A stretch of DNA of 64,000 nucleotides. It comes from Lepraria neglecta (taxonomy: Eukaryota; Ascomycota; Lecanoromycetes; Lecanorales; Stereocaulaceae). The stretch lies in assembly GCA_033220425.1 (NCBI GenBank), contig CM065653.1, forward strand, positions 3,658,001 through 3,722,000. Direction: 5' to 3'. Every line of letters begins with the position of its first letter. Within the stretch, counting starts at the first letter, position 1. The notes beneath the pieces were generated by a model, which ran no database searches, was not told the origin of the DNA, and worked only from the letters and a program-made list of their open reading frames with translations. Of this stretch, positions 1 to 64,000 are shown in pieces. The position numbers and the translations under genes were made by a program.

Positions 1-529
1 GCGCCTCATACTTCCTCATCTACCAATGAGCATGGAACATTAGCTGATTGGATGAACTGTCTTATCAGCGGCACAGCAGCCATCCGATCAAAGGGTAATG
101 GCGGCACAGTGGTGGAGGTGTGGATCGCCAATTCCATCTTTACTGATCAGGCTGAGCCTTGGCGAAATGTCTCATTCGTTCAGAGCTGTGTGGTCCTGCA
201 GGCATGGCTTCGTCAGACCGGAGACGATCGAACAACGCAAGCCACGTTCCAATTCAGTGCCCCATCAGAGCTTTGTGCTACCCATCTTACTAGAGACATG
301 AAAGAATTTCAGGGAGCGCAAAATCCGGTACGTTCGATCATTGGATGAGATTGACACAGCGAGTCTGCATACTGATGACTCATCAGCGGCTTATTTTTAG
401 GAAATAATCGACATTCTCCTAACCTCCGTTACCCATCATCACCGATCCTGACTTTGAAAGCCTGCCGCAATCCTGGTCCTTGATCTTTGCCAAAGTCTCA
501 CTTGCCCATATTCATAGCCTTACAGCAAT

Positions 530-1135
530 ATGGATCATCTTCCACTACTACCAAACCCAAAGAGACCTGACATCGTGGTGCCATACTTCTGTACAATACA
601 GTATGACGGGCCTGATCGTGCGCAACACTTTCGCGACTTTCCTCGACGCCATCGACTCAAATACGAAGACAACGGTTTGTTGCGATGGAAGGGATCAGAC
701 GAAGATATGCTAGGGTTCTATCAGACTTGGCTCTATTTTGGAGTGATGGCCGAGTTCTTTGGACATTCCATCGATACAAAGGACTTTGTCCGAGAAGGTG
801 ATCCTAGAGGCACACGAACCATTCGCTCCTCAAGACTGCCATCCCTTCTCAAAGCGAGGGATAGTAGAATCAAGCAAAGCTCAGATGTGCAAGCCAAACC
901 CATCAACTCATCGGGCTACCTTAGCGCTCGCGATTATAGTCCTAGTATGTATAATTCTTGGCAAGGTTACTTCGAAGGCTGCTATCATTTCTATGATGAT
1001 GATATTGTTCGGATTGGCATCCGTCAGCATGATTACTATTACAACGATTCTTGTCATCTCCAGAGCCAGGAAAAAGGTGGCCTTTCGAACGTGGCTCGAG
1101 AGTTTTGCCGGCGGCGGCAACCTTCAATCGATTGA
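530..1135 (+). pseudogene. N-terminal piece of a HET-type (heterokaryon incompatibility) protein
   Basis: The frame opens with MDHLPLLPNPKRPDIVVPYF and goes on through a stretch with LLRWKGSD and QTWLYFGVMAEFFG followed by SIDTKDFV. This is the usual start of a large class of fungal HET proteins, in which the HET domain follows 200-300 residues later. Here the recognisable part fades at about residue 130 and no HET domain (no SYxWG, no WVDxxCIxQ) follows on this strand. From 759 to 1331 a second frame is open and encodes two hydrophobic stretches (about 1050-1100) and a basic tail, which may be the shifted continuation or chance. The next HET domain lies on the opposite strand (1761-3687), converging on this piece. 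I read it as a truncated gene remnant. The family link comes from remembered homologues; the broken state is seen in the sequence. Confidence 0.5.
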
Positions 1136-1760
1136 CAACAGATCCACCAGACTAGAGCGGCGGTTGAATTTCTCCCTTTATGGGTGGCTCTGGAAATGCT
1201 GGAAGTCTCAGAATATAAGGAAAAAGTTGAGCATAGCAGAAGCCTGGTGGCATGGCGTGATAGATAAGCTCTTGAGAACACGCAGAGGCAGGCCCAGAGC
1301 AGAAAGTCCGACTGAGATAATCTCTGCCTGACCGATCGCATGCAGCAGCTTATGAGCGGAATGTCACGCGATTTCTACCATGAGCAACTGGGCTAAGGCT
1401 TGATCTCAAACGATAAGCTCACCCACTTGGACTTTCTGGTATCCATGAATTCAAAGGCTTCGATATTGGGATAGATCACGGAAGTACCAAAGGACACATT
1501 GTTAAAAGGGTATATCAAATTACATACTACCTTAATTTTCGACGACCGCCTCCGTTCAACAAGCAAATCTGATGTTCCGATTCTTGCTTCCACCCTGATA
1601 ACCCTCATTCTTATCTTGTCCCATATTAAACCGGGGAGCCTGACTCACATCGTAACTATACCCATTATAGCTCACTAGAAGCAGATCCGCCCTGGTGCAG
1701 CGCTGCCACCCCAAAAAACGCAAGCAATTTTTTATCAACGCTGATCGCATGATTCGCCAA

Positions 1761-3687
1761 TCATCCAAGAGTAATAGACTGCTCACTCGCAATTGGCTCA
1801 AAGGCATCCACACGAATCTTGCCAATCCCAAGCCTGTAAGAAATACCATCTTTCCGCTCAACAAGGAGAACATAATAAAGTGGCCAGAACCTATACGGGT
1901 CGTATTTCCTTTTATCAAACCAGCCTGTCCATTTTGGCGACTCGATTGTCGAGGAAAATGACTCACAACGCCAGCCATGCTTTTCGATCTTGGGCATCTG
2001 ACCATCTGCCAGCGGGTGGAGGAACTGATTCGTATTTGGGTCCCAGGATGGATCGTCCGTACCGTAGGAGAGCGTTGTCTGAGAAAGCGCTACGAACTCT
2101 TGCTTAATTTTGACTATGCCTTCTGTGAGCTCGGAATTGATGTATACGGCTCCTGCAGCAGTGGCTGTATCGTCGAGCACGGTCAGAAGACATGTTTGAT
2201 GCCGACCCTCATCACATGGTGATGGCAGAGTCGTGTACTTTGTGTGCTTGCTGGATATGGCGAACACTGCACATTTTAAACGGAATTGTAGGTAACCGGT
2301 CTCTGGGTCCATAGCTGCTTGGACTGCTGAGGTTTCTTCTCTGTTGACTGGGCGACTGAATCTGACCAGTGGGATCACCTTGTCGATCGATGTAATGAAC
2401 GGAGACGCTATCTAGCCTTGGTACCTTATGGACTTCTCTTGTCCAACGATCAACATCAGCATTTACGGTTGAGACTGGTGGCTGAGGGCTCTCCAATTCT
2501 CGTTGAAGCTTCTCGAACCTCTCGGGGTTCGTCTGCCATCTGATTTTTGAGACGATGCTCTCGCACGCATTGACGTTTCGCTCGTATTCAATTTCTCCTT
2601 CCCAGCCTGCCCAACTCCAGCTGGGAAAGACGGGCTCTTGAGATCGCATGTCGATGCGTCGATAGCACACTTGCTTAGGTTTCCATAGCAATGCTGCATC
2701 AATGAGAGTTTCTGGGAGCCCATATAGAAGCCAGTTCTCAGAGAAACTTTGTTCTCAGTCCTTTAGGATGCCTAAGACGGCGTTCAAGCCGTCTGCAGGG
2801 TTGGATACTTTGCGAGTACTGAATTGTGCTACGATTTTTGTGTAGGCACCGAAGCTCTCCTCGTTTGGCGCATACAACCGACGAAGGTATGGGTTACCAT
2901 TCGACGAAGGTGTGACATTGAGCTCTTGGGCTATCTCTTCGCAGAACTCGCAGGCATCTTTACACTCAAAATATACTTGATGTGTAGTCACATACAGGAG
3001 ACGGTTCGAGAGTCTCTTTTCTTGATATGTCCACCCTCGAGTTTCCCATTTACATTCTCGCTTGGCACGCCATCTATCAGGTGTATAGCTGAGTAACGTC
3101 CTTCCTTCTACTTCAGTAATGATTTGCTTAGTAGAGCGAGAAGCTGGTTGTATGCCGGGTAAGCCGCTCTCAGCATCTGAGCCATGACAGGCAACGATCG
3201 TCAAGACCGCATTTCGATAAACCTTGTCCATGACTTCAAGCTGGACACGGACGTCTTCTGGGTTGTCTTGGATGATGCAAAGACTGTCGACCCAAAGATA
3301 ACGTTCTTGCATAGACTTCACGAGGGAAATGGAATCTCCTATAGTGCGTGCCAAGCCGCGCGTCCACGGGGCCAGGGCACGGGGAATTTGGAGCTTTGCG
3401 AGGTTGGAATTTGTCAAAGTCAGTATTTGAGAAGGACCCCATACATAGCTCAAAGTGATGTAACGACAATGTTAAGGAGCAGCGACAAGACAGTACATTT
3501 CCAAATCGATCAGACGAAGCTGGGAGCCAACGACGAAATGGAATGGATGAAGCGCTTCACAAATCTCCAGCCAACGCCGAGGGAGCTCGGTGTCTATCTC
3601 TGTATAGATCTTGCGCCCATGAAGAAAGCTCTTGTCCAGAGACGAATCTGTTGCTGCGACCTGAAAGATAGGTATATCGAAAGCCAA
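1761..3687 (-). pseudogene. HET-domain protein, broken
   Basis: HET proteins act in non-self recognition and programmed cell death after hyphal fusion; the HET domain (PF06985) is TIR-like. Read on the minus strand, the domain motifs are in order: RYITLSYVWG near 3450, then IGDSISLV, RYLWVDSLCIIQD, RGWTYQEKRLSNRLLY near 3020, and PSWSWAGWEG near 2620, followed by a C-terminal region ending FEPIASEQSITLG near 1761. The part before the domain holds EMYCLVAAP. The frame is interrupted by two in-frame stops, one just before the domain and one before the PSWSWAGW block, and by one frame change near 2390. The surrounding residues still align well with intact relatives, so loss looks fairly recent. 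It converges on another HET remnant at 530-1135. Confidence 0.8.
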
Positions 3688-3723
3688 GAAGTATTCTTCC
3701 CCGCAGTCTATTCACAAAAGATC

Positions 3724-3957
3724 TCAGGTCATTGCTAACCCATCAACTTGAAAGTAGCGCGGTTTATACGAGAGTACTAAGACAGTGAAAGAAGAATGTG
3801 TACCAATGAACATCTGCACATTCTCAAGGTGCTCGACTTGCCGTCCGACATAACCGCAAATAAACCCTTTTTGCTTCTTGTGCGTTGCGAGTAGGGAGTC
3901 ATAATCACTGCCTTTGGGGCGGGGTATAATAGCGATTTCTGTTGTCGGAGTAGCCAT
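3724..3957 (-). pseudogene. ABM-like dimeric alpha/beta-barrel protein, N-terminal piece
   Basis: The sequence starts MATPTTEIAIIPRP and continues with a block ending QKGFICGYVGRQVEHLENVQ, then MFIG. This pattern (TEI..IP, KQKGF, YxGRQVE, VQxxI) is the start of fungal antibiotic-biosynthesis-monooxygenase-like proteins, small dimeric barrels whose role is mostly unknown. Family members usually carry on with DWDSxxxH and have a second half; here the coding ends 25 residues later and the next minus-strand sequence is the HET remnant at 3687. A Met 45 codons upstream is also in frame, but the conserved start is at 3957. It may be one exon of a gene whose rest was lost, or an upstream exon swept into the HET locus. 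Moderate confidence in the family, low in function. Confidence 0.5.
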
Positions 3958-4447
3958 TTTAGAGACGTTGAAGGAGTATGATGTCCGCAGAGCAGTTGAA
4001 GGACCGAGAGGAATTGGAAGACATGACGAAGGGAGGTGTGGGATTATGTGGTTGGGCTGCTGCAAGGTGAGAAGGCCTCTCGACGCCATCATCGTATTGC
4101 GAGTCTAGTATTGCCCGCTAGCATCGTTCTTGGCGTAGCAGAACCCTGTAGCTGAACGCTTGCTGACTCGGAGAGTTCTAGAGCAAGATAGCGGATGTTG
4201 AGCTTCCGCAAAAGGAAGAACGAGAGCTGCTGATTATTAGAGTCTTGCCCCTTGTTCGATATACTACAAAGTATAGAATGAGATGGGATGGGTATCTTAG
4301 GTTTCAAATTTGTTCTTATGACAGTTTTACTCCGTAGATGAGAGTATTGGGTATATTATACGAACGACAGCCATTCTTGCTGTTCAGGCCGTCTGTCGTG
4401 AGCATTTCTCCTTCTAGAGATGACAAAAGATTTCTTGCCGCAATACA
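3958..4447. other. Intergenic stretch, nothing recognised
   Basis: About 490 bp between the ABM-like piece and the 3' end of the reverse-transcriptase relic. No coding pattern, RNA gene or repeat was recognised here. Confidence 0.5.
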
Positions 4448-7095
4448 CTACCCTTGCCACCTGACCTTCTCTGCCCTCAGCATACTCATAAGCCCAATAG
4501 GCAACAATCTCTTCTCTCCCATCGCCAGCCCCCCATACCTACGAATGATATCGCCTCCATAAAATTGCAGAACCCAATCATTGTACGAGTTATCCCCTTG
4601 AATCCCGGGAAGTTCATATCTCGCATTCCTGAAATCATCGCTGAGTCCCACATAAACATCCTCGGGCGCAGTAAGCAGCTTCGTGTACGCCTGCTGGAGG
4701 TACGTATTGGTCTCCTCCGCATACCGTACATATTCCTCAAAAGACATGAAGGAATCCACGTCGGGCTATGTGGGATGGAAGCGCGAGCGTGATGTGCCGT
4801 CTTCATAAGCTTTCTTGGCTTTGTTGTATGCCTCTTCCTCATATTCGAAGGTCATGTCAATAAGGTGCATTGGTTCCTTGGAGCTATCTTGATACACAAG
4901 GTAAAGAGGAATGAATGGGTTTCGAATACCCAGAACGCCAAGCTCGATCGGTAAGTAAAAGAATCCGTCTGGGATGTCCTGTATGCCAAAGCGTTCGCCT
5001 AGTTTGGATCTGAGATGGGAGGTCACGTTGGCGCCGGGCATGTCGCCTGTAGCGAAGAGCTTACGTTGGATTTTCTCGAAGGTTAAGATCACCATGTCTA
5101 GATGTGCGCGGCCAAGGCATTGTGCTGGCTCGCCAAAGTTGTTGGACACGAAGCGGGCGACGTAGATGTTCTAGGCCTGAACCTAGCCGAAAATGCTTTT
5201 GCGTGCTTTGAGCTGCATTTGCAGTTCACGAATATGCTCTTCGACTTGAGACTCATCAATGGCCCAATTTCCTGTCGTGTCTAGACTGAGGAATCCCCAT
5301 CGGACCTGCCCGGGTGGAAGCTTGCTGAGAGTGGCGCTATCGACGGTTAGGTAGGACGAGTCGGAGCTGTTGGAGATGTGCACAGACCCTGTTTTTCCGT
5401 GATTTAGGGTCAGGCCCATGACGCCAGTAAACTCTTCGATGGTTTCCCAGGCTGCGACAGTAGCATCGCTGGAACCCCAGAACCACAAGTCATCGTGCAT
5501 TCGATACAGATTGGCTTCTGTTGACTTGTTCACCGCGAAGTCCAAGCAGAACAACACGGCCTCACCCAGTGCATCACCAAGGCGATGCTGGATGGGTACA
5601 CCACATTGTCTGATTTGTGTTTGAGCATTGGGCCCATCGTGTACAAACTTGAGAGGCGCTTTCAAGAACGTTTCCATGAACGTCAGCCAGAAGTCAGAAA
5701 CGCCAAAAAAACCGCAATACTGCGACGATGGTCGCATGAGGCAGTGATGGTCCGAACCATCTGAAATCGGACTGCAGGAAAGTGAAGGACCCGTGAAGCC
5801 GAGTATTGATCAAAATCTCAGTGCTGATGAGGTGTAAAATCGATGGACATCGGATTCTTGATATCGTCCTTTTCATTGCCATCATCGTCTTGATAGTTAT
5901 CATCGATATCTTCAAGCGCCGTTGGCAGCTGGGACAGGAAGTAATCGCTTTGATACCTCTCAGGTCTCTCGTTCCTCACGTTTGCGCTTTGCTGGGTCTT
6001 CCCGGTAGATTTTCGAATGCCCCAGCTAGCCTTGTTCCCCACGTTCTGGCCATGCCCGGTTTCTGTTTCTAGGCCATAGTCTCGTCGCGTCCGCCTAGCT
6101 GAAGCATCTAGTGACTTCCGTGTGGAATGATTCCATGCACCTGAGTGAAAGAAAGTGGTGAAGACTGCTTTAATATGCAGAGCCCATTTCATTCCAATAA
6201 AATGCAGGAGAAGGGCCTGCATGATCTCTTCGTCCATGTACACTCGGTATTTTCCGTTGAGAGCCCGACGTATCTCCAGCGGAATGGCCTCATCACCCCA
6301 ATTCCAAGAGTCTAGGCCGTCAATCTTCATGTCCAAGACGTCCGACATCTCGCTCAGGAAGGCTGGATTGTTTTGGAAATCAGTCAGGGCTTTTCGTTTC
6401 GCCTCAGACAGCAGATCCGTCTTCAATATGCCTTTGATGCAGGTTCTAAGGCCGTCAGTATCAAAACGTCCTAGTTCGAAATCCTTCTTCTCTGCCTTGA
6501 GCGACTCCAAAGGTGTCTTTGTCAGCTTTTTGGGCTTTGTGGTAGATCCGAAGAGGCCTTCGAGATACGCTTCGATAGTGGCGGAGTCGGGGTTTGAATC
6601 TCCACCAAACACGATTGACTCCCGTTCTTTCCGCTGGTCGTGCATTTCCTTGCGACCCACGTGTTCGAACGGATCCCCAGATTCGCTTCCCCCAGTGCTG
6701 AGAGGTGTGTCGTTTGGACTGACGAGCCATTCCATAACCAGACGCCCGAACAAGGAGGCATGTTCATACTTGCGCGATGGAACATCTAAAGCTTGCTCTC
6801 AGGCCTGCTGCCATTCATGAAGCAAGCTCGGCGAGATGGATGGATCATGCCGAGACTGTTCCAAGAACCGACAGACGTTGACCGTTGAGATGTTGGCTGG
6901 AGCGTCGATTTCGTGTACAGTAAATGCATCTAAGAGTACACGGACCTTATCGGATCGTGTATTTTGGGTCGCAACAGCATCGAGGATACGCTGCTTCTCT
7001 TCTTCGAAGCCCTGCTGTTGTTTCGAGAGAGCGTTGAGCTTGGTTGTGGTGATGTTGTGCATCGACTGTGCAGTCGCTGTAGAAGTCTCCATCAT
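4448..7095 (-). pseudogene. rvt: Cellular reverse-transcriptase gene (rvt family), decayed copy
   Basis: rvt genes are cellular, non-transposing reverse-transcriptase-like genes found in fungi and some other groups (Gladyshev and Arkhipova described them). In order on the minus strand: a coiled-coil-like N-terminus (MMETSTATAQSMHNITTTKL, then a KQQQGFEEEKQRIL stretch); a linker; the fingers region with HGSFTFLQSDFRWFGPSLPH near 5790; the palm with the catalytic signature LYRMHDDLWFWG near 5500; MGLTLNHGKTGSVHI; a thumb-like part with NNFGEPAQCLGRAHLDM near 5110 and FFYLPIELGVLGIRNPF near 4940; and the typical end AEKVRWQG at 4448. There are at least four in-frame stops and two frame changes. 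Several stops look like TGG turned into TAG or TGA, that is C-to-T on the other strand. The domain order is nearly complete, so this is a whole gene that decayed. The family call rests on recalled motifs. Confidence 0.8.
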
Positions 7096-8030
7096 GTGAT
7101 GCTGTATGGTATACTTGCGGATCCTTGCAGGTGCTGTTCATTGTGGTTTCGGGCAAGCACTAGACAAGTGCCGAAGAAAGAGCTCGGTGTTGGTCGAGGA
7201 ACGAATTGAGGTCTAGCAAGATCGAGCAGAGGGTTGAGGGGAGGTCAATGGGCATGAAGCGAGGAAGCGGGCTGAATAAATAGACGAATGGTGTCTTCGC
7301 GTTCAGAAACAGGCTGCAGCTTCTGTGAGTCATGTAATTGACGTTGGAACTGATAAAAAGGATCAGACGTGGAAAGAACCGTAGTGAATGCAAAGGAACC
7401 CTTGACTTCACGCGGGGCTCTACAGACAAAAGGCCGAAAAAGGAAATGACCCTACGCGCTGTGACTCAGCTCGTCTAGCGTAGGGAGGATGCTAGCCTTT
7501 CACGATTGGGATTCTTGCAGGTCATGCCTACTGCGCCGCTTCTGCTAAAAGATCCGTGTAACCCAGTCAAGTCGTAGTTCCTCAAGGGCTCGCCAAGGAA
7601 TTCAAATTTCTTCTGCTAGCATCTATGCTTCACAATGCCCGGAAGAACATCACCCCAGGCATCAATAGCTTATAGACTTGCTGTAGAACAAGTCTCTAGT
7701 GACTCAGAAGTGTATACAGTCTAGGGAATCCGTTGTTTGATTTGTCAATTGTAACGGGTTGTTGTGCTGATTAAAAAGGAGCAAGAGCATCCACAATCTT
7801 ATCGTCAGGTCTTGGCGCGACAGGGATGCTGTAGGTACCACTAGCGTATTATGGGGAAGTGGAGATGCTTGCTTGGCTTGGAGCTCGAAGCTACAAACAA
7901 TGCTTCAGTAAATCCAATCCATGGATTCTGCTTCATCTACAGTTGTACCTTGCCTCTAGCACATATCTCCAAGCTCGCCCAGCGCCATCGCCTACCCTTC
8001 CCACGCAATTCCCAATTTACACTTCCAATC
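7096..8030. other. Intergenic region upstream of the GS-like gene
   Basis: About 930 bp between two divergent genes: the rvt relic on minus and the GS-like gene on plus. No gene recognised. An in-frame ATG at 7851 would add 60 residues to the GS-like protein, but these lack conserved features, so this part is better read as promoter and 5' UTR. Confidence 0.45.
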
Positions 8031-9751
8031 ATGCTAGACTTCAAAGGAGCGAGCACGTCCGCGTCCCTTGAGAAGCTCCTGGAACATGACACCAAAGTCA
8101 AAGTTGGCGGTATCGACGTCGATGGTATCCTACGCGGGAAGCTCATGTCAAAGAAGAAGTTCCTCTCGATAGCAGAATCTGGGTTCGGCTTTTGCTCTGT
8201 TATCTTTGGATGGGACATGCATGATCAGACATACTTTAAGGAACTAGGGATAAGTAATGCGGAGAATGGATACAGGGATATAGTTGCGGTGCCAGATCTG
8301 GACAGTTTCAGGAGGATACCGTGGGAGGATAACGTGCCGTTCTTTCTGCTGAGCTTCATGGATCCGGACACTGGAGGACCTGTCAGTGCGTGTCCGCGAG
8401 GCTTGCTCAAGACAGTGTCAGAGAAGCTGGAGAAGCATGGCTATGGAGCTATGGCGGGAGGTGAGCCGGTCAGCATATGAATATACTACAGCTGCTTCCG
8501 TGAACAGGATGTCGAAGGATACTCTATCCATTTGCTGATCTGAGGATAGCCGAATACGAATTCTTCCAATTCAGAGCGCCTGTCGATCCCACCGTCCCAA
8601 ACTCAGAGCGTAATTCATCTTCTACGGCGCGCTTCCTCAAAGAGAACCCTGTCAACTCCCTACCACCTCTCACCGAAGGCATGTTTGGTTACAGTCTGAC
8701 GCGGCCTGTCCACAATCAAGATTACTACTACGGCATATATGATGCTTGCGAGAAATTTAGATGCGGTATAGAAGGATGGCATACGGAGAGCGGACCTGGT
8801 GTCTTCGAGGCAGTAATATAGGCTCTCTATTCAACGTAGATAACCCTAAGCTTATACGTTGCAGGCTCTTGCATTCGGTGAAATAAATCTGATGGCGGAC
8901 AAGGCCAGTCTTTTCAAGTCAGAATCTCCTCAGAGACCGTCAACACGTTTTCGCAATACTACTGACGCCATGCAAGGTACGTGGTCAAATCTATGGGCAG
9001 CAAATTCGGCATAACACCCTGCTTCATGGCCAAGCCTCGCGAAGGACTTCCGGGCAACTCGGGCCATATGCACGTCTCCATCGTCGATAAGTCCAGCAAG
9101 AATCTCTTCTACCGCGGCAAAAAAGATGACGACCCTCCCTTCTCAGATTTGGCGAACCTCTCAGATATGGGCAGACAATTCCTAGCTGGACTGTTGGACG
9201 GCCTACCAGACGTTATGCCAATAGTCGCTCCTACCGTCAACTCCTACAAGCGACTCGTCGAGAACTTTTGGGCACCAGTGACGGTATCCTGGGGTCTCGA
9301 ACACCGCGCTGCTTCGATACGACTCATAGCACCACCAACCGCCAGTCCCAAGGCCACGAGATTCGAAGTCAGAGTAGCCGGTGCAGACGCTAACCCGTTC
9401 CTCGTGCTAGCAGCTATCCTCGCCCTTGGCTGGAGGGGTGTCGAGAAGAAGATGGAGATCAAAGTGCCTCCATTGGGGAAAGGACAGGACGTTGGAGGCG
9501 CAGCGGACAAGGGAGTGAGGTTGGCTAAGTCGTTGAAGGAAGCGACTGCTACGATGATGAGGGAGGAGAGCGTCGCGAGAGAGGTTTTTGGAGATGAATT
9601 TGTGGAACATTTTGGAGGGACGAGGGAGCACGAGATTAGGCTGTGGGATGAGGCTGTCACTGATTGGTACGTATGGCATTATGGGGGTGCGAGTGATGCT
9701 GATGCTGATGAAATCTTTAGGGAGGTCAAGAGGTATATTGAAACCGTCTAA
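8031..9751 (+). CDS. Glutamine-synthetase-like protein (GlnA/FluG type), 4 exons
   Basis: Likely exons are 8031-8460, 8550-8812, 8865-8917 and 8977-9751; phases agree and give 506 residues ending in TAA. Exon junctions follow GT...AG. The protein has the beta-grasp part (VKVGGIDVDGILRGKLM, GFGFCSVIFGWDMHDQTY) and the catalytic GS domain: GIEGWHTESGPGVFE (metal-binding Glu region), AFGEINLMAD, KPREGLPGNSGHMHVS (about 267-282), APTVNSYKRL (about 332-341), EHRAASIR (about 356-363) and ATRFEVRVAGADANPFL. This is the GSI-like family that holds bacterial gamma-glutamyl-polyamine synthetases and the C-terminal half of fungal FluG. Substrate is therefore probably an amine plus glutamate with ATP, but this is inference. 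It lacks the amidohydrolase half of full FluG. The start at 8031 (MLDFKGAS) is chosen because homologous sequence begins there. Confidence 0.88.
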
Positions 9752-10443
9752 GGATATGTGCATGTACAGTTTTCAAATAAGCACATATGAGGGTTTGCGT
9801 TGTCCTCGTTCCTTCTGCTGATCTTTTACGATACCCTCATGGAGTTTGGGTAATAGTTAGACATTGAATGCCTTTCCCTTTATACGTTGCAAAGTTCGCT
9901 TTCTCAAGGCCTGTTGCGTTTCTAGGCTGGCGAGGGTGAAACAACTCAATCCCTCGATCTATTGCTGCCTTAAACGCTCCGAATTCTGACACTAGAGAAC
10001 TACCCAAAGAGTACAGTGCCAAACGAACCGCTTAGCAGGAATTGTTATTCCGGAGACTCTGGGGTTTACGTCTGCTAAAAGCCGTTCTCTCCGAGACTCA
10101 GCCTCCACCAACATCTTTAATTTGGATTTGAGGCTGATTCAGAAAGCTGAAGAATACAAAGAGACGAAGAGAAATCCTGAAGGAGCCCACAGCTTAAGAC
10201 TAGGACTAGCCCCCGCTCGGCAATTGAAAGTTATCTCCGGCATTTAGGTTCCTAGCGCCGTTACAGTGACGTATTCAAATCTACAATGGAGGGGACGAAG
10301 AAGCAATGACTTCAGTTGTTGCACAATTGAATTGCATGATATTTAAGACCCTTGGCTCCTCTCTTCGACCAACCCTAAGGCATCAATTGATACCCAAAAC
10401 ACTCTACTACCCATTCCCGATAGCAACCAGATACAAATCCACC
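9752..10443. other. Intergenic region, probable promoter of the dienelactone hydrolase
   Basis: No gene recognised. A TATA-like ATATTTAAG lies near 10340, about 100 bp upstream of the ATG at 10444, and the ATG sits in a good context (CCACCATG). Confidence 0.4.
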
Positions 10444-11452
10444 ATGCAAGCACAACAAGGACATAGCCAGGTAGGACCACCTTGAATTTCATAGTAGACC
10501 ATCAACTGACATGAATCAGGCGTGTTGCAACGTCCCACCAGCCGTTTCAAAAGGCTACAGCCCCAAGGGCAAATACATCGACCTCAGTGGCACCAAATGC
10601 TGTCCGTCCCACCTTCCTCCCCCAAACTTCCACCTCAGCACCATTCATACCCCCACTAACACTCCCCAGACACTACCGGCCCCTCCCACGCCACCTCCGC
10701 CATCTTCATCATCTACGACATCTTCGGCTTCTCCGACCAAGCAATCCAAGGCGCCGACATCCTCGCCCACGCTGACGCCAAATCGGGCCACGAATACCAA
10801 GTCTTCATGCCCGATTTCTTCCTCGGAAAACCCCTTTCCCACAGCGACTACCCACCTGATACGGAGGAGAAGCAGAAGACTGTTGGAGCTTTCTTTGGGG
10901 GGCCGGCGGCTCCGCCTAAGAATGCTGGGAAAGTGCCGGGATTGGTGAAGGAGATTGAGAAACAGTGCAGTGGGATTCAAAAGTGGGGCAGTTTGGGGAT
11001 GTGTTGGGGTGGGAAGGTAGGCGCCCTCTTTCTCCTTCCTTCAAGCCAGGCGATTTATGAAGGAGTTGCTGAGTGCTGTGACAGATTGTTTCCCTGACAG
11101 CCCAACCCGGCACCAATTTCTCCGCTGCCGCCGAAGTCCATCCCGCCATGGTCGACCCCAAAGACGCCAAGGACATCAAGATCCCAGTTTGCATGCTCGC
11201 TTCCGGAGACGAGGACGCGGATGCGGTGAAGAAATTTGGTGAAGCTTTGAGTGTGCCAAATCATATTGAGACGTTTAGCGATCAGGTTCATGGCTGGATG
11301 GCTGCTCGGTAGGACTCTCATACCTGATGGATGGTAGTAAATGGCAACGGCTGACGCGGCTGTCTAGTGCCGACCTCGAGAACGAGAAGGTCAAGAAAGA
11401 GTATGAGCGTGGCTACCAAGTCCTGCTTGACTTCTACCATAAGCATCTGTGA
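10444..11452 (+). CDS. Dienelactone hydrolase family protein, 5 exons
   Basis: Exons 10444-10470, 10520-10601, 10670-11016, 11085-11308 and 11368-11452 join in phase to 254 residues. The N-terminus (ACCNVPPAVSKGYSPKGKY) and YTTGPSHATSAIFIIYDIFG are typical of fungal DLH-like alpha/beta hydrolases. The nucleophile is Cys in GMCWGGK (about residue 148), the acid is likely one of the Asp in SGDEDAD (about 194-198), and the His is in QVHGW (about 221). The family hydrolyses cyclic esters such as dienelactone in aromatic ring breakdown, though the fungal members' true substrates are mostly unknown. No signal peptide is seen, so it is probably cytosolic. The second intron has a clear branch site (CACTAAC) just before its CAG end. 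The gene looks intact. Confidence 0.9.
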
Positions 11453-12102
11453 GTATGCGAAGGTTCGTGAGCATCCTCAATCAAGATTCCCTTGACATTC
11501 TCCCGCAGTTAACATGAACGTGTCTGACCGTCATGTTTTAGGGATGAGTCCAGCGGCGTGAAGTCTAAAATTTGAGAGTGGACTGGTACAGGCAGGGTAG
11601 ATTCATGAAAACATTACCTTAGGGCAAGTGATGTATATACGAAGAACGTGATACTCATGCTCACTCAGCCTTTGGAATACTGCATTGGAGCTGGCTTCGA
11701 AGATTTTTTGGAACTATTGGCTTCTGTATGACTCGCTTGCTTCCAATAATAGTTGAGGTGCTGGGACTGTTCAGAACGCCATTTTGGTGGCTTATAATTG
11801 GCAAATTCGTTGAATTGATGCTTCCCAAAAAACCCCCAAGGCTGGAAGACTGATATACTTGTCTCAAGGTTGGGAGTTTCTGCATGGGAGAATTGGCACT
11901 GAGAAGCATTGAGGTATCTGTTACACGACTAGAAGCAAAGATGCGAGAGATGGATGCGTCTTGTACATCATGACTTTTAATCTCTCGATTTCCTCTATCC
12001 GTGTCTAAAGGATGTCATCCTATCTCCCTACCCTAGGTATCTCCCCACGAAAAAAAAACAAATCTCTGCATCCCTCCCTTCCGCACTCCGGCCAGACGAC
12101 AT
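11453..12102. other. Intergenic region between convergent genes
   Basis: About 650 bp of 3' flanks between the plus-strand hydrolase and the minus-strand SDR. A short A run sits near 12050. No gene is supported. Confidence 0.45.
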
Positions 12103-14057
<1,955 letters not shown>

Positions 14058-15711
14058 ATGGCACTGAAGAGGAAACGCACCGATACGGAACCAATGAGTG
14101 TCCCTCGATCGGGTCTAAGGGCTCGAATCGTGAAAGACGGGATGAGGAGAGCTGCCACTAGATCAAAGCCGCAACCGCTACGAGATCCGTTCCATGTACT
14201 TGGTGATCATGAAGTGGAGCTGATAATCTCCTACCTCGATGCCAAGGATACGGAAACGCTCAGAAGAGTATCAACGTTGTGGAGCGCCAGCTCAAAGTAC
14301 CACTGCGGAAGGAATACACTACTACAGCACTTTCCTGAGATGGAGTCGAAAGCCCGCAATTGCGAGTCAAGAGAGGAGATGAATCTACTATTTAGGCGAT
14401 GCCGTACATATTTTCCTCCATTATCTGATAATTACATATCTCTCAAGCTGACAAAATCCCACAGTGTACCACCAAGAAAGCCTAATAGCCGGCCTCGCCA
14501 CCCGCGCCATCAAATGCACCGGAGCCTACGACTGGGATCTGCGCGATGGAATTCTTGTCTGGTCCAACACCGAAGGCCAAGTCTCAGTCCGTCACTTACA
14601 GTCCTTCAATTCTGAAATGTCAAAGAAACCAGAATCCAAGCATCCTAATCTCCTCAAACGCTTTCCAACAGCATATCGCCTCCAATACGTGCAGCCGATT
14701 CCAGGAGGTCAACTAGTGACGCTAGAGATGCATCCTTCGGACAACGATTCGTACTCACTGCGACGCCAAGGACTCGCTAAGATTGCTACCAGTGGTAAAA
14801 TCGATTGGAGCATTAAAATCGAAGCATCGATCAGCAGACCCGCTATAAGCCACGATTTCATCTGCGTCATCCACGGCCCAACAGGCATGGACGCTTCAGG
14901 CAATGAATACAGGCGGCTCTCATTCCAGAAAATAAGCCTAGACGACGGTAATATCCTAATAGATGTCGACATACCACCGGCAAACGACACGGTCCACAAC
15001 TACTTCCGCACCATAAACTCAGACAACAGATCTCTGGTCCTCAGCCATGATGAGAGATTCGCAATGTGGATCGACAACTGCTGCGGCCGTTATTTCCTCT
15101 GCACCACTACAGGTAAACTCATGCACAGCTATGCCTCCCGCATCCACCATCCAAACGATGCTGCAATCCCAAGCTCCATTCACCCAGGAGGTTTCTGGGA
15201 TATGCATTTCCCTTCATCTCAGCTCATTTCCTACGACGAGGAGACCGAGACTTTCGAAGCCAGCGATTTCACTCTCCCAGAAGACTCACAAACAATTGGC
15301 TATAACGGCGATCACGATTTATTCTGCCACATCATTCACGACAAGCCCCTTCCCAACGCCCAGTTCAATAACTTCTACCACTGGGGGAATTTTGGGAAAG
15401 CCAGGTGTATGGATCGTTTTGCGCGGCTCGGTGTTTCCTCTGCCATACGGAAGAGGAGTGGGACGCGGACACATCGTTCCAGCTCGTCTAGCCTTATGAG
15501 GCCTGGGTCCAATTCGATTTGGCCGTCGAAAACCCCGGTTGGGATTACTTTGCCTGGTCAAGGAGAGGGTGAGGGAAGGAGGGATCTCACGTTGAAGATG
15601 CCGTGGAAATTATGTGGAAGTGATTACTTTGGGATTGTGAAAGGGTACTTGGTATACCATAATGCTATTGACCGGGTGCTTGTGCTGGTGGATTTCTGGC
15701 CGAGTTGGTGA
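14058..15711 (+). CDS. F-box protein, 2 exons, C-terminal part partly frame-shifted
   Basis: Exons 14058-14403 and 14465-15711 join in phase (530 residues). A basic N-terminus is followed by an F-box-like segment, DPFHVLGDHEVELIISYLDA and ETLRRVSTLW (about 43-76), which should bind Skp1 of an SCF ubiquitin ligase. The rest is a beta-rich fungal F-box C-terminus (ILVWSNTEGQVSVRHLQ, LSHDERFAMW, FWDMHFPSSQLISYDEETET, PWKLCGSDYFGIVKGYLVYH) that probably picks the target. About 15400-15570 is odd: the open frame reads a Ser/Arg-rich run, while another frame, holding a stop, reads EEEWDADTSFQLV and ENPGWDYFAW, which look like the ancestral sequence. So two compensating shifts seem to have replaced about 50 residues while keeping the ending. 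Function of the altered protein is uncertain. Confidence 0.8.
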
Positions 15712-16365
15712 TGTAATCGAATAACCAGCGTGTCATATTTCTTTCTACCTCACATCATGGAAGCAAGCTATCAAAGACATTTGAGTCTCTCTCAGTCCTC
15801 AACTAAAAAGTGTCCTCTCCAAGTTGATTCACGCGTAAATGTCATCTTCGCTCTCCAGAAATCGCCCCTGGGACCTGCCAACCCCGGAACAATCGGACAA
15901 CGATCACCCAGATCGCGCGGATACCTTGCCTGCCTATACACATTACAAGCTGTAGTGGTGGAAAAGCTTACAGTCATGGAGTGCTGTTATTCCCTCTAGA
16001 TGTGACCTCTCTGATTCTAAGGCACCTGCTGCCCCTTAGTCCCTTCAAAAATTTGCAACAGCCCGAATGTTGCTGATATCAATGGTCTTACGTTATCTTA
16101 AGGTACCTACGTCTACCAGGATCCTCCGTCATCGGCAAAAGCCCTATCACGAAGGTAAAAGGGCTTCATCTCCCAGCTCCGCTTCTGCCATAAGCCTCCG
16201 CCTACGTCTATATATTCGTCTCTAGTTTCTAACTGTCCCTTCCATCAGATTTCAAGGATTGATGCAAAGGAAGCACGCATGCTTAGTCTCCCTCAAACTC
16301 TCTGCTCACCTTGACGCCTCCAAGCCGCCCTCTCTTAATTGCCGTCTACGAATCCCCCTCTCATC
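15712..16365. other. Intergenic region, nothing recognised
   Basis: About 650 bp between convergent genes. Short open frames only, without conserved motifs. Confidence 0.4.
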
Positions 16366-17057
16366 CTAGACTTGTACGGTTTTCCCATCTCCTCTCAAAG
16401 GCCTGCCCCCACCTCTTACCCCCCACTCGCGTCCCATTCCCCCCGCCGCCCCTTGGCGTCTCATACTCCAACCTAACACTGATTTTCCCACTATCCCCGC
16501 AGTAGTCGCACCCCCAATAAAACACTGCCAAGGCACTAGCCTCGCACACGTACTCAACAAGTTTGCAGCCTCCTCCCTGACCTCATCCCACGTCCCGTGT
16601 TCGCTCACTCCAGCATTCACCAATCCAATACTGACGAGGCAGGAGCCAGATGACTCGAAGAGCGGGAGGCTGAAAGAGTCTAGGCGGCCGCGCAGGTGGA
16701 ACGTGCCTTGAGAGTTTGAAGGTTTAGCATTCCTGATATTCCCGATGCGAGATATTTGCGTTGTGAAGCGCATTTGGTCGTATGTGGAAGCCCACAAGGG
16801 ATAAAATATAACATACCAGGTATTGTGCCCGAGGGAAGTTTTGCTATGGCGAAACTGCATTCGTTGAAGCGGGGGTAGCCGAGGGTCGAAATGCCGGTGC
16901 CACGGCGCCAGCATATTTTTTGTTCTAGGGCTGTTGTATTCTTCTGTTCCTGCGATGCAAGCTGCGTTGGGTCTTGTGGTAGGGCGGTGAGCGCGAGGGA
17001 TATTATTGGAAAGAGCGTGGTTGCGAGGACAAGAAGGGATGGAGAGATTATGATCAT
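16366..17057 (-). CDS. Predicted small secreted protein, 2 exons
   Basis: The first exon codes MIIISPSLLVLATTLFPIIS with a hydrophobic core, a good signal peptide, then a low-complexity stretch and CWRRGTGISTLGYPRFNECS. The second exon codes FHLRGRLDSFSLPLFESSGS, CLVSIGLVN, GTWDEVREEAANLLSTC and GGATTAGIVGK. This C...C...C pattern with WDEVxxxA is common in fungal secreted proteins of unknown role. The obvious GTATGT-to-CAG intron (16733-16816) keeps the first frame, which soon stops; a donor four bases further in would give the second frame (phase 2). So either the splice is unusual or one small indel exists. The exact C-terminus is uncertain. Function not known; an effector-like role is only a guess. 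Confidence 0.5.
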
Positions 17058-17575
17058 TCTGAGGGATTCACTTCTACTGAATTGGTCTCTTTGGTATCAC
17101 TTGGCAGCCTTCTGTGGATGGAAGTTAGGTATGTTGGTCGTCTGCAACGGCGATAATCTCCTCGAGTTTCGTGTGCATTAGATTGCGCCTGCGCGTTTCT
17201 GCTTTCTCTTGCGGCCCACACAGCTGATTTCGTGCAGATCCGAAGGGCTCGCAAGAAAGCTCATTGCCAGGGTTTCGGAAGTTTTAGTAAGCGCAGAATG
17301 CGGCGAGTGGAGGGTAAGACATGAATGCCAACATTTTGAAGCAGTGGTTAGAGGCTCATTTAGAGGCTCATGCTGCACGCTGGTTGGAGGGAGTGGGGCG
17401 TGTACTTCGCCCTTCGTCTCAACCATGCCGCCGTACTTGCCGTTCTCTTGAATGTTCAGGCTTTCACTGCTTCCTTGTTGTACTTGTCTTCTCCTTGTCA
17501 CTAATTATGATGGGACTGGATAAACACTATCTGGCGCTCTCCACTTGACCGGCGAAAAGACAGCAAAATCGACCA
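17058..17575. other. Intergenic region, nothing recognised
   Basis: About 520 bp between two minus-strand genes. It likely holds the promoter of the secreted protein and the 3' end of the ankyrin gene. Confidence 0.4.
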
Positions 17576-19753
17576 TCACGCAACCCAAGCCCCAGGCATT
17601 GTACTCGACCATTTCAACCCCTGAACTCGAGCTAGTCTGACAGCCTTCTTCTTCGTGCGTTTATGAGCACGCTCATCAGCCAGACTACGGATTCGCTTCC
17701 ACCCCGGATAAGCCGCGTTTGTTGCAGGCCAAGGTTCGTAACCGTCGGCCCAAGGTGGATAATGAAACGGCCAGTGGTCTTCCCATTCGTCCGATTTCAA
17801 GGACCAATCGGCAACGAAAAGGTTCATATTTCTCAGCTCTTTGCGCAACATATAAGTCGAGGACCCCGGGTTGATCCACCAGTCCCAGCACACACTTAGG
17901 TTTAGGCCGAGGTCGATGACTAGCTGGCGTGGATTGTCATATGTTGCGTAGGAAGTTGACGGATAGGTGAATTGATGTGGCGTTTTGTGCAAGGACATTT
18001 CTTCCTCCAAATACGCCGTAACATCGATGCCCTCATTTGCGAGCATTTGCAGCCAGCCTTTACCAGCTGATTCTGCTTCAAAGAGCGACTCGGTGAACAA
18101 AAACAATTCGTCCAAAGGTGTGCCGTCCTCCGAAATCGCGCAGGGGTAACCTTGCCTTTTGGTGTGCCAACGACAAAGTTTGAGATTATGGCGCGGCACA
18201 ACAGCATGAAGATCGGCTCCATTGCGGATGAGTCTCCGAATAAGAGGCTCCCATTGTGGCATTCCTGCTCCGTACATTCGCAGAGTCGTGGCAAGAGGAG
18301 GAAACGGGGTTTGATCACTATCAGTGTGGAGCAGCTCCAGCTGAACCATCTCTTGAGACAGCATGAGTTCTGCACCCTCTGGCGGGCCCGAATATAACTC
18401 AAAGAATTTAGATATGTCGGATGCGGAGAAATCATCCTGCGATTGTGCCAGCACCCTCAAGGTGTTTACAAAGCTTTCTATAGATTCTTGGGGGAATTCT
18501 TCACGCGGATCATGATTTCCAAGGAGCCCTACTCGCTGAAGGGCTTTCCTAGACAAGGAAGTCAGCCGATAAACTTTCTCGTAGAATGAGAGTGTCTACG
18601 TACTGTCCAAAGGTCGCTGTACGGTCAGGATCCACCCCTATCTGTAGCAGTAAAGCACAGAGTTCCGTCTGAAAACCTGTCGCTGCATACTGCTAATATT
18701 TAGCCACCGTCGTCCAAAAAGTTTGGACCTGATACATACATGGAGTAAAGTCTGACCAAACTCATCTACGACGAATGGGGATACGCTACCACTGCTCAGG
18801 GCCACTTGCAGACCTTGTAAGTCGCCTGTTCGGCATGTTTTGAAAATTGGATCACTACGGTCAAGCATGGGATACAAGTTTATCGTCCTCGAGACTCGAC
18901 CAAGGCTGCTCGTGACACGCAGTTCGAGTGCTGTTTTGAAGAACGCCGGCGTAACCATAATAGCCTTGGTCTCCGTGATGGCTTTTCGTCTTAGGATGCT
19001 GGAGTTTCGGGATCTGCTGGTGAATTTGGTGCTCTTTTGGACATTGATATCACCAAAGACACCGCTATACAAGACGGCGAACGTCGTCTTTGAGACAAAC
19101 TGGGCATCTGGTCTTGCGATCGGTATGTGGGAAGTTATCTCTTCACTGCTCGAGCCACCATCGGTCTCCTCGGGGCTGGATAGCCGTGGCTGGATGGCGA
19201 TGCTTGCGATGGGCAGACTGCTGCCTGCTGCTGTGACTTGCATTTGATGTAGCCTAATAAATATCAGTAACTTCCACGTAGTCAAGCTTCGAATTACTTA
19301 TTGGAGCTGCGCTGAGTTGATCGAAATAGACAATTGCAGTGTTATCAAAGACTCCTGGATCTGCTTCCGAAGCTCCAAAAGCTCTTCTTTCTTCAGTACA
19401 GTCCTCAAGGAAGCCCAGGCTCTTTGAATTCGATGTTGACGGTCGAGTGATCTTTTAAGCTGATCGACCAGACTCTCCAGCTTCTTGAGGCTCTTCCCAC
19501 AGTTCTGGAGAGCGGCTGCGATGGATCGGAGAGACCCTGACGAGGTGAGGACGGAGCTTTGCTGCTCAATGAGATCACTAACATGGCCCAGGGTGCCTTG
19601 AAGTTGGTCAAGAAGGTCGACAAGCCTGAGGAGCTCGTCGGGCGCATTTCGAACGCTGCGTAGAAACTCGCTGGTTGCCTGAACGGTGCCTGCGAGTTGG
19701 ACGCCTAATGACACCACCGCGAAGACGGCTGAAACTCCATCCATCTCGATCAC
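17576..19753 (-). CDS. Ankyrin-type protein with fungal STAND-like N-terminal domain, 4 exons
   Basis: Exon 1 (19753-19298) starts MIEMDGVSAVFAVVSLGVQL and reads as a helical bundle (EFLRSVRNAPDELLRLVDLL), the N-terminal domain met in fungal STAND and ankyrin proteins (PF17111-like). Exons 2-4 (19253-18740, 18689-18604, 18548-17576) agree in phase and code a linker, ankyrin-like repeats (DPIFKTCRTGDLQGLQVAL, DEFGQTLLH, then ELCALLLQIGVDPD) and a long C-terminus with WEPLIRRLIRNGADLHAV and a basic end. The exon 1/2 junction is wrong: an in-frame TAA sits directly against the GTAATT donor, and exon 1 ends in phase 0 while exon 2 needs phase 2. Either the splice site is unrecognised or the gene is split. 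The partner and role are unknown; such proteins often act in signalling or non-self responses. Confidence 0.65.
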
Positions 19754-20355
19754 TGTAGATTCATAGACATTTTGTTAAGAGTTCAGATGTTGGTTCCTGG
19801 TTTGTTGATGTGGCAAAGCATCATCGCTTTCGCTATTGCCTATTGGAGAATGTTCAGACATCAAGTCAGATGCAATTACACTATTCAGAAGAGCGAGGCT
19901 CCTTTGACATTCAGATAGTACAGCCACCGAAAACTTACCTGCCGAGCTGAATGTTTTGTCATAGCGGTCTGCAAGGGTCTTGCGCTAGCGTGGAACTTGG
20001 CCAAGAGAAGCTAGCCCACAATGCACAGCCACGTCGTGCTTTCCATACTTAGCCTCGACTCAAAACTAGGATGCTACTCGAGTGAATCGGTCTAGACAAG
20101 TACCAAACGTCTTAGGTTCTTTGGCTTTGAAGGAAGTCACATTACACTGTTTGTTCATGTTCTGCAGGCAACAGACAAGACCTGTACTCTTTGTTGAATC
20201 TTCATTCCCGGCCTAGTGCTGCTTGGTTTGCTTTTCCATGGACCTTAGGCTATAGTGCTTCTACATTGTCATCGTCCACGCTACGCTTGATTGGCTGTGG
20301 ACTCGGTCCCAGTCATCAATGGAACACTAGATATGCGGAGCATATTCAAGTAACC
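19754..20355. other. Divergent intergenic region
   Basis: About 600 bp between the ankyrin gene (minus) and the HET remnant (plus). Nothing recognised. Confidence 0.4.
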
Positions 20356-22102
20356 ATGGATGTCTCCAAACTCCCAAGCTTCTCTTATTCAAATCTGCCA
20401 ACCCCGGGCTCGATAAGACTTCTTCGATTGATGCCATACAACAACGCCGAAGCAGAGGACCTGATTCGAGTCACTCTGGAAGTCGCTGATCTAGATAAGA
20501 GGCCATCTTACCAAGCACTCTCTTACACATGGGGCCATCCAATCAATTCGAGGAAACAGCCCTTGCCAGAATAGAGCATTGCTTGCAACGGCAGATTCTT
20601 TAAGATAAACAATAACTTGTACAATGCTTTATACTACATAAGAGAAAGGTGGGATACGGAGGTCTTATTGGTCGATGCTGTTTGCATCAATCAGGAAATA
20701 AACAGGAGCGGAACAGCCAGGTTGCTCTGATGTAGGACACCTATGGACGGGCCACCCGAACCGTAGTCTGGCTCGGGATAGAAGATGAAGATTTCGGACC
20801 GGCTTTGAAGCTGGTACATCGGTTGGCGCCGTTTGTTTCTTGAATGATTGATCAGGGTCGAATCGATGAACTTCACGATGGATCGTTTGTGGAGTGGGCG
20901 TTCTCCGAGAATTATGGGCTCGAACACATCTCTGTTGGTTGGTGGCAAAGCCATGATGCATTTTCTAGACGAACCTGGTTCTACAAGGCTTGGGTTATCC
21001 AAGAAGTCGCTTTGGCTCAAGATATTCTCAGGTTGTGTCGAAGTACCATGGAAGCACTTAGTACAGCTTAGTCACGTAATTACAATGAAGACCTGGGATC
21101 CGCTTTGGTGGTCAGGGAAAAGGAGGCAGATGGTAGAAGAGTATGCTCCGCCCTGGCTTGGAGGGCGGCCAAATCCAATTGGAGCACTTGTCAATTCTCT
21201 GCGCTACCGGGAAAAGTTGCAAAAGCTCCTTTACAAGCAGAGAGGGACCAAGTCCTACATGCAGATCTGCTATGCATTCTTTCAACACGTTTTGAATACA
21301 ATCAGGCCGTTCCAGACATCTGATCCACGAGATATGATATATTCAATTTTGGGGTTGATGAGAAGTTTTGACGTGGGATTGCAAATCCACTTTCCCCGCC
21401 CAGACTATGACTTGTCCGTAGTGGAAGTCTGGACCGCAGCTACTGCAAGAAAACTAGAACGTGTGCCCTCAATTTCGATACTTTCGTGAGTAGATGAGTC
21501 GGAGCCGCAATGACTACCGGGTTTACCTTCTTGGGTGCCGGATTCCAATGTATGGTCATTCGGGTTAGTTCGCAGGCAATTCGCAGATTCAGGACATGAG
21601 TATAATGCCTCTCGGTCTGTCGATGTCGACTCGTCAGCACGCAGAGTAGCCGGAAAAACTCTATATTTGCCTGCAACCAAGTGTGGCGTCATCTTTGGAA
21701 TTAGTCTGGAGTGGATGGAATATCATTGCCTGCTGGAGGCAATGCTCGGGTACCATTGAGATGGTTCCGATGACCGGTGCCCAGTATATTAACGGCCAAA
21801 GCAACCTCGAAGCACTCTGGCGAACCATGATCGCCGATCAACAAGATGGAAGAATTCCTGCACCAGAACAGTATGGACGAAGATATCGTCTAGCACTTTG
21901 GTATAGCAGTGCCAGAGAGCACGATTTTTGAGACCATAAGTCAACCCTCTTGGAGTTGTGCGAACTGGTGCGGAGATTCTTGGCTATGTACCCCGAATGC
22001 AATTTGCCGACGGTCAACGACATGGAAACATTGGTACACTCCATGAGAAAGCTTCCCGAGGCGCCCGAAGGAATACAGAAATATCTCGCTTCGACAAAGC
22101 TA

Positions 22103-22110
22103 TTCATTGA
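22103..22110. repeat. Target-site duplication, left copy
   Basis: TTCATTGA directly left of the inserted element; the same 8 bases flank its right end. Eight-base duplications are the mark of hAT transposons. Confidence 0.9.
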
Positions 22111-22129
22111 CAACGCTGTTAATAGTGCA
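22111..22129 (+). repeat. Left terminal inverted repeat of the hAT element
   Basis: CAACGCTGTTAATAGTGCA; pairs with 22786-22804 with 18 of 19 matches. Confidence 0.88.
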
Positions 22130-22131
22130 CC

Positions 22132-22157
22132 AACTATTTAATAAATAGTTGGTTTAA
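22132..22157. repeat. Subterminal palindrome inside the hAT element
   Basis: CCAACTATTTA and its inverse TAAATAGTTGG lie next to each other and can fold back. A related motif (AACCAACTA...TAGTTGGTT) recurs near 22240-22265. Likely transposase-binding or structural repeats. Confidence 0.6.
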
Positions 22158-22785
22158 CCGGTTGGTTTGCCTTTTTTTGCTTATTAGTTGGTGCAGTTTA
22201 ACAATTCAACTGTTTAATTTAAACCGGTTCAATATTTGAACCAACTACTTATAAACTAGTTGGTTTGGCAGTTAAACGGTGCAATATGGGGGCGGAGTTC
22301 TGTTCGGGTTAGCGCATAAGAAGATGTGTTCAACTCTGAAAACTACGGCAATCGCATATTTGGGAGCTTTGCGTGTCGAGGTCGATGAGCTACTGGGGCG
22401 GTCCCAGGCAATTTGCTCAGGGCGACGACATACTATTCTATATTGATGTCCCTATATGGCTGGTGGGTAGGAGGCTTGTTTGGGATGTATACAAACCCCG
22501 GAGGGTGTTTCTAGATACTGTTTTTGTATTGCCGCTGTCGTACACATCGTCGGCGATGTTGAAAACTTTTCATATTCAAGCCTCGGTAGAATTACTGCAT
22601 AATTAGAGCGAGGTCTCACCAAAATTTGGTACAAACTTGCTTCAATTCCGCACTTACGTCATCAAACTGTTTAACCAACTGGTCCACTAATAGTTTTTTT
22701 AGTGTAAACCGTTTAACTTTTAAACTGCACTGTGAACTGTCAATAAACAGTTCGTAGTGCAGTTTGCCTTTTAAACTGCACGGTT

Positions 22786-22804
22786 TGCACCATTAACAGC
22801 GTTG
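22786..22804 (-). repeat. Right terminal inverted repeat of the hAT element
   Basis: TGCACCATTAACAGCGTTG; inverse of the left end with one mismatch. Confidence 0.88.
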
Positions 22805-22812
22805 TTCATTGA
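22805..22812. repeat. Target-site duplication, right copy
   Basis: TTCATTGA, identical to 22103-22110. Confidence 0.9.
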
Positions 22813-23354
22813 TGCTTTCCCTTCGGTCATTGAACGACGAAAGATATTTCGGACGAATGCTAACCTATTAGGTCTTTGTCCAAATACGACGGTAGAGGGG
22901 ATTCGGTATGGATTATACATGGCGCCAAGGTCCCTTATATTCTGAGGTCCGTTCCCGACAGTGACAGTTTCGAGCTTGTCGGCGAGGCGTATTCGCATGG
23001 TTTCATACAGGGCGAGATACATGAATTGGGAATGGCTGATTTCTATGAGAGATCGCCCTTGTATAATGAGGTGGCACATCGAGCAAGAAGATTGTACGTA
23101 TACCTCGTGTTACTCGCTCACCGTTAACGCCATGTTTACAAATGAATGCTTCTCCTTTTAATGCTGTTGAGTATTGATGAACTGAAGCAGAAGACGATAT
23201 CACTAAATTAAATAGGCGAGAGCATCTTGTCACACTGACAGAGCTATTTCCATTGCTAATCCATCATACTTTGAAGTTGCTAAGCGCGGCTCTCCAAGCA
23301 ATTCTGTCAGATTACTTAAGAGACAGAGCCCTCACCTCACCTTACCATACCAAC

Positions 23355-23990
23355 TCACGCACTGTCCAAAAACTCAATCCTAAAACTCCCCTTAACCTGC
23401 ATCTCACTAATCTGCTCCCCCACCACCACAACAAAATAACACTCCTCAGCGCCCCATCTATCGACCGCTTGATAAAATACTTGCAACGCTCCAATCGCCA
23501 AAGCCATACTCATCCACTTCTCCCCCGACTTCGGAAATTTGAGCTCCATGCTGAACTTAACGCTTGACATGATTCGTTTAAATCCATTGGGCAGGCCGCG
23601 GCGCTGGGCGCGGTAGGCGATGATCTGTTTCTGGATAAGCTCCAGGAGGGCTTCTTTGTCTTGCGCAGTACCTGGGCGTTGGAATTCTTGGAATTGGAAC
23701 ATGCTGGTTGGGCTGAGGTTAGGGATTAGGAGGGCGAAGGGTGGATCGGGCCAGAGGTTGGCGGAATTGAAGGTGTTGTTTAATGATAATAGGGCGGATA
23801 TCTTGTAAGTGAAGCCTGTTGCATTGACTGGTATGATAGGTAGATCTGTCGAGAGAGAAGCGGCAGGAGAGAGCAGGAGAGGTGTTGGCGGCAAGGCTAC
23901 GGAGGTGACAGGTAAACTGGAGACTTCGTAAATGATTGTAAAAAGCATGAAAATCTGCAGGTTCGAAAAGGCTGTTGAAAGGAAAAACAT
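23355..23990 (-). CDS. Predicted secreted protein of unknown function
   Basis: A 211-residue single-exon frame. The start MFFLSTAFSNLQIFMLFTII (or the inner Met in MLFTIIYEVSSLP) gives a signal peptide, followed by a Pro/Ser-rich part (VALPPTPLLLSPAASLSTD), NATGFTYKISALLSLNNTFN with possible N-glycosylation sites (NAT, NNT), and a mixed alpha/beta C-terminus with EALLELIQKQIIAYRAQRRG and LQVFYQAVDRW. No cysteine pattern. I do not recognise a family. Composition and the length of the frame support a real gene, and the strand fits the upstream flank at 24000. The end near the HET remnant shows no overlap. Confidence 0.55.
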   Translation of the reverse strand: MFFLSTAFSNLQIFMLFTIIYEVSSLPVTSVALPPTPLLLSPAASLSTDLPIIPVNATGFTYKISALLSLNNTFNSANLWPDPPFALLIPNLSPTSMFQFQEFQRPGTAQDKEALLELIQKQIIAYRAQRRGLPNGFKRIMSSVKFSMELKFPKSGEKWMSMALAIGALQVFYQAVDRWGAEECYFVVVVGEQISEMQVKGSFRIEFLDSA

Positions 23991-24634
23991 CTTTATGGAG
24001 GAAACGACAGATCATTACAGGACGCAGATCCGGAACGAAAATGGAGATCCCCATCTCGTACATATATCGGGATCTCGTGCACAGGTGCACAGACGGTCTT
24101 ACCGTGAAAAAAAATCCCATAGTGGTATGTGTCGGCAGATCGGATAGACGAAAATACATACGATATGCGCTTGTACACATCTTCGGCGCATTGACGACAT
24201 TGCTCTTCCGCAAAACGCAGACATCATGTCAGATGCAGAAGCTCCTAAAGCCCATCATTCGTCACATGTAACATTAGGAATGCCATGATGGCTACTAAAG
24301 CGCATGGGATCGATATTGCACCAGGTTCTCAACGAGCTATGGAAGCCATTCTTTAAATACATGTATATTTTGCTATTATGTTTTTGAGCTCTTAATGGAA
24401 AAGTGGCCGCCCAGTCTGCACGCACACTCTAGATCAAATGGGGATGAAATCTGGTAAGGCTGAGTTCCTTGGCAGCACACATAATGCCACAAAATAGAAG
24501 CCATAAAGCGTTATCCTTCCATCAGCACCGGAGATCATAGCATATAAAATCAGCTGGTGGTGAAGGTGGTACAGCATAGCATTCGTGCACCCAACAAACC
24601 CAAACCCCTCCCACACCTCGCCCCATTCCCACCT

Positions 24635-25161
24635 TCATAGTCCCGAGTCCAAGCCTCGCTCCTTCCACCTAAAAGCATTCTCCACAACCACCCTCATCTC
24701 CCCCGTCATCTCCAACCCACCAACCTCCTCCCTACTCGCCCAAACACCCTCAGAATGCTCATCAAGGATTAACACAAAACTCCCCTCCAGCAACCTCACA
24801 CCCGAAATTCAACTGCAGAGACATCTCCCTCAAAACCATCCTCTCATCTCCCGCCCACACACTCTTCTCCACAGCATACGAAAAGCTCTCCACGGCCGCC
24901 GTGACAGTCTCAACCTCCATACCAGTTTCTTCGCGGACTTCGCGCTTCAGACTATGTAGGATGGTGGCGTCTGTGTCGTCGACTCTACTATCTGGGATTT
25001 CGAAGACATTGAGGAAAGCCGTTTCGTGGGCGGCGTGTTTGAGGAGGAGTTTGGTGGGGGTGGAAGTTGGGTGGAAGATTATGGCGCCGACGATCAGTTT
25101 GTTGTAGCACAGGCCGGATGCTGAAAGGTGAAAGGTTAAGAGTGTGGTTGTGAGGGCCATT
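24635..25161 (-). pseudogene. Nudix hydrolase-like gene with a frame change near the end
   Basis: From MALTTTLLTFHLSASGLCYN the protein runs through LIVGAIIFHP, TKLLLKHAAHETAFLNVFEI and a Nudix-box-like DSRVDDTDATILHSLKREVREETGMEVE. The REVREETG core (catalytic Glu residues) is kept, but the first Gly of the box (usually FE(I/L)PGG) is replaced: FEIPDSR. The frame ends early at CVNP, while the next frame continues with DEHSEGVWASREEVGGLEMT and an ending common to fungal Nudix proteins at 24635. So a one-base change near 24765 cuts about 40 residues. Nudix proteins hydrolyse nucleoside diphosphates linked to other groups. Loss of the Gly and of the tail both suggest decay, though a sequencing slip could explain the shift. 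Confidence 0.65.
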
Positions 25162-26619
25162 GTGATGGGTATTTGATTTACTTTGGAGATTATGGATGGA
25201 AGTATGGATGATAGTGAAGGTAGATGTTGAAGATGGACGTACAAATTTGGGAGGGAAAATTATGGAGAATGCTCCTGGCATGTGAATCATCTTCATCCCT
25301 TTTCATGTGTTACAAGAGATTTTTGCCTCCAAAATCACGTGACATCGTTATTCAATCCATCTCCCCATCCGGAAATCTGTAAACAAAGCCAACCTTCTCC
25401 GTTCTCTTCAAAATTCTCGAATTTTTTGACGCTAGTGCTCTCTGACTATTATGTTCCCTCCCATATCCAGCTCGACGTCCAAAGATGAACATTTGGAAAC
25501 CTCAAACAGGTTAGTGCCTCCATCATGCTGCGGTGATCAACTCCGCCGAGGGTGTGCATCGACCTAACTGGAGAGAGAAGTGAGGAAGAAAGGCGGACTG
25601 TGGTTGAAAAAATTGCTAGAGAGTTCGGTAGATGATGTTGAGAGGTAGTAGGTGGTGAGTGGCAGGCATGAAACAACGAACCGAGTCAACAAGTGAGGGA
25701 AAAGGGGTTGATGTTGCAGTGAATTCCTGTTCGTTACATCTTCCCACCATTTGCTGTCACCTGACCATCCTCCGCTTGCTGCACCACCCCCGCGGCCCCC
25801 GAAGGCTTAAATCTGTCTCTCTAAAGCCCCACATTGTTTCCGCTAGCGATGGCATCCCGCTTCCAAGCCTTTTCGATCCGTAAGACGGTAGCCTTGCCAA
25901 CTGAACCCAAGTAGCCCTTTGTCATCTGCAAATGCCACAGTTCGGGCATCCAGCCTGAAGGACCGATTCCACCGTAGGCCCTTCTCTTGCCACAATGACG
26001 ATCAATTCAATGCCAATTGTATACCCCCTAGCGCTTGCAAGGGTCGGCAATTTGATCGATCAAGAGTCCGGAACGGTAGTGGTACGTATAAAAATGTTGG
26101 GACAGTAGACGAGGTGAGGCAGCAGAGGACGTTGTATAAAATCACTGCCAAAGAGAATTAGTAATCTCAGACACCGTAGCAACAAGGACCAAATTGTATA
26201 GAGAGATACATACGTGGGGGCTGGACCGTTCACATCAATCTAGCCATCGTACGATATGCAACATGTCGATACATTCCGTTTTGAATGTTCTCGTAGATTG
26301 CGCTGAAACGAATCGAAGTATCCTTGACCAAATCCTTGGCCCCCATTGCATCAATCGTGAAGTTCTGCCATTCACGATTCCAAAGTCGATCGGTTTCAGT
26401 CGATCACACAAAAAGCATGAATGTAGTAGCCAAGCAGAACAAATGCACGGTGTCGCGGGTGCGTTGCTAATTCCTTCAGTTCTCCAATGGGTGTTTCCTA
26501 TCTCTTATCTTATCTTCAAACCACCACTTAGAGCCTTGTCTAAGCTCCGTTCGACGGCTATTGGTGAGGGTCGCTGTATGTTGGGCTTCGTAGGTACCGA
26601 GATAATGTCGTTGTGGGTA
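25162..26619. other. Intergenic region, no gene supported
   Basis: About 1.45 kb. A possible short plus-strand exon starts at an ATG near 25484 and ends at a GT donor (CAAACAG|GTTAGT), but no matching downstream exon was recognised. Otherwise nothing seen. Confidence 0.35.
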
Positions 26620-27114
26620 CTACTCGTAGGTCGAGCGAGCGCTCCGATCGGAACCCTAGAGAAGGGTAAGTAGAGGAGAGACACGAATATGAGAGGTACT
26701 CACAAATTCCCTCAGATAGCGCTCAAAGGTCATGGAGATGACACGCTTGCCGGGGAAAGATTGATAAGTCACCCAGCCTTTACGTCGAGGATGCAAGGAT
26801 ACAGCGTCAGACCCGTAGGGAGAAGTGACTGGGCGGCGTAGTGAGTGCTTATCCAGACGCAGAGACTTGCCGACCCTGCAGGCATAGGGTCTGGTCGTGT
26901 GTGTAGATGGTCGTGCCTTTCGGGTAGTAAGTTGCTGAGGTGGGGCTGGTTGCTGGGCGGACTGCAAGTTCTGGGGCTGTGATGATAAAGAAACTGGGGT
27001 GAGGAGTCCATCGTCGTCGGAGTCGTCGGGATCAGAGTCATTGTATAATTGCCATTTTCTCTCTATCGCTTTGAGTTGGCCCTCTTGCCAATAGGCGTAG
27101 TGAGGATGGTCCAT
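26620..27114 (-). CDS. Small acidic/basic protein of unknown function, 2 exons
   Basis: Exons 27114-26704 and 26655-26620 with a 48-bp intron (GTGAGT...CTCTAG) join in phase to 148 residues. MDHPHYAYWQEGQLKAIERK begins the protein, then an acidic patch (NDSDPDDSDDDG), a Gln/Pro-rich part (SAQQPAPPQQL), a basic part (RKARPSTHTTRPYACR) and VISMTFERYLREF followed by a Tyr/Arg-rich tail. The start at 27114 is preferred over an upstream Met at 27270 because of the context (AAATATGG) and the sudden change of composition. Unrecognised family; the acidic and basic segments suggest a nuclear or RNA/DNA-linked role, which is only a guess. It is divergent with the kinase gene at 27582. Confidence 0.5.
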
Positions 27115-27581
27115 ATTTGATTGATAGTATTGATAAATCAAAGTGAAGATTGTGTTGTACTCTGGGAGGGGCGCTCGAACAGATAAATCGGAGAAACTTC
27201 GGGACTTGACTGTAGGCTTGGCGCTAACCAACACCACACTGCATGTTTGCAAGCGGACAGAGTTAGACACAAGTCCCCAACTTGAGTTTCAGTTATCCCG
27301 GTGGTCAAGCTTGGTTCTTCATCTCTCCACCGCTTTGTGCTTGCCAAGCTCACGGTTCGCAAAATAACCCGGATATCTCCCCAACTTGATATCCAATATA
27401 CTTGACAGTAAGCTGTGAAGGGTTGGAGATTTGGGTCTGAGACCTGTGCAAATCCTCGATCACTGCTCAGTGGCCCCACATTCGATGCCAATTCTTGTAG
27501 TCCGAGCAGCCACGACGAAAAGTCGAGGGGCTACTGGCCGAACTTTTTTCCTACCTGCGAGCCAAGCAGCCAACTCTCATC

Positions 27582-29354
27582 ATGGAACATCTTCAACCCA
27601 ATAATGAAGTGGAGTACGATAGCACCGAGTTTCCACCCACCGAGCCAAATTCTCCTGGGACCGAGGCCGCAATCGAGGCAAAGTACGGCGGTAAACACCC
27701 TGACTCTCTTCATGATATATTGCGGATCATCCCAATTGACTACCAGGCGCAAATGGCCTTCCACGAACTGGCTCTCATGAGAGAAGACTTGAATGAACAC
27801 CATGCCCAATTCATTGTCATTGACAAGCAGAAACGCGCTCCTGGTAACCAAGGCTACGACTCAGGACCGAGTGAGGAGGTAAACGATTCCAGTGTTGGCT
27901 CTAAAGAAGAGCTAATTTATCCGGGCTATTTCCGTTTGAACTTTGACTGTCAACCACTGCTTGCTCACAGCACGCAGTACAGCATTGGAAGAGGTATTAC
28001 CAAGATACAGCCGGATCACAATGTCGATATTCTGTTAGCCGCACCAGATTCAAAGTACAGGGGTCGCCTCGCTGCCGCGCATGCCTTTCTGCAGTTACAC
28101 CTGGACTCTGGTGCCTGGCTTCTTCGGGCAGGATTGGGGCATCATAGCACAGACGATCCTACACCTGAGGTCATTGATCATCCGAATGGTTTCCAGGACT
28201 GTATACACGGCCCAGTCGTCTACGATGGGGAGTCGATAAGACACGGTGCAGTCCGCTGCCTCTGCAAGCCTCGAAGTTCTCTTGTCGTGGGAGGTATGCA
28301 TTTTGTTATCCAGTTTTGTATTGATACAGCACCGAAGGATGCAAAATACTTGGAGGACCGAACGCCATGGCTGCAAGCGCGTGGACTACCTAACCCCACC
28401 ACCCGTCAGTCAGGCATCCCTTTCGAATCCGACATCAAAACCAAGTGGGCTGTATTTAGGGAAGGTCTGGGAGCCGGCGCCTTTGGCTTGGTCTTTGAAG
28501 GTCTCGATCCGGAGAGTGGGGACCTCAGGGCGATTAAGAAACTACCGATCAAGTCGTTGGAACAACGTGGCGAAGCAGAGACGGAAATTCGCGTGGGCAA
28601 GACGCTCAATAATTACCCTGGTCTAGTGAAGACTTACGGGTGGTGCAATCAACAGGGAGAGTCAATCTTGAAGAATCGGTACCCACACGAACTCTATATT
28701 TTCCAGGAGAGGGGAACATCATTCAGGCACTACAACTGGAAGTCTGAACCCATCATGCAATGGATCGATCGAAGACGCCTGTGTAGGCAGCTTCTAGAAG
28801 GGCTTTTTCAGATCCATCGCCGCGGCTGGATGCACCGAGACATTACCCCAGCGAACGTTCTCCTATTTCAGCACCCACTACGAGCCACTCTGTGCGATTA
28901 CGGAAAGCTGTGTCAGCAAGATACCGACAATGTAACGACTTTAGCAGCATGGGCTCATCTCCCTCCAGAAATTCGCAAACCCCCGGAAACCCCCCATACA
29001 TATGACCGAAAGATCGACATCTGGCTGTTGGGTCTGACGCTTCTCTACTCTTGGTTTCCAAGGAAATGGATGCAAGGCAAAGCGGAGTTGCGAGATGAAG
29101 CGCATTACGATAAGGTCATGCCGCTATTGATGGATCCGATGAAGAGTCTCCGGCAGGAGGATAATGGCGCTTTCTTAAGAGATCCTGGAGCACCGAGATT
29201 TGTTTCATTAATCCGTCAAATGGTATCATGGGACCCCGCAGACCGTCCCTCTACATTGGAAGCTCTGAATCATGAGAGTATGCAGATTGACGAGAACGCC
29301 GAGTCGGCAGGCCTCAAGCGATCTCGGCAATCAGTGTTGTCTACTCAGGACTAG
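27582..29354 (+). CDS. FHA-domain protein kinase
   Basis: One exon, 590 residues. After a disordered N-terminus, an FHA-like region (about 125-235: HSTQYSIGRG, AAAHAFLQLHLDSGAWLL) should bind phosphothreonine. The kinase domain (about 290-560) has the Gly loop GLGAGAFGLVFEG, Lys in RAIKKLP (about 319), Glu in EAETEIRVG, the catalytic loop MHRDITPANVLLF (HRD about 417-419), LCDYGK in place of DFG, then HLPPEIRKP for APE, and DIWLLGLTLLYSW. Asp residues needed for catalysis are kept, so an active kinase is likely in spite of DYG. FHA plus kinase recalls Rad53/Dun1-type checkpoint kinases, but this layout is also common in rapidly expanding fungal FHA-kinases, and orthology is not claimed. Confidence 0.85.
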   Translation: MEHLQPNNEVEYDSTEFPPTEPNSPGTEAAIEAKYGGKHPDSLHDILRIIPIDYQAQMAFHELALMREDLNEHHAQFIVIDKQKRAPGNQGYDSGPSEEVNDSSVGSKEELIYPGYFRLNFDCQPLLAHSTQYSIGRGITKIQPDHNVDILLAAPDSKYRGRLAAAHAFLQLHLDSGAWLLRAGLGHHSTDDPTPEVIDHPNGFQDCIHGPVVYDGESIRHGAVRCLCKPRSSLVVGGMHFVIQFCIDTAPKDAKYLEDRTPWLQARGLPNPTTRQSGIPFESDIKTKWAVFREGLGAGAFGLVFEGLDPESGDLRAIKKLPIKSLEQRGEAETEIRVGKTLNNYPGLVKTYGWCNQQGESILKNRYPHELYIFQERGTSFRHYNWKSEPIMQWIDRRRLCRQLLEGLFQIHRRGWMHRDITPANVLLFQHPLRATLCDYGKLCQQDTDNVTTLAAWAHLPPEIRKPPETPHTYDRKIDIWLLGLTLLYSWFPRKWMQGKAELRDEAHYDKVMPLLMDPMKSLRQEDNGAFLRDPGAPRFVSLIRQMVSWDPADRPSTLEALNHESMQIDENAESAGLKRSRQSVLSTQD

Positions 29355-29732
29355 CAAAGCTGAAAAACTGGACTTGGATAGCTTGCTGGCCACGTGCCAG
29401 TAGGTTTTTGCCGACGCATGTTAATGACTTCATAGTAGTGATCCAGGCTAGAATCATTTATACCCAACATCCTCCCAGCGCTGATTGCCACATTCAGGCT
29501 TCGATTCGAGCGTGGACGCCGCTTCAAGCTCGGCTGGCGACGATTTCTTGAGTTTCATTTCTAGCGTGTATCTGATTTTGCATACGAGCGTGGAAGCTCC
29601 GAAGGGGAGCGGGAGTTTAGCAACGAGATACCCTAGTAGACGTTCAACTGCTACGTAATTAGCGATTTAACAATGCATGCTGGTGATGACTTTAATGACA
29701 TTGCACTTATTCCATTTCCTGGTTTATGATTC

Positions 29733-29755
29733 TAGGCTGCGATCATCGCAGCCTA
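29733..29755. repeat. Inverted repeat TAGGCTGCGAT/ATCGCAGCCTA
   Basis: Perfect 11-bp arms around one base, able to form a hairpin; its right arm begins a direct repeat. Confidence 0.6.
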
Positions 29756-29958
29756 CGAAGCCATGCCAAACACGTCCAATTCCCTTGAGCAACCTCTGCC
29801 CCCACCTTTCATTCCTTGACAAATCCACCTCAACGTATACCATCAGACTTCATGACAGTCGTGCTCTAGTGCAATCGTCCATTTTGCCCTTGGATACCGG
29901 TTGAGCACCCAAAATCGCAGCCTACGAAGGTATGCCAAAAATGTTCAATCTCCTTGAC
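29745..29958 (+). repeat. Dispersed direct repeat, two copies of about 45 bp
   Basis: Copy 1 at 29745-29789 and copy 2 at 29914-29958, both beginning ATCGCAGCCTACGAAG and continuing ATGCCAAA; about 80% alike. Origin unknown; perhaps a decayed duplication. Confidence 0.55.
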
Positions 29959-30419
29959 TGGCCCATTGAGCGGTGAACTCGTCTAGCGAGATCTCCTCTT
30001 TTCCGATCCGAACTTTCTATTCACCTTGACTAACAACATTCATGCAACAAGAGATTCTTTATTTTATGTTAGGTGATGTCCTAGATGGTCTCATTTCCGT
30101 CTAACATGATTGAATTCATCGTCTAAGCTTGTGTAAATGCCCACTAATAACAAGATTGGGGACATTGTGATGCTTAAAGGATCAACAAGAGAGCCGATAA
30201 AGAGGATCGATGTGGTAAATTGATGCAACCAACAGCCAAGGAAAAAGATAAAACCTAACCATGAACCATTGACTAAATCAGAGCTGAAGCCAACCATCAT
30301 TCATCAAAGCTGAGTTTGGTTCCTCTTGACGACAATGCTTTCCCACATTTTTGGCTTTCCAGTCGCGTTTTCCATTGTTAACAACCCTCACATGCTATTT
30401 CACCTTGTCAAGATGCTCT

Positions 30420-30995
30420 TCATTCAGCGCCGGAGTGTGTAGCTGTTCGAGATGCCTCTGAAGGGTCATGGCGCCTATCGTCAGCACTGGGCTCGAGACT
30501 GCCCGTCTCTGAAAGCCGGTCACTCGGGAGAGCCTCGAGTGGTAAGTCATCGCCAAAAAGCTCTGGATCGAGATCTTCGGTTGGAGTAATGTCAGTCGTT
30601 GGATCATACATACTAGAGGATGACATACCGTTACTCGGAGGCTCATGTGACCGTCGACGGCCTAGCCAGAAGGTCACCCAAAGAGCAACAACTCCGAGGA
30701 TGGACGCGATGCACCCGAAAACAATTGTGCTGATGTCGTTGGGATCCCACTGGGAGTTTTGCTGGATCGCTGGTGCGCTCGTGCCTCGAGGGCTAATTCG
30801 AGGTAACCCTATGGTTTGTGTGTTAGTCGCCAAAGAGTCGCTGCTGGATATAGCCTGATGGTAAGCAGGCATGGGGCTCGCGATGGTAGAAGAAATAATG
30901 CAGGGAAGGCAGAATGATTTACGCATCTTCCAAACCAGGCTGTTGAAAGGCTGATGAGAAATGTTTTCGGAGACTTTGAGCATTTGAATACCCAA
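30420..30995 (-). CDS. Single-pass membrane protein, fungal
   Basis: A frame of up to 191 residues; a start at 30872 (MPAYHQAIS) seems most likely, although an upstream Met at 30995 is in frame. The key part is WDPNDISTIVFGCIASILGV then VALWVTFWLGRRRS: a transmembrane helix followed by an Arg stop-transfer signal, with an acidic, Asp/Ser-rich cytoplasmic tail (TDITPTEDLDPELFGDDLPL). This layout is common in small fungal membrane proteins of unknown role. The N-terminal side is Ser/Thr/Gln-rich. An intron near LATNTQTIG is possible. No family name can be given. Confidence 0.5.
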   Translation of the reverse strand: MGIQMLKVSENISHQPFNSLVWKMRKSFCLPCIISSTIASPMPAYHQAISSSDSLATNTQTIGLPRISPRGTSAPAIQQNSQWDPNDISTIVFGCIASILGVVALWVTFWLGRRRSHEPPSNGMSSSSMYDPTTDITPTEDLDPELFGDDLPLEALPSDRLSETGSLEPSADDRRHDPSEASRTATHSGAE

Positions 30996-32389
30996 GATCT
31001 AAGACAGAGAGATGGCAAACCTAAGGGAAGAGCCATGACTCTATGAGCAAATCCACACGCCACGTCGACAGCCGTAGAGCACGCCCTGCCCCTTCTCCTG
31101 CAATAGTAAAATCTCAGCTCAGACTGCTATGGCTCTCGAAACGTTCAGATGGTAAAGAAATTAGTTATTTCTACAAGTTTTGCCGAGGTTTTGGGACAAA
31201 TCGGCGCGCCCACCATCAGGAGGACGATCTGCACTTCTTTGCCTTGAAATGGTTCGCTCAATTCATTCGGCTACTCTGCCTACGATTTCGTCCTACTACA
31301 TCTTGTCGGAAAATATCGCTCATAGCCGTGGCAGCCCCATATTGAAACGCTCTCTATATTAAGGTAATAGATGTTCGAGGAAGACTAAGGTATAGACTTT
31401 GTCGCATAGTGGAGGTCCACGCTGGAATTCCAGTAGAAGAATTATTCCATCTGGCAATGATTCTTCCATGCATTCTGTGCTTTCAACTCCGACACACAGG
31501 GCAAGGAACGTCTGCCGATTGGCCATTGGAAGATCCACAGTGCGGGTGTGGTTTGGACAGCAAACCAGTTTTCTGTTTCTTAGTGCTCACCACCAATACA
31601 TATCGTTAACATAAACAACTCTCAGCCCTACTCAGCCCTACTGCCTAGTACGCAAGCATCTCCCATAGAGAATCAATCAAGTCGTCTTCAACATGCTGAA
31701 GCATGTACACCAAGCAATCCCGGCTCGATATTTGTAAGTTATATCGCATAGCACGATGCCCTGCAAGATTAATGATCATTCTCATGAATGGGTGAGGAGT
31801 GGAGTGCTCTCGATCGCCAAGTGTGAGTCTCTTTGCGACTTCTGGCATTTGGGCATCGAATACAAGCCAGCTTCGGCTCTCCGAAAGGTAGGAATCGAGG
31901 TGTTGAACGAACTCGCCAAACTGAAGAACGTGTTAGCATGTCGCGGTACATATTAAGAATAATTTCTTGCCATTGACGTTAGCGCAGAGCGGAAGGGGGA
32001 CGGCCCAAATTGTAGGACACATCTCCCATCTCGATGTTTATCGAAATTCTAAAGCGCAAGCAGAAAAATTGGATCGCCCCTTGCCACTGCCAATACCAGC
32101 CACAAGGATAAGCCAAATCTTTGTTCTGAGGTCAAGCCCAGCAGCCTGTGCCCAGAAATTCCAGGTATCAGCATAACAGCCCTACTTCCACGTGGTCCAG
32201 ATCCTCAAAGGTAAGTCGAGGACGTGTCTAGTCTTAGCCTTCTACCGCGAGCTAACGTGATAAAGTGGAACTGTTTGTTGGAGATGCACCATGTTCAAAT
32301 TGGAGGCATATACGCTGCTTACTCACCGTACCAACTTCGGAAGGCTTCAGTTTCTTTTCAACCTTCGTGGAGTGTAAGAGCGGTTGTCA
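30996..32389. other. Gene-poor stretch, nothing recognised
   Basis: About 1.4 kb of short frames without motifs. A small tandem duplication (CTCAGCCCTA twice) is at about 31620. Likely decayed sequence. Confidence 0.35.
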
Positions 32390-33515
32390 GCTAACTTGAG
32401 ACACAGTGTAGTGGTCAAACGCCCTGTCGGAAATGCCCAGATCAAGAAATTACCTCGCCAGTATGTTCTAACATCCGTATTGAAGGACCTGTATCGCGTG
32501 TTCTATTAGGTGAGTCAAAGCCACTACGCGACCACAAATCCGAATATTATCATATTTAAGGCTGAGGATCGAATAGCCAATTTTAAATTTCCAGGAACGC
32601 TGCATTGGATAAAACTTCGTACAGGTAGATCTGTATATGTCGTCTTTACGGACAAAGGAGACATGGTAGCACCGGAGGATACCAAGTGTGTTGCGCGCTG
32701 TTGGCTGGACCCGCTGGAAAATTGTGCCACTCTAGTTGCGAAGTGTTGGGCCCTGCTCGGGCCGAAGAACGACGACTTTCACAAAAAAAACATGCGAGTA
32801 CTTACCGCGGCATTTCTCTATAATTACCAATGTATACAAGAGGTACATCTCGATGTTCTCCACCATCCATTGTATGCTAACATAAATGCAGCATGAGGCC
32901 ATTTCACAGGGGCTGAAATGCTTATCATCGTCACTTCAAATGCTCCGGGCTCTAGATGTCACCTTCCAGATAGCAGGACCTGAACTGGACAGTTTCAATC
33001 TGTAAGACATATACGGCAAGGTTGAATGTGGACAGTTGCCCGAGGTTAAGTCCACGTTCAAGGCCTTCCTGTCGGCATTGTATCATCTTTGTTCCTCGGA
33101 AGTGTTATTAACCTCGAGCGGAGACTTTCTACAGGTTTTCTACGGTACGCTGTTACTTTTCCTCATCCGAATCAGCCTACGGGCTATCCTGCACTATCCC
33201 ATAGACAGGCACTATGATTATGGTGAACAGAGTACTCAGGATGTCTTAATTGGGATGGGTTCCGCCTCTCTACTGTACCAGCCATTGCTGTCGGCATTGG
33301 AGACTACCAAAATGACCTTCGGTGGCTGTTTGCAACGTCTAAATACTGACCCAGCTTTGAAAAAGTCAGCGCATTTGCGCCAGCATTATGAAAGCGCCGC
33401 CAGCCTGATGTCTGTGCCTGATCCACTAGAGACAAGCATTGCGGAGCACGTTTTTTTCTTCTTCGAGCGGTTTTATGTTTCTCATAGGGGCCACTGCTAT
33501 GGACGTCAAAGCTAG
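32390..33515 (+). pseudogene. Decayed coding region, possibly zinc-cluster-like regulator
   Basis: Three open stretches follow one another: near 32420 a Cys-rich TPCRKCPDQEITSPVCSNIR; 32510-32896 with HWIKLRTGRSVYVVF and ARCWLDPLENCATLVAK; then LKCLSSSLQMLRALDVTF near 32920 and 33036-33515 with STFKAFLSALYHLCSSEVLL, GDFLQVFYGTLLLFLIRISL and HYESAASLM. The PCxxC followed by a spaced Cys and a helical second half recalls fungal zinc-binding regulators, but frames change between pieces and no complete gene can be built. I keep this as a decayed gene of uncertain family. Codon pattern and amphipathic helices in the last stretch argue that it once coded. Confidence 0.35.
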
Positions 33516-35082
33516 ATGATTTGGCACGACTAGGCGTTGTGTATCTTGGATTTTTGAGTGGCGACATTATGGGGCACCGATGGGGTGGCAGAAGAATTTA
33601 TTAGATCCAATGCTTTAAATCCACTCAATCCTTGCATCATCTCCTTGCCGCCGACACTCACTACACCCGGATGGCTTGGAGCTTACCCATCAAGCGGGGA
33701 TCTCCTTCTGGGTTCCGACTAGCAGTGTCCTGAGGTACGCACAGCGACTAATTTCATGTCAGCTACCGATAACATAATCCATGCACGGCGGAGAATCAGA
33801 TCATGGGGGCTGCCACAGAATTACGTTGAAATTGGCCTCGCACCAATTGCTTAGTCGGTCAATTTACTCTACCTTCTCTTAGACAGGAAAAATACTTCAT
33901 GTTTGAGACTCCCCAAACTCATTCAGAAAAAGAGTTAGCCTCAGAAAAAGAGAGCGGCTGGGAGACTATCAGAATGTCTGCCTGAAGGGCGCAATCCGGA
34001 GGATGGTAGCTGGCTGCTGGAGCATACTGAAGGAACGCTAATTTGATAGCGAGAAAAATGCCCAGAATTTCGCTTATCAGATCAAGATCAGCGGATTGGT
34101 GGAGGCTTGATAGTACGTGCAGGGTTTGGGAGGGTGAGCGGCCATCTTCATTCGTCATGAGGTCCTATGTCAAAAATGTCAACTACATCCGACAACACTC
34201 CTAATTCTCCTCTGCATCCTTTCCTGCAGAATTGAAGTTCATCCTTTGATGCTTATCGGATAAAGTTGATGTTTCAGTATGCCTCTCTGCGAAATTTACG
34301 ACGGCGCCGCAATGTTCTCGTCATGAAATGTTTCAAGGCAACATATCCCTTCTCTGCGTCTTATACCATCACTTCAGGAAGTTTCTAGCTCTCTTCTAAA
34401 GTCTTTCTAGTTTCCACAAAATGGCCTCGGCGTGGCGTACGGGTTTCACGGCCGGGAATTAAATGCTTATTTCAAACCCAAATCCTGCGTTTCATCAGTA
34501 TAGCTTCAACTTTATGGATGGCAAAGCGTTTCGGCTTACCAATTGCTGCAGAAGAAGCTTAAAATCCCGGTTGAGCGCCCATAGGGTTCACACAAACTCT
34601 GCAGTGGAGGTCGTTCTTACATGATATCCCCAGCCCGCCAACCTGGTCACCGCAAGATCAGCGTTGACACACGCCCTCATATCCCAGTTCATAGTGGCAA
34701 GTTACCATATGCGCACCCATCAGTCGGCACCCTCCCCACAGCCTGACTGAAAAGACTTTCCTCTAGGTTGAGCTTTCCCCTGGACTGTTTCAATCCCCGT
34801 TAACATACCTCTATGACGTGCCAGCTCTCAGATGCTCGACCAGAGTTTGCAAAATCGCTCACACCACAAAGCGCATGTTGCTCAATGATGCTCGGGCTGA
34901 TCCCTCTTTCGAGACACACACAAGGGGAGCCACACTGCGCTCTCTCTTGAATGATCAGCTCCAAAGTCAGGCAATCAATACACTCCTCGGCCATCTGCCC
35001 GTCCTTGAACAGCTTACAAGACCACTCTTGCACTGCACACCTAGCTTCCAAAGACAAAATCCCATCCACAGCATCACCTACA
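33516..35082. other. Intergenic region, nothing recognised
   Basis: About 1.55 kb without a supported gene. Some short frames, no motifs. Confidence 0.35.
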
Positions 35083-35741
35083 ATGTTCTCCAACTTCCTG
35101 ATCACCGGCGCTCTCGCTGCCATCGTCGACTCCCTCCCCACCGACCTTCAAGTCCGCCAAACCTTCAACGGTGCCGGTCTATGTTACAGAAATGACAGAT
35201 ACACAGTCATGAGGGACAGTCCAGCTTGGAGCTCCGTCCAAGTGGCCGACGGCCAAACCTGCACATCTAATTCCCAGCCCTGCACAGTGGGGGAGAATTA
35301 CTCCAAGTCCTTTGGCATCACTATCACCGCGGGTGGATCGCTGGATCTGTACGCATCCCCCTGGATTCCTCTAAAAAATAAGCTTCTTCATAGTGACTGA
35401 CTCTTCCCAGTGGCGAAATCTTCCCCATAAACTCAGCAGTCTCCTACACCAGAACAACAACCATCTGCTAATCAGTCGGCGAGTGCTGCCCGGCGGGAGG
35501 CTATATCTGCGGCTTGACCTACACGAAAAATGAGGCGCATATTTCCGGTGTGAAGACGACTTATGTTACCGGCAATTGCGCTACCGCTGGGGATGTTGTA
35601 AAGACTGAGGATTATTCCCTCACTGCACCGGTGATGATGGGTGATACTGCACAGGTTACCTTTGCTGCTTGCATTTCGGCTAGTAGCCTTAATCAGGATA
35701 CTGTTACTGCGCAGATTCCGAACTACTCTGGGTACTTCTAA
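35083..35741 (+). CDS. Small secreted cysteine-rich protein, frame interrupted
   Basis: ATG at 35083 gives MFSNFLITGALAAIVDSLPT, a signal peptide, followed by QTFNGAGLCYRND, GQTCTSNSQPCTVGENY and an intron (GTACGC...CCCAG, about 35349-35411) before GEIFPINSAVSYTRT. The second exon continues with SVGECCPAGGYICGLTYTK, TTYVTGNCATAGD and ITFAAC-like ends, finishing at 35741 (NYSGYF). In total nine or so cysteines, spaced for disulphides, typical of secreted fungal proteins. The second exon holds one in-frame stop, so the full protein cannot be made from this copy unless a splice is missed. No family recognised. Role unknown; secreted cysteine-rich proteins often act outside the cell. Confidence 0.5.
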
Positions 35742-36084
35742 GTTTCTGAAGATTTATGTGTCGATTTTTTCTTCGCATATGCATTTCTTCGTCGGTGTTG
35801 CTGTATACAATGTCACGTCTGACTCATTTTGCGACTTGAATCGGGGCTACATGCCAATTTGCAAAGGGATGAGACGGTTGAGAGCCCCTCAATCGAGGAG
35901 TTGCGGTGGCATAGAAGAATACTGAGATGAGCGCAAGTGTGGAGAGAAGGCGCCGAATACGATGACAGCAGGCTTGTTTCACTTTGAGATAACATAGAAC
36001 TATTAGATTAAGCTCAAATATTCAGACACAATTACGAGAAACGAAGTTTGGATATAGAAATGAATGACGGTTTTTGCGGCGTTG
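35742..36084. other. Intergenic region, nothing recognised
   Basis: About 340 bp after the secreted-protein gene. Nothing recognised. Confidence 0.35.
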
Positions 36085-36616
36085 CTAAAATCCAGACGTT
36101 TCGCTAAGCACTAAGAGTGTTTCAGACCTGCTTTCAAAGTAACCAAACTTCAGCTTTTGCAGACCCCGCGAATGTAAAATAAATTCGAAACATTGGTACC
36201 TTGTCATGTGGGTGTCTTCATATACCAAGGCGCGCGCGGGGCAACTTTGGAATTGTCGTCGCATTGCTGGAGCCTCTGGCAACGTGTTCCGATATAACCT
36301 ACCACCGGCCTAACATTATGATACACTCTTCATGAATCCGTTGAGGTGTAACATGCTCAGAAAGATCAAGCCGATCTTTGCCTTTGCGAACATACAGTGG
36401 GTTGAATGAATTCTCGAAGCGACGAGTACCTGGAAAAAGGATTCCACTTGAATCCATAACGGACCTGTCAAAGCATTTCATGGCAATACACTCGCTAAAA
36501 CTTGCCAGAAGAAACACACAATTGCAGTCTCCAAATGAGATAATCAGAAGATGGGGAGTGGCCCAATCACGTGCATGCCAAGCTTTCAGATCCAAGCGGG
36601 AAAACGCCGAAAACAA
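36085..36616 (-). CDS. Hypothetical protein, probably partial, 2 exons
   Basis: Two minus-strand frames read like protein: 36616-36305 with AWHARDWATPHLLIISFGDC, FLLASFSECIA, LFPGTRRFENSFNPLYVRKG and VTPQRIHEECIIMLGRW; and 36282-36085 with ALVYEDTHMTRYQCFEFIL, HSRGLQKLKFGYFESR. A GT...AG intron between them can be imagined (near 36285-36310) but was not proven in phase. The mixture of Arg/Glu-Phe-rich strands and helices looks real rather than random. No family recognised, and the N-terminus may lie further upstream (towards 36700). It is divergent from the small plus-strand gene at 36831. Confidence 0.35.
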
Positions 36617-36830
36617 GATTCGGTCCAGATCTGTGGCTCTACGTCATCTGAACCATTGGAACCGTGATTAAACAACGGGTCACACGCGTCACTCTTCTAT
36701 GAACATTCAACATCATAACTTGGCCCATATCGCAACATCCTCTCAATCTAACCTTCGACGAGTATCTCACAAACTATCCTCTCATTATCTCTAAGAAATT
36801 TCCGGCGCAACTACCAGAACAATCGCAACT

Positions 36831-37297
36831 ATGACCGATTGGACGAAGAAGAAGTACAATGAATACTACACCTCATACATGCCATGGATCGAAGACAAGG
36901 TCCTTGGTTACTGGGGCGAGAACAAGACTAGTTATACTGTCAAAGGTATCTCATTACCCTCTCCTGTCTAGGCTACAGCCTCCTGTCTTCATCTCTGTGC
37001 GAAGCCTCGTACTGACATACCGTTGCAGACAAGATGTCCACAGACGTGACCGGCGACAAGAATGTCAACGCTATTCAAGGCGGCGTAGCTGAAGGTGTCG
37101 GCGGCACCCTCTCCAGCGGCGGCATTCTAGGTGGTGTGGGAGATATGTCAAGCAAGGAAGGTGTCAACCGTGCCGAGCGAGGCGACACTGGACCCATCGA
37201 TCCAAGCAAGCTCGATGCGCGGAAACAGCAGCAGCAGCAGAAAGGGTGGACGGAGACACTCAGTGGAGGGTATCTTGGTGGAAGCGGGAAGAAGTAG
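36831..37297 (+). CDS. Small Gly-rich conserved fungal protein, 2 exons
   Basis: Exons 36831-36945 and 37029-37297 join in phase to 127 residues. It begins MTDWTKKKYNEYYTSYMPWI and EDKVLGYWGENKTSYTVK, then DKMSTDVTGDKNVNAIQGGV, AEGVGGTLSSGGILGGVG, SSKEGVNRAERGD and a Lys/Gln-rich end. Similar small, hydrophilic, Gly-rich proteins occur in many ascomycetes, with the KVTGDKNV...GVAEGVGG pattern. They lack a known fold; the composition recalls stress-linked hydrophilins, which is inference. No signal peptide. The gene looks intact with a clear acceptor (GTTGCAG). Confidence 0.75.
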
Positions 37298-38247
37298 ACG
37301 CCTTGATAGAGGATAGCACGGAATTTGGAAGACGATAGGGAAATTGGCGTATTAGGCACGGTTCAGGGCACAATTTGCATTAGACTGATGAACATTGTGA
37401 GCAATTCTTCAGGGCACTATGCATTGGCAAATGTGGATACTTGATGAGTTCATGCTATCAGCTTTTTAGAAGCAATGACGAATAATACACCTCGCTATCT
37501 CGCGTCCATGTCGTATAGCGCTGTGAACGATGTTACCTGATCATATGACGCTTATGCTGCATTTACCACCTCTCTCCCCTACCTCGTGTACCTTCCTTCT
37601 ATGGCTTTTGAATATCGACGTCTCCGCCATCTCTTCTCGCCCATCTATGTCCTTTACTCGCAGTCGCAACTGCCTAGCCCATTCAAAATTGTCTAGATCT
37701 ATCTCCCTAGACTTCGTACGCCTCTCAGGGTCCATCATCGCGCGACGACGACGACGCACTAACCCTTTTCGGGGTTTCTGAATGTTGGCTGTTGGACGTC
37801 TTGTGCAAATAGGCCAGAATATGTTGGTCTGTGGGAGAGCTAGCTTCTTGGCGTTAAAGATTTTGGAGAACGAACAGATGAGAAGGTTTGTTTACGAATT
37901 TCCGGTTTGGGAATCTTTGAATTTCGTGCCAGGAAACTCTAATTTCTCGCTGGAGGGAGTCACCACAAACATTTTCTCGCTAACATCTGCACATATGATC
38001 AGAGTAATGGTATCATCTCAGCAAAATGCGAATTACTTGTACGATTCAAAAGGCCTGACTAATGTCATTCAATTCTTAATCCTTACAGGTAGGACACCAG
38101 GCACAGTCAAAATTACTAAACATAACAAAATTCTAAATTCTCAGCATGAGTAACTTTGACTTCTCTCCACTGTTAAGCCGCCAGAGCTGACAGTTAAAAG
38201 GTCTGCATAGTAGCGCGCACAGTAATCCAAATAGCCACCACAGTCCT
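37298..38247. other. Intergenic region, nothing recognised
   Basis: About 950 bp between convergent genes. A minus-strand frame at 37541-37759 is Arg-rich (MRRRRRAMMDPERR) but has no support. Confidence 0.35.
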
Positions 38248-39390
38248 TTACTGTTCCGGAAAGGTCCAATTCAGCAAGTATGTCGCGTAGGCTGCCTCCA
38301 CAAGAGCTTCTGCGCTCCCTTCATCCTCTGAAGGCCCTACTTCGAGCTTGTACTGTAGCTCTTTCGAGGCAGAGTCAAGCCAAACGAGATCGGAAGTCTC
38401 AACACCTGGGAGCGAGACCGCTAGTTTTGCCTTCCATGCCTCGTCGATTCCCGGCTGCTGCAGCAAGCCCTGGATCACGGTGGTGAAATTCCAGTCGGCG
38501 AGAGTCTTTCCTTGCTGGTAAAGTTATTCATGTCAGTAATTCCCTTTACAATTGCGCATCCGTTGGGGGGAGCATCTATTAGAGTTGACATACCTCGAAA
38601 TGCAGTTGAAGATGTTTCAGACGCTGCTGAAAGTCCGAGAACGTGGTAACGCAAAATCCACAAGACCATGCCTGCTTCTCGAGAGTATGCTTCCTTTGGC
38701 TTGCCAATGCTTCGGCTTGCGGCCTGTAATTGACTCCATGGATTTTGGCTAGGTGCTTGACCATATCGCATCTTCTCTTGCAAGAGTATAAGTGACCACT
38801 CGCCGACACGCATGCGTGAATGCTATGTTTCTCAAAATGTCGGTTATTCGGATTAGTAGCGTTACAGAACGTGCACTTGAATCCGAGGTTGGTCATCTCG
38901 CTGATCCCCCCAAGCATACACACATAAGTGGCTTCGTGCTGCTTCTCCTCCCTGCGCCAATCGTCACTGTTCTTGTAACATTTCGGCTTATTTTTTCCGC
39001 AGCCAGTGCACCAGTAGATGCCAGCCTTCTGGATATCTCCATCCGCATGGCCTGAAGCAACGTCAGCCACCTGGCTTGCTCACGACATGCAATGTTATAC
39101 TGACCACCAGCACGAGCTTCATGAATCCAATGGAGGACCAATACGTCTTCACAGTTTCCTAGTGTCAAGAAGGCGCCAACGATCTCCCGTGACAGAGTCC
39201 AATTTCTAGATTGCAATTGAAAGCCGCCCCTTTTTGCGAAAGCGAGCCAAGCGACAATCTCCTCATCACGGCGTTCTTGCAGGGCAACGATAGCTTTCAC
39301 CTGGTTAGGGTTAGGTGCGACATACTGCCAGTTCTCAATGCCAGTAGCGGGAAACATCAGATCCGAAATTGCGTTGTTAGCGTCAAGCAA
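38248..39390 (-). CDS. Zinc-finger paralogue 1 (AWL-module/CGFC-finger family), 3 exons
   Basis: Exons 39390-39105, 39051-38594 and 38514-38248 join in phase to 336 residues. The N-terminal module has two helical motifs: VALQERRDEEIVAWLAFAKR and LGNCEDVLVLHWIHEAR. The phase-1 intron follows. Then fingers: IYWCTGCGKNKPKCY with DDWRREEKQHEATYVCML; FKCTFCNATNPNNRHFEKHS; LYSCKRRCDMVKHLAKIHG; and WSCGFCVTTFSDFQQRLKHL ending in LHFE. The last exon holds NFTTVIQGLLQQPGIDEAW and LQYKLEVGPSEDEGSAEAL. It lacks the long disordered tail of two paralogues. The fingers are CxxC...H types; a nucleic-acid or protein-binding role is inferred. Nearest in type to the paralogue at 57798-59609. Function is not known to me. 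Confidence 0.8.
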
Positions 39391-40285
39391 GAAAGAGAAG
39401 TATTAGAGTCAGACTGTTGGTGAATGGGAAGTATGAATAGAATCGTTAAGCTAACTTCATGTCAAAGTTGAGGATTCGATCAATACACCTCAGACTGTGC
39501 GATAGATCACCGCCAATTGCAGCTCACTGGAACGGCCCTTTAAAGAGAATGTTCTCTGGCTGTCAGCCGCCGTTCATGCTGGCTGGCCGCGAATTTGACA
39601 CCGACCCAACTTCCCCGCCTTGATTGAGAAACCGCAAGCTCGTTACCATCTGGCTACTCCAATCATGCACCTGGCCAATCAAACAATCAAACATCGATTA
39701 TGTCATGTCCTAGCCAATACCTATCCATAGAGCCGAGAGTCAGGCATGGGATTAGAGCCGAGAGTCAGGCATCAGAATACCTCTGGGAGGATCAAGAGCT
39801 TTTTTATCAACGACAAAAAGTGAGGCAACCAATACGAAGAGTTACACGAGTGGGGCGAGGTGAGGCTCTGCGAGGCTTACAAGAAAGGAGTTCCAACCAG
39901 TGGCAGAAGAGAAAATGCGCACTAATGCCACGTTGGTGATGGATCAGGACAGAGCAAGCCACCCGGGTCGGAAAAATGTGATTGGTCGCCTCACATTTTC
40001 TTCAAACTTGATTGGCTCAGAGCAAAAGGAATGGAAGCTGTTTGGCCTTTGAAATAATCAAACATAGCTCACCCTGGATGTCAAGGAACCAGGAAATGCT
40101 TCTCGCAATGCTTGCGCAAGCCATTGAGCGACTCGCGTGCGATACTGAAGGTTTCCCTACCGGAAGGTTCAGCCTCAGATATTATAGAGAAAATCGCACC
40201 ATTTCTCTAATGCGAGGGTCAAAAACAATACCCGCAGGGCTGTTAGAGCTGCGGTAAGAGGATAGCATTCATGTTTGTTTACATG
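39391..40285. other. Intergenic region with a 20-bp tandem repeat
   Basis: About 900 bp upstream of zinc-finger paralogue 1. No gene supported; it holds the repeat at 39728-39772. Confidence 0.4.
39728..39772 (+). repeat. Direct repeat TAGAGCCGAGAGTCAGGCAT, two copies
   Basis: Copies at 39728-39747 and 39753-39772, identical, with a period of 25 bp. Lies upstream of the minus-strand zinc-finger gene (start 39390); role unknown. Confidence 0.75.
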
Positions 40286-41095
40286 TTACGCTGTTACGGC
40301 ACCAGCCTCTTCCAGCACCTTCTCAAGCTCTTCATCATTTCTCGCCTTGGCTAGATCCATAGGCGTCCTCCTTATCACATCCTTCAAACCCACATCCGCG
40401 CCCCTCTCAATCAAAAACTTCACAACATCCCGATGTCCTCCATTCACAGCCCTATGCAACGCACTACCCATATCCTCCCCATACCTCTCATCAGTCGGAT
40501 GCTCAATGCCAATCTCATCAATATCAGCCCCTTTCTCAAGCAAGAATTTCACCATCTTCAATTTTCCTTCTTCTGCTGCCATTACAATTGCGCCCGAGCC
40601 TCTCACATGCGCACCATTTTCCACTAATAGTGCGGCCATCTCGACGGAAGCTAATTCGGCGACTGCTGCAAGTATGGTTTTGTGCTCTTCATAAAGATTT
40701 TTGTTCGGATTCGCGCCGTGTGAGAGGCAGAGTTTGGCCCATTCGAAGTCGTCGTCTGTGGCGACGTTGGAGAGGATGTCGCCAAACCAGGGGATATACT
40801 GATCGACTTCGACAGCTTGAGACTCGAGGAAGTAGATGTATGTGTTCTTGGCGCGGCAGATGAGAACCTTCTGCATCACATTGTCTGTGACCGCTGCGCC
40901 CTTTTCGAGGCAGTATTTGACGACGTTGAGATTGTCTTTGCCGGCCGCGGTATACATCATCTCTGGGAAAGGAGGCTTGTATGACGGATTTGCGGCTCGT
41001 TGGCGAGATACGTGTTTGACGATGGTATCGAGGTCGCCATCTTCGCAGGCTTGGTGGAGCTCGTCACCTAGAGTCGCCTTGGTTTGGGCTTCCAT
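40286..41095 (-). CDS. Ankyrin-repeat protein
   Basis: A single-exon protein of 269 residues starting MEAQTKATLGDELHQACEDG. Ankyrin repeats are evident: LHQACEDGDLDTIVKHVSR; MMYTAAGKDNLNVVKYCLEK (G at GAAV); TILAAVAELASVEMAALLVE; AIVMAAEEGKLKMVKFLLEK (GADIDE); ALHRAVNGGHRDVVKFLIER (GADVGL) and a last half repeat, TPMDLAKARNDEELEKVLEE. About six repeats; no other domain, signal or membrane segment. It is probably a cytosolic protein-binding scaffold. Partners unknown. The gene looks intact and lies between two zinc-finger paralogues. Confidence 0.85.
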   Translation of the reverse strand: MEAQTKATLGDELHQACEDGDLDTIVKHVSRQRAANPSYKPPFPEMMYTAAGKDNLNVVKYCLEKGAAVTDNVMQKVLICRAKNTYIYFLESQAVEVDQYIPWFGDILSNVATDDDFEWAKLCLSHGANPNKNLYEEHKTILAAVAELASVEMAALLVENGAHVRGSGAIVMAAEEGKLKMVKFLLEKGADIDEIGIEHPTDERYGEDMGSALHRAVNGGHRDVVKFLIERGADVGLKDVIRRTPMDLAKARNDEELEKVLEEAGAVTA

Positions 41096-43002
41096 GGTTG
41101 CGATACGGTCTTGAGTGTTACTGTTTGGTCGTTGCCTATGAAGACTGCCACTGTCTTGGTAGACTGAATTTTATCGGTCAAATTCTGACCTCCAAATTCC
41201 TATCTTCAGGACAATCACTGGAGGGGAAAGTGATGACCCCGTGAAAAAGGAGCTGTATGCGTGGCTAAAGGCTCGACTGTCATCGAAACCAACACAAAGG
41301 CATGCCGTTCTGTTTAAAGAGACGAAATTTAGGATGGGTATCACGAGGATCATGGGTGTGGATATCGCTACAGATGAAACATAAAGTCTTCAGCTCGGCC
41401 GCAATCCTTCGAGTGCACAGGATTATTATTCGATTGCTTCCTGTCGTGGTGGGTAGGCAACCGATATCATTTGGAGACTGTTGTCATACAGCCTAATCTT
41501 GTTTCAATGCCAGGGCGGCTGTGCCTCAAATTCTTTAGCACGTGTTGGTGTCAAAAGCTGACCCGTTCCCTCGGGTCAACCAGTAATGATACGAAGATAT
41601 GCTACAATGGAGGGGCGGGAGAGTGATGTTTCAGGCAGGCAGCGTTGAGGCTGTGTCGTGGCATCCATATGAAGATGTTGGTGGCAATCCCAAAAGTGTG
41701 GTTGCAAGCGGGAGGTCTGATTTGCCAAGTCTTTTCTCGGAAAATTTACGGAATCCCACGCCAAGGTCTGCTGACGAACCAATCATCTAGAATTGCGCTC
41801 GGTTCGGCCCGACCGTTTCAAGCTTGAAAACAAGATTTCGGAGAGTTTTTCCCCTTTTTTCGTCACCGATATGGTATCAGAGATAGTGCGACTTACTCAA
41901 TGTCTAGATTCCCAAGCCCGAGCGTGCTCAGGGTATCTCAACGAGATCCAGTCAGTTTCAGTGATTATATGAGGTTTTCTTTTCGCAAAGGTGTTGGATT
42001 GTTCTTCTGTTGACGAAATATTTTCCTGGCAGGACGGCGGCAGCTGATGCAACCTTTGCCACAATTCTTCGACTCTAGAGCCTTTCTAGGACTAGGATGA
42101 CAAATCATAGACGTTATATGGTAGTTAGCACTCAGCTTTAGATGCAACTGTTTCGATTTGAGCCCCCACGTAAGATGAATCAATTCCTAGGGCTGAAGAC
42201 GTATTTAGTTGAATTGTACTTCGCCACACCTCTCCGAGAGGGCTGCACCACAGAAAAGACCATTCGCACAGCAGAAGAAGAGCACCCACATGATGCTCTG
42301 ATGTTTTAGCAACGATGTGAGGGGTCTAGGGGATGGATACTGCGCATCTATATGAAAGGGTAATGCAAACATCCCTATCCACACCTTCTTGAATTCACCA
42401 CCTGCCATCCAATAATGTTTTGTTCAGCTCCGTCTTGGCATGTATGAGAATTATTTTAGTGTGTCTCGAATATAGCATCTAATAGAGCTATGATGATTGA
42501 TTCTTCATTGGCCAAAAATAGTCCGCTGCTCGTTCTCTTCTATGTCATAGGTCGTACTTTTCAATATGCATGGAATCTATGCAGGCAGTGTTAGCTGTGC
42601 CGTTCCAGAGTTGGAGGACCTTGACCACTGGCATTCTTGAAATGCGTGCTTCCCTTGCTCTTTTCCAATAACCTGACATGTTTCACGAGGTGGGATGTAG
42701 CTCCGTCTTCATCTCCAACTTGCTCTCTGTCAGAACTAGATTATTTACGGAGGATGCCTACGGTTGGACCTATTCCTGCTTTGTCTCCCGTAAGTTGGCG
42801 GTGCGAGATTCCTCATCGGATGACCACTCAGTCTTCTATATAAAGAGATATGGACTTCGCGACTTCTGTAGAGCCAGAACAGCGATACTGAAGACTTCAT
42901 CCAGCTTCCATCTTTGCTAAGTTGAATCCTTCCTTGTGTAATTCTTCAACTTCAACTCTCAACTCCTCTCGACCCGACACGTCGTCAAACCTTCACCTTA
43001 GA
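41096..43002. other. Gene-poor stretch, nothing recognised
   Basis: About 1.9 kb without a supported gene. The last 150 bp (CT-rich, with CAATCCTTCC and CTCTCAACTCC) are likely the promoter and 5' UTR of the secreted protein at 43003. Confidence 0.4.
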
Positions 43003-44111
43003 ATGCCTTCCCATCAAATGCTTTCCAAAGCCATGATTTTCAATGTCATTCTTCTCTTCCTCGGAATCCTCCTCCAAGCCACTGCATCTCCACTAGCAGA
43101 AAACTCCCTGCAGACCCGAACCCTGGGAAAACGCTACGAAGGAACCCCATCCGGCAAGCTCGGCGACGGCGGCCCAGACACCAGCGACTACCAAAGCGAT
43201 TCCGACATCGCAGCCGCCTATGTCGCCCCCAACGGCGCCTTCGTCTTCTTCTCCGGCATCCAAGATTCCCAAGCCCCATACCAATTCTCTCAAACGCTAT
43301 CACCACCAGGATCAATCCTCCGCGGCGCGTTCACGAAGGGATTCGTAACGCGAGGGAAACCGCAACGATCGGTGCAATGGTTCCAGGATTTCTTGGACCG
43401 CACATCCGGGTATTTTGCTGACCAGGCTGTTGCGGCTGGTAATCCCGTTTATTTTGTGGGGAATTTCAATGGCGAGGTCAACGATTGCAGTATTTGGTCG
43501 AGGATTGAGTTGCCGACGCTGGTTGCTGGGGGCATCCAGATTACGCTTGTCGATTATACCAATTTCGCTAATCAGGCACCGTATCCCGTACCGGGCGGTG
43601 CTCTAGGTCGCCGTGATGCGGATAGCAGTTTGGTGAAACGCACTAATCAGTACTGTGCCGACTGGCAGGGTGATCAGGAAGATCCTGCTGATCCGGACTC
43701 GACTCCTGGTGTTGGTCTGGATTATTACCCCGGCAATTGCGGTGTTCACGTTGTCCAAGTAAATCAATACTACTCTCGTATTCATCCCTTGCTAACAAGA
43801 AATAGTATCAAAAGAACGAAGGTGCACCCGACTCAACGGGTGGAACATCCAATTACCGCTTCGACATCCTGATCAAAGACGACCAGGGTGAACTTGTTGG
43901 AGAACTGGACTACGCCGATGCGCCTGGCGGTCAAGGCGTTGGTGTTGACAGCGCTTTACCTGAAGTCCTTACCGTCACGGCACAGAACGTTGATAGCGAT
44001 CCGGTGCAGTTTACATATGCGGGGCAGTCGTGGGACAGCAATTCTGGGCAGTGCAGCGTTGGTGGGTATGATAGCGGCTCAAGACAAATGGACTGTGCAT
44101 TCACTTGCTAG
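43003..44111 (+). CDS. Secreted protein with a Kex2-type site, 2 exons
   Basis: Exons 43003-43758 and 43806-44111 join in phase to 353 residues. A start at 43003 (MPSHQMLSKAMIFNVILLFL) gives a signal peptide (ILLFLGILLQATASP), with a further in-frame Met upstream at 42922. A Kex2-like KR (TLGKRYEG) follows about 20 residues later, so a propeptide is likely. The mature protein has IAAAYVAPNGAFVFFSGIQD, TSGYFADQAVAAGNPVYFVG, VNDCSIWSRIELPTL and ITLVDYTNFANQ, then a second basic site (ALGRRDADSSLVKRTN) and a Cys-bearing end (GQCSVGGYDSG, DCAFTC). No family is recognised. Dibasic sites and secretion suggest processing in the Golgi; the role outside the cell is unknown. Confidence 0.75.
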
Positions 44112-44540
44112 AAGGCTGGCGCACCAAGAATGAGTTAGTATTCATATTTTGAGGACCATGTAAGTTGATTGGGGCTGGCTTTGCTGGCGTTTTGAAAGGC
44201 ATTAGCGTTTTTTGTGCTCTGAAGGTTCCATGTAAATGTTTTTTCAACGTGTTTAGTCATGATGGTCGTAGACGAACATGTCATCATTAGCAGCATGAAT
44301 TGATGCAGACCGCTCACTCACTCTCTTACATACTCTCCCAAACGCCTCTAAGAGCTTTCTAGATGCCGCAATGCTCATATTCAGTCTATGTCCCAAAGCG
44401 CCACATTAGCCAATATCAATCAGAACGCCGTCTAGTCCCATTCTTCATATCGTTAGCACGTCCAGCGTGCAGAGATGTCTTCCATAGCGGTGAAACTAGG
44501 AACTTTTTCTTTATCGTCGAGCTCATATATTATGTCATTG
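44112..44540. other. Intergenic region between convergent genes
   Basis: About 430 bp of 3' flanks; nothing recognised. Confidence 0.4.
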
Positions 44541-46758
44541 TCACTGGCCTTCAATCCGCCTTCTGCTTTGTACATGGTCATCGTCGTATCTATATTGGGA
44601 GTGCTGTCCAGTGTCTATGACAGAGCCAGGGTTACTTTCTTGTTCAAACTGGTAGTCTCTTGCCTTCAAACCCGAGAGCTTCCTCTTAGGCCTTACGACT
44701 AGGCGTGGCGATCTCTTGCGGACTGGAGCGTTGATAGTGATGATTGGAAGGGTATTGTCCATTGAAGGAGGTGAAGCGTCCATTGGGCCGGTACTGAGTA
44801 AACCATCGTTCTGGACTAGAGATTCGGGGCGGTATGCGTCGTGGTTGGAGGGGACCTCTGGAGGCATAGGGCTATGAGTGGGATTGAAATCGCCCTGGAG
44901 TTGGGTAACTTTGCCGAAGAGGGCCTGATTTGGTCCCCCGCCTTCATGGGTCTGTCTCTCCGAAGGAGTGAATGGAGTCCATGGCTCGGCTTGCGTGTTC
45001 CAAAAGTCCATCGTGTCGCCATTTTCGTTTGGTGGAAGCTCAACCTGGCCCATTAAATTTTCCTGATCGTAGTCCGCCCCTTCCTGTATATCGGCGTCAG
45101 GGAGGTCTTCCAAGGTTGCGCTCATCGTTTGGAATTGACCGTATTGAGAGCTGCATGGGTCTGATTTGAGGTTGGCAGCAACATTGCGGTATAAATCAAC
45201 AGGACTTTGATTGTTTGGAATGTAAAATTTTCCGGACGAGGAGTCTAGCTGGGACGCGGAGCGGGACTGAGGCGCTTGCATGGTGAAAGCTGTTTTTTGT
45301 GATACTGGAAGACTCTCCTCCATCTCCAGGTCTTCGTTGCTTGGTTGCACGGCGGTTCCCCTAGCAGTCCCCACTTGATGGCTCCGATAGTATGAGCTTT
45401 GCTTGAAGGCCAGTTCCGCAAGTGCTTGTGCTGAGCCCTGACCGATTTCAAGCTTCAGCTGCACGTATTCGCTCACGGTCGGATTCCAATGGGCGCTTAG
45501 ATCAGAGTCTGAGCGAACGTGATGTGTGGCCAAAAGCTCCTGCCACGAGTTGCTCACTCCAGGTTGAAGGAGCAAACCTAGTATGACCCTGTTGGTATCC
45601 CAGTCCCTTATATGCTGGTGTTGGCTCCAATGTTCCGTCTCAATGTGACTATTTTGTTCTTTGACCGTGAAGAAGATGGAGATACAAAAGCCGCACGAGA
45701 AGAATCTCCGCCTGTTCTTATGCGAATCTCGCCATACGTCGGCGAGTGTAGAGGCATTGGCTTCGGAAGCGTTGTGAACAGCTTTGAGGTGTCTAACCAT
45801 ATTGGCCTTCCTGGTATAGCTGTGTGCTTTCTCGTATCCCCCATGGCATTTGGAGACAGAGTGTGTATCGAGATGATTTTGATCGGGGTGAGGTAAATGG
45901 CAGAAGCAGCATTTCGGGCCGTTCTCCGTGGCGACGACCGGTCCATTCGGCATGCAAGGGTATATTGTCTCATGTTCCCTCATGTGTCTCTTCCATCCAT
46001 CACACGTCTTGATAACCTTGGGTTGTTCGCAAACGGTACACCAGTGTGCATGGCCACTAGACTTGGATGAAGAAGAGGAGACTTCCTCGATAGAGTTTTG
46101 TGAGTGAGGTGTGCCATTGCTTAGCGAGCTGGGCAGGGTACTTTGACTTATTCGACGGCCGTAGATAGAGGATGGAGGGAGGGAAGAGGTGGATGCTAAC
46201 TGAGAACTCCGAAATTTGTGCTGTGATGAGCGTGAACCGCGTGAAGATCTCGCAGCGAATGACGGCGAAGGGGTCAGTGAGGTCTGTGATCCCCATGCTC
46301 CCACTGCACGAGCCTGTAAGCCTAGTTTCAGCTACTATGAGGGGTCATCGACACCACTAACCAGCGCGATTGGCAAGTTTTAGCCAAGCCAGCACCTGGT
46401 CATCAGTACACCCTTTCAACACCGAGGCGGCATCCAGTTCCTGGGCGGAAAGTAATCCGGGACCACCATTGTGTTGATAGCCTGATCTAAGACACCGAAG
46501 GACCCTGAGCCATGCAAGTACCTCTGATGGATGGAACCTTATAAGGACTGACAGAGCGTGTTGCTGCAACGAAGTCGGCGGCACTGGATATATAACGGTA
46601 GGTGAATTTGTGCTTATCGAATCAAGGACGGGTTCATGTTTTGGTCCCGATAATGGAAAGGATTGGAGGGAGCTGGTGGGGCGGACCGAGAGTGTGGCTA
46701 ATGAAAAAGGATCGTCGCGTAACGAACGTGAGGACAAAGGGTCGGAGGCAGTTTCCAT
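44541..46758 (-). CDS. Zinc-finger paralogue 2 (AWL-module/CGFC-finger family), 2 exons
   Basis: Exons 46758-46362 and 46321-44541 join in phase to 725 residues with a short intron (about 40 bp, GTTAGT...ACTAG). The N-terminal part is Ser/Pro-rich; the AWL module follows: IRFHPSEVLAWLRVLRCLRS and LKGCTDDQVLAWLKLANRAG. Then AHWCTVCEQPKVIKTCDGW and KRHMREHETIYPCM, CCFCHLPHPDQNHLDTHS, HSYTRKANMVRHLKAVHN, FSCGFCISIFFTVKEQNSHI (ETEH), then NRVILGLLLQPGVSNSWQEL and KLEIGQGSAQALAELAF. A long disordered tail has TMDFWNTQAEPWTPFTPSER and a basic end (RKRSPRLVVRPKRK) fit for a nuclear localisation signal. The third finger has lost its CxRRC cysteines (YTRKAN). Function unknown; a nuclear role is inferred. 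Confidence 0.82.
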
Positions 46759-49700
46759 TCTTTCAATTAAGAGTAAAAGGAGTGACGGAGAAACGAAACA
46801 TCGCTACAGCAGTAATGGAAGCTGAGAGCAGCAATGGAAGACGAGATTCTTGAAGAAATCTTAGGGAACGGCACCCAGTTTTGGTTGAAGGACAACCCCG
46901 CATGCGCTGTGTTGGCATGCCAGAAGGTCGGCGGTCCATTCCTCCTCTTGTGCTTGAAGCTACGCTCGAGCTCAGGGTACAGCTTCCCTCCGCGCAGCTG
47001 TGGTGCATTGCATTGCAGATGCCAACATGTTGATGGCAGCCGTCAGGGTCAGTATCGGGGACTTGATTGGGGGTAACCCCCTGGTCCCTGTTGGCCGCCC
47101 AACCTAATTGTTTAGCGGCGGCCATTGCGGGTCCATCACGACGATCGCAAACTAAAAACAACATTTCGCTTACTCTCGATTTTAAGCTTCAAAAGTCGCA
47201 AACGGTGCCCATGGAGGCTAGGTTTGTTGACGACGTTGGCCTTTGCGAAAGTAATAAAAGAATTTTGTGAGACCAACGACAGCATATCTGGCCCATCGTC
47301 CCTTCCGTTCAGTCCAATTTCGTATCGAGAGCAGGTTAATCAGCGATGCTAGGCTGACTCTTTGTACAACATCCTCCCACTTTCGCAACGCCCTCCAATT
47401 AAATCCGAGGATACGCGAGAAAATACACGGTGAGACTGAGTTGCTGATTCTCGCACTACTAGAATTGTCGCAATAGTGTCAAGCGTTCTAGAACGAGCAT
47501 CGTTTTCTGCGGGGGGCTCGCGGGGTAAATCGCAGGAAGATCTTCGTCCCTGCAGTGGAGTGCTTTTTGGCGCGTTACCGCGTCATCACTTCCTGTGAAA
47601 TGGGCGTCTTGGGACCTAGATTTGCCGGATGGGGTAAAAAGGTAAGTGCTAGAAGACTTCCTAGGTAGGCGGTCTCAGACCCGAGAGATCCGAGACAATT
47701 CTCAGCTAGGCAGGTTATGGATGCTCTGTTAAGTGGCTATCTCTACTCAACTCTGTTGCATGCTATTTACATTTGATATTGGAGATTCCTTGTGTTATGA
47801 TGGTTCATTTGTGCCTCGTATCACGCCAGAGTCTTTAAACACCACATCGAGAATTCCTTCTTTGCGTCCCAATCTCGTTTTGATACGCCCGCTCCCTACT
47901 CTATAGGTTCAACGCTAGCTACTCGATGCCTGTCAGAATATGGCATCATGAGATCCACGCATCCCTGCTGAATAGGATCCAGTTGTCTCTGTTGACTGTT
48001 GCATAACAGCAATGGCACTTTCTAAAGCTTACGTGATTTCACATACCTTTCCCCTTCAAGCAGGCGCATTGTCCCATCTATCATGTTTCCAAGGTCTGCA
48101 ATCCGTGTTACTAATACGCCGGTAGTTGTCCAATGTCGGCATGCGAATTACAATGCAACGCAGCCTAATTCGTACATATGTGTACCGCTACTTACCCCGA
48201 TTTCGTATGTCATCCTACATTAGTACGTAGAATCTTGATAATTAAGGCTGACGCGTAGCCCACTGCCAACCGTTTCGCGCGCAGGTGACACAGTCCCCTG
48301 TTCTTGCTCCGTACGGCATTGGTGCCCAATGTCTCGACCACGAAATTATTTGAGTAAGTCGTTGCGAAGTGAAAGTGGCGAAGAAGCAAGTCATATTGAT
48401 CTATGCGCTTATCTCTTATGCATCAATTGTATTATTCAGGACGGCTTTAAACTTCTGCGGAGCCGGCCCCAGAACGCATGGACCGTGGAAGCCAACAGAA
48501 CGAAGGCATTTTAGTTCAAAGTCAAAACTCTGATTGAATGTTGGTGTCGTCTCGGTCACTCTGACTTCCCGACTTGATAGCTGAATAAATTGGGTAGGCG
48601 CTCTTGAGAGCTGAAATCATGCCTTAAAAAAGCGTGAGTAAAACAAGGGGACTCTCCGTTTCATGCTTTGGCTATTTCTCGAATGGTAAATTGACGGAAC
48701 ACTTGAGACACGCAGACTCATCCGACATTTATTCGTGATACCAAAGGAGTGCCTATGGTTGCTTTGTCAACTTGCGGCCAGAATCTAGCACAATCCCATG
48801 GGCAAATACCCAAAGAGTCGTCATAGCCTATCAATGTGCGCATTCTTTGTACTCGTGATATGCATTTGAAGTGGATATAAGATCATGATAGCAATTGCGC
48901 CACCTTTTGATGGACGCACCGGAGCCTTCACCGTATTATTGCTAAAACCGCTTCTGGTCCGGAGTTACACTTGTTCCGAAGGATTTCGAACATTGGAGAA
49001 GACTCCAGGACAATCGATATAAATTTGGAAACAATGAAGGCAAGGTAGCCTCAAATTTTTGAGCGCCCAACCAATCAAGGATTCCAACACGTATTGCGGC
49101 TGAGACTAAAGCAGGAAATTTGGAATGATTGGGGTCTTGCGCGAGATGATTCACTCGTGCGGTGCATGTCGGAACGTTTTAATTCAATACCTCAGTATGG
49201 AATTTAGTGCGAAATCAGGCCTTCTTACTTAAATGGCAGAAGGATCGAGATTTTAGGCCCGCTAGCGGGTGAAAGAAATGACCACGCACCCCTTAGGCTG
49301 CAGCCGCACAACTCGTCAACCTAATACTGTACACAAAGTCTGTTCATAACCCCCTGATAGACAACTTCGTCAGCAAGACCTATGTGTTAAAGTGTGTTTT
49401 CGAGGATATAGAGCACCTTCCGGATTTTGCAGTTCCGGGCTTTCGTTTCACCCGCGAGGCCGGCCACCTATATTTTTGCATCACGATACTAGACCGAAAC
49501 GGGGATGGGATTGCGTGGGATCCTCAGCTCCCGGCGGGCTTCAACCCAACACCACCATTTCACATCATTTCACATCAATTCTTGCCACCATCTGATCCAT
49601 CTGACCCAGCCACGACCTCTCCCCAGGCTTTCTTATACGACATGACGAATCAGCCCAATCTTAGGAGAAGAGGTGTCAATCCCAAAAAGTCAACGTGTCT

Positions 49701-49872
49701 CCCAAGACAAGGCTGCACTCGCGATTCTCTATATTACTCCACAGGTATCCCCTCTCCACTCTCCACGATAGCGTATCACCGCTATTGCTTGACCAAGTCC
49801 TACTTTCAATCGCTTCTTGGATCTCTATATACCCCTTACAAATCACGCTGATACGAACAGCTCCAACCTACC
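46759..49872. other. Long gene-poor stretch, nothing recognised
   Basis: About 3.1 kb upstream of paralogue 2. Only short frames. The last part, near 49820-49870, carries a TATATACCCC box and likely is the promoter of the secreted-protein candidate at 49873. Confidence 0.4.
49826..49833 (+). promoter_or_regulatory. TATA-like box before the secreted-protein candidate
   Basis: CTATATACC about 45 bp upstream of the ATG at 49873. Position is consistent with a core promoter for a short 5' leader. Confidence 0.4.
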
Positions 49873-50352
49873 ATGAAGATTCACCTCTTCGTCCTACTGG
49901 CCCTCCTCGTAATAACCGGCTCAACCAACGGTATCTCTCGCCGCCCGACCCTCGTAAGCAAGCAACTTTGTATCGTTCAGAGCAATCCCAGTAATGGGTC
50001 TTGCTGTGTATGCATCGCAGGTCGTCTCATCTTCGCAACCAAGTGGGCACGCGTGAAGCGTTCGCGCCGTGGTGAAGTCTCGGTCTCACCGAACACCGAC
50101 GGTCTATCCTCTCCTCCACCGAGCATGGGCAATACTACAATTACATCTCGCAACGGCGCCGATACTCGACCTCCTCCGAATAAACCCTCCTGGTTACCTA
50201 TGTTCGAAGACCTCGTAACCGCTGTCTATCGTGTCGTCCTGTTGTTATTCAACCTCAACATCACAATGACATTAAGGTTTCAAGGTCAGTCTCACTTCAT
50301 CCGAGTCGGCTACCGAACCGGAGCTGATAACTTTGAACAGCACATCAGATAA
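49873..50352 (+). CDS. Small secreted protein candidate
   Basis: A 159-residue frame with ATG in good context (CTACCATGAAG). It begins MKIHLFVLLALLVITGSTNG, a strong signal peptide, and continues with RRPTLVSKQLCIVQSNPSNG, SCCVCIAG and a basic stretch (RVKRSRRGEV, possible Kex2 sites), then a Ser/Thr/Pro-rich part (LSSPPPSMGNTTITSRNGAD) and a hydrophobic patch (VYRVVLLLFNLNITMTLRF). Cysteines are few and early. No family recognised. An orphan effector-like gene is possible, but the frame may also be chance beyond the signal sequence; introns could change its end. Confidence 0.4.
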   Translation: MKIHLFVLLALLVITGSTNGISRRPTLVSKQLCIVQSNPSNGSCCVCIAGRLIFATKWARVKRSRRGEVSVSPNTDGLSSPPPSMGNTTITSRNGADTRPPPNKPSWLPMFEDLVTAVYRVVLLLFNLNITMTLRFQGQSHFIRVGYRTGADNFEQHIR

Positions 50353-51600
50353 GAAACAGACTTCGACTTGGAAGAGACCAAAATGATCCGAGAAGGCCTA
50401 GATGGCCGGCATAGCCCTAGGTTGTTTTCCTCTCGGATAAGTCATCTCCAAATAGCTATACAAAATATCGCATCTAGGCAGTGTTTACTTCTGGGTGGCC
50501 ATTTTTGGCGTCTTGCTGACACCTCCATCTCCAGAAAGCCTATCTGTCAATCAATGTCTCCTCAACATTCTAAACTCATCGGCCTACTCCCCAACAATCC
50601 GCGTTGGACACACACGCTCAGTCTGTCATCTCATTTCTCGAGCATAAGTACTCCACCTCCTAAGCCCCGGCCTTCACGCCTCGAGCGTCCGGTTTCGAGC
50701 ACCAAATGGCTTTGGGCCCCGAGCCTTGACATATTTCCTCTAGCCTCCTTCCTCAACTACACAATCCGACCATCGACCTTGATGCTCCGCCATGATTGTC
50801 TAAGGTGCTCTCCACTCTTCCAGCAGCAGCTCCGCAAGTATTTTGAATTTCTGGTTTGGCGAAAAGGGCGTGGGACGCCCAAGAGCTGGCTGCCCTCTCT
50901 ACATTTGGAACCTTTTTTAGGTATATGTAGGGATATCCCATACTATTATCGCAATGGCGCTTGGAGTTCTCGCAAGTCGCCAGAATTCCCATAGATTTGT
51001 CAGATGTAATATAGCAATCAAAATCCGTTTAGTCGTTGTTTGAAACACTTCACGTTGGACCTGTTGTGTGGCTCAACTACCCATATAGCCCCAAATCGCT
51101 CCTTCTCGTTGGGTGTCTCAAGCTAATAATATATCAATCACATCACTCATAAAGAAGGTCTGCGCAGCTAAATCTATAAGAAAGACCCTTCTAGGGAATA
51201 ATGGAGAGGACTGAATTTTTTGACACGTCAAATGGCCCTAGGTAAGCTAATGTAAGACAATTGATAGAAGTGAAGCCATCTTTGAAGAGGTAGGAAAGGG
51301 CCGTAGCAGATCTGCAAGCAAATGGAATATAAGGTAGAAAGAATTTGTGATATGCTGAAATCCTTGCGTGTTCCGATTCAAGCTGACGGCCTGAGGTCGT
51401 TGTGGCTCGTGAATTCGTTCATCGTACACTTGTTCTGTCTATGTCTCTTCGTGGAAATCTCTGTGTTCCACGAGCTCTTAGAAATCGCTAAGTCCGCGTG
51501 GCCTCGTAGAGTTCGTTGTCTAATGCTGTTAGTGGTGGATGATATACAACGACAGAGGCAGCTCTCACTCCATGTCCAGTCGTTGGCGGCTTGGTATCAT
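50353..51600. other. Intergenic region, nothing recognised
   Basis: About 1.25 kb. Short frames only; no motifs. Confidence 0.35.
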
Positions 51601-53450
51601 TCAGTCATGACATGTGTTTCGTGGATCATTATCGCCGCGCCTGCGACATTGCCTCGAATTATGGCTATCACGACTCTGGCTCTGTGGCTCGTTGTCGTCT
51701 TGCGATGCTGAGAGCGACATCTTTCTCTGAAATTGAGAGAACAAGGAGTGTTGTCTCCTTTGGGCGTCAGTGTTGTTGTTTGGATTGAGTCTATCATGGG
51801 TAGTGAGGAAGTGGTTCGTCGTGTCGGTGTTTGGGACTTCGGGATGATGAGGCTGGTCGTCCTGGTACTCGGACGGTTCGCTTGCAGAGGCCGTTGGTGG
51901 TCCGTTTCTGAAGTCGTATTCTTGCCAGCCTCCAATACCGCGGAAGTAGTTGGGAGGCGGTACATGTGTATCTTGCGCTCCTGCATTTGGAGGATATGCA
52001 GGATCCAGCTGGGAGGTAGGTATTGCTTGACCAAATTGCGTCATGTCCTGGCAATATGGAGCATTATTACCATTTCCGGCAAAAGGAGTGGTGACTGACG
52101 ATGCGTCATGTTGGGCTGGAGAGGGGTCGAGACTTGAATCATCAATGCCGTTTTCGAACGCAGACCTGGGAAGCTCATGAGGATAGGCTTCTTCTAAGGG
52201 CCCAGCGGTATTACCAGTATAATTCAAAGCGCTTGATAAAGGCCCGTGCGAGATGTTAGGCTCCGGTCGCGCGGCAGGCCAGGCTTGGCCAGCATCCATG
52301 TCTTGGTCCATGGGGTCAAGGGCAGTCATTGATTGATCCTCGGCGTGGCGGTTGTAGTAGTATTCCGTCGACACCAAAGCTTCTTCTGCAAGCGCTTCCG
52401 GAGAATCCTCGCGCATTTCGAGTCTGACCTGTAAGTCGGCGACGATGGACGTATGCCAGCTACAGTCGGAGTGGGAAAGAGAATTAGATGTCAAGATGTG
52501 TTGCCAAGCATTCGTCACCCCCGATTGGAGCAACAACCCCTTGATGACGTTATTGTGGTCATATTGACTGATATCATGAGACTGCCTGTAATGCTGGGTG
52601 TCAATGTGGTTCATCTGGTCTGCGAGGGTATTGAAAGAGGTGATACAGAATCCACAGGCGTAAGCCTTCTTCGACTGGGTGCTTTTCCATTGATTCGCTA
52701 GGGACAGTCCATTCGGAATGCTATGGCTCTCCTGAAGATGCTTCACCAGATTGACCTTCCTGGTAAATGTGCGAGCACTTCCTAATGTTGACGCAGGTCC
52801 GCATAGTATGCAGGGATAGAATGTCTCGTGCTCCTTCATGTGCCTCTTCCATCCGTCACAAGTATAGATTGGTTGAGGATTCTCACAGACGATGCACCAA
52901 TGAGCATGTGGGTGGGCAGAGGGACCAGAGGATGATGATGCACGCTCATCGATGGATTGTTCTCGAGACAGACCAAGGAGAGAGCCGCCTCGGCTCAAGG
53001 TGCTTCTCAGCGTGCTTTGAGCGGCGTGCTGAGTAGGGAGCATTTCTGCGACGAGGGTACCGGCAGATGACCTGTATATAGCTCTTGATAATTCATTTTG
53101 GGGTTTTTGTGGCGCAGGGGCAGTGAAGTTATGAGTCGCACCATATGGACCATGCAAAGATGGTGTGTTTTCTATTATTAAGTCTCATTAGCTCGGCTTT
53201 GTCGAGCAACTAAGGGCAAGAGGTACTGACCAAATTGACCACCCCACTGTAGAATCGCTGATACATGATCATCAGGAAGCCATTGAATGACGAAGAGGGC
53301 GTCCAATTGTTGACGGGGCAGGCATCTATGACTCGGCGAATGCTGACAGCACGGGTCGAGCGAGCGAAACACTTCAAGCCAAGCCAGCACCCTTGCTACA
53401 TCAAATCCTTGAAGATTTGCGATAGCCTCTTGCTGTGAAAGAGGAGGCAT
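51601..53450 (-). CDS. Zinc-finger paralogue 3 (AWL-module/CGFC-finger family), 2 exons
   Basis: Exons 53450-53231 and 53171-51601 join in phase to 596 residues. It opens MPPLSQQEAIANLQGFDVAR and VLAWLEVFRSLDP, the first AWL motif; the second is altered (FVIQWLPDDHVSAILQWGGQ). After the phase-1 intron comes AHWCIVCENPQPIYTCDGW, KRHMKEHETFYPCIL, then directly GSARTFTRKVNLVKHLQESH: the CxFC finger found in the other three paralogues is missing. AYACGFCITSFNTLADQMNH (IDTQH) and NNVIKGLLLQSGVTNAWQHI follow, then VRLEMREDSPEALAEEALVS and a long disordered, Asn/Gln/Pro-rich tail. Closest to the paralogue at 44541-46758. Loss of one finger within the family suggests relaxed or changing binding. Function unknown. 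Confidence 0.82.
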
Positions 53451-56400
53451 CGTAGACTCGTCCTATTGATTGACTGGGGAAGCTGGCTCAGTTGTCTCCT
53501 GCAACGATCAACAACTTTGCTGCTGCTCTAAAGATCCATATTAGAAGAGGGTGAGAGGGTAAGCAAGAGTCGAAGGACGGAATATTGTTGTCGAAATTCA
53601 AACAATAGATTGATGATACAGCTCCAGATGCAATGCGTTCGGAGCATGTATAAAAGGAGGACTGAGAGCATGACAGATTGCAGCGCAGCAGGATTTCCAA
53701 AGAATGGAAGCTCGAGCATATAAGAGGAGCATGAGAACGAGACAAGCCAAAGCAGCCAGGTCAGGGCAGTTGGCCGTCCGGAGTGATCCATCATGGCCGC
53801 CGTGGATATCAATGGCTCAACGAGCGAGTCACCTATCACTCGTGAGTCGCTAAGCATAACACGAAAATTGCTGATGCCTCCACTACAAGGATTTAAGAGA
53901 TCCCGGGAGATGCAAAGAATTGGAGGTGTCTTTTCGAAAAAAGACCGAAGCCACCTTTCTCCACATATCTTTACCAACAGTAATCGGCTCCCGCCCTAAA
54001 ACTCTAGGCACTCGATCTACTTTAGGCTCTCTAATTACGCTCTCACGGGTCGGGCGCGAGGTGGCTTTGGGACGACGTGCCCCCACACAACCTCGCGGTC
54101 CCACCATTCCTCTTATCTATTCCTAGAAAGGTAAGGGCTACTCGCCGTTGCAAAAGTCGCTTCAGTGTGATACTGTTGATTTGGCATAGCACTTCGGCGA
54201 CTTTCGTGTGGTGCGGTCCAGCTATTGGACCTGAAGACGTCAAAATTGACTAAGCCCCATATTCCCTGCTAGACTATTTCTTGGCAGCCAACCTAGATTA
54301 TAGCGGCAGCCAAGGGGGCGATCAGGGTGCTCTTCAACATCGTCGACTTCTCGCTCCCAACCCCCATTTTGGAGCCGCGTAACCTTGGATACGCTGCACT
54401 TCTTCGTTCTCTAGAGGATACGTACGCACGTACTGTCCAGTAATATTCCAATTTACTGCGGAGGAAGAGGTTCATTGTTATCTGCACGGACGCAACGCTT
54501 AGATGATACGGTTCAGGAATAATAGCATCCACACTTCGCCAATGCGATATGCTATCAGAACTAATCTAGATCTAGAGACTGCTTAGCTAGAGTTGACATC
54601 CGAGATCGTTCCCAGGTTTTTATGGGTCGTTGAAAGGCATGTCATAATAAAAAGATGGTAGTAATGTCATGAATTGTTGGTAGCATGTTCCTCAGATGAA
54701 AGCTAATCGAATGGCTGAAAAAGGCCGAAATGATCAAAACTCACCAACTCCCATAGAAGGCTGGTTGTGTTGAGTAGGCGCTATCAATTTTATGATTCTG
54801 TGGCTTGATATCTGAGACAAGATTTCAACTGGCCCAGGGTTGGAAGGATTCAGTTGGGCAGAGATCCGGGCTGATTCTCTACCCCTCAAAATTGTGATAG
54901 TGGGGGTCCCCGTTCCGCTGCAGACTACAGCCCACCCGCCGGCTCACAATCTCCATCGCGTTGATCAATACAAGGATTGTACCATGATGCTCCGCGAGTT
55001 ACATGATTCGTACCACGTTAGTTTTTGAAGACTAAATTATGCCCTAATTCTTCAAAGACGGATGGCGTTGCATTCTCCTCCAAACTTACCGGAGCTTCCG
55101 ACAAAAGACACAGAGAACCTTTACGTACAACAACGTCGATTTGCAACAGCAGATCCGATAAGAAGTTTTTCGGTCGAGATCCGATGCTGGCTGCATACGC
55201 AAATAGCTTCTGCTCTCAAATTTTCTTATCGGTTCCGTTTTTGCTAGCATCTCCAAGCCTGTAGTCTCAAAGGTTTCACAATAATCTGCGAGTTCATTGG
55301 GTTGGCCCGAAATAGAGAATCTCGTTCATATTGGCCAAAGAAGCACCTGAGCTGATGCAAAGCGGTGAATGTTGAACTATCAATAGGATTGGCAGGTGCT
55401 GAGTTTCCCCATTTTCTCCGTGGATGCGGCAATACCCCACAAGCACGATAAATGGAGAATGAACCATCGTCGATCATCTAGTGGAGGTGGGTTGTTTGGC
55501 CTTACCCCTGGGTTCCCCGTGCTCCCCGCTGCAGCTAGAATACCGAGTATGGAATTCCTGTGAAGATGAAAGCTAACATGATGCAACAATTGGCTCTGAT
55601 GTACGTTACGGTCTAGAACACAGGTTGTAGCTCGTCATTAGAACCGACTCACTAGAAGCCACAAAGAATTATGAAACCACACTATCTCCAAATCAGCGGA
55701 GCTCGGCCCCTAACTCAGCGCCCAGCTCAACCTTGTTTAGCTCGGAGCCTTCAGAACGCCCGTGTCATCAGGTCAAATACAGCTCACCCGCCGTAGGCAC
55801 TAGAATTGCACTTCAAAATACATCATACTCTGATTCGACCGCATGAGCGGAACTGCCAATCATTTCTAGTAATCATATCGTGGATTGTTAGTACATTTGT
55901 TTCCTAGAAAACTGCACTACGCCTCATCCTCACCGCCAGATCAACAGTACTTGACGGCTTTGGCAATTCGAAAGAAAATTCTCGTATTCGACACGAGAAA
56001 TTGGCATGAAGCGCGACCCCTTGCATGAGAGCGTGGGATGACTGAGTGGTGCCTTACGATGATCTCTACTTCCACGGCGCGGTGCATCATATAGATCGGA
56101 ACCCATCGCTCGGCTGACACTAGTGACCGTTGTCGTTGAGCGCAAGGTCACACGCCTTATTTGGAGAGTGCCGGATCCCAAATTGGCTCTCTTTGACATG
56201 GATTATCACGGCTATCATGCTGTGTATACTTCTCGTTATATGCCACGTATGTTCCCAGGATCTTGGCGCTGACCGCCAGCCATGGCGGCCTTGGCAGCAA
56301 TATCCAGGAGTACCAGGATCCAGGAATCTGGAATCTACGCTTTCATCATTCTATCTCTCAAGTTCTCACTCCCGACCGCCCTACTCTATCTGTCACGTTT

Positions 56401-57797
56401 TGAAAACGTCTCTTTGACCTGGGAATTCTATAGTATGAGCATGTTCGCGGCTTAATTGTGAGTATGCATCATTAATTTCATAAGAAAATTGGGAAGGAAT
56501 GCAACAAACTTGATACCTCGCTCTACGGATTATTACGACGAAATAACTTAAGTATGAGGAGCCTGCAGAGCACTCGCTGATATCCTCAATCCTCGATCTA
56601 GGTACTCGTACTAATACTCCTCGGGGGCATACATACAGCTGATTGAACTCATTCAATCTACAAGAATGTACTCACTAACTCGGTACGTTCTTCACACTTG
56701 ATTCGTACCATACTCCGTCTACTACGTCCGTCTTCCACTATCCTCGACCGGATCACATGCCTAGCACCATACACTTCGCCCTCATACTTCCCTCAATGCC
56801 CTTAGGCATAATCCTCAGCACAAAAACGGGTCTCTACAGGGAATAAGTTGCGTGCCGTGAGCAGAAGGATCAACACACATATATGGCAATCAGCGCCTGT
56901 TTAAGAGGACTATGAATTGGTGATATTCATGTCTGGAATATTCATTATTCGTAAGGTCTCGTCATACCTGCATTTAATTTTGCATATACACGGGGAAACT
57001 TTCGGATAGAACAATAATCTCAACCTGCATGCATGATACATGTGTCGATATCGCTAGATAGAACTTTACATCCACTACGTCTCGTTCAAACTACCGCTCG
57101 TCTCGTACTAAAGAGTCAAATCTTCCTTTCATACCAACCGAAATGAGGTGAAATAGTAATTCTGGTATAGTTTTAAGTCTGTTAAAGTTCAAAGAACCTG
57201 TGATTTCGGCGATGCCGATGAATGATATGACTGAGTGCAAGTTCTCACCACGCAAGAGCACAGAACCCGTAGTGCAACAGCAGCTCGGTAGAACATCGGC
57301 GGATGCACATTGCTTGGCAAGCTGGATGATCCAATCAGGCTTCCTCGATTACCAAGTCTGGTACTAGGGATCCTGGCCTCCCTTGTCTGCTGTTCAATTT
57401 CAAAAGACGCAAGCTCATTATCAGGACTAGAGTAAAGCGCAATATAATTTTTCATACCGTAGTCTGTGAACTGGTATACTGTAACAAGACCGCCTCTCCC
57501 AGCCATGCGCAATGCTAATCTGTTCCAATTATATCATTGCAACACTCAGTTCTTGACGAAAAACGCAGCAGGCCGCCATTCCAACCTAGGGTCATTCAGC
57601 TAGGTCTAGTGCTGGCCTCAGTCAAACTTGTCTGCCATTCCCTAGTCTATCAATTACAAAATTCCTGTCATAAATTCATACGGCACCAGGCCTAGGAGAG
57701 ATTTTGTGTATAATTTGATCAAAAAGCGGGGAAGGAATTCATCTCAGCAGATCCATCCATGAGCGAATCAGCTTGAACCATAATGCTGCTTCACAGC
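53451..57797. other. Long gene-poor stretch, nothing recognised
   Basis: About 4.3 kb upstream of paralogue 3 and downstream of paralogue 4. No gene, RNA or repeat is supported. A minus frame at 57189-57512 (MRMAGRGGLVTVYQFTD) was weighed but has no family or splice support. Confidence 0.4.
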
Positions 57798-59609
57798 TTA
57801 AAGCCTGCCGTGTCGAGATCGATCGGTTCGCTTTCTCCTTTGCGTGCCTGCGCTATCATACTCGGATGATGCTGTATACTCTGTTAGCCCCCCAGAAGGC
57901 TGCTGCTCCTCGAAGGTAGCTTGAGTATTACTTTCGTTGAAGGAGAATGGCGGAGTTGGAAGTGGCGTCGGTTGGGTTGCCATCGGCATGGCGTTGGAAT
58001 AGCTATGACCAATTGGAACTTTGGTATACATCCTGCTCGGAAGGTTGATTGAAGCTGTGCATATTCTCGGAATAGGTGTTGGGCGATCGCAGCTGGTGTG
58101 GATGAAGAGAGGATGGAGCTCTTATTGCCTCGTTGCCGTCGTTGTATGGAAGCCCCAAAGATGCACAGCTGTCATGGTACTGGTTTGCGGAGAATGATCC
58201 CTTTGCTTGACTTTGATATGATGTCGAGTAGAAACCTCCCTCTGGATAAATTTGCTTGACTTGACCGGCACCAGCCCATGAATGAGACTGATGGTCGCGA
58301 GCAGAAAATGTCGGAGACCTTGGCCACTCTGGTACGATAGGCGGATAGGGAAGAGAGTCGAGGCCGGGAACCTGGGTTGTGGGCGCTATGTACGACTCCA
58401 TGGGTGAGATAAAGTCTACCTTCTTTGGGTCATCAGCAGTGGTACGGTCCAAGTCACTTTGGCTGGACGCGGCCCCATTTATGTTACTCAAATTATACGC
58501 AGCTTGCGCAAGGCCCTCAGCGGTCTGCTCATGGCAGGGTCCCAGCTCAAGCTTGTATTGCAAGTCCTTTATGCTGGGATTCTGCCAAGTGATATCCGAC
58601 GGCTGATTTAGGGATAGTGAAGAAACCATGCTTTGCCACGCTCTATCAACCCCAGGCTGTGTTAATAGACCTTGAATGACTTTATCATCGTCCCATACGG
58701 CGAGTCCTTGCTGGCGCTCGAAATGCTGGGTGCCGATGTGTTTCAGTCGGTCTTGGAAATTGAGGAATAGATGGCCGCAGAATCCACAGGCCCATGCTTT
58801 CTTTTTATCAGCATGTCGCCATTTGTTAGCTATCCCACGGCGCTGCACGAGGTCCTCAATCCCATGAACCTTGCCCAAATGATCCACCATGTCACACCTC
58901 CTCTTGCATGAGAACGTATGTGGTCCCCTGACATCCTTCAATGTAGCGTTATGCTTTTCGAAATGGTCGATATCCGGGTCGCTAGATCCACAGAGTACAC
59001 ATTTGGTGCCATGCTGCGTAATCCCCTGAAGTCCACCGAGCATACAGATGTATTTGTATTCATGCTCCTTTTCTTCCCTTCTCCAATCGTCTCTTCTCTG
59101 ATACGATGTTGGTTTCTCCTTACCGCAGCTGGTACACCAATAGATACCGCTCTTCTTCGCTGCGAGGTTGCTAGATTGTGCTTTCGAGCAGGTGAGATGC
59201 GTCTTTGATAGGCAATCTTTGGTCCCACTTTGTGAAGACGCGGCGGGGAGCTCGGTGATTAGGGTGCTGCTATTGCCCGGCAGGCGATCTTTTAAATTGA
59301 CCTCTATATAATGGCATTAGCACTCGTCCCTTTTGGATAGAATACAGTGGACTCCTGACCTTCCAATCGCGTAGTCTCTAGCCACGCAAGAACCCGGGTG
59401 TCTTTGCATTTTTCCAAGGTTTTGATGGCATGAACCTGCGGGACTGACAATCTGCCACGACCGTCCCAGTGCCGGAAACCACCTTCCCGCGCGAAGGCGA
59501 GCCATGCAAGTATCTCCTGACCCTCGTAAGGCTGTAATGCCACGACGGCCGCTTGTTGTTGTGAAGATATAGGATAGCTCGGTAAGACTTGCCTCCCGGT
59601 ACCCCACAT
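57798..59609 (-). CDS. Zinc-finger paralogue 4 (AWL-module/CGFC-finger family), 2+ exons
   Basis: Exons 59609-59360 and 59303-58003 join in phase to 516 residues. AWL module: VALQPYEGQEILAWLAFARE and LEKCKDTRVLAWLETTRLE. After the phase-1 intron: GIYWCTSCGKEKPTSYQRR, DDWRREEKEHEYKYICMLGG, TKCVLCGSSDPDIDHFEKHN, HTFSCKRRCDMVDHLGKVHG, WACGFCGHLFLNFQDRLKHI (GTQH), then DKVIQGLLTQPGVDRAWQSM and LQYKLELGPCHEQTAEGLAQ, and a disordered tail. This frame ends at 58003, but a second frame, 58031-57798, goes on with a Pro/Thr-rich tail and SEYDSAGTQRRKRTDR, as in paralogue 2's basic end. So a missed intron or one-base change near 58010 may hide the true C-terminus. Closest to the paralogue at 38248-39390. 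Confidence 0.8.
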
Positions 59610-62600
59610 TGACGCTAATGAAAATTCGGGTTAGTGCCTAAGGTACTAGAGTCTTCTGCAGTCACTAAATTCCTTCCTTCGAAATTCACTTATGTACTTG
59701 AGGACGTGAATTCTGTTGACGTGATGAGAGAGACCTTGGTATCTCGCAAGTGGATGGCTGAGAACGTGAGCTGTTGTAGCGGCATGTAAAGTGTTCCGGA
59801 GTTTCAAAAGAAGATGTGCAGTCTTATCCAGGGAAGAGTAGAGGGGCATCTTGTTAATGTTATGGAGCCTACCGGAAATTTGCAACCGCGCTGTCTGGCT
59901 GTGGGATTACTAGCTTGGCTGGGCTGGGGTCCAGTGATTCATGATTCATTTAGAGGACGGGAATAGCCCATAGCTTGAATCGTGAACCTGATATGTACAG
60001 CTAGCAGCAGTTACCCTTCTTACGCTATGACTTCAATGTTGTGCGTAAAGACATCTTGATTCCTTCGACCAGAAATTGCTTACCTTCGTCGCATATATTG
60101 AGTGCGATGACAAATACCTCTGTTGAAGCTAGGATGCTGAGACAACCTTCGAGGGAAAGAGGACAGTCCGGCGGCATAAGGGCTGACGTGACCTAGAATT
60201 CTCTAGTGCTCCGACTCAAGATGATTACAAGGTAACAAAATCATACACAATTTGACATTTGCTACTGTAACATACATCGTTGTCGCTAGAGTAAACCCTT
60301 GTCGTGGTTGATCTATTCGTCTTTTACTAAATAGCCCTGTCTTATCTCGACATGCGATTGGGTCCTCTTAAGTCTCTCAGGTGATGTCCCTTCAATCCTC
60401 CGCTCGCGGTCGGGAGGTCATGGCTAAGGTCGCCACAGGACAGCCAACGCTGATAGCGTTACCGAAACGTGGATTCGGTAAGGGATCGCTGAGTTCCTTC
60501 TACCTCCCTCTCCAAACATTGGCACTCGGCCTAAGTCAAGATGAGACAATCAGCTGCGACCAAAATAGCAGATTACCAGTCTCTATGCATACATGCTGGG
60601 ATGCCCACGGGCTGGCTTTGGGAGTTGATGCCACGTTGGACCAGGTAAGTCAAAATAATGTTTTGCCGATGGAACACGATCGTCCCCCACCCGGCGTGAG
60701 CGTACCTTGCCTTAGCCGCATATTATTCTGCAGCTTTACCTTCTTAGGGGAGAAGTGGAGGCGGCTTTTGGACTAGTCAAAGACTTGCCGAGGCCTTGCC
60801 TTGTCATCTCGCGGACCCAGAGATCAAGCACCGGGCAAGCGAAACCCGCGAAGGTGTGGGTGCATGACAAGATGGAGGCGACAGAACTGTTGGAATGGCG
60901 TCTACGGGGGGCCAGGGGGTACGTAGTCCTTTGTCACGAGAGCGACTGTAATCACCGCGAGGGGATGCAAAGAAAGCCTAGCGCTATCTAGAGGTATGTG
61001 GCTTTCAAGCGTCTGAATCTTCTGCACCACTCGAGATTGCGGGGAGCAGTATTCTATCGGTGAACTTGTTCCAATATTGGAATGATCTACCTAGTGGCAG
61101 CCCTCTCGCTAGAATAACGTTTCGTCAGATTGTTACTTGGGTCGCCTCGGCAAGGATGGCTGCGCCGGGCTGGACCTTCAGGATGCAGTCAATGTATGCC
61201 TTTTCCAGAATTTGCCTCCGCATTGAATCTTGATGGCAGGCAGTAAGGCGCATCCCAAGGTAGATGCAATTTCGGCTTCCACCAACCCGAGTTTGTGTTC
61301 AGTATCATCGGCTCCTCGTCTAGTTTCTCTCATTGTCTGATACCGCCTTTTGGCGATTGCTATGCCAGATCAAACCCCTCTACAATTTTCGAAATTCCAG
61401 CACCCAAACAAGGATCAAGAGAGTGTTAGGTAGCCCTTCTCTTGATACAATACTGATATTGCAGAAAGCCTGAGTGATAACGTTGCCGAAGTAGTGTGGA
61501 GTGGATGTGATTGATTCCAGAACCTTTTGGAGACCCTCCCCCCTCCAAGAATAGTCGTTTCAGGTATCAGCAGGTGCTCGTATTGGGTCGAAGGATTGGA
61601 GTAGTGATGCGGTATGGCATCCATCAGGTGAAAGTAAAACAAAAACGCCACGAGAACACGTTCCGGGACCCCCGCACTTGCGCATGATAGTGCGTTATCT
61701 GCTGGTCAAGCTGAAGTTTTTGGAGTTCTACCAATCAACTTGCCGCGCCGTGTGATTCGATGCGTTGTCAATTGACACGGAAGTAGGACACGCTAATCAA
61801 GCCACAAGAGTCCGGCGGGTGCTTATGTACCTTCGTACCTGCTGCCTTTTGGCGAACCTGGTATGTGCGCACCAATGACTGTGATAGCAGGATCCACTAC
61901 TGCCACTCGCCTAGACACCGCAGATCATTGCTTTTGCCGGTATGCCCAGCATTGTTTTCAGGCGTCCAGGCAAACGCGCTCTTTAAACTTGAGGCTCAAC
62001 AGCGCGCGGATTTTTAGGAAGCTTCACATCGAGCGTCGCAGTGTCTTCCATTACTCTGGTGTCACATTCATTTGTTTTTCATGAGCTTCTAGTGTTCCGG
62101 ACCATGCACGGTTTCGATGCATCGAGACTTGAGGCATTTCTGCCTTGCGAGCCCCGCTTGCTATGTCGGACTGACGATTTCTTCAGCTACACTTTCAAGT
62201 TCACTACATCTAACTCTTCCGCTAATAGGGCTCTCATTCTTAGGTCTCTGACACCGCCTGCTAATTGTATCTTGGCCAATACAATCGCTACTGCCGCCAA
62301 TATCGTTCGTAGCTAGTGCGGCCAACATAGGTTGTCTCTGGCTGGCTCTGCGACTTCTTTCTTCTCGGCAGCCCCGTTCGCTGTTCCAAGGCATGCGTCG
62401 GAATTCTCATCTCAGAGAACTGGATCCTGTTGCTCTTTGTCGAGGAACCTGTCAGGTATATTTTCCGCTCTCCCCACAACGAAAGTCACTACAGCCTTCC
62501 TAATAGTCCTTGTAGTTAGGAATCCTTGCTTCAATTTGTCTGGCATAGGCTTCCGCGGACCTAAGTGAACTGGCACCTCCGAGTTGGTATTGGTCTACGA

Positions 62601-62670
62601 TACACCCTGAACCTCCGTTGCTGGTTGTGAAGACATTAGCCCATAATTCACCCTAATTCTCCGTTACTGG
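59610..62670. other. Long gene-poor stretch, nothing recognised
   Basis: About 3 kb. Short frames only, including 60381-60776 and 62041-62316; none has a recognisable motif or splice structure. Confidence 0.35.
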
Positions 62671-63186
62671 TTGATATTCCCATTTCAAGGCCCCCTCCTC
62701 TGTGAATCAGCTCCAGCAGCTCCTTTTTCTCATAGCTCAGGACCATGGCTAAACTGTGATGTCTGCAGGTCAATCTCCGAGGAACCTCGTCCCACACGGC
62801 CACTCCCTCCTCTCTACAATGGAATTAACACGCGTTATACTCTTTACGCTGTCGAGTGGCGACATGGAACCTATGCCTTTTATGAATACGATCTAGGAGA
62901 GCAGGAACCGGGATCAAGGAACCAGCACCAGAAACCAAGGGCCAGAAGACCAGGACTAGACCAGGACCAGGACCAAGGGACCCCTGTCTTTAATACACAA
63001 CGTGTCAATATACAGGAAAAAGAACTCTTCGTTGGATTCAAAAATCTCTGCGAGGTCAAGGGATCTACACCAGAGCGACTGTTATGTCGGAACGCAGGAC
63101 CAAGGAGCTCATGCAGGACTGAGGAATCTATGCCGGACCAACGAGTACGGGCCTTTCTTACAGGCTATGCTGAAGTACAGGAGTAA
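62671..63186 (+). other. Open frame with Gln/Asp/Arg-rich low-complexity part, uncertain
   Basis: 171 codons open. The middle is a low-complexity run (RPGLDQDQDQG; GGACCAGGACCA-type repeats at 62940-62985), and short motifs such as GGCGACATGGAACCTATGCC near 62860 recur in altered form at 63230. It may be part of the same decayed repeat gene as 63190-63591. No family recognised. Confidence 0.25.
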
Positions 63187-63291
63187 GTAATCTATGATTT
63201 CGACACATACTATACCAACGAGATTGTGGCAACATGGGATCTATGCCTTTCTTGATGTTCCGCGACAAAGGCTGCCAGATTATAGGAGCAT

Positions 63292-63591
63292 ATGCTTGCC
63301 TTCATTTACATTACCTGCGCTATGATGGCTTTTCTATATGGAGCAGTTTCAGCCTCGAAGGATACATGGATCGATTGCCTAGTGGTGCCAGAATTAGTAG
63401 AACATATGTTAGCCTTCATTTATATCGCCCGGAGTATGATGGGCCCTGTGTATGGAACGGTTTCGACTTTCGAAGATGCATGGATCGGTTCCTTGGTAAG
63501 GCCCGATCTAATTCCCCAACAGGCTCCGAATATCGAATGGCCATTCCCCATCGTCGAACATTGGTGGCCTCTTAGCATGCATCTACTCTGA
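63292..63591 (+). pseudogene. Hydrophobic protein repeat, two 38-residue units, remnant
   Basis: Unit 1 (63292-63405) reads MLAFIYITCAMMAFLYGAVS and DTWIDCLVVPELVEH; unit 2 (63406-63519) reads MLAFIYIARSMMGPVYGTVS and DAWIGSLVRPDLIPQ. In this frame many of the nucleotide differences are silent third-base changes (CTT/TTA, TAC/TAT, TCA/TCG, CTA/TTG, GTG/GTA, CCA/CCC), so the frame was once under coding selection. A third, more decayed unit seems to precede them (63190-63291; its CCAGATTATAGGAGCATATG matches the unit border CCAGAATTAGTAGAACATATG with a one-base gap). Each unit has a membrane-like hydrophobic start. No family recognised. Confidence 0.45.
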
Positions 63592-64000
63592 CTCTCCGCC
63601 ACGTATTAGCTGCCGCCAATAGTGATCGAGGTGAAGGGCATCTGTGCAGGGCCCTTTATGGTAGAGGCCAAATGCATCGATATTGATCAGAGACAAACCG
63701 CCGCTGCGCAAGAGCAAGGTTCATATAAGACGAATCGCCCCAAGAATGATCAGTGGCAGTCTCATCGCACTATATAAGCAGGTAAGACACAGCATCCCTC
63801 CCAACGACATCACCTGGAGGCCCCATGAAAAGCAACCGCTAATTATATTTTGTTGCCAGACGCTGCACGAGCACCACGACTTCTTTCTGGTACCTTAACA
63901 TCCTTCCGCTAATCAGGCCTTAATTAGGCTCGCTGCTAAATACTCTATACCAGTAAGGATGTGGCACTATAGAATACTTGTATTTCTTGACCAATAATTG
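63592..64000. other. Window end, nothing recognised
   Basis: About 400 bp; no gene supported. Sequence may continue into a neighbouring gene. Confidence 0.35.

Follow-up and report, generated by a model that had tools for sequence, protein, structure and literature searches.

Classical C2H2 zinc fingers are built around a Phe-x5-Leu core that is flanked by the Cys pair and the His pair, and the homeodomain consists of three helices. The succession of WCxxC, CGFC and GLL-Q motifs is, we presume, that of multi-finger C2H2 proteins in filamentous ascomycetes, which are unnamed and listed as 'hypothetical'; the four proteins considered here are probably members. Fungi also combine C2H2 fingers with a second domain: in the excerpted text of one survey (Shelest 2017, PMC5415576), factors that carry both C2H2 fingers and a homeodomain occur in 60% of the surveyed fungal genomes and number up to 27 genes in one species. 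Among the titles and abstract openings listed from the open-access literature, the domain layout reported here is not described, and peptide strings of the family returned nothing but two coincidental letter runs, both in texts on other subjects.

The window (the complete stretch of 64,000 nucleotides from Lepraria neglecta that was analysed) contains four genes on the minus strand between 38248 and 59609, hereafter A to D, all of them at the places where the original prediction had put a same-strand cluster. Gene models were predicted from the sequence by means of GT-AG introns and an open frame. Gene A (39357-38248) encodes 325 aa in three exons (39357-39105, 39051-38594 and 38514-38248), gene B (46758-44541) 719 aa in two (46758-46362 and 46303-44541), gene C (53450-51601) 596 aa in two (53450-53231 and 53171-51601) and gene D (59609-58003) 516 aa in two (59609-59360 and 59303-58003). 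Of the acceptors tried, the first for B and one of two for D disrupted the frame; those that preserve it were retained. With respect to the boundaries proposed earlier, both ends of B and C and the start of D are reproduced. For A, the proposed start (39390) is 33 bases upstream of the ATG used here; for D, the proposed end (57798) falls in a different frame, which no good intron joins to the model. Among the 25 best candidates listed for a second intron in D, the top donor matches 4 of 6 bases and none contains the branch-site consensus that was applied; the D tail may continue to 57798 in that other frame. All four models share a predicted phase-1 intron at the same position, directly after the N-terminal AWL module (39052-39104 in A, 46304-46361 in B, 53172-53230 in C and 59304-59359 in D). 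A second intron in A (38515-38593), after finger 4, is absent from the models of B, C and D.

The proteins are paralogous over most of their length: all six pairs are matched by blastp (E 2.2e-26 to 1.7e-86) at 29-42% identity, with 41.6% for A against D (E 1.7e-86). A tree of the four sequences has the topology ((A,D),(B,C)), with a support of 99 for the AWL module and 100 for the core (the fingers with the GLL/KLE block); judged by sequence, A pairs with D and B with C, and the two pairs are well separated. The proposed motif list holds for WCxxC, HExxYxC, CGFC and GLLxQxG, each present in all four genes, but less completely for the remainder: KLExG is found in three genes (C has RLEMR instead), the AW that follows GLLxQxG in three (B has SW) and A(E/Q)(A/G)LA in two. 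The motif (V/I/L)(L/V/I)AWL occupies six of its eight expected places. As WCxxC (three times), AWL (once) and KLExG (once) recur elsewhere in the six frames, single motifs are weak evidence, whereas their combination is not.

A block-wise chance test (500 shuffles per pair) places the similarity beyond chance in all six pairs for the GLL/KLE block (z 14.6-28.1), for fingers 1-3 (z at least 11.8) and for finger 4 (z at least 7.7). The AWL module is beyond chance in five of six pairs (z at least 6.9), the A-C pair remaining under the shuffle maximum (z 2.7), and the tails have no clear relation in the three pairs that could be tested (z 2.2, 0.2 and -1.5). In a six-frame profile search of the window a fifth copy did not emerge, the next-best matches having E 0.17 (AWL) and 1 (core). 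Collinear blocks outside the fingers are accompanied by a shared gene structure; together, blastp, the shuffles and the common intron bear out a single family whose layout extends beyond generic fingers. The cluster of paralogues with a shared layout is confirmed as an observation, and the proteins are poorly described rather than categorically new.

The AWL module was delineated by alignment at 39106-39357 in A (two helical hairpins; 127.8 bits), 46363-46596 in B (134.8 bits) and 53232-53450 in C (second hairpin degenerate; 122.8 bits), the profile in each case including the protein's own module. For D (59361-59609) an AlphaFold2 model made from its module predicts two helical hairpins (mean pLDDT 81.0, pTM 0.68), with helices at residues 16-25, 30-41, 56-65 and 70-82 and a short one at 44-47, so that the fold is predicted to be helical with fair confidence. 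A duplicated helical motif had been proposed for all copies: the two halves resemble each other in A, B and D (0/1000 shuffles each, D being modelled as helical), but in C their likeness is not significant (53/1000). Foldseek searches with the model gave no match in the PDB (best E 2.2) or among viral models (best E 0.96).

Fingers 1-4 of A occupy 38594-39031, as located by alignment and Cys/His columns, and its GLL/KLE block lies in exon 3 (38287-38511; motifs, alignment and shuffles). Fingers and GLL/KLE block together span 45405-46049 in B and 58477-59157 in D (both from motifs, alignment and Cys/His columns) and 52378-52905 in C. Ten Cys/His columns are invariant in the alignment. These are the ligands of finger 1 (C-x2-C...H-x5-C), the four ligands of finger 4 and the H-x4-H of finger 3, of which the Cys partners differ between the pairs A+D and B+C, the finger-3 cysteines being missing from B and C. 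Finger 2 is present in three copies and largely deleted in C (31 alignment columns; C skips profile columns 43-71). Finger 4 has the ligands C-x2-C-x12-H-x3/4-H in all four proteins; the classic core Leu site is occupied by R in A and D, which have a Leu one place later, and by Q in B and C. A TGEKP or TGE(K/R) linker occurs in none of the four. Helices are weakly predicted in the GLL/KLE block, and the AlphaFold2 model of the finger and GLL/KLE core of D is weak (mean pLDDT 51.5).

In neither the four proteins nor the five core pieces does any Pfam model attain its cut-off, the nearest being zf-C2H2 (PF00096) on finger 3 of C, a composite CILC...HLQESH finger (24.7 bits against 25.2). In NCBIfam, whose models cover prokaryotes, there were two weak matches to unrelated bacterial families (best E 0.019). 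The earlier statement that no named domain fits the whole protein therefore stands for both libraries. When the core profile was compared with solved structures, all matches with E <0.05 fell on the CGFC finger (finger 4), the best being ZBTB17 (E 2.9e-5) and Teashirt 3 (E 0.0013); five of the six are C2H2 fingers, several from DNA-binding proteins, and the sixth is the RNA-editing protein MP42. Searches with two two-row alignments gave 13 and 97 pattern-matching stretches in bacterial and archaeal contigs and 11 and 61 in viral contigs, none of them confirmed, and these counts are not informative on fungi.

Three of the four copies end in a long C-terminal tail without conserved sequence, A being tailless. 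The tail of B comprises 283 residues and contains the basic runs RKR, KRK and RRR; basic runs of at least three residues are seen in two of the three tails (B and C) and not in D as modelled, and S/P/Q/N/T/G make up 46-49% of the tails. In these models, the variable parts are the tails, the deleted finger of C and the missing finger-3 cysteines of B and C.

Across pairs, synonymous divergence of the core is saturated (pS 0.76-0.95) at a pN of 0.32-0.45; pN reaches 0.41-0.56 in the AWL module, which together with the tails changes faster than the core. The repeat scan, which can miss gapped or weak repeats, found no long ungapped DNA repeat linking the copies: the sole shared family of at least 25 nt is coding, measures 26 nt and occurs in A, C and D. 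Between 36 and 64 kb there are no inverted repeats, and the direct repeats are limited to two short families, namely this 26-nt family and a tandem pair of 25 nt at 39728-39777. The window as a whole has three short tandem arrays. The TpA/ApT ratio is 0.59-0.80 in all 16 bins of 4 kb, which reads as unmarked by RIP at the threshold that we assume. A link of the cluster to transposons or RIP was rejected given the lack of inverted repeats, the short direct repeats and the unmarked dinucleotides. Neither the low synonymous divergence nor the long repeats of a recent array were seen, the core being saturated and the 26-nt repeat standing by itself. Because identity is 29-42%, pS is saturated and exceeds pN, and long repeats and RIP are absent, the cluster looks like an old duplication under purifying selection and not like a young expansion. 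Of the 'locally expanded, fast-changing' family originally proposed, the clustering is therefore upheld and the recent expansion and fast change are not, except that the AWL module and tails change faster than the core.

We tentatively favour, at somewhat less than even probability, the reading that these four old paralogues of one zinc-finger family under purifying selection are nuclear regulators of gene expression, which would combine a helical interaction module with a non-canonical zinc module. The zinc block would make non-canonical contacts with nucleic acid, the AWL module might mediate pairing among the proteins or with a partner, the GLL/KLE block might pack against finger 4, and the tails, which are rich in Ser, Pro and Gln, could recruit the transcription machinery; the tailless A and the finger-short C might have altered targets or a dampening role. 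The C2H2 structure matches at finger 4, the proximity of gene C to the zf-C2H2 cut-off and the basic tail runs of B and C count for a regulatory role. Against it count the failure to reach any Pfam cut-off, the missing TGEKP-type linker, the replacement of the finger 4 Leu by R or Q, the lack of a basic run in the D tail as modelled, the tailless A and the low pLDDT of the core model. If the proteins are indeed regulators, transcription-factor counts based on Pfam would miss all four.

It is possible, though doubtful, that the proteins are instead zinc-dependent scaffolds or RNA-binding proteins, in which the fingers maintain a compact fold, with the AWL and GLL/KLE blocks as the working protein-protein surfaces. 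The strong conservation of the GLL/KLE block in every pair is consistent with this, as are the lack of the canonical core Leu in finger 4 and the observation that C has lost finger 2, and B and C the finger-3 cysteines, while the remainder is kept. The structure matches argue the other way for all but one of the six, the exception being MP42.

AWL and GLL/KLE are two conserved blocks without a Pfam match over the cut-off or a notable match among solved structures. It might be speculated, at low probability, that both are undescribed fungal domains and that the neighbouring paralogues pair combinatorially as a regulator or recognition set, with A and C as built-in modifiers. It is similarly unlikely that the genes form a rapidly evolving family for recognition or conflict (self/non-self or defence) with a copy number that varies between strains. 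Such a family would suit the clustered paralogues with their divergent tails, and also the presence in the window of a gene that encodes a HET domain (Pfam 2.6e-31) and of another with HET-like motifs. However, HET genes are common in filamentous fungi and those in the window are at least 15 kb away from gene A; moreover, the core is under purifying selection with saturated synonymous sites, and the window holds no recent or decayed copy, long repeat or RIP mark.

Very unlikely, in our judgement, is a degenerate C2H2 plus homeodomain dual-specificity factor in which the AWL module is a decayed homeodomain-like helix-turn-helix. The frequency of such factors in the surveyed genomes (excerpted text of PMC5415576) and the helical, HTH-like hairpins of the AlphaFold2 model speak for it, but the hairpins, of 10+12 and 10+13 residues, are separated by a short helix, which is not a three-helix layout, and the PDB offers no match better than E 2.2. 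Pfam searches gave no homeodomain in the four AWL modules at E <=10 or in the four whole proteins at E <=1, with HMMER filters dropping most very weak matches. On these three grounds a homeodomain origin of the AWL module is mostly rejected. Generic C2H2 fingers that are alike by chance or convergence have next to no probability: finger 4 by itself does match generic fingers, but this reading is refuted by the finger-free blocks that match between copies (GLL/KLE in 6/6 pairs and AWL in 5/6, over all shuffles), the pairwise blastp results and the intron common to all four.

Compared with known systems, finger 4 of A to D resembles the classical C2H2 finger (PF00096) in its ligand spacing and in its alignment with solved C2H2 fingers. 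The proteins differ from this class in scoring below the Pfam cut-off, in lacking a TGEKP-type linker, in R or Q at the finger 4 Leu site, in the CCHC-like character of finger 1, and in possessing two additional conserved blocks. From the fungal dual-specificity factors, in which C2H2 fingers are joined to a Zn cluster or a homeodomain, they are set apart by the lack of a Pfam match to either domain (for Zn2Cys6, in the four proteins at E <=1). Nonetheless, as far as the excerpted text of PMC5415576 describes these factors, there are two parallels: A to D also carry a second, helical module next to their fingers, and the known paralogues likewise lose finger ligands or entire fingers, as seen here in gene C and in finger 3 of B and C. 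The four copies also illustrate how such a protein can lose a single finger or its tail and still retain the remainder.

All four minus-strand zinc-finger paralogues (genes A to D) have the same block layout, and its blocks are conserved: an N-terminal module of two helical hairpins with the (V/I/L)(L/V/I)AWL motif (AWL module), a zinc block of fingers 1 to 4, and a GLL/KLE block with GLLxQxG and KLExG motifs, which together with the zinc block forms the core. Models predicted from open frames plus GT-AG introns place gene A at 39357-38248, B at 46758-44541, C at 53450-51601 and D at 59609-58003. The original prediction of four same-strand paralogues sharing one layout is borne out by blastp (E 2.2e-26 for A-C at 30.0% to 1.7e-86 for A-D at 41.6%; B-C identity 34%) and by a common phase-1 intron of 53-59 bases, located directly 3' of the AWL module in every predicted model; the gene A model contains a second intron after finger 4. 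A profile search over all six frames of the window recovered A-D alone and no fifth copy (next-best E 0.17 for AWL, 1 for the core), so the 38.2 kb to the left of the four genes and the 4.4 kb to their right contain no additional copy. On the minus strand, an open frame at 57798-58121 that ends in basic residues (QRRKRTDRSRHGRL) overlaps gene D's 3' end in a different reading frame. Gene D might really terminate there, via a second intron or a frameshift; a search for a well-formed intron joining the two found none among the 25 best candidates listed.

Ten Cys/His columns of the alignment do not vary among the four proteins: C-x2-C plus the His and Cys of HExxYxC (H-x5-C) in finger 1, H-x4-H in finger 3, and CGFC with H-x3/4-H in finger 4. 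Four places before the invariant His of finger 1, B and C carry an extra His and A and D a Glu. Finger 2 (C-x2-C, H-x3-H) is present in A, B and D; in gene C 31 alignment columns are absent, so that its CILC pair now precedes the H-x4-H of finger 3. The Cys pair of finger 3 is found in A and D and absent from B and C. The grouping of these ligands around shared zincs is a tentative reading of ours. For the finger and GLL/KLE blocks AlphaFold2 gave only a weak model (mean pLDDT 51.5).

That no named domain fits the whole also stands: the Pfam cut-off was reached by none of the four proteins and none of five core pieces. Nearest is zf-C2H2 in the gene C core piece (24.7 bits against a cut-off of 25.2, E 3e-5; E 0.004 using the whole protein), covering the second half of finger 3. 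When compared with solved structures, the core profile matched 32 sequences at E up to 10, of which 26 overlap finger 4. All six matches with E <0.05 fall on that finger; five are C2H2 fingers, led by ZBTB17 (E 2.9e-5), and the sixth is an RNA-editing protein.

From the four exon-1 sequences AlphaFold2 predicts, with fair confidence, a helical fold for the AWL module (mean pLDDT 81.0, pTM 0.68), with helices at 16-25, 30-41, 44-47 (short), 56-65 and 70-82; nearly the same hairpin is repeated 40 residues apart. In sequence, the first half resembles the second in A, B and D (0/1000 shuffles each), the likeness in gene C being not significant (53/1000); in 10 of all 16 half-to-half comparisons the score was reached by 0 or 1 in 1000 shuffles. 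Searches gave best E values of only 0.39 (profile against solved structures), 2.2 (model against PDB) and 0.96 (model against viral models). The GLL/KLE block (75-82 residues) is conserved in all six pairs (shuffle z 14.6 to 28.1). The C-terminal tails of B, C and D (159-283 residues, 46-49% S/P/Q/N/T/G) show no clear mutual relation (shuffle z 2.2, 0.2, -1.5), and the gene A protein ends after the GLL/KLE block without a tail.

The tree ((A,D),(B,C)) is supported at 100 in the core and at 99 in AWL, on the single internal branch that four sequences allow; in the AWL tree the branches leading to A and C are very long. Given the chromosomal order A-B-C-D, the B-C pair is enclosed by the A-D pair. 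In the core, pS is saturated (0.76-0.95) against a pN of 0.32-0.45; in AWL the values are 0.66-0.90 and 0.41-0.56. These values speak for long-lasting purifying selection and against a young array, unlike the "locally expanded, fast-changing" family originally proposed. Only one ungapped repeat family of at least 25 bases at 36-64 kb is common to several genes: a coding stretch of 26 bases surrounding CGFC, with copies in A, C and D that are 73-85% alike. Positions 39728-39777 hold a tandem pair of 25 bases, and RIP indices look ordinary in all 16 bins of the window.

Between A and B lie an ankyrin-repeat protein on the same strand (40286-41170, minus; Ank_2 E 2.7e-21) and, by eye, a secreted-looking protein with a hydrophobic start (42892-44111, plus; first piece without Pfam match at E up to 1). 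The more than 4 kb between C and D (53500-57800) contain no convincing gene among the frames listed, the longest wholly inside being 155 and 114 aa. Elsewhere in the window we find a heterokaryon-incompatibility (HET) gene (2755-3471, minus; Pfam E 2.6e-31) and another gene in which inspection by eye shows the HET-like motifs YQALSYTWG and DPRDMIYSILGL (20131-21489, plus; piece 20848-21486 without Pfam match at E up to 1). The HET gene and the short introns suggest that the window is fungal, in keeping with the original reading. Pieces of a gene at 4448-7137 (minus; LYRMHDDLWFWG, possible xDD site) seem to resemble fungal reverse-transcriptase-like genes; piece 5186-5809 has a single weak PDB match (group II maturase RT, E 0.21) and no Pfam match at E up to 1. 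Further genes are of glutamine-synthetase type (8966-9751, plus; Gln-synt_C E 1.1e-60), a short-chain dehydrogenase (12103-12927, minus; E 7.3e-63), a weak F-box match under its cut-off (13833-14615, plus; E 0.0031) and a protein kinase (27501-29354, plus; Pfam E 1e-27) with about 320 unassigned residues ahead of the kinase domain.

Beyond layout, conservation and the AWL fold, we infer how the proteins might work. The leading reading, quite possibly right, is that they are nuclear regulators, in which the AWL module would pair with itself or a partner, the zinc block would contact nucleic acid, the GLL/KLE block would pack behind finger 4 and the tail would serve recruitment. The chief alternative, somewhat unlikely in our view, gives the fingers a structural role and makes the proteins scaffolds or RNA binders: finger 4 is missing the core Leu usual in C2H2 fingers, TGEKP-type linkers are absent from all four proteins, and individual fingers are gone while the remainder is kept. 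A recognition system is improbable, the selection pattern lending it no support, and a decayed homeodomain more so: profile searches with the four AWL modules gave no homeodomain match at E up to 10.

Among the matches listed, titles and abstract starts of the open-access literature gave no description of the layout. The order WCxxC, CGFC, GLL-Q presumably also occurs in "hypothetical proteins" of many filamentous ascomycetes, in which case databases already contain the family and it is merely unstudied.

Known fungal systems offer partial parallels. In one survey, C2H2 plus homeodomain factors reach up to 27 genes, in Sclerotinia sclerotiorum (Shelest 2017, PMC5415576). For Aspergillus nidulans, another regards 16 of 73 C2H2 factors as probably duplicated, and argues that tandem duplication was not the main route for the Zn2Cys6 factors of this species (PMC8396895). 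The finger loss in gene C resembles the stepwise loss of finger ligands and fingers described for A. nidulans C2H2 plus Zn cluster paralogues (Shelest 2017, PMC5415576).
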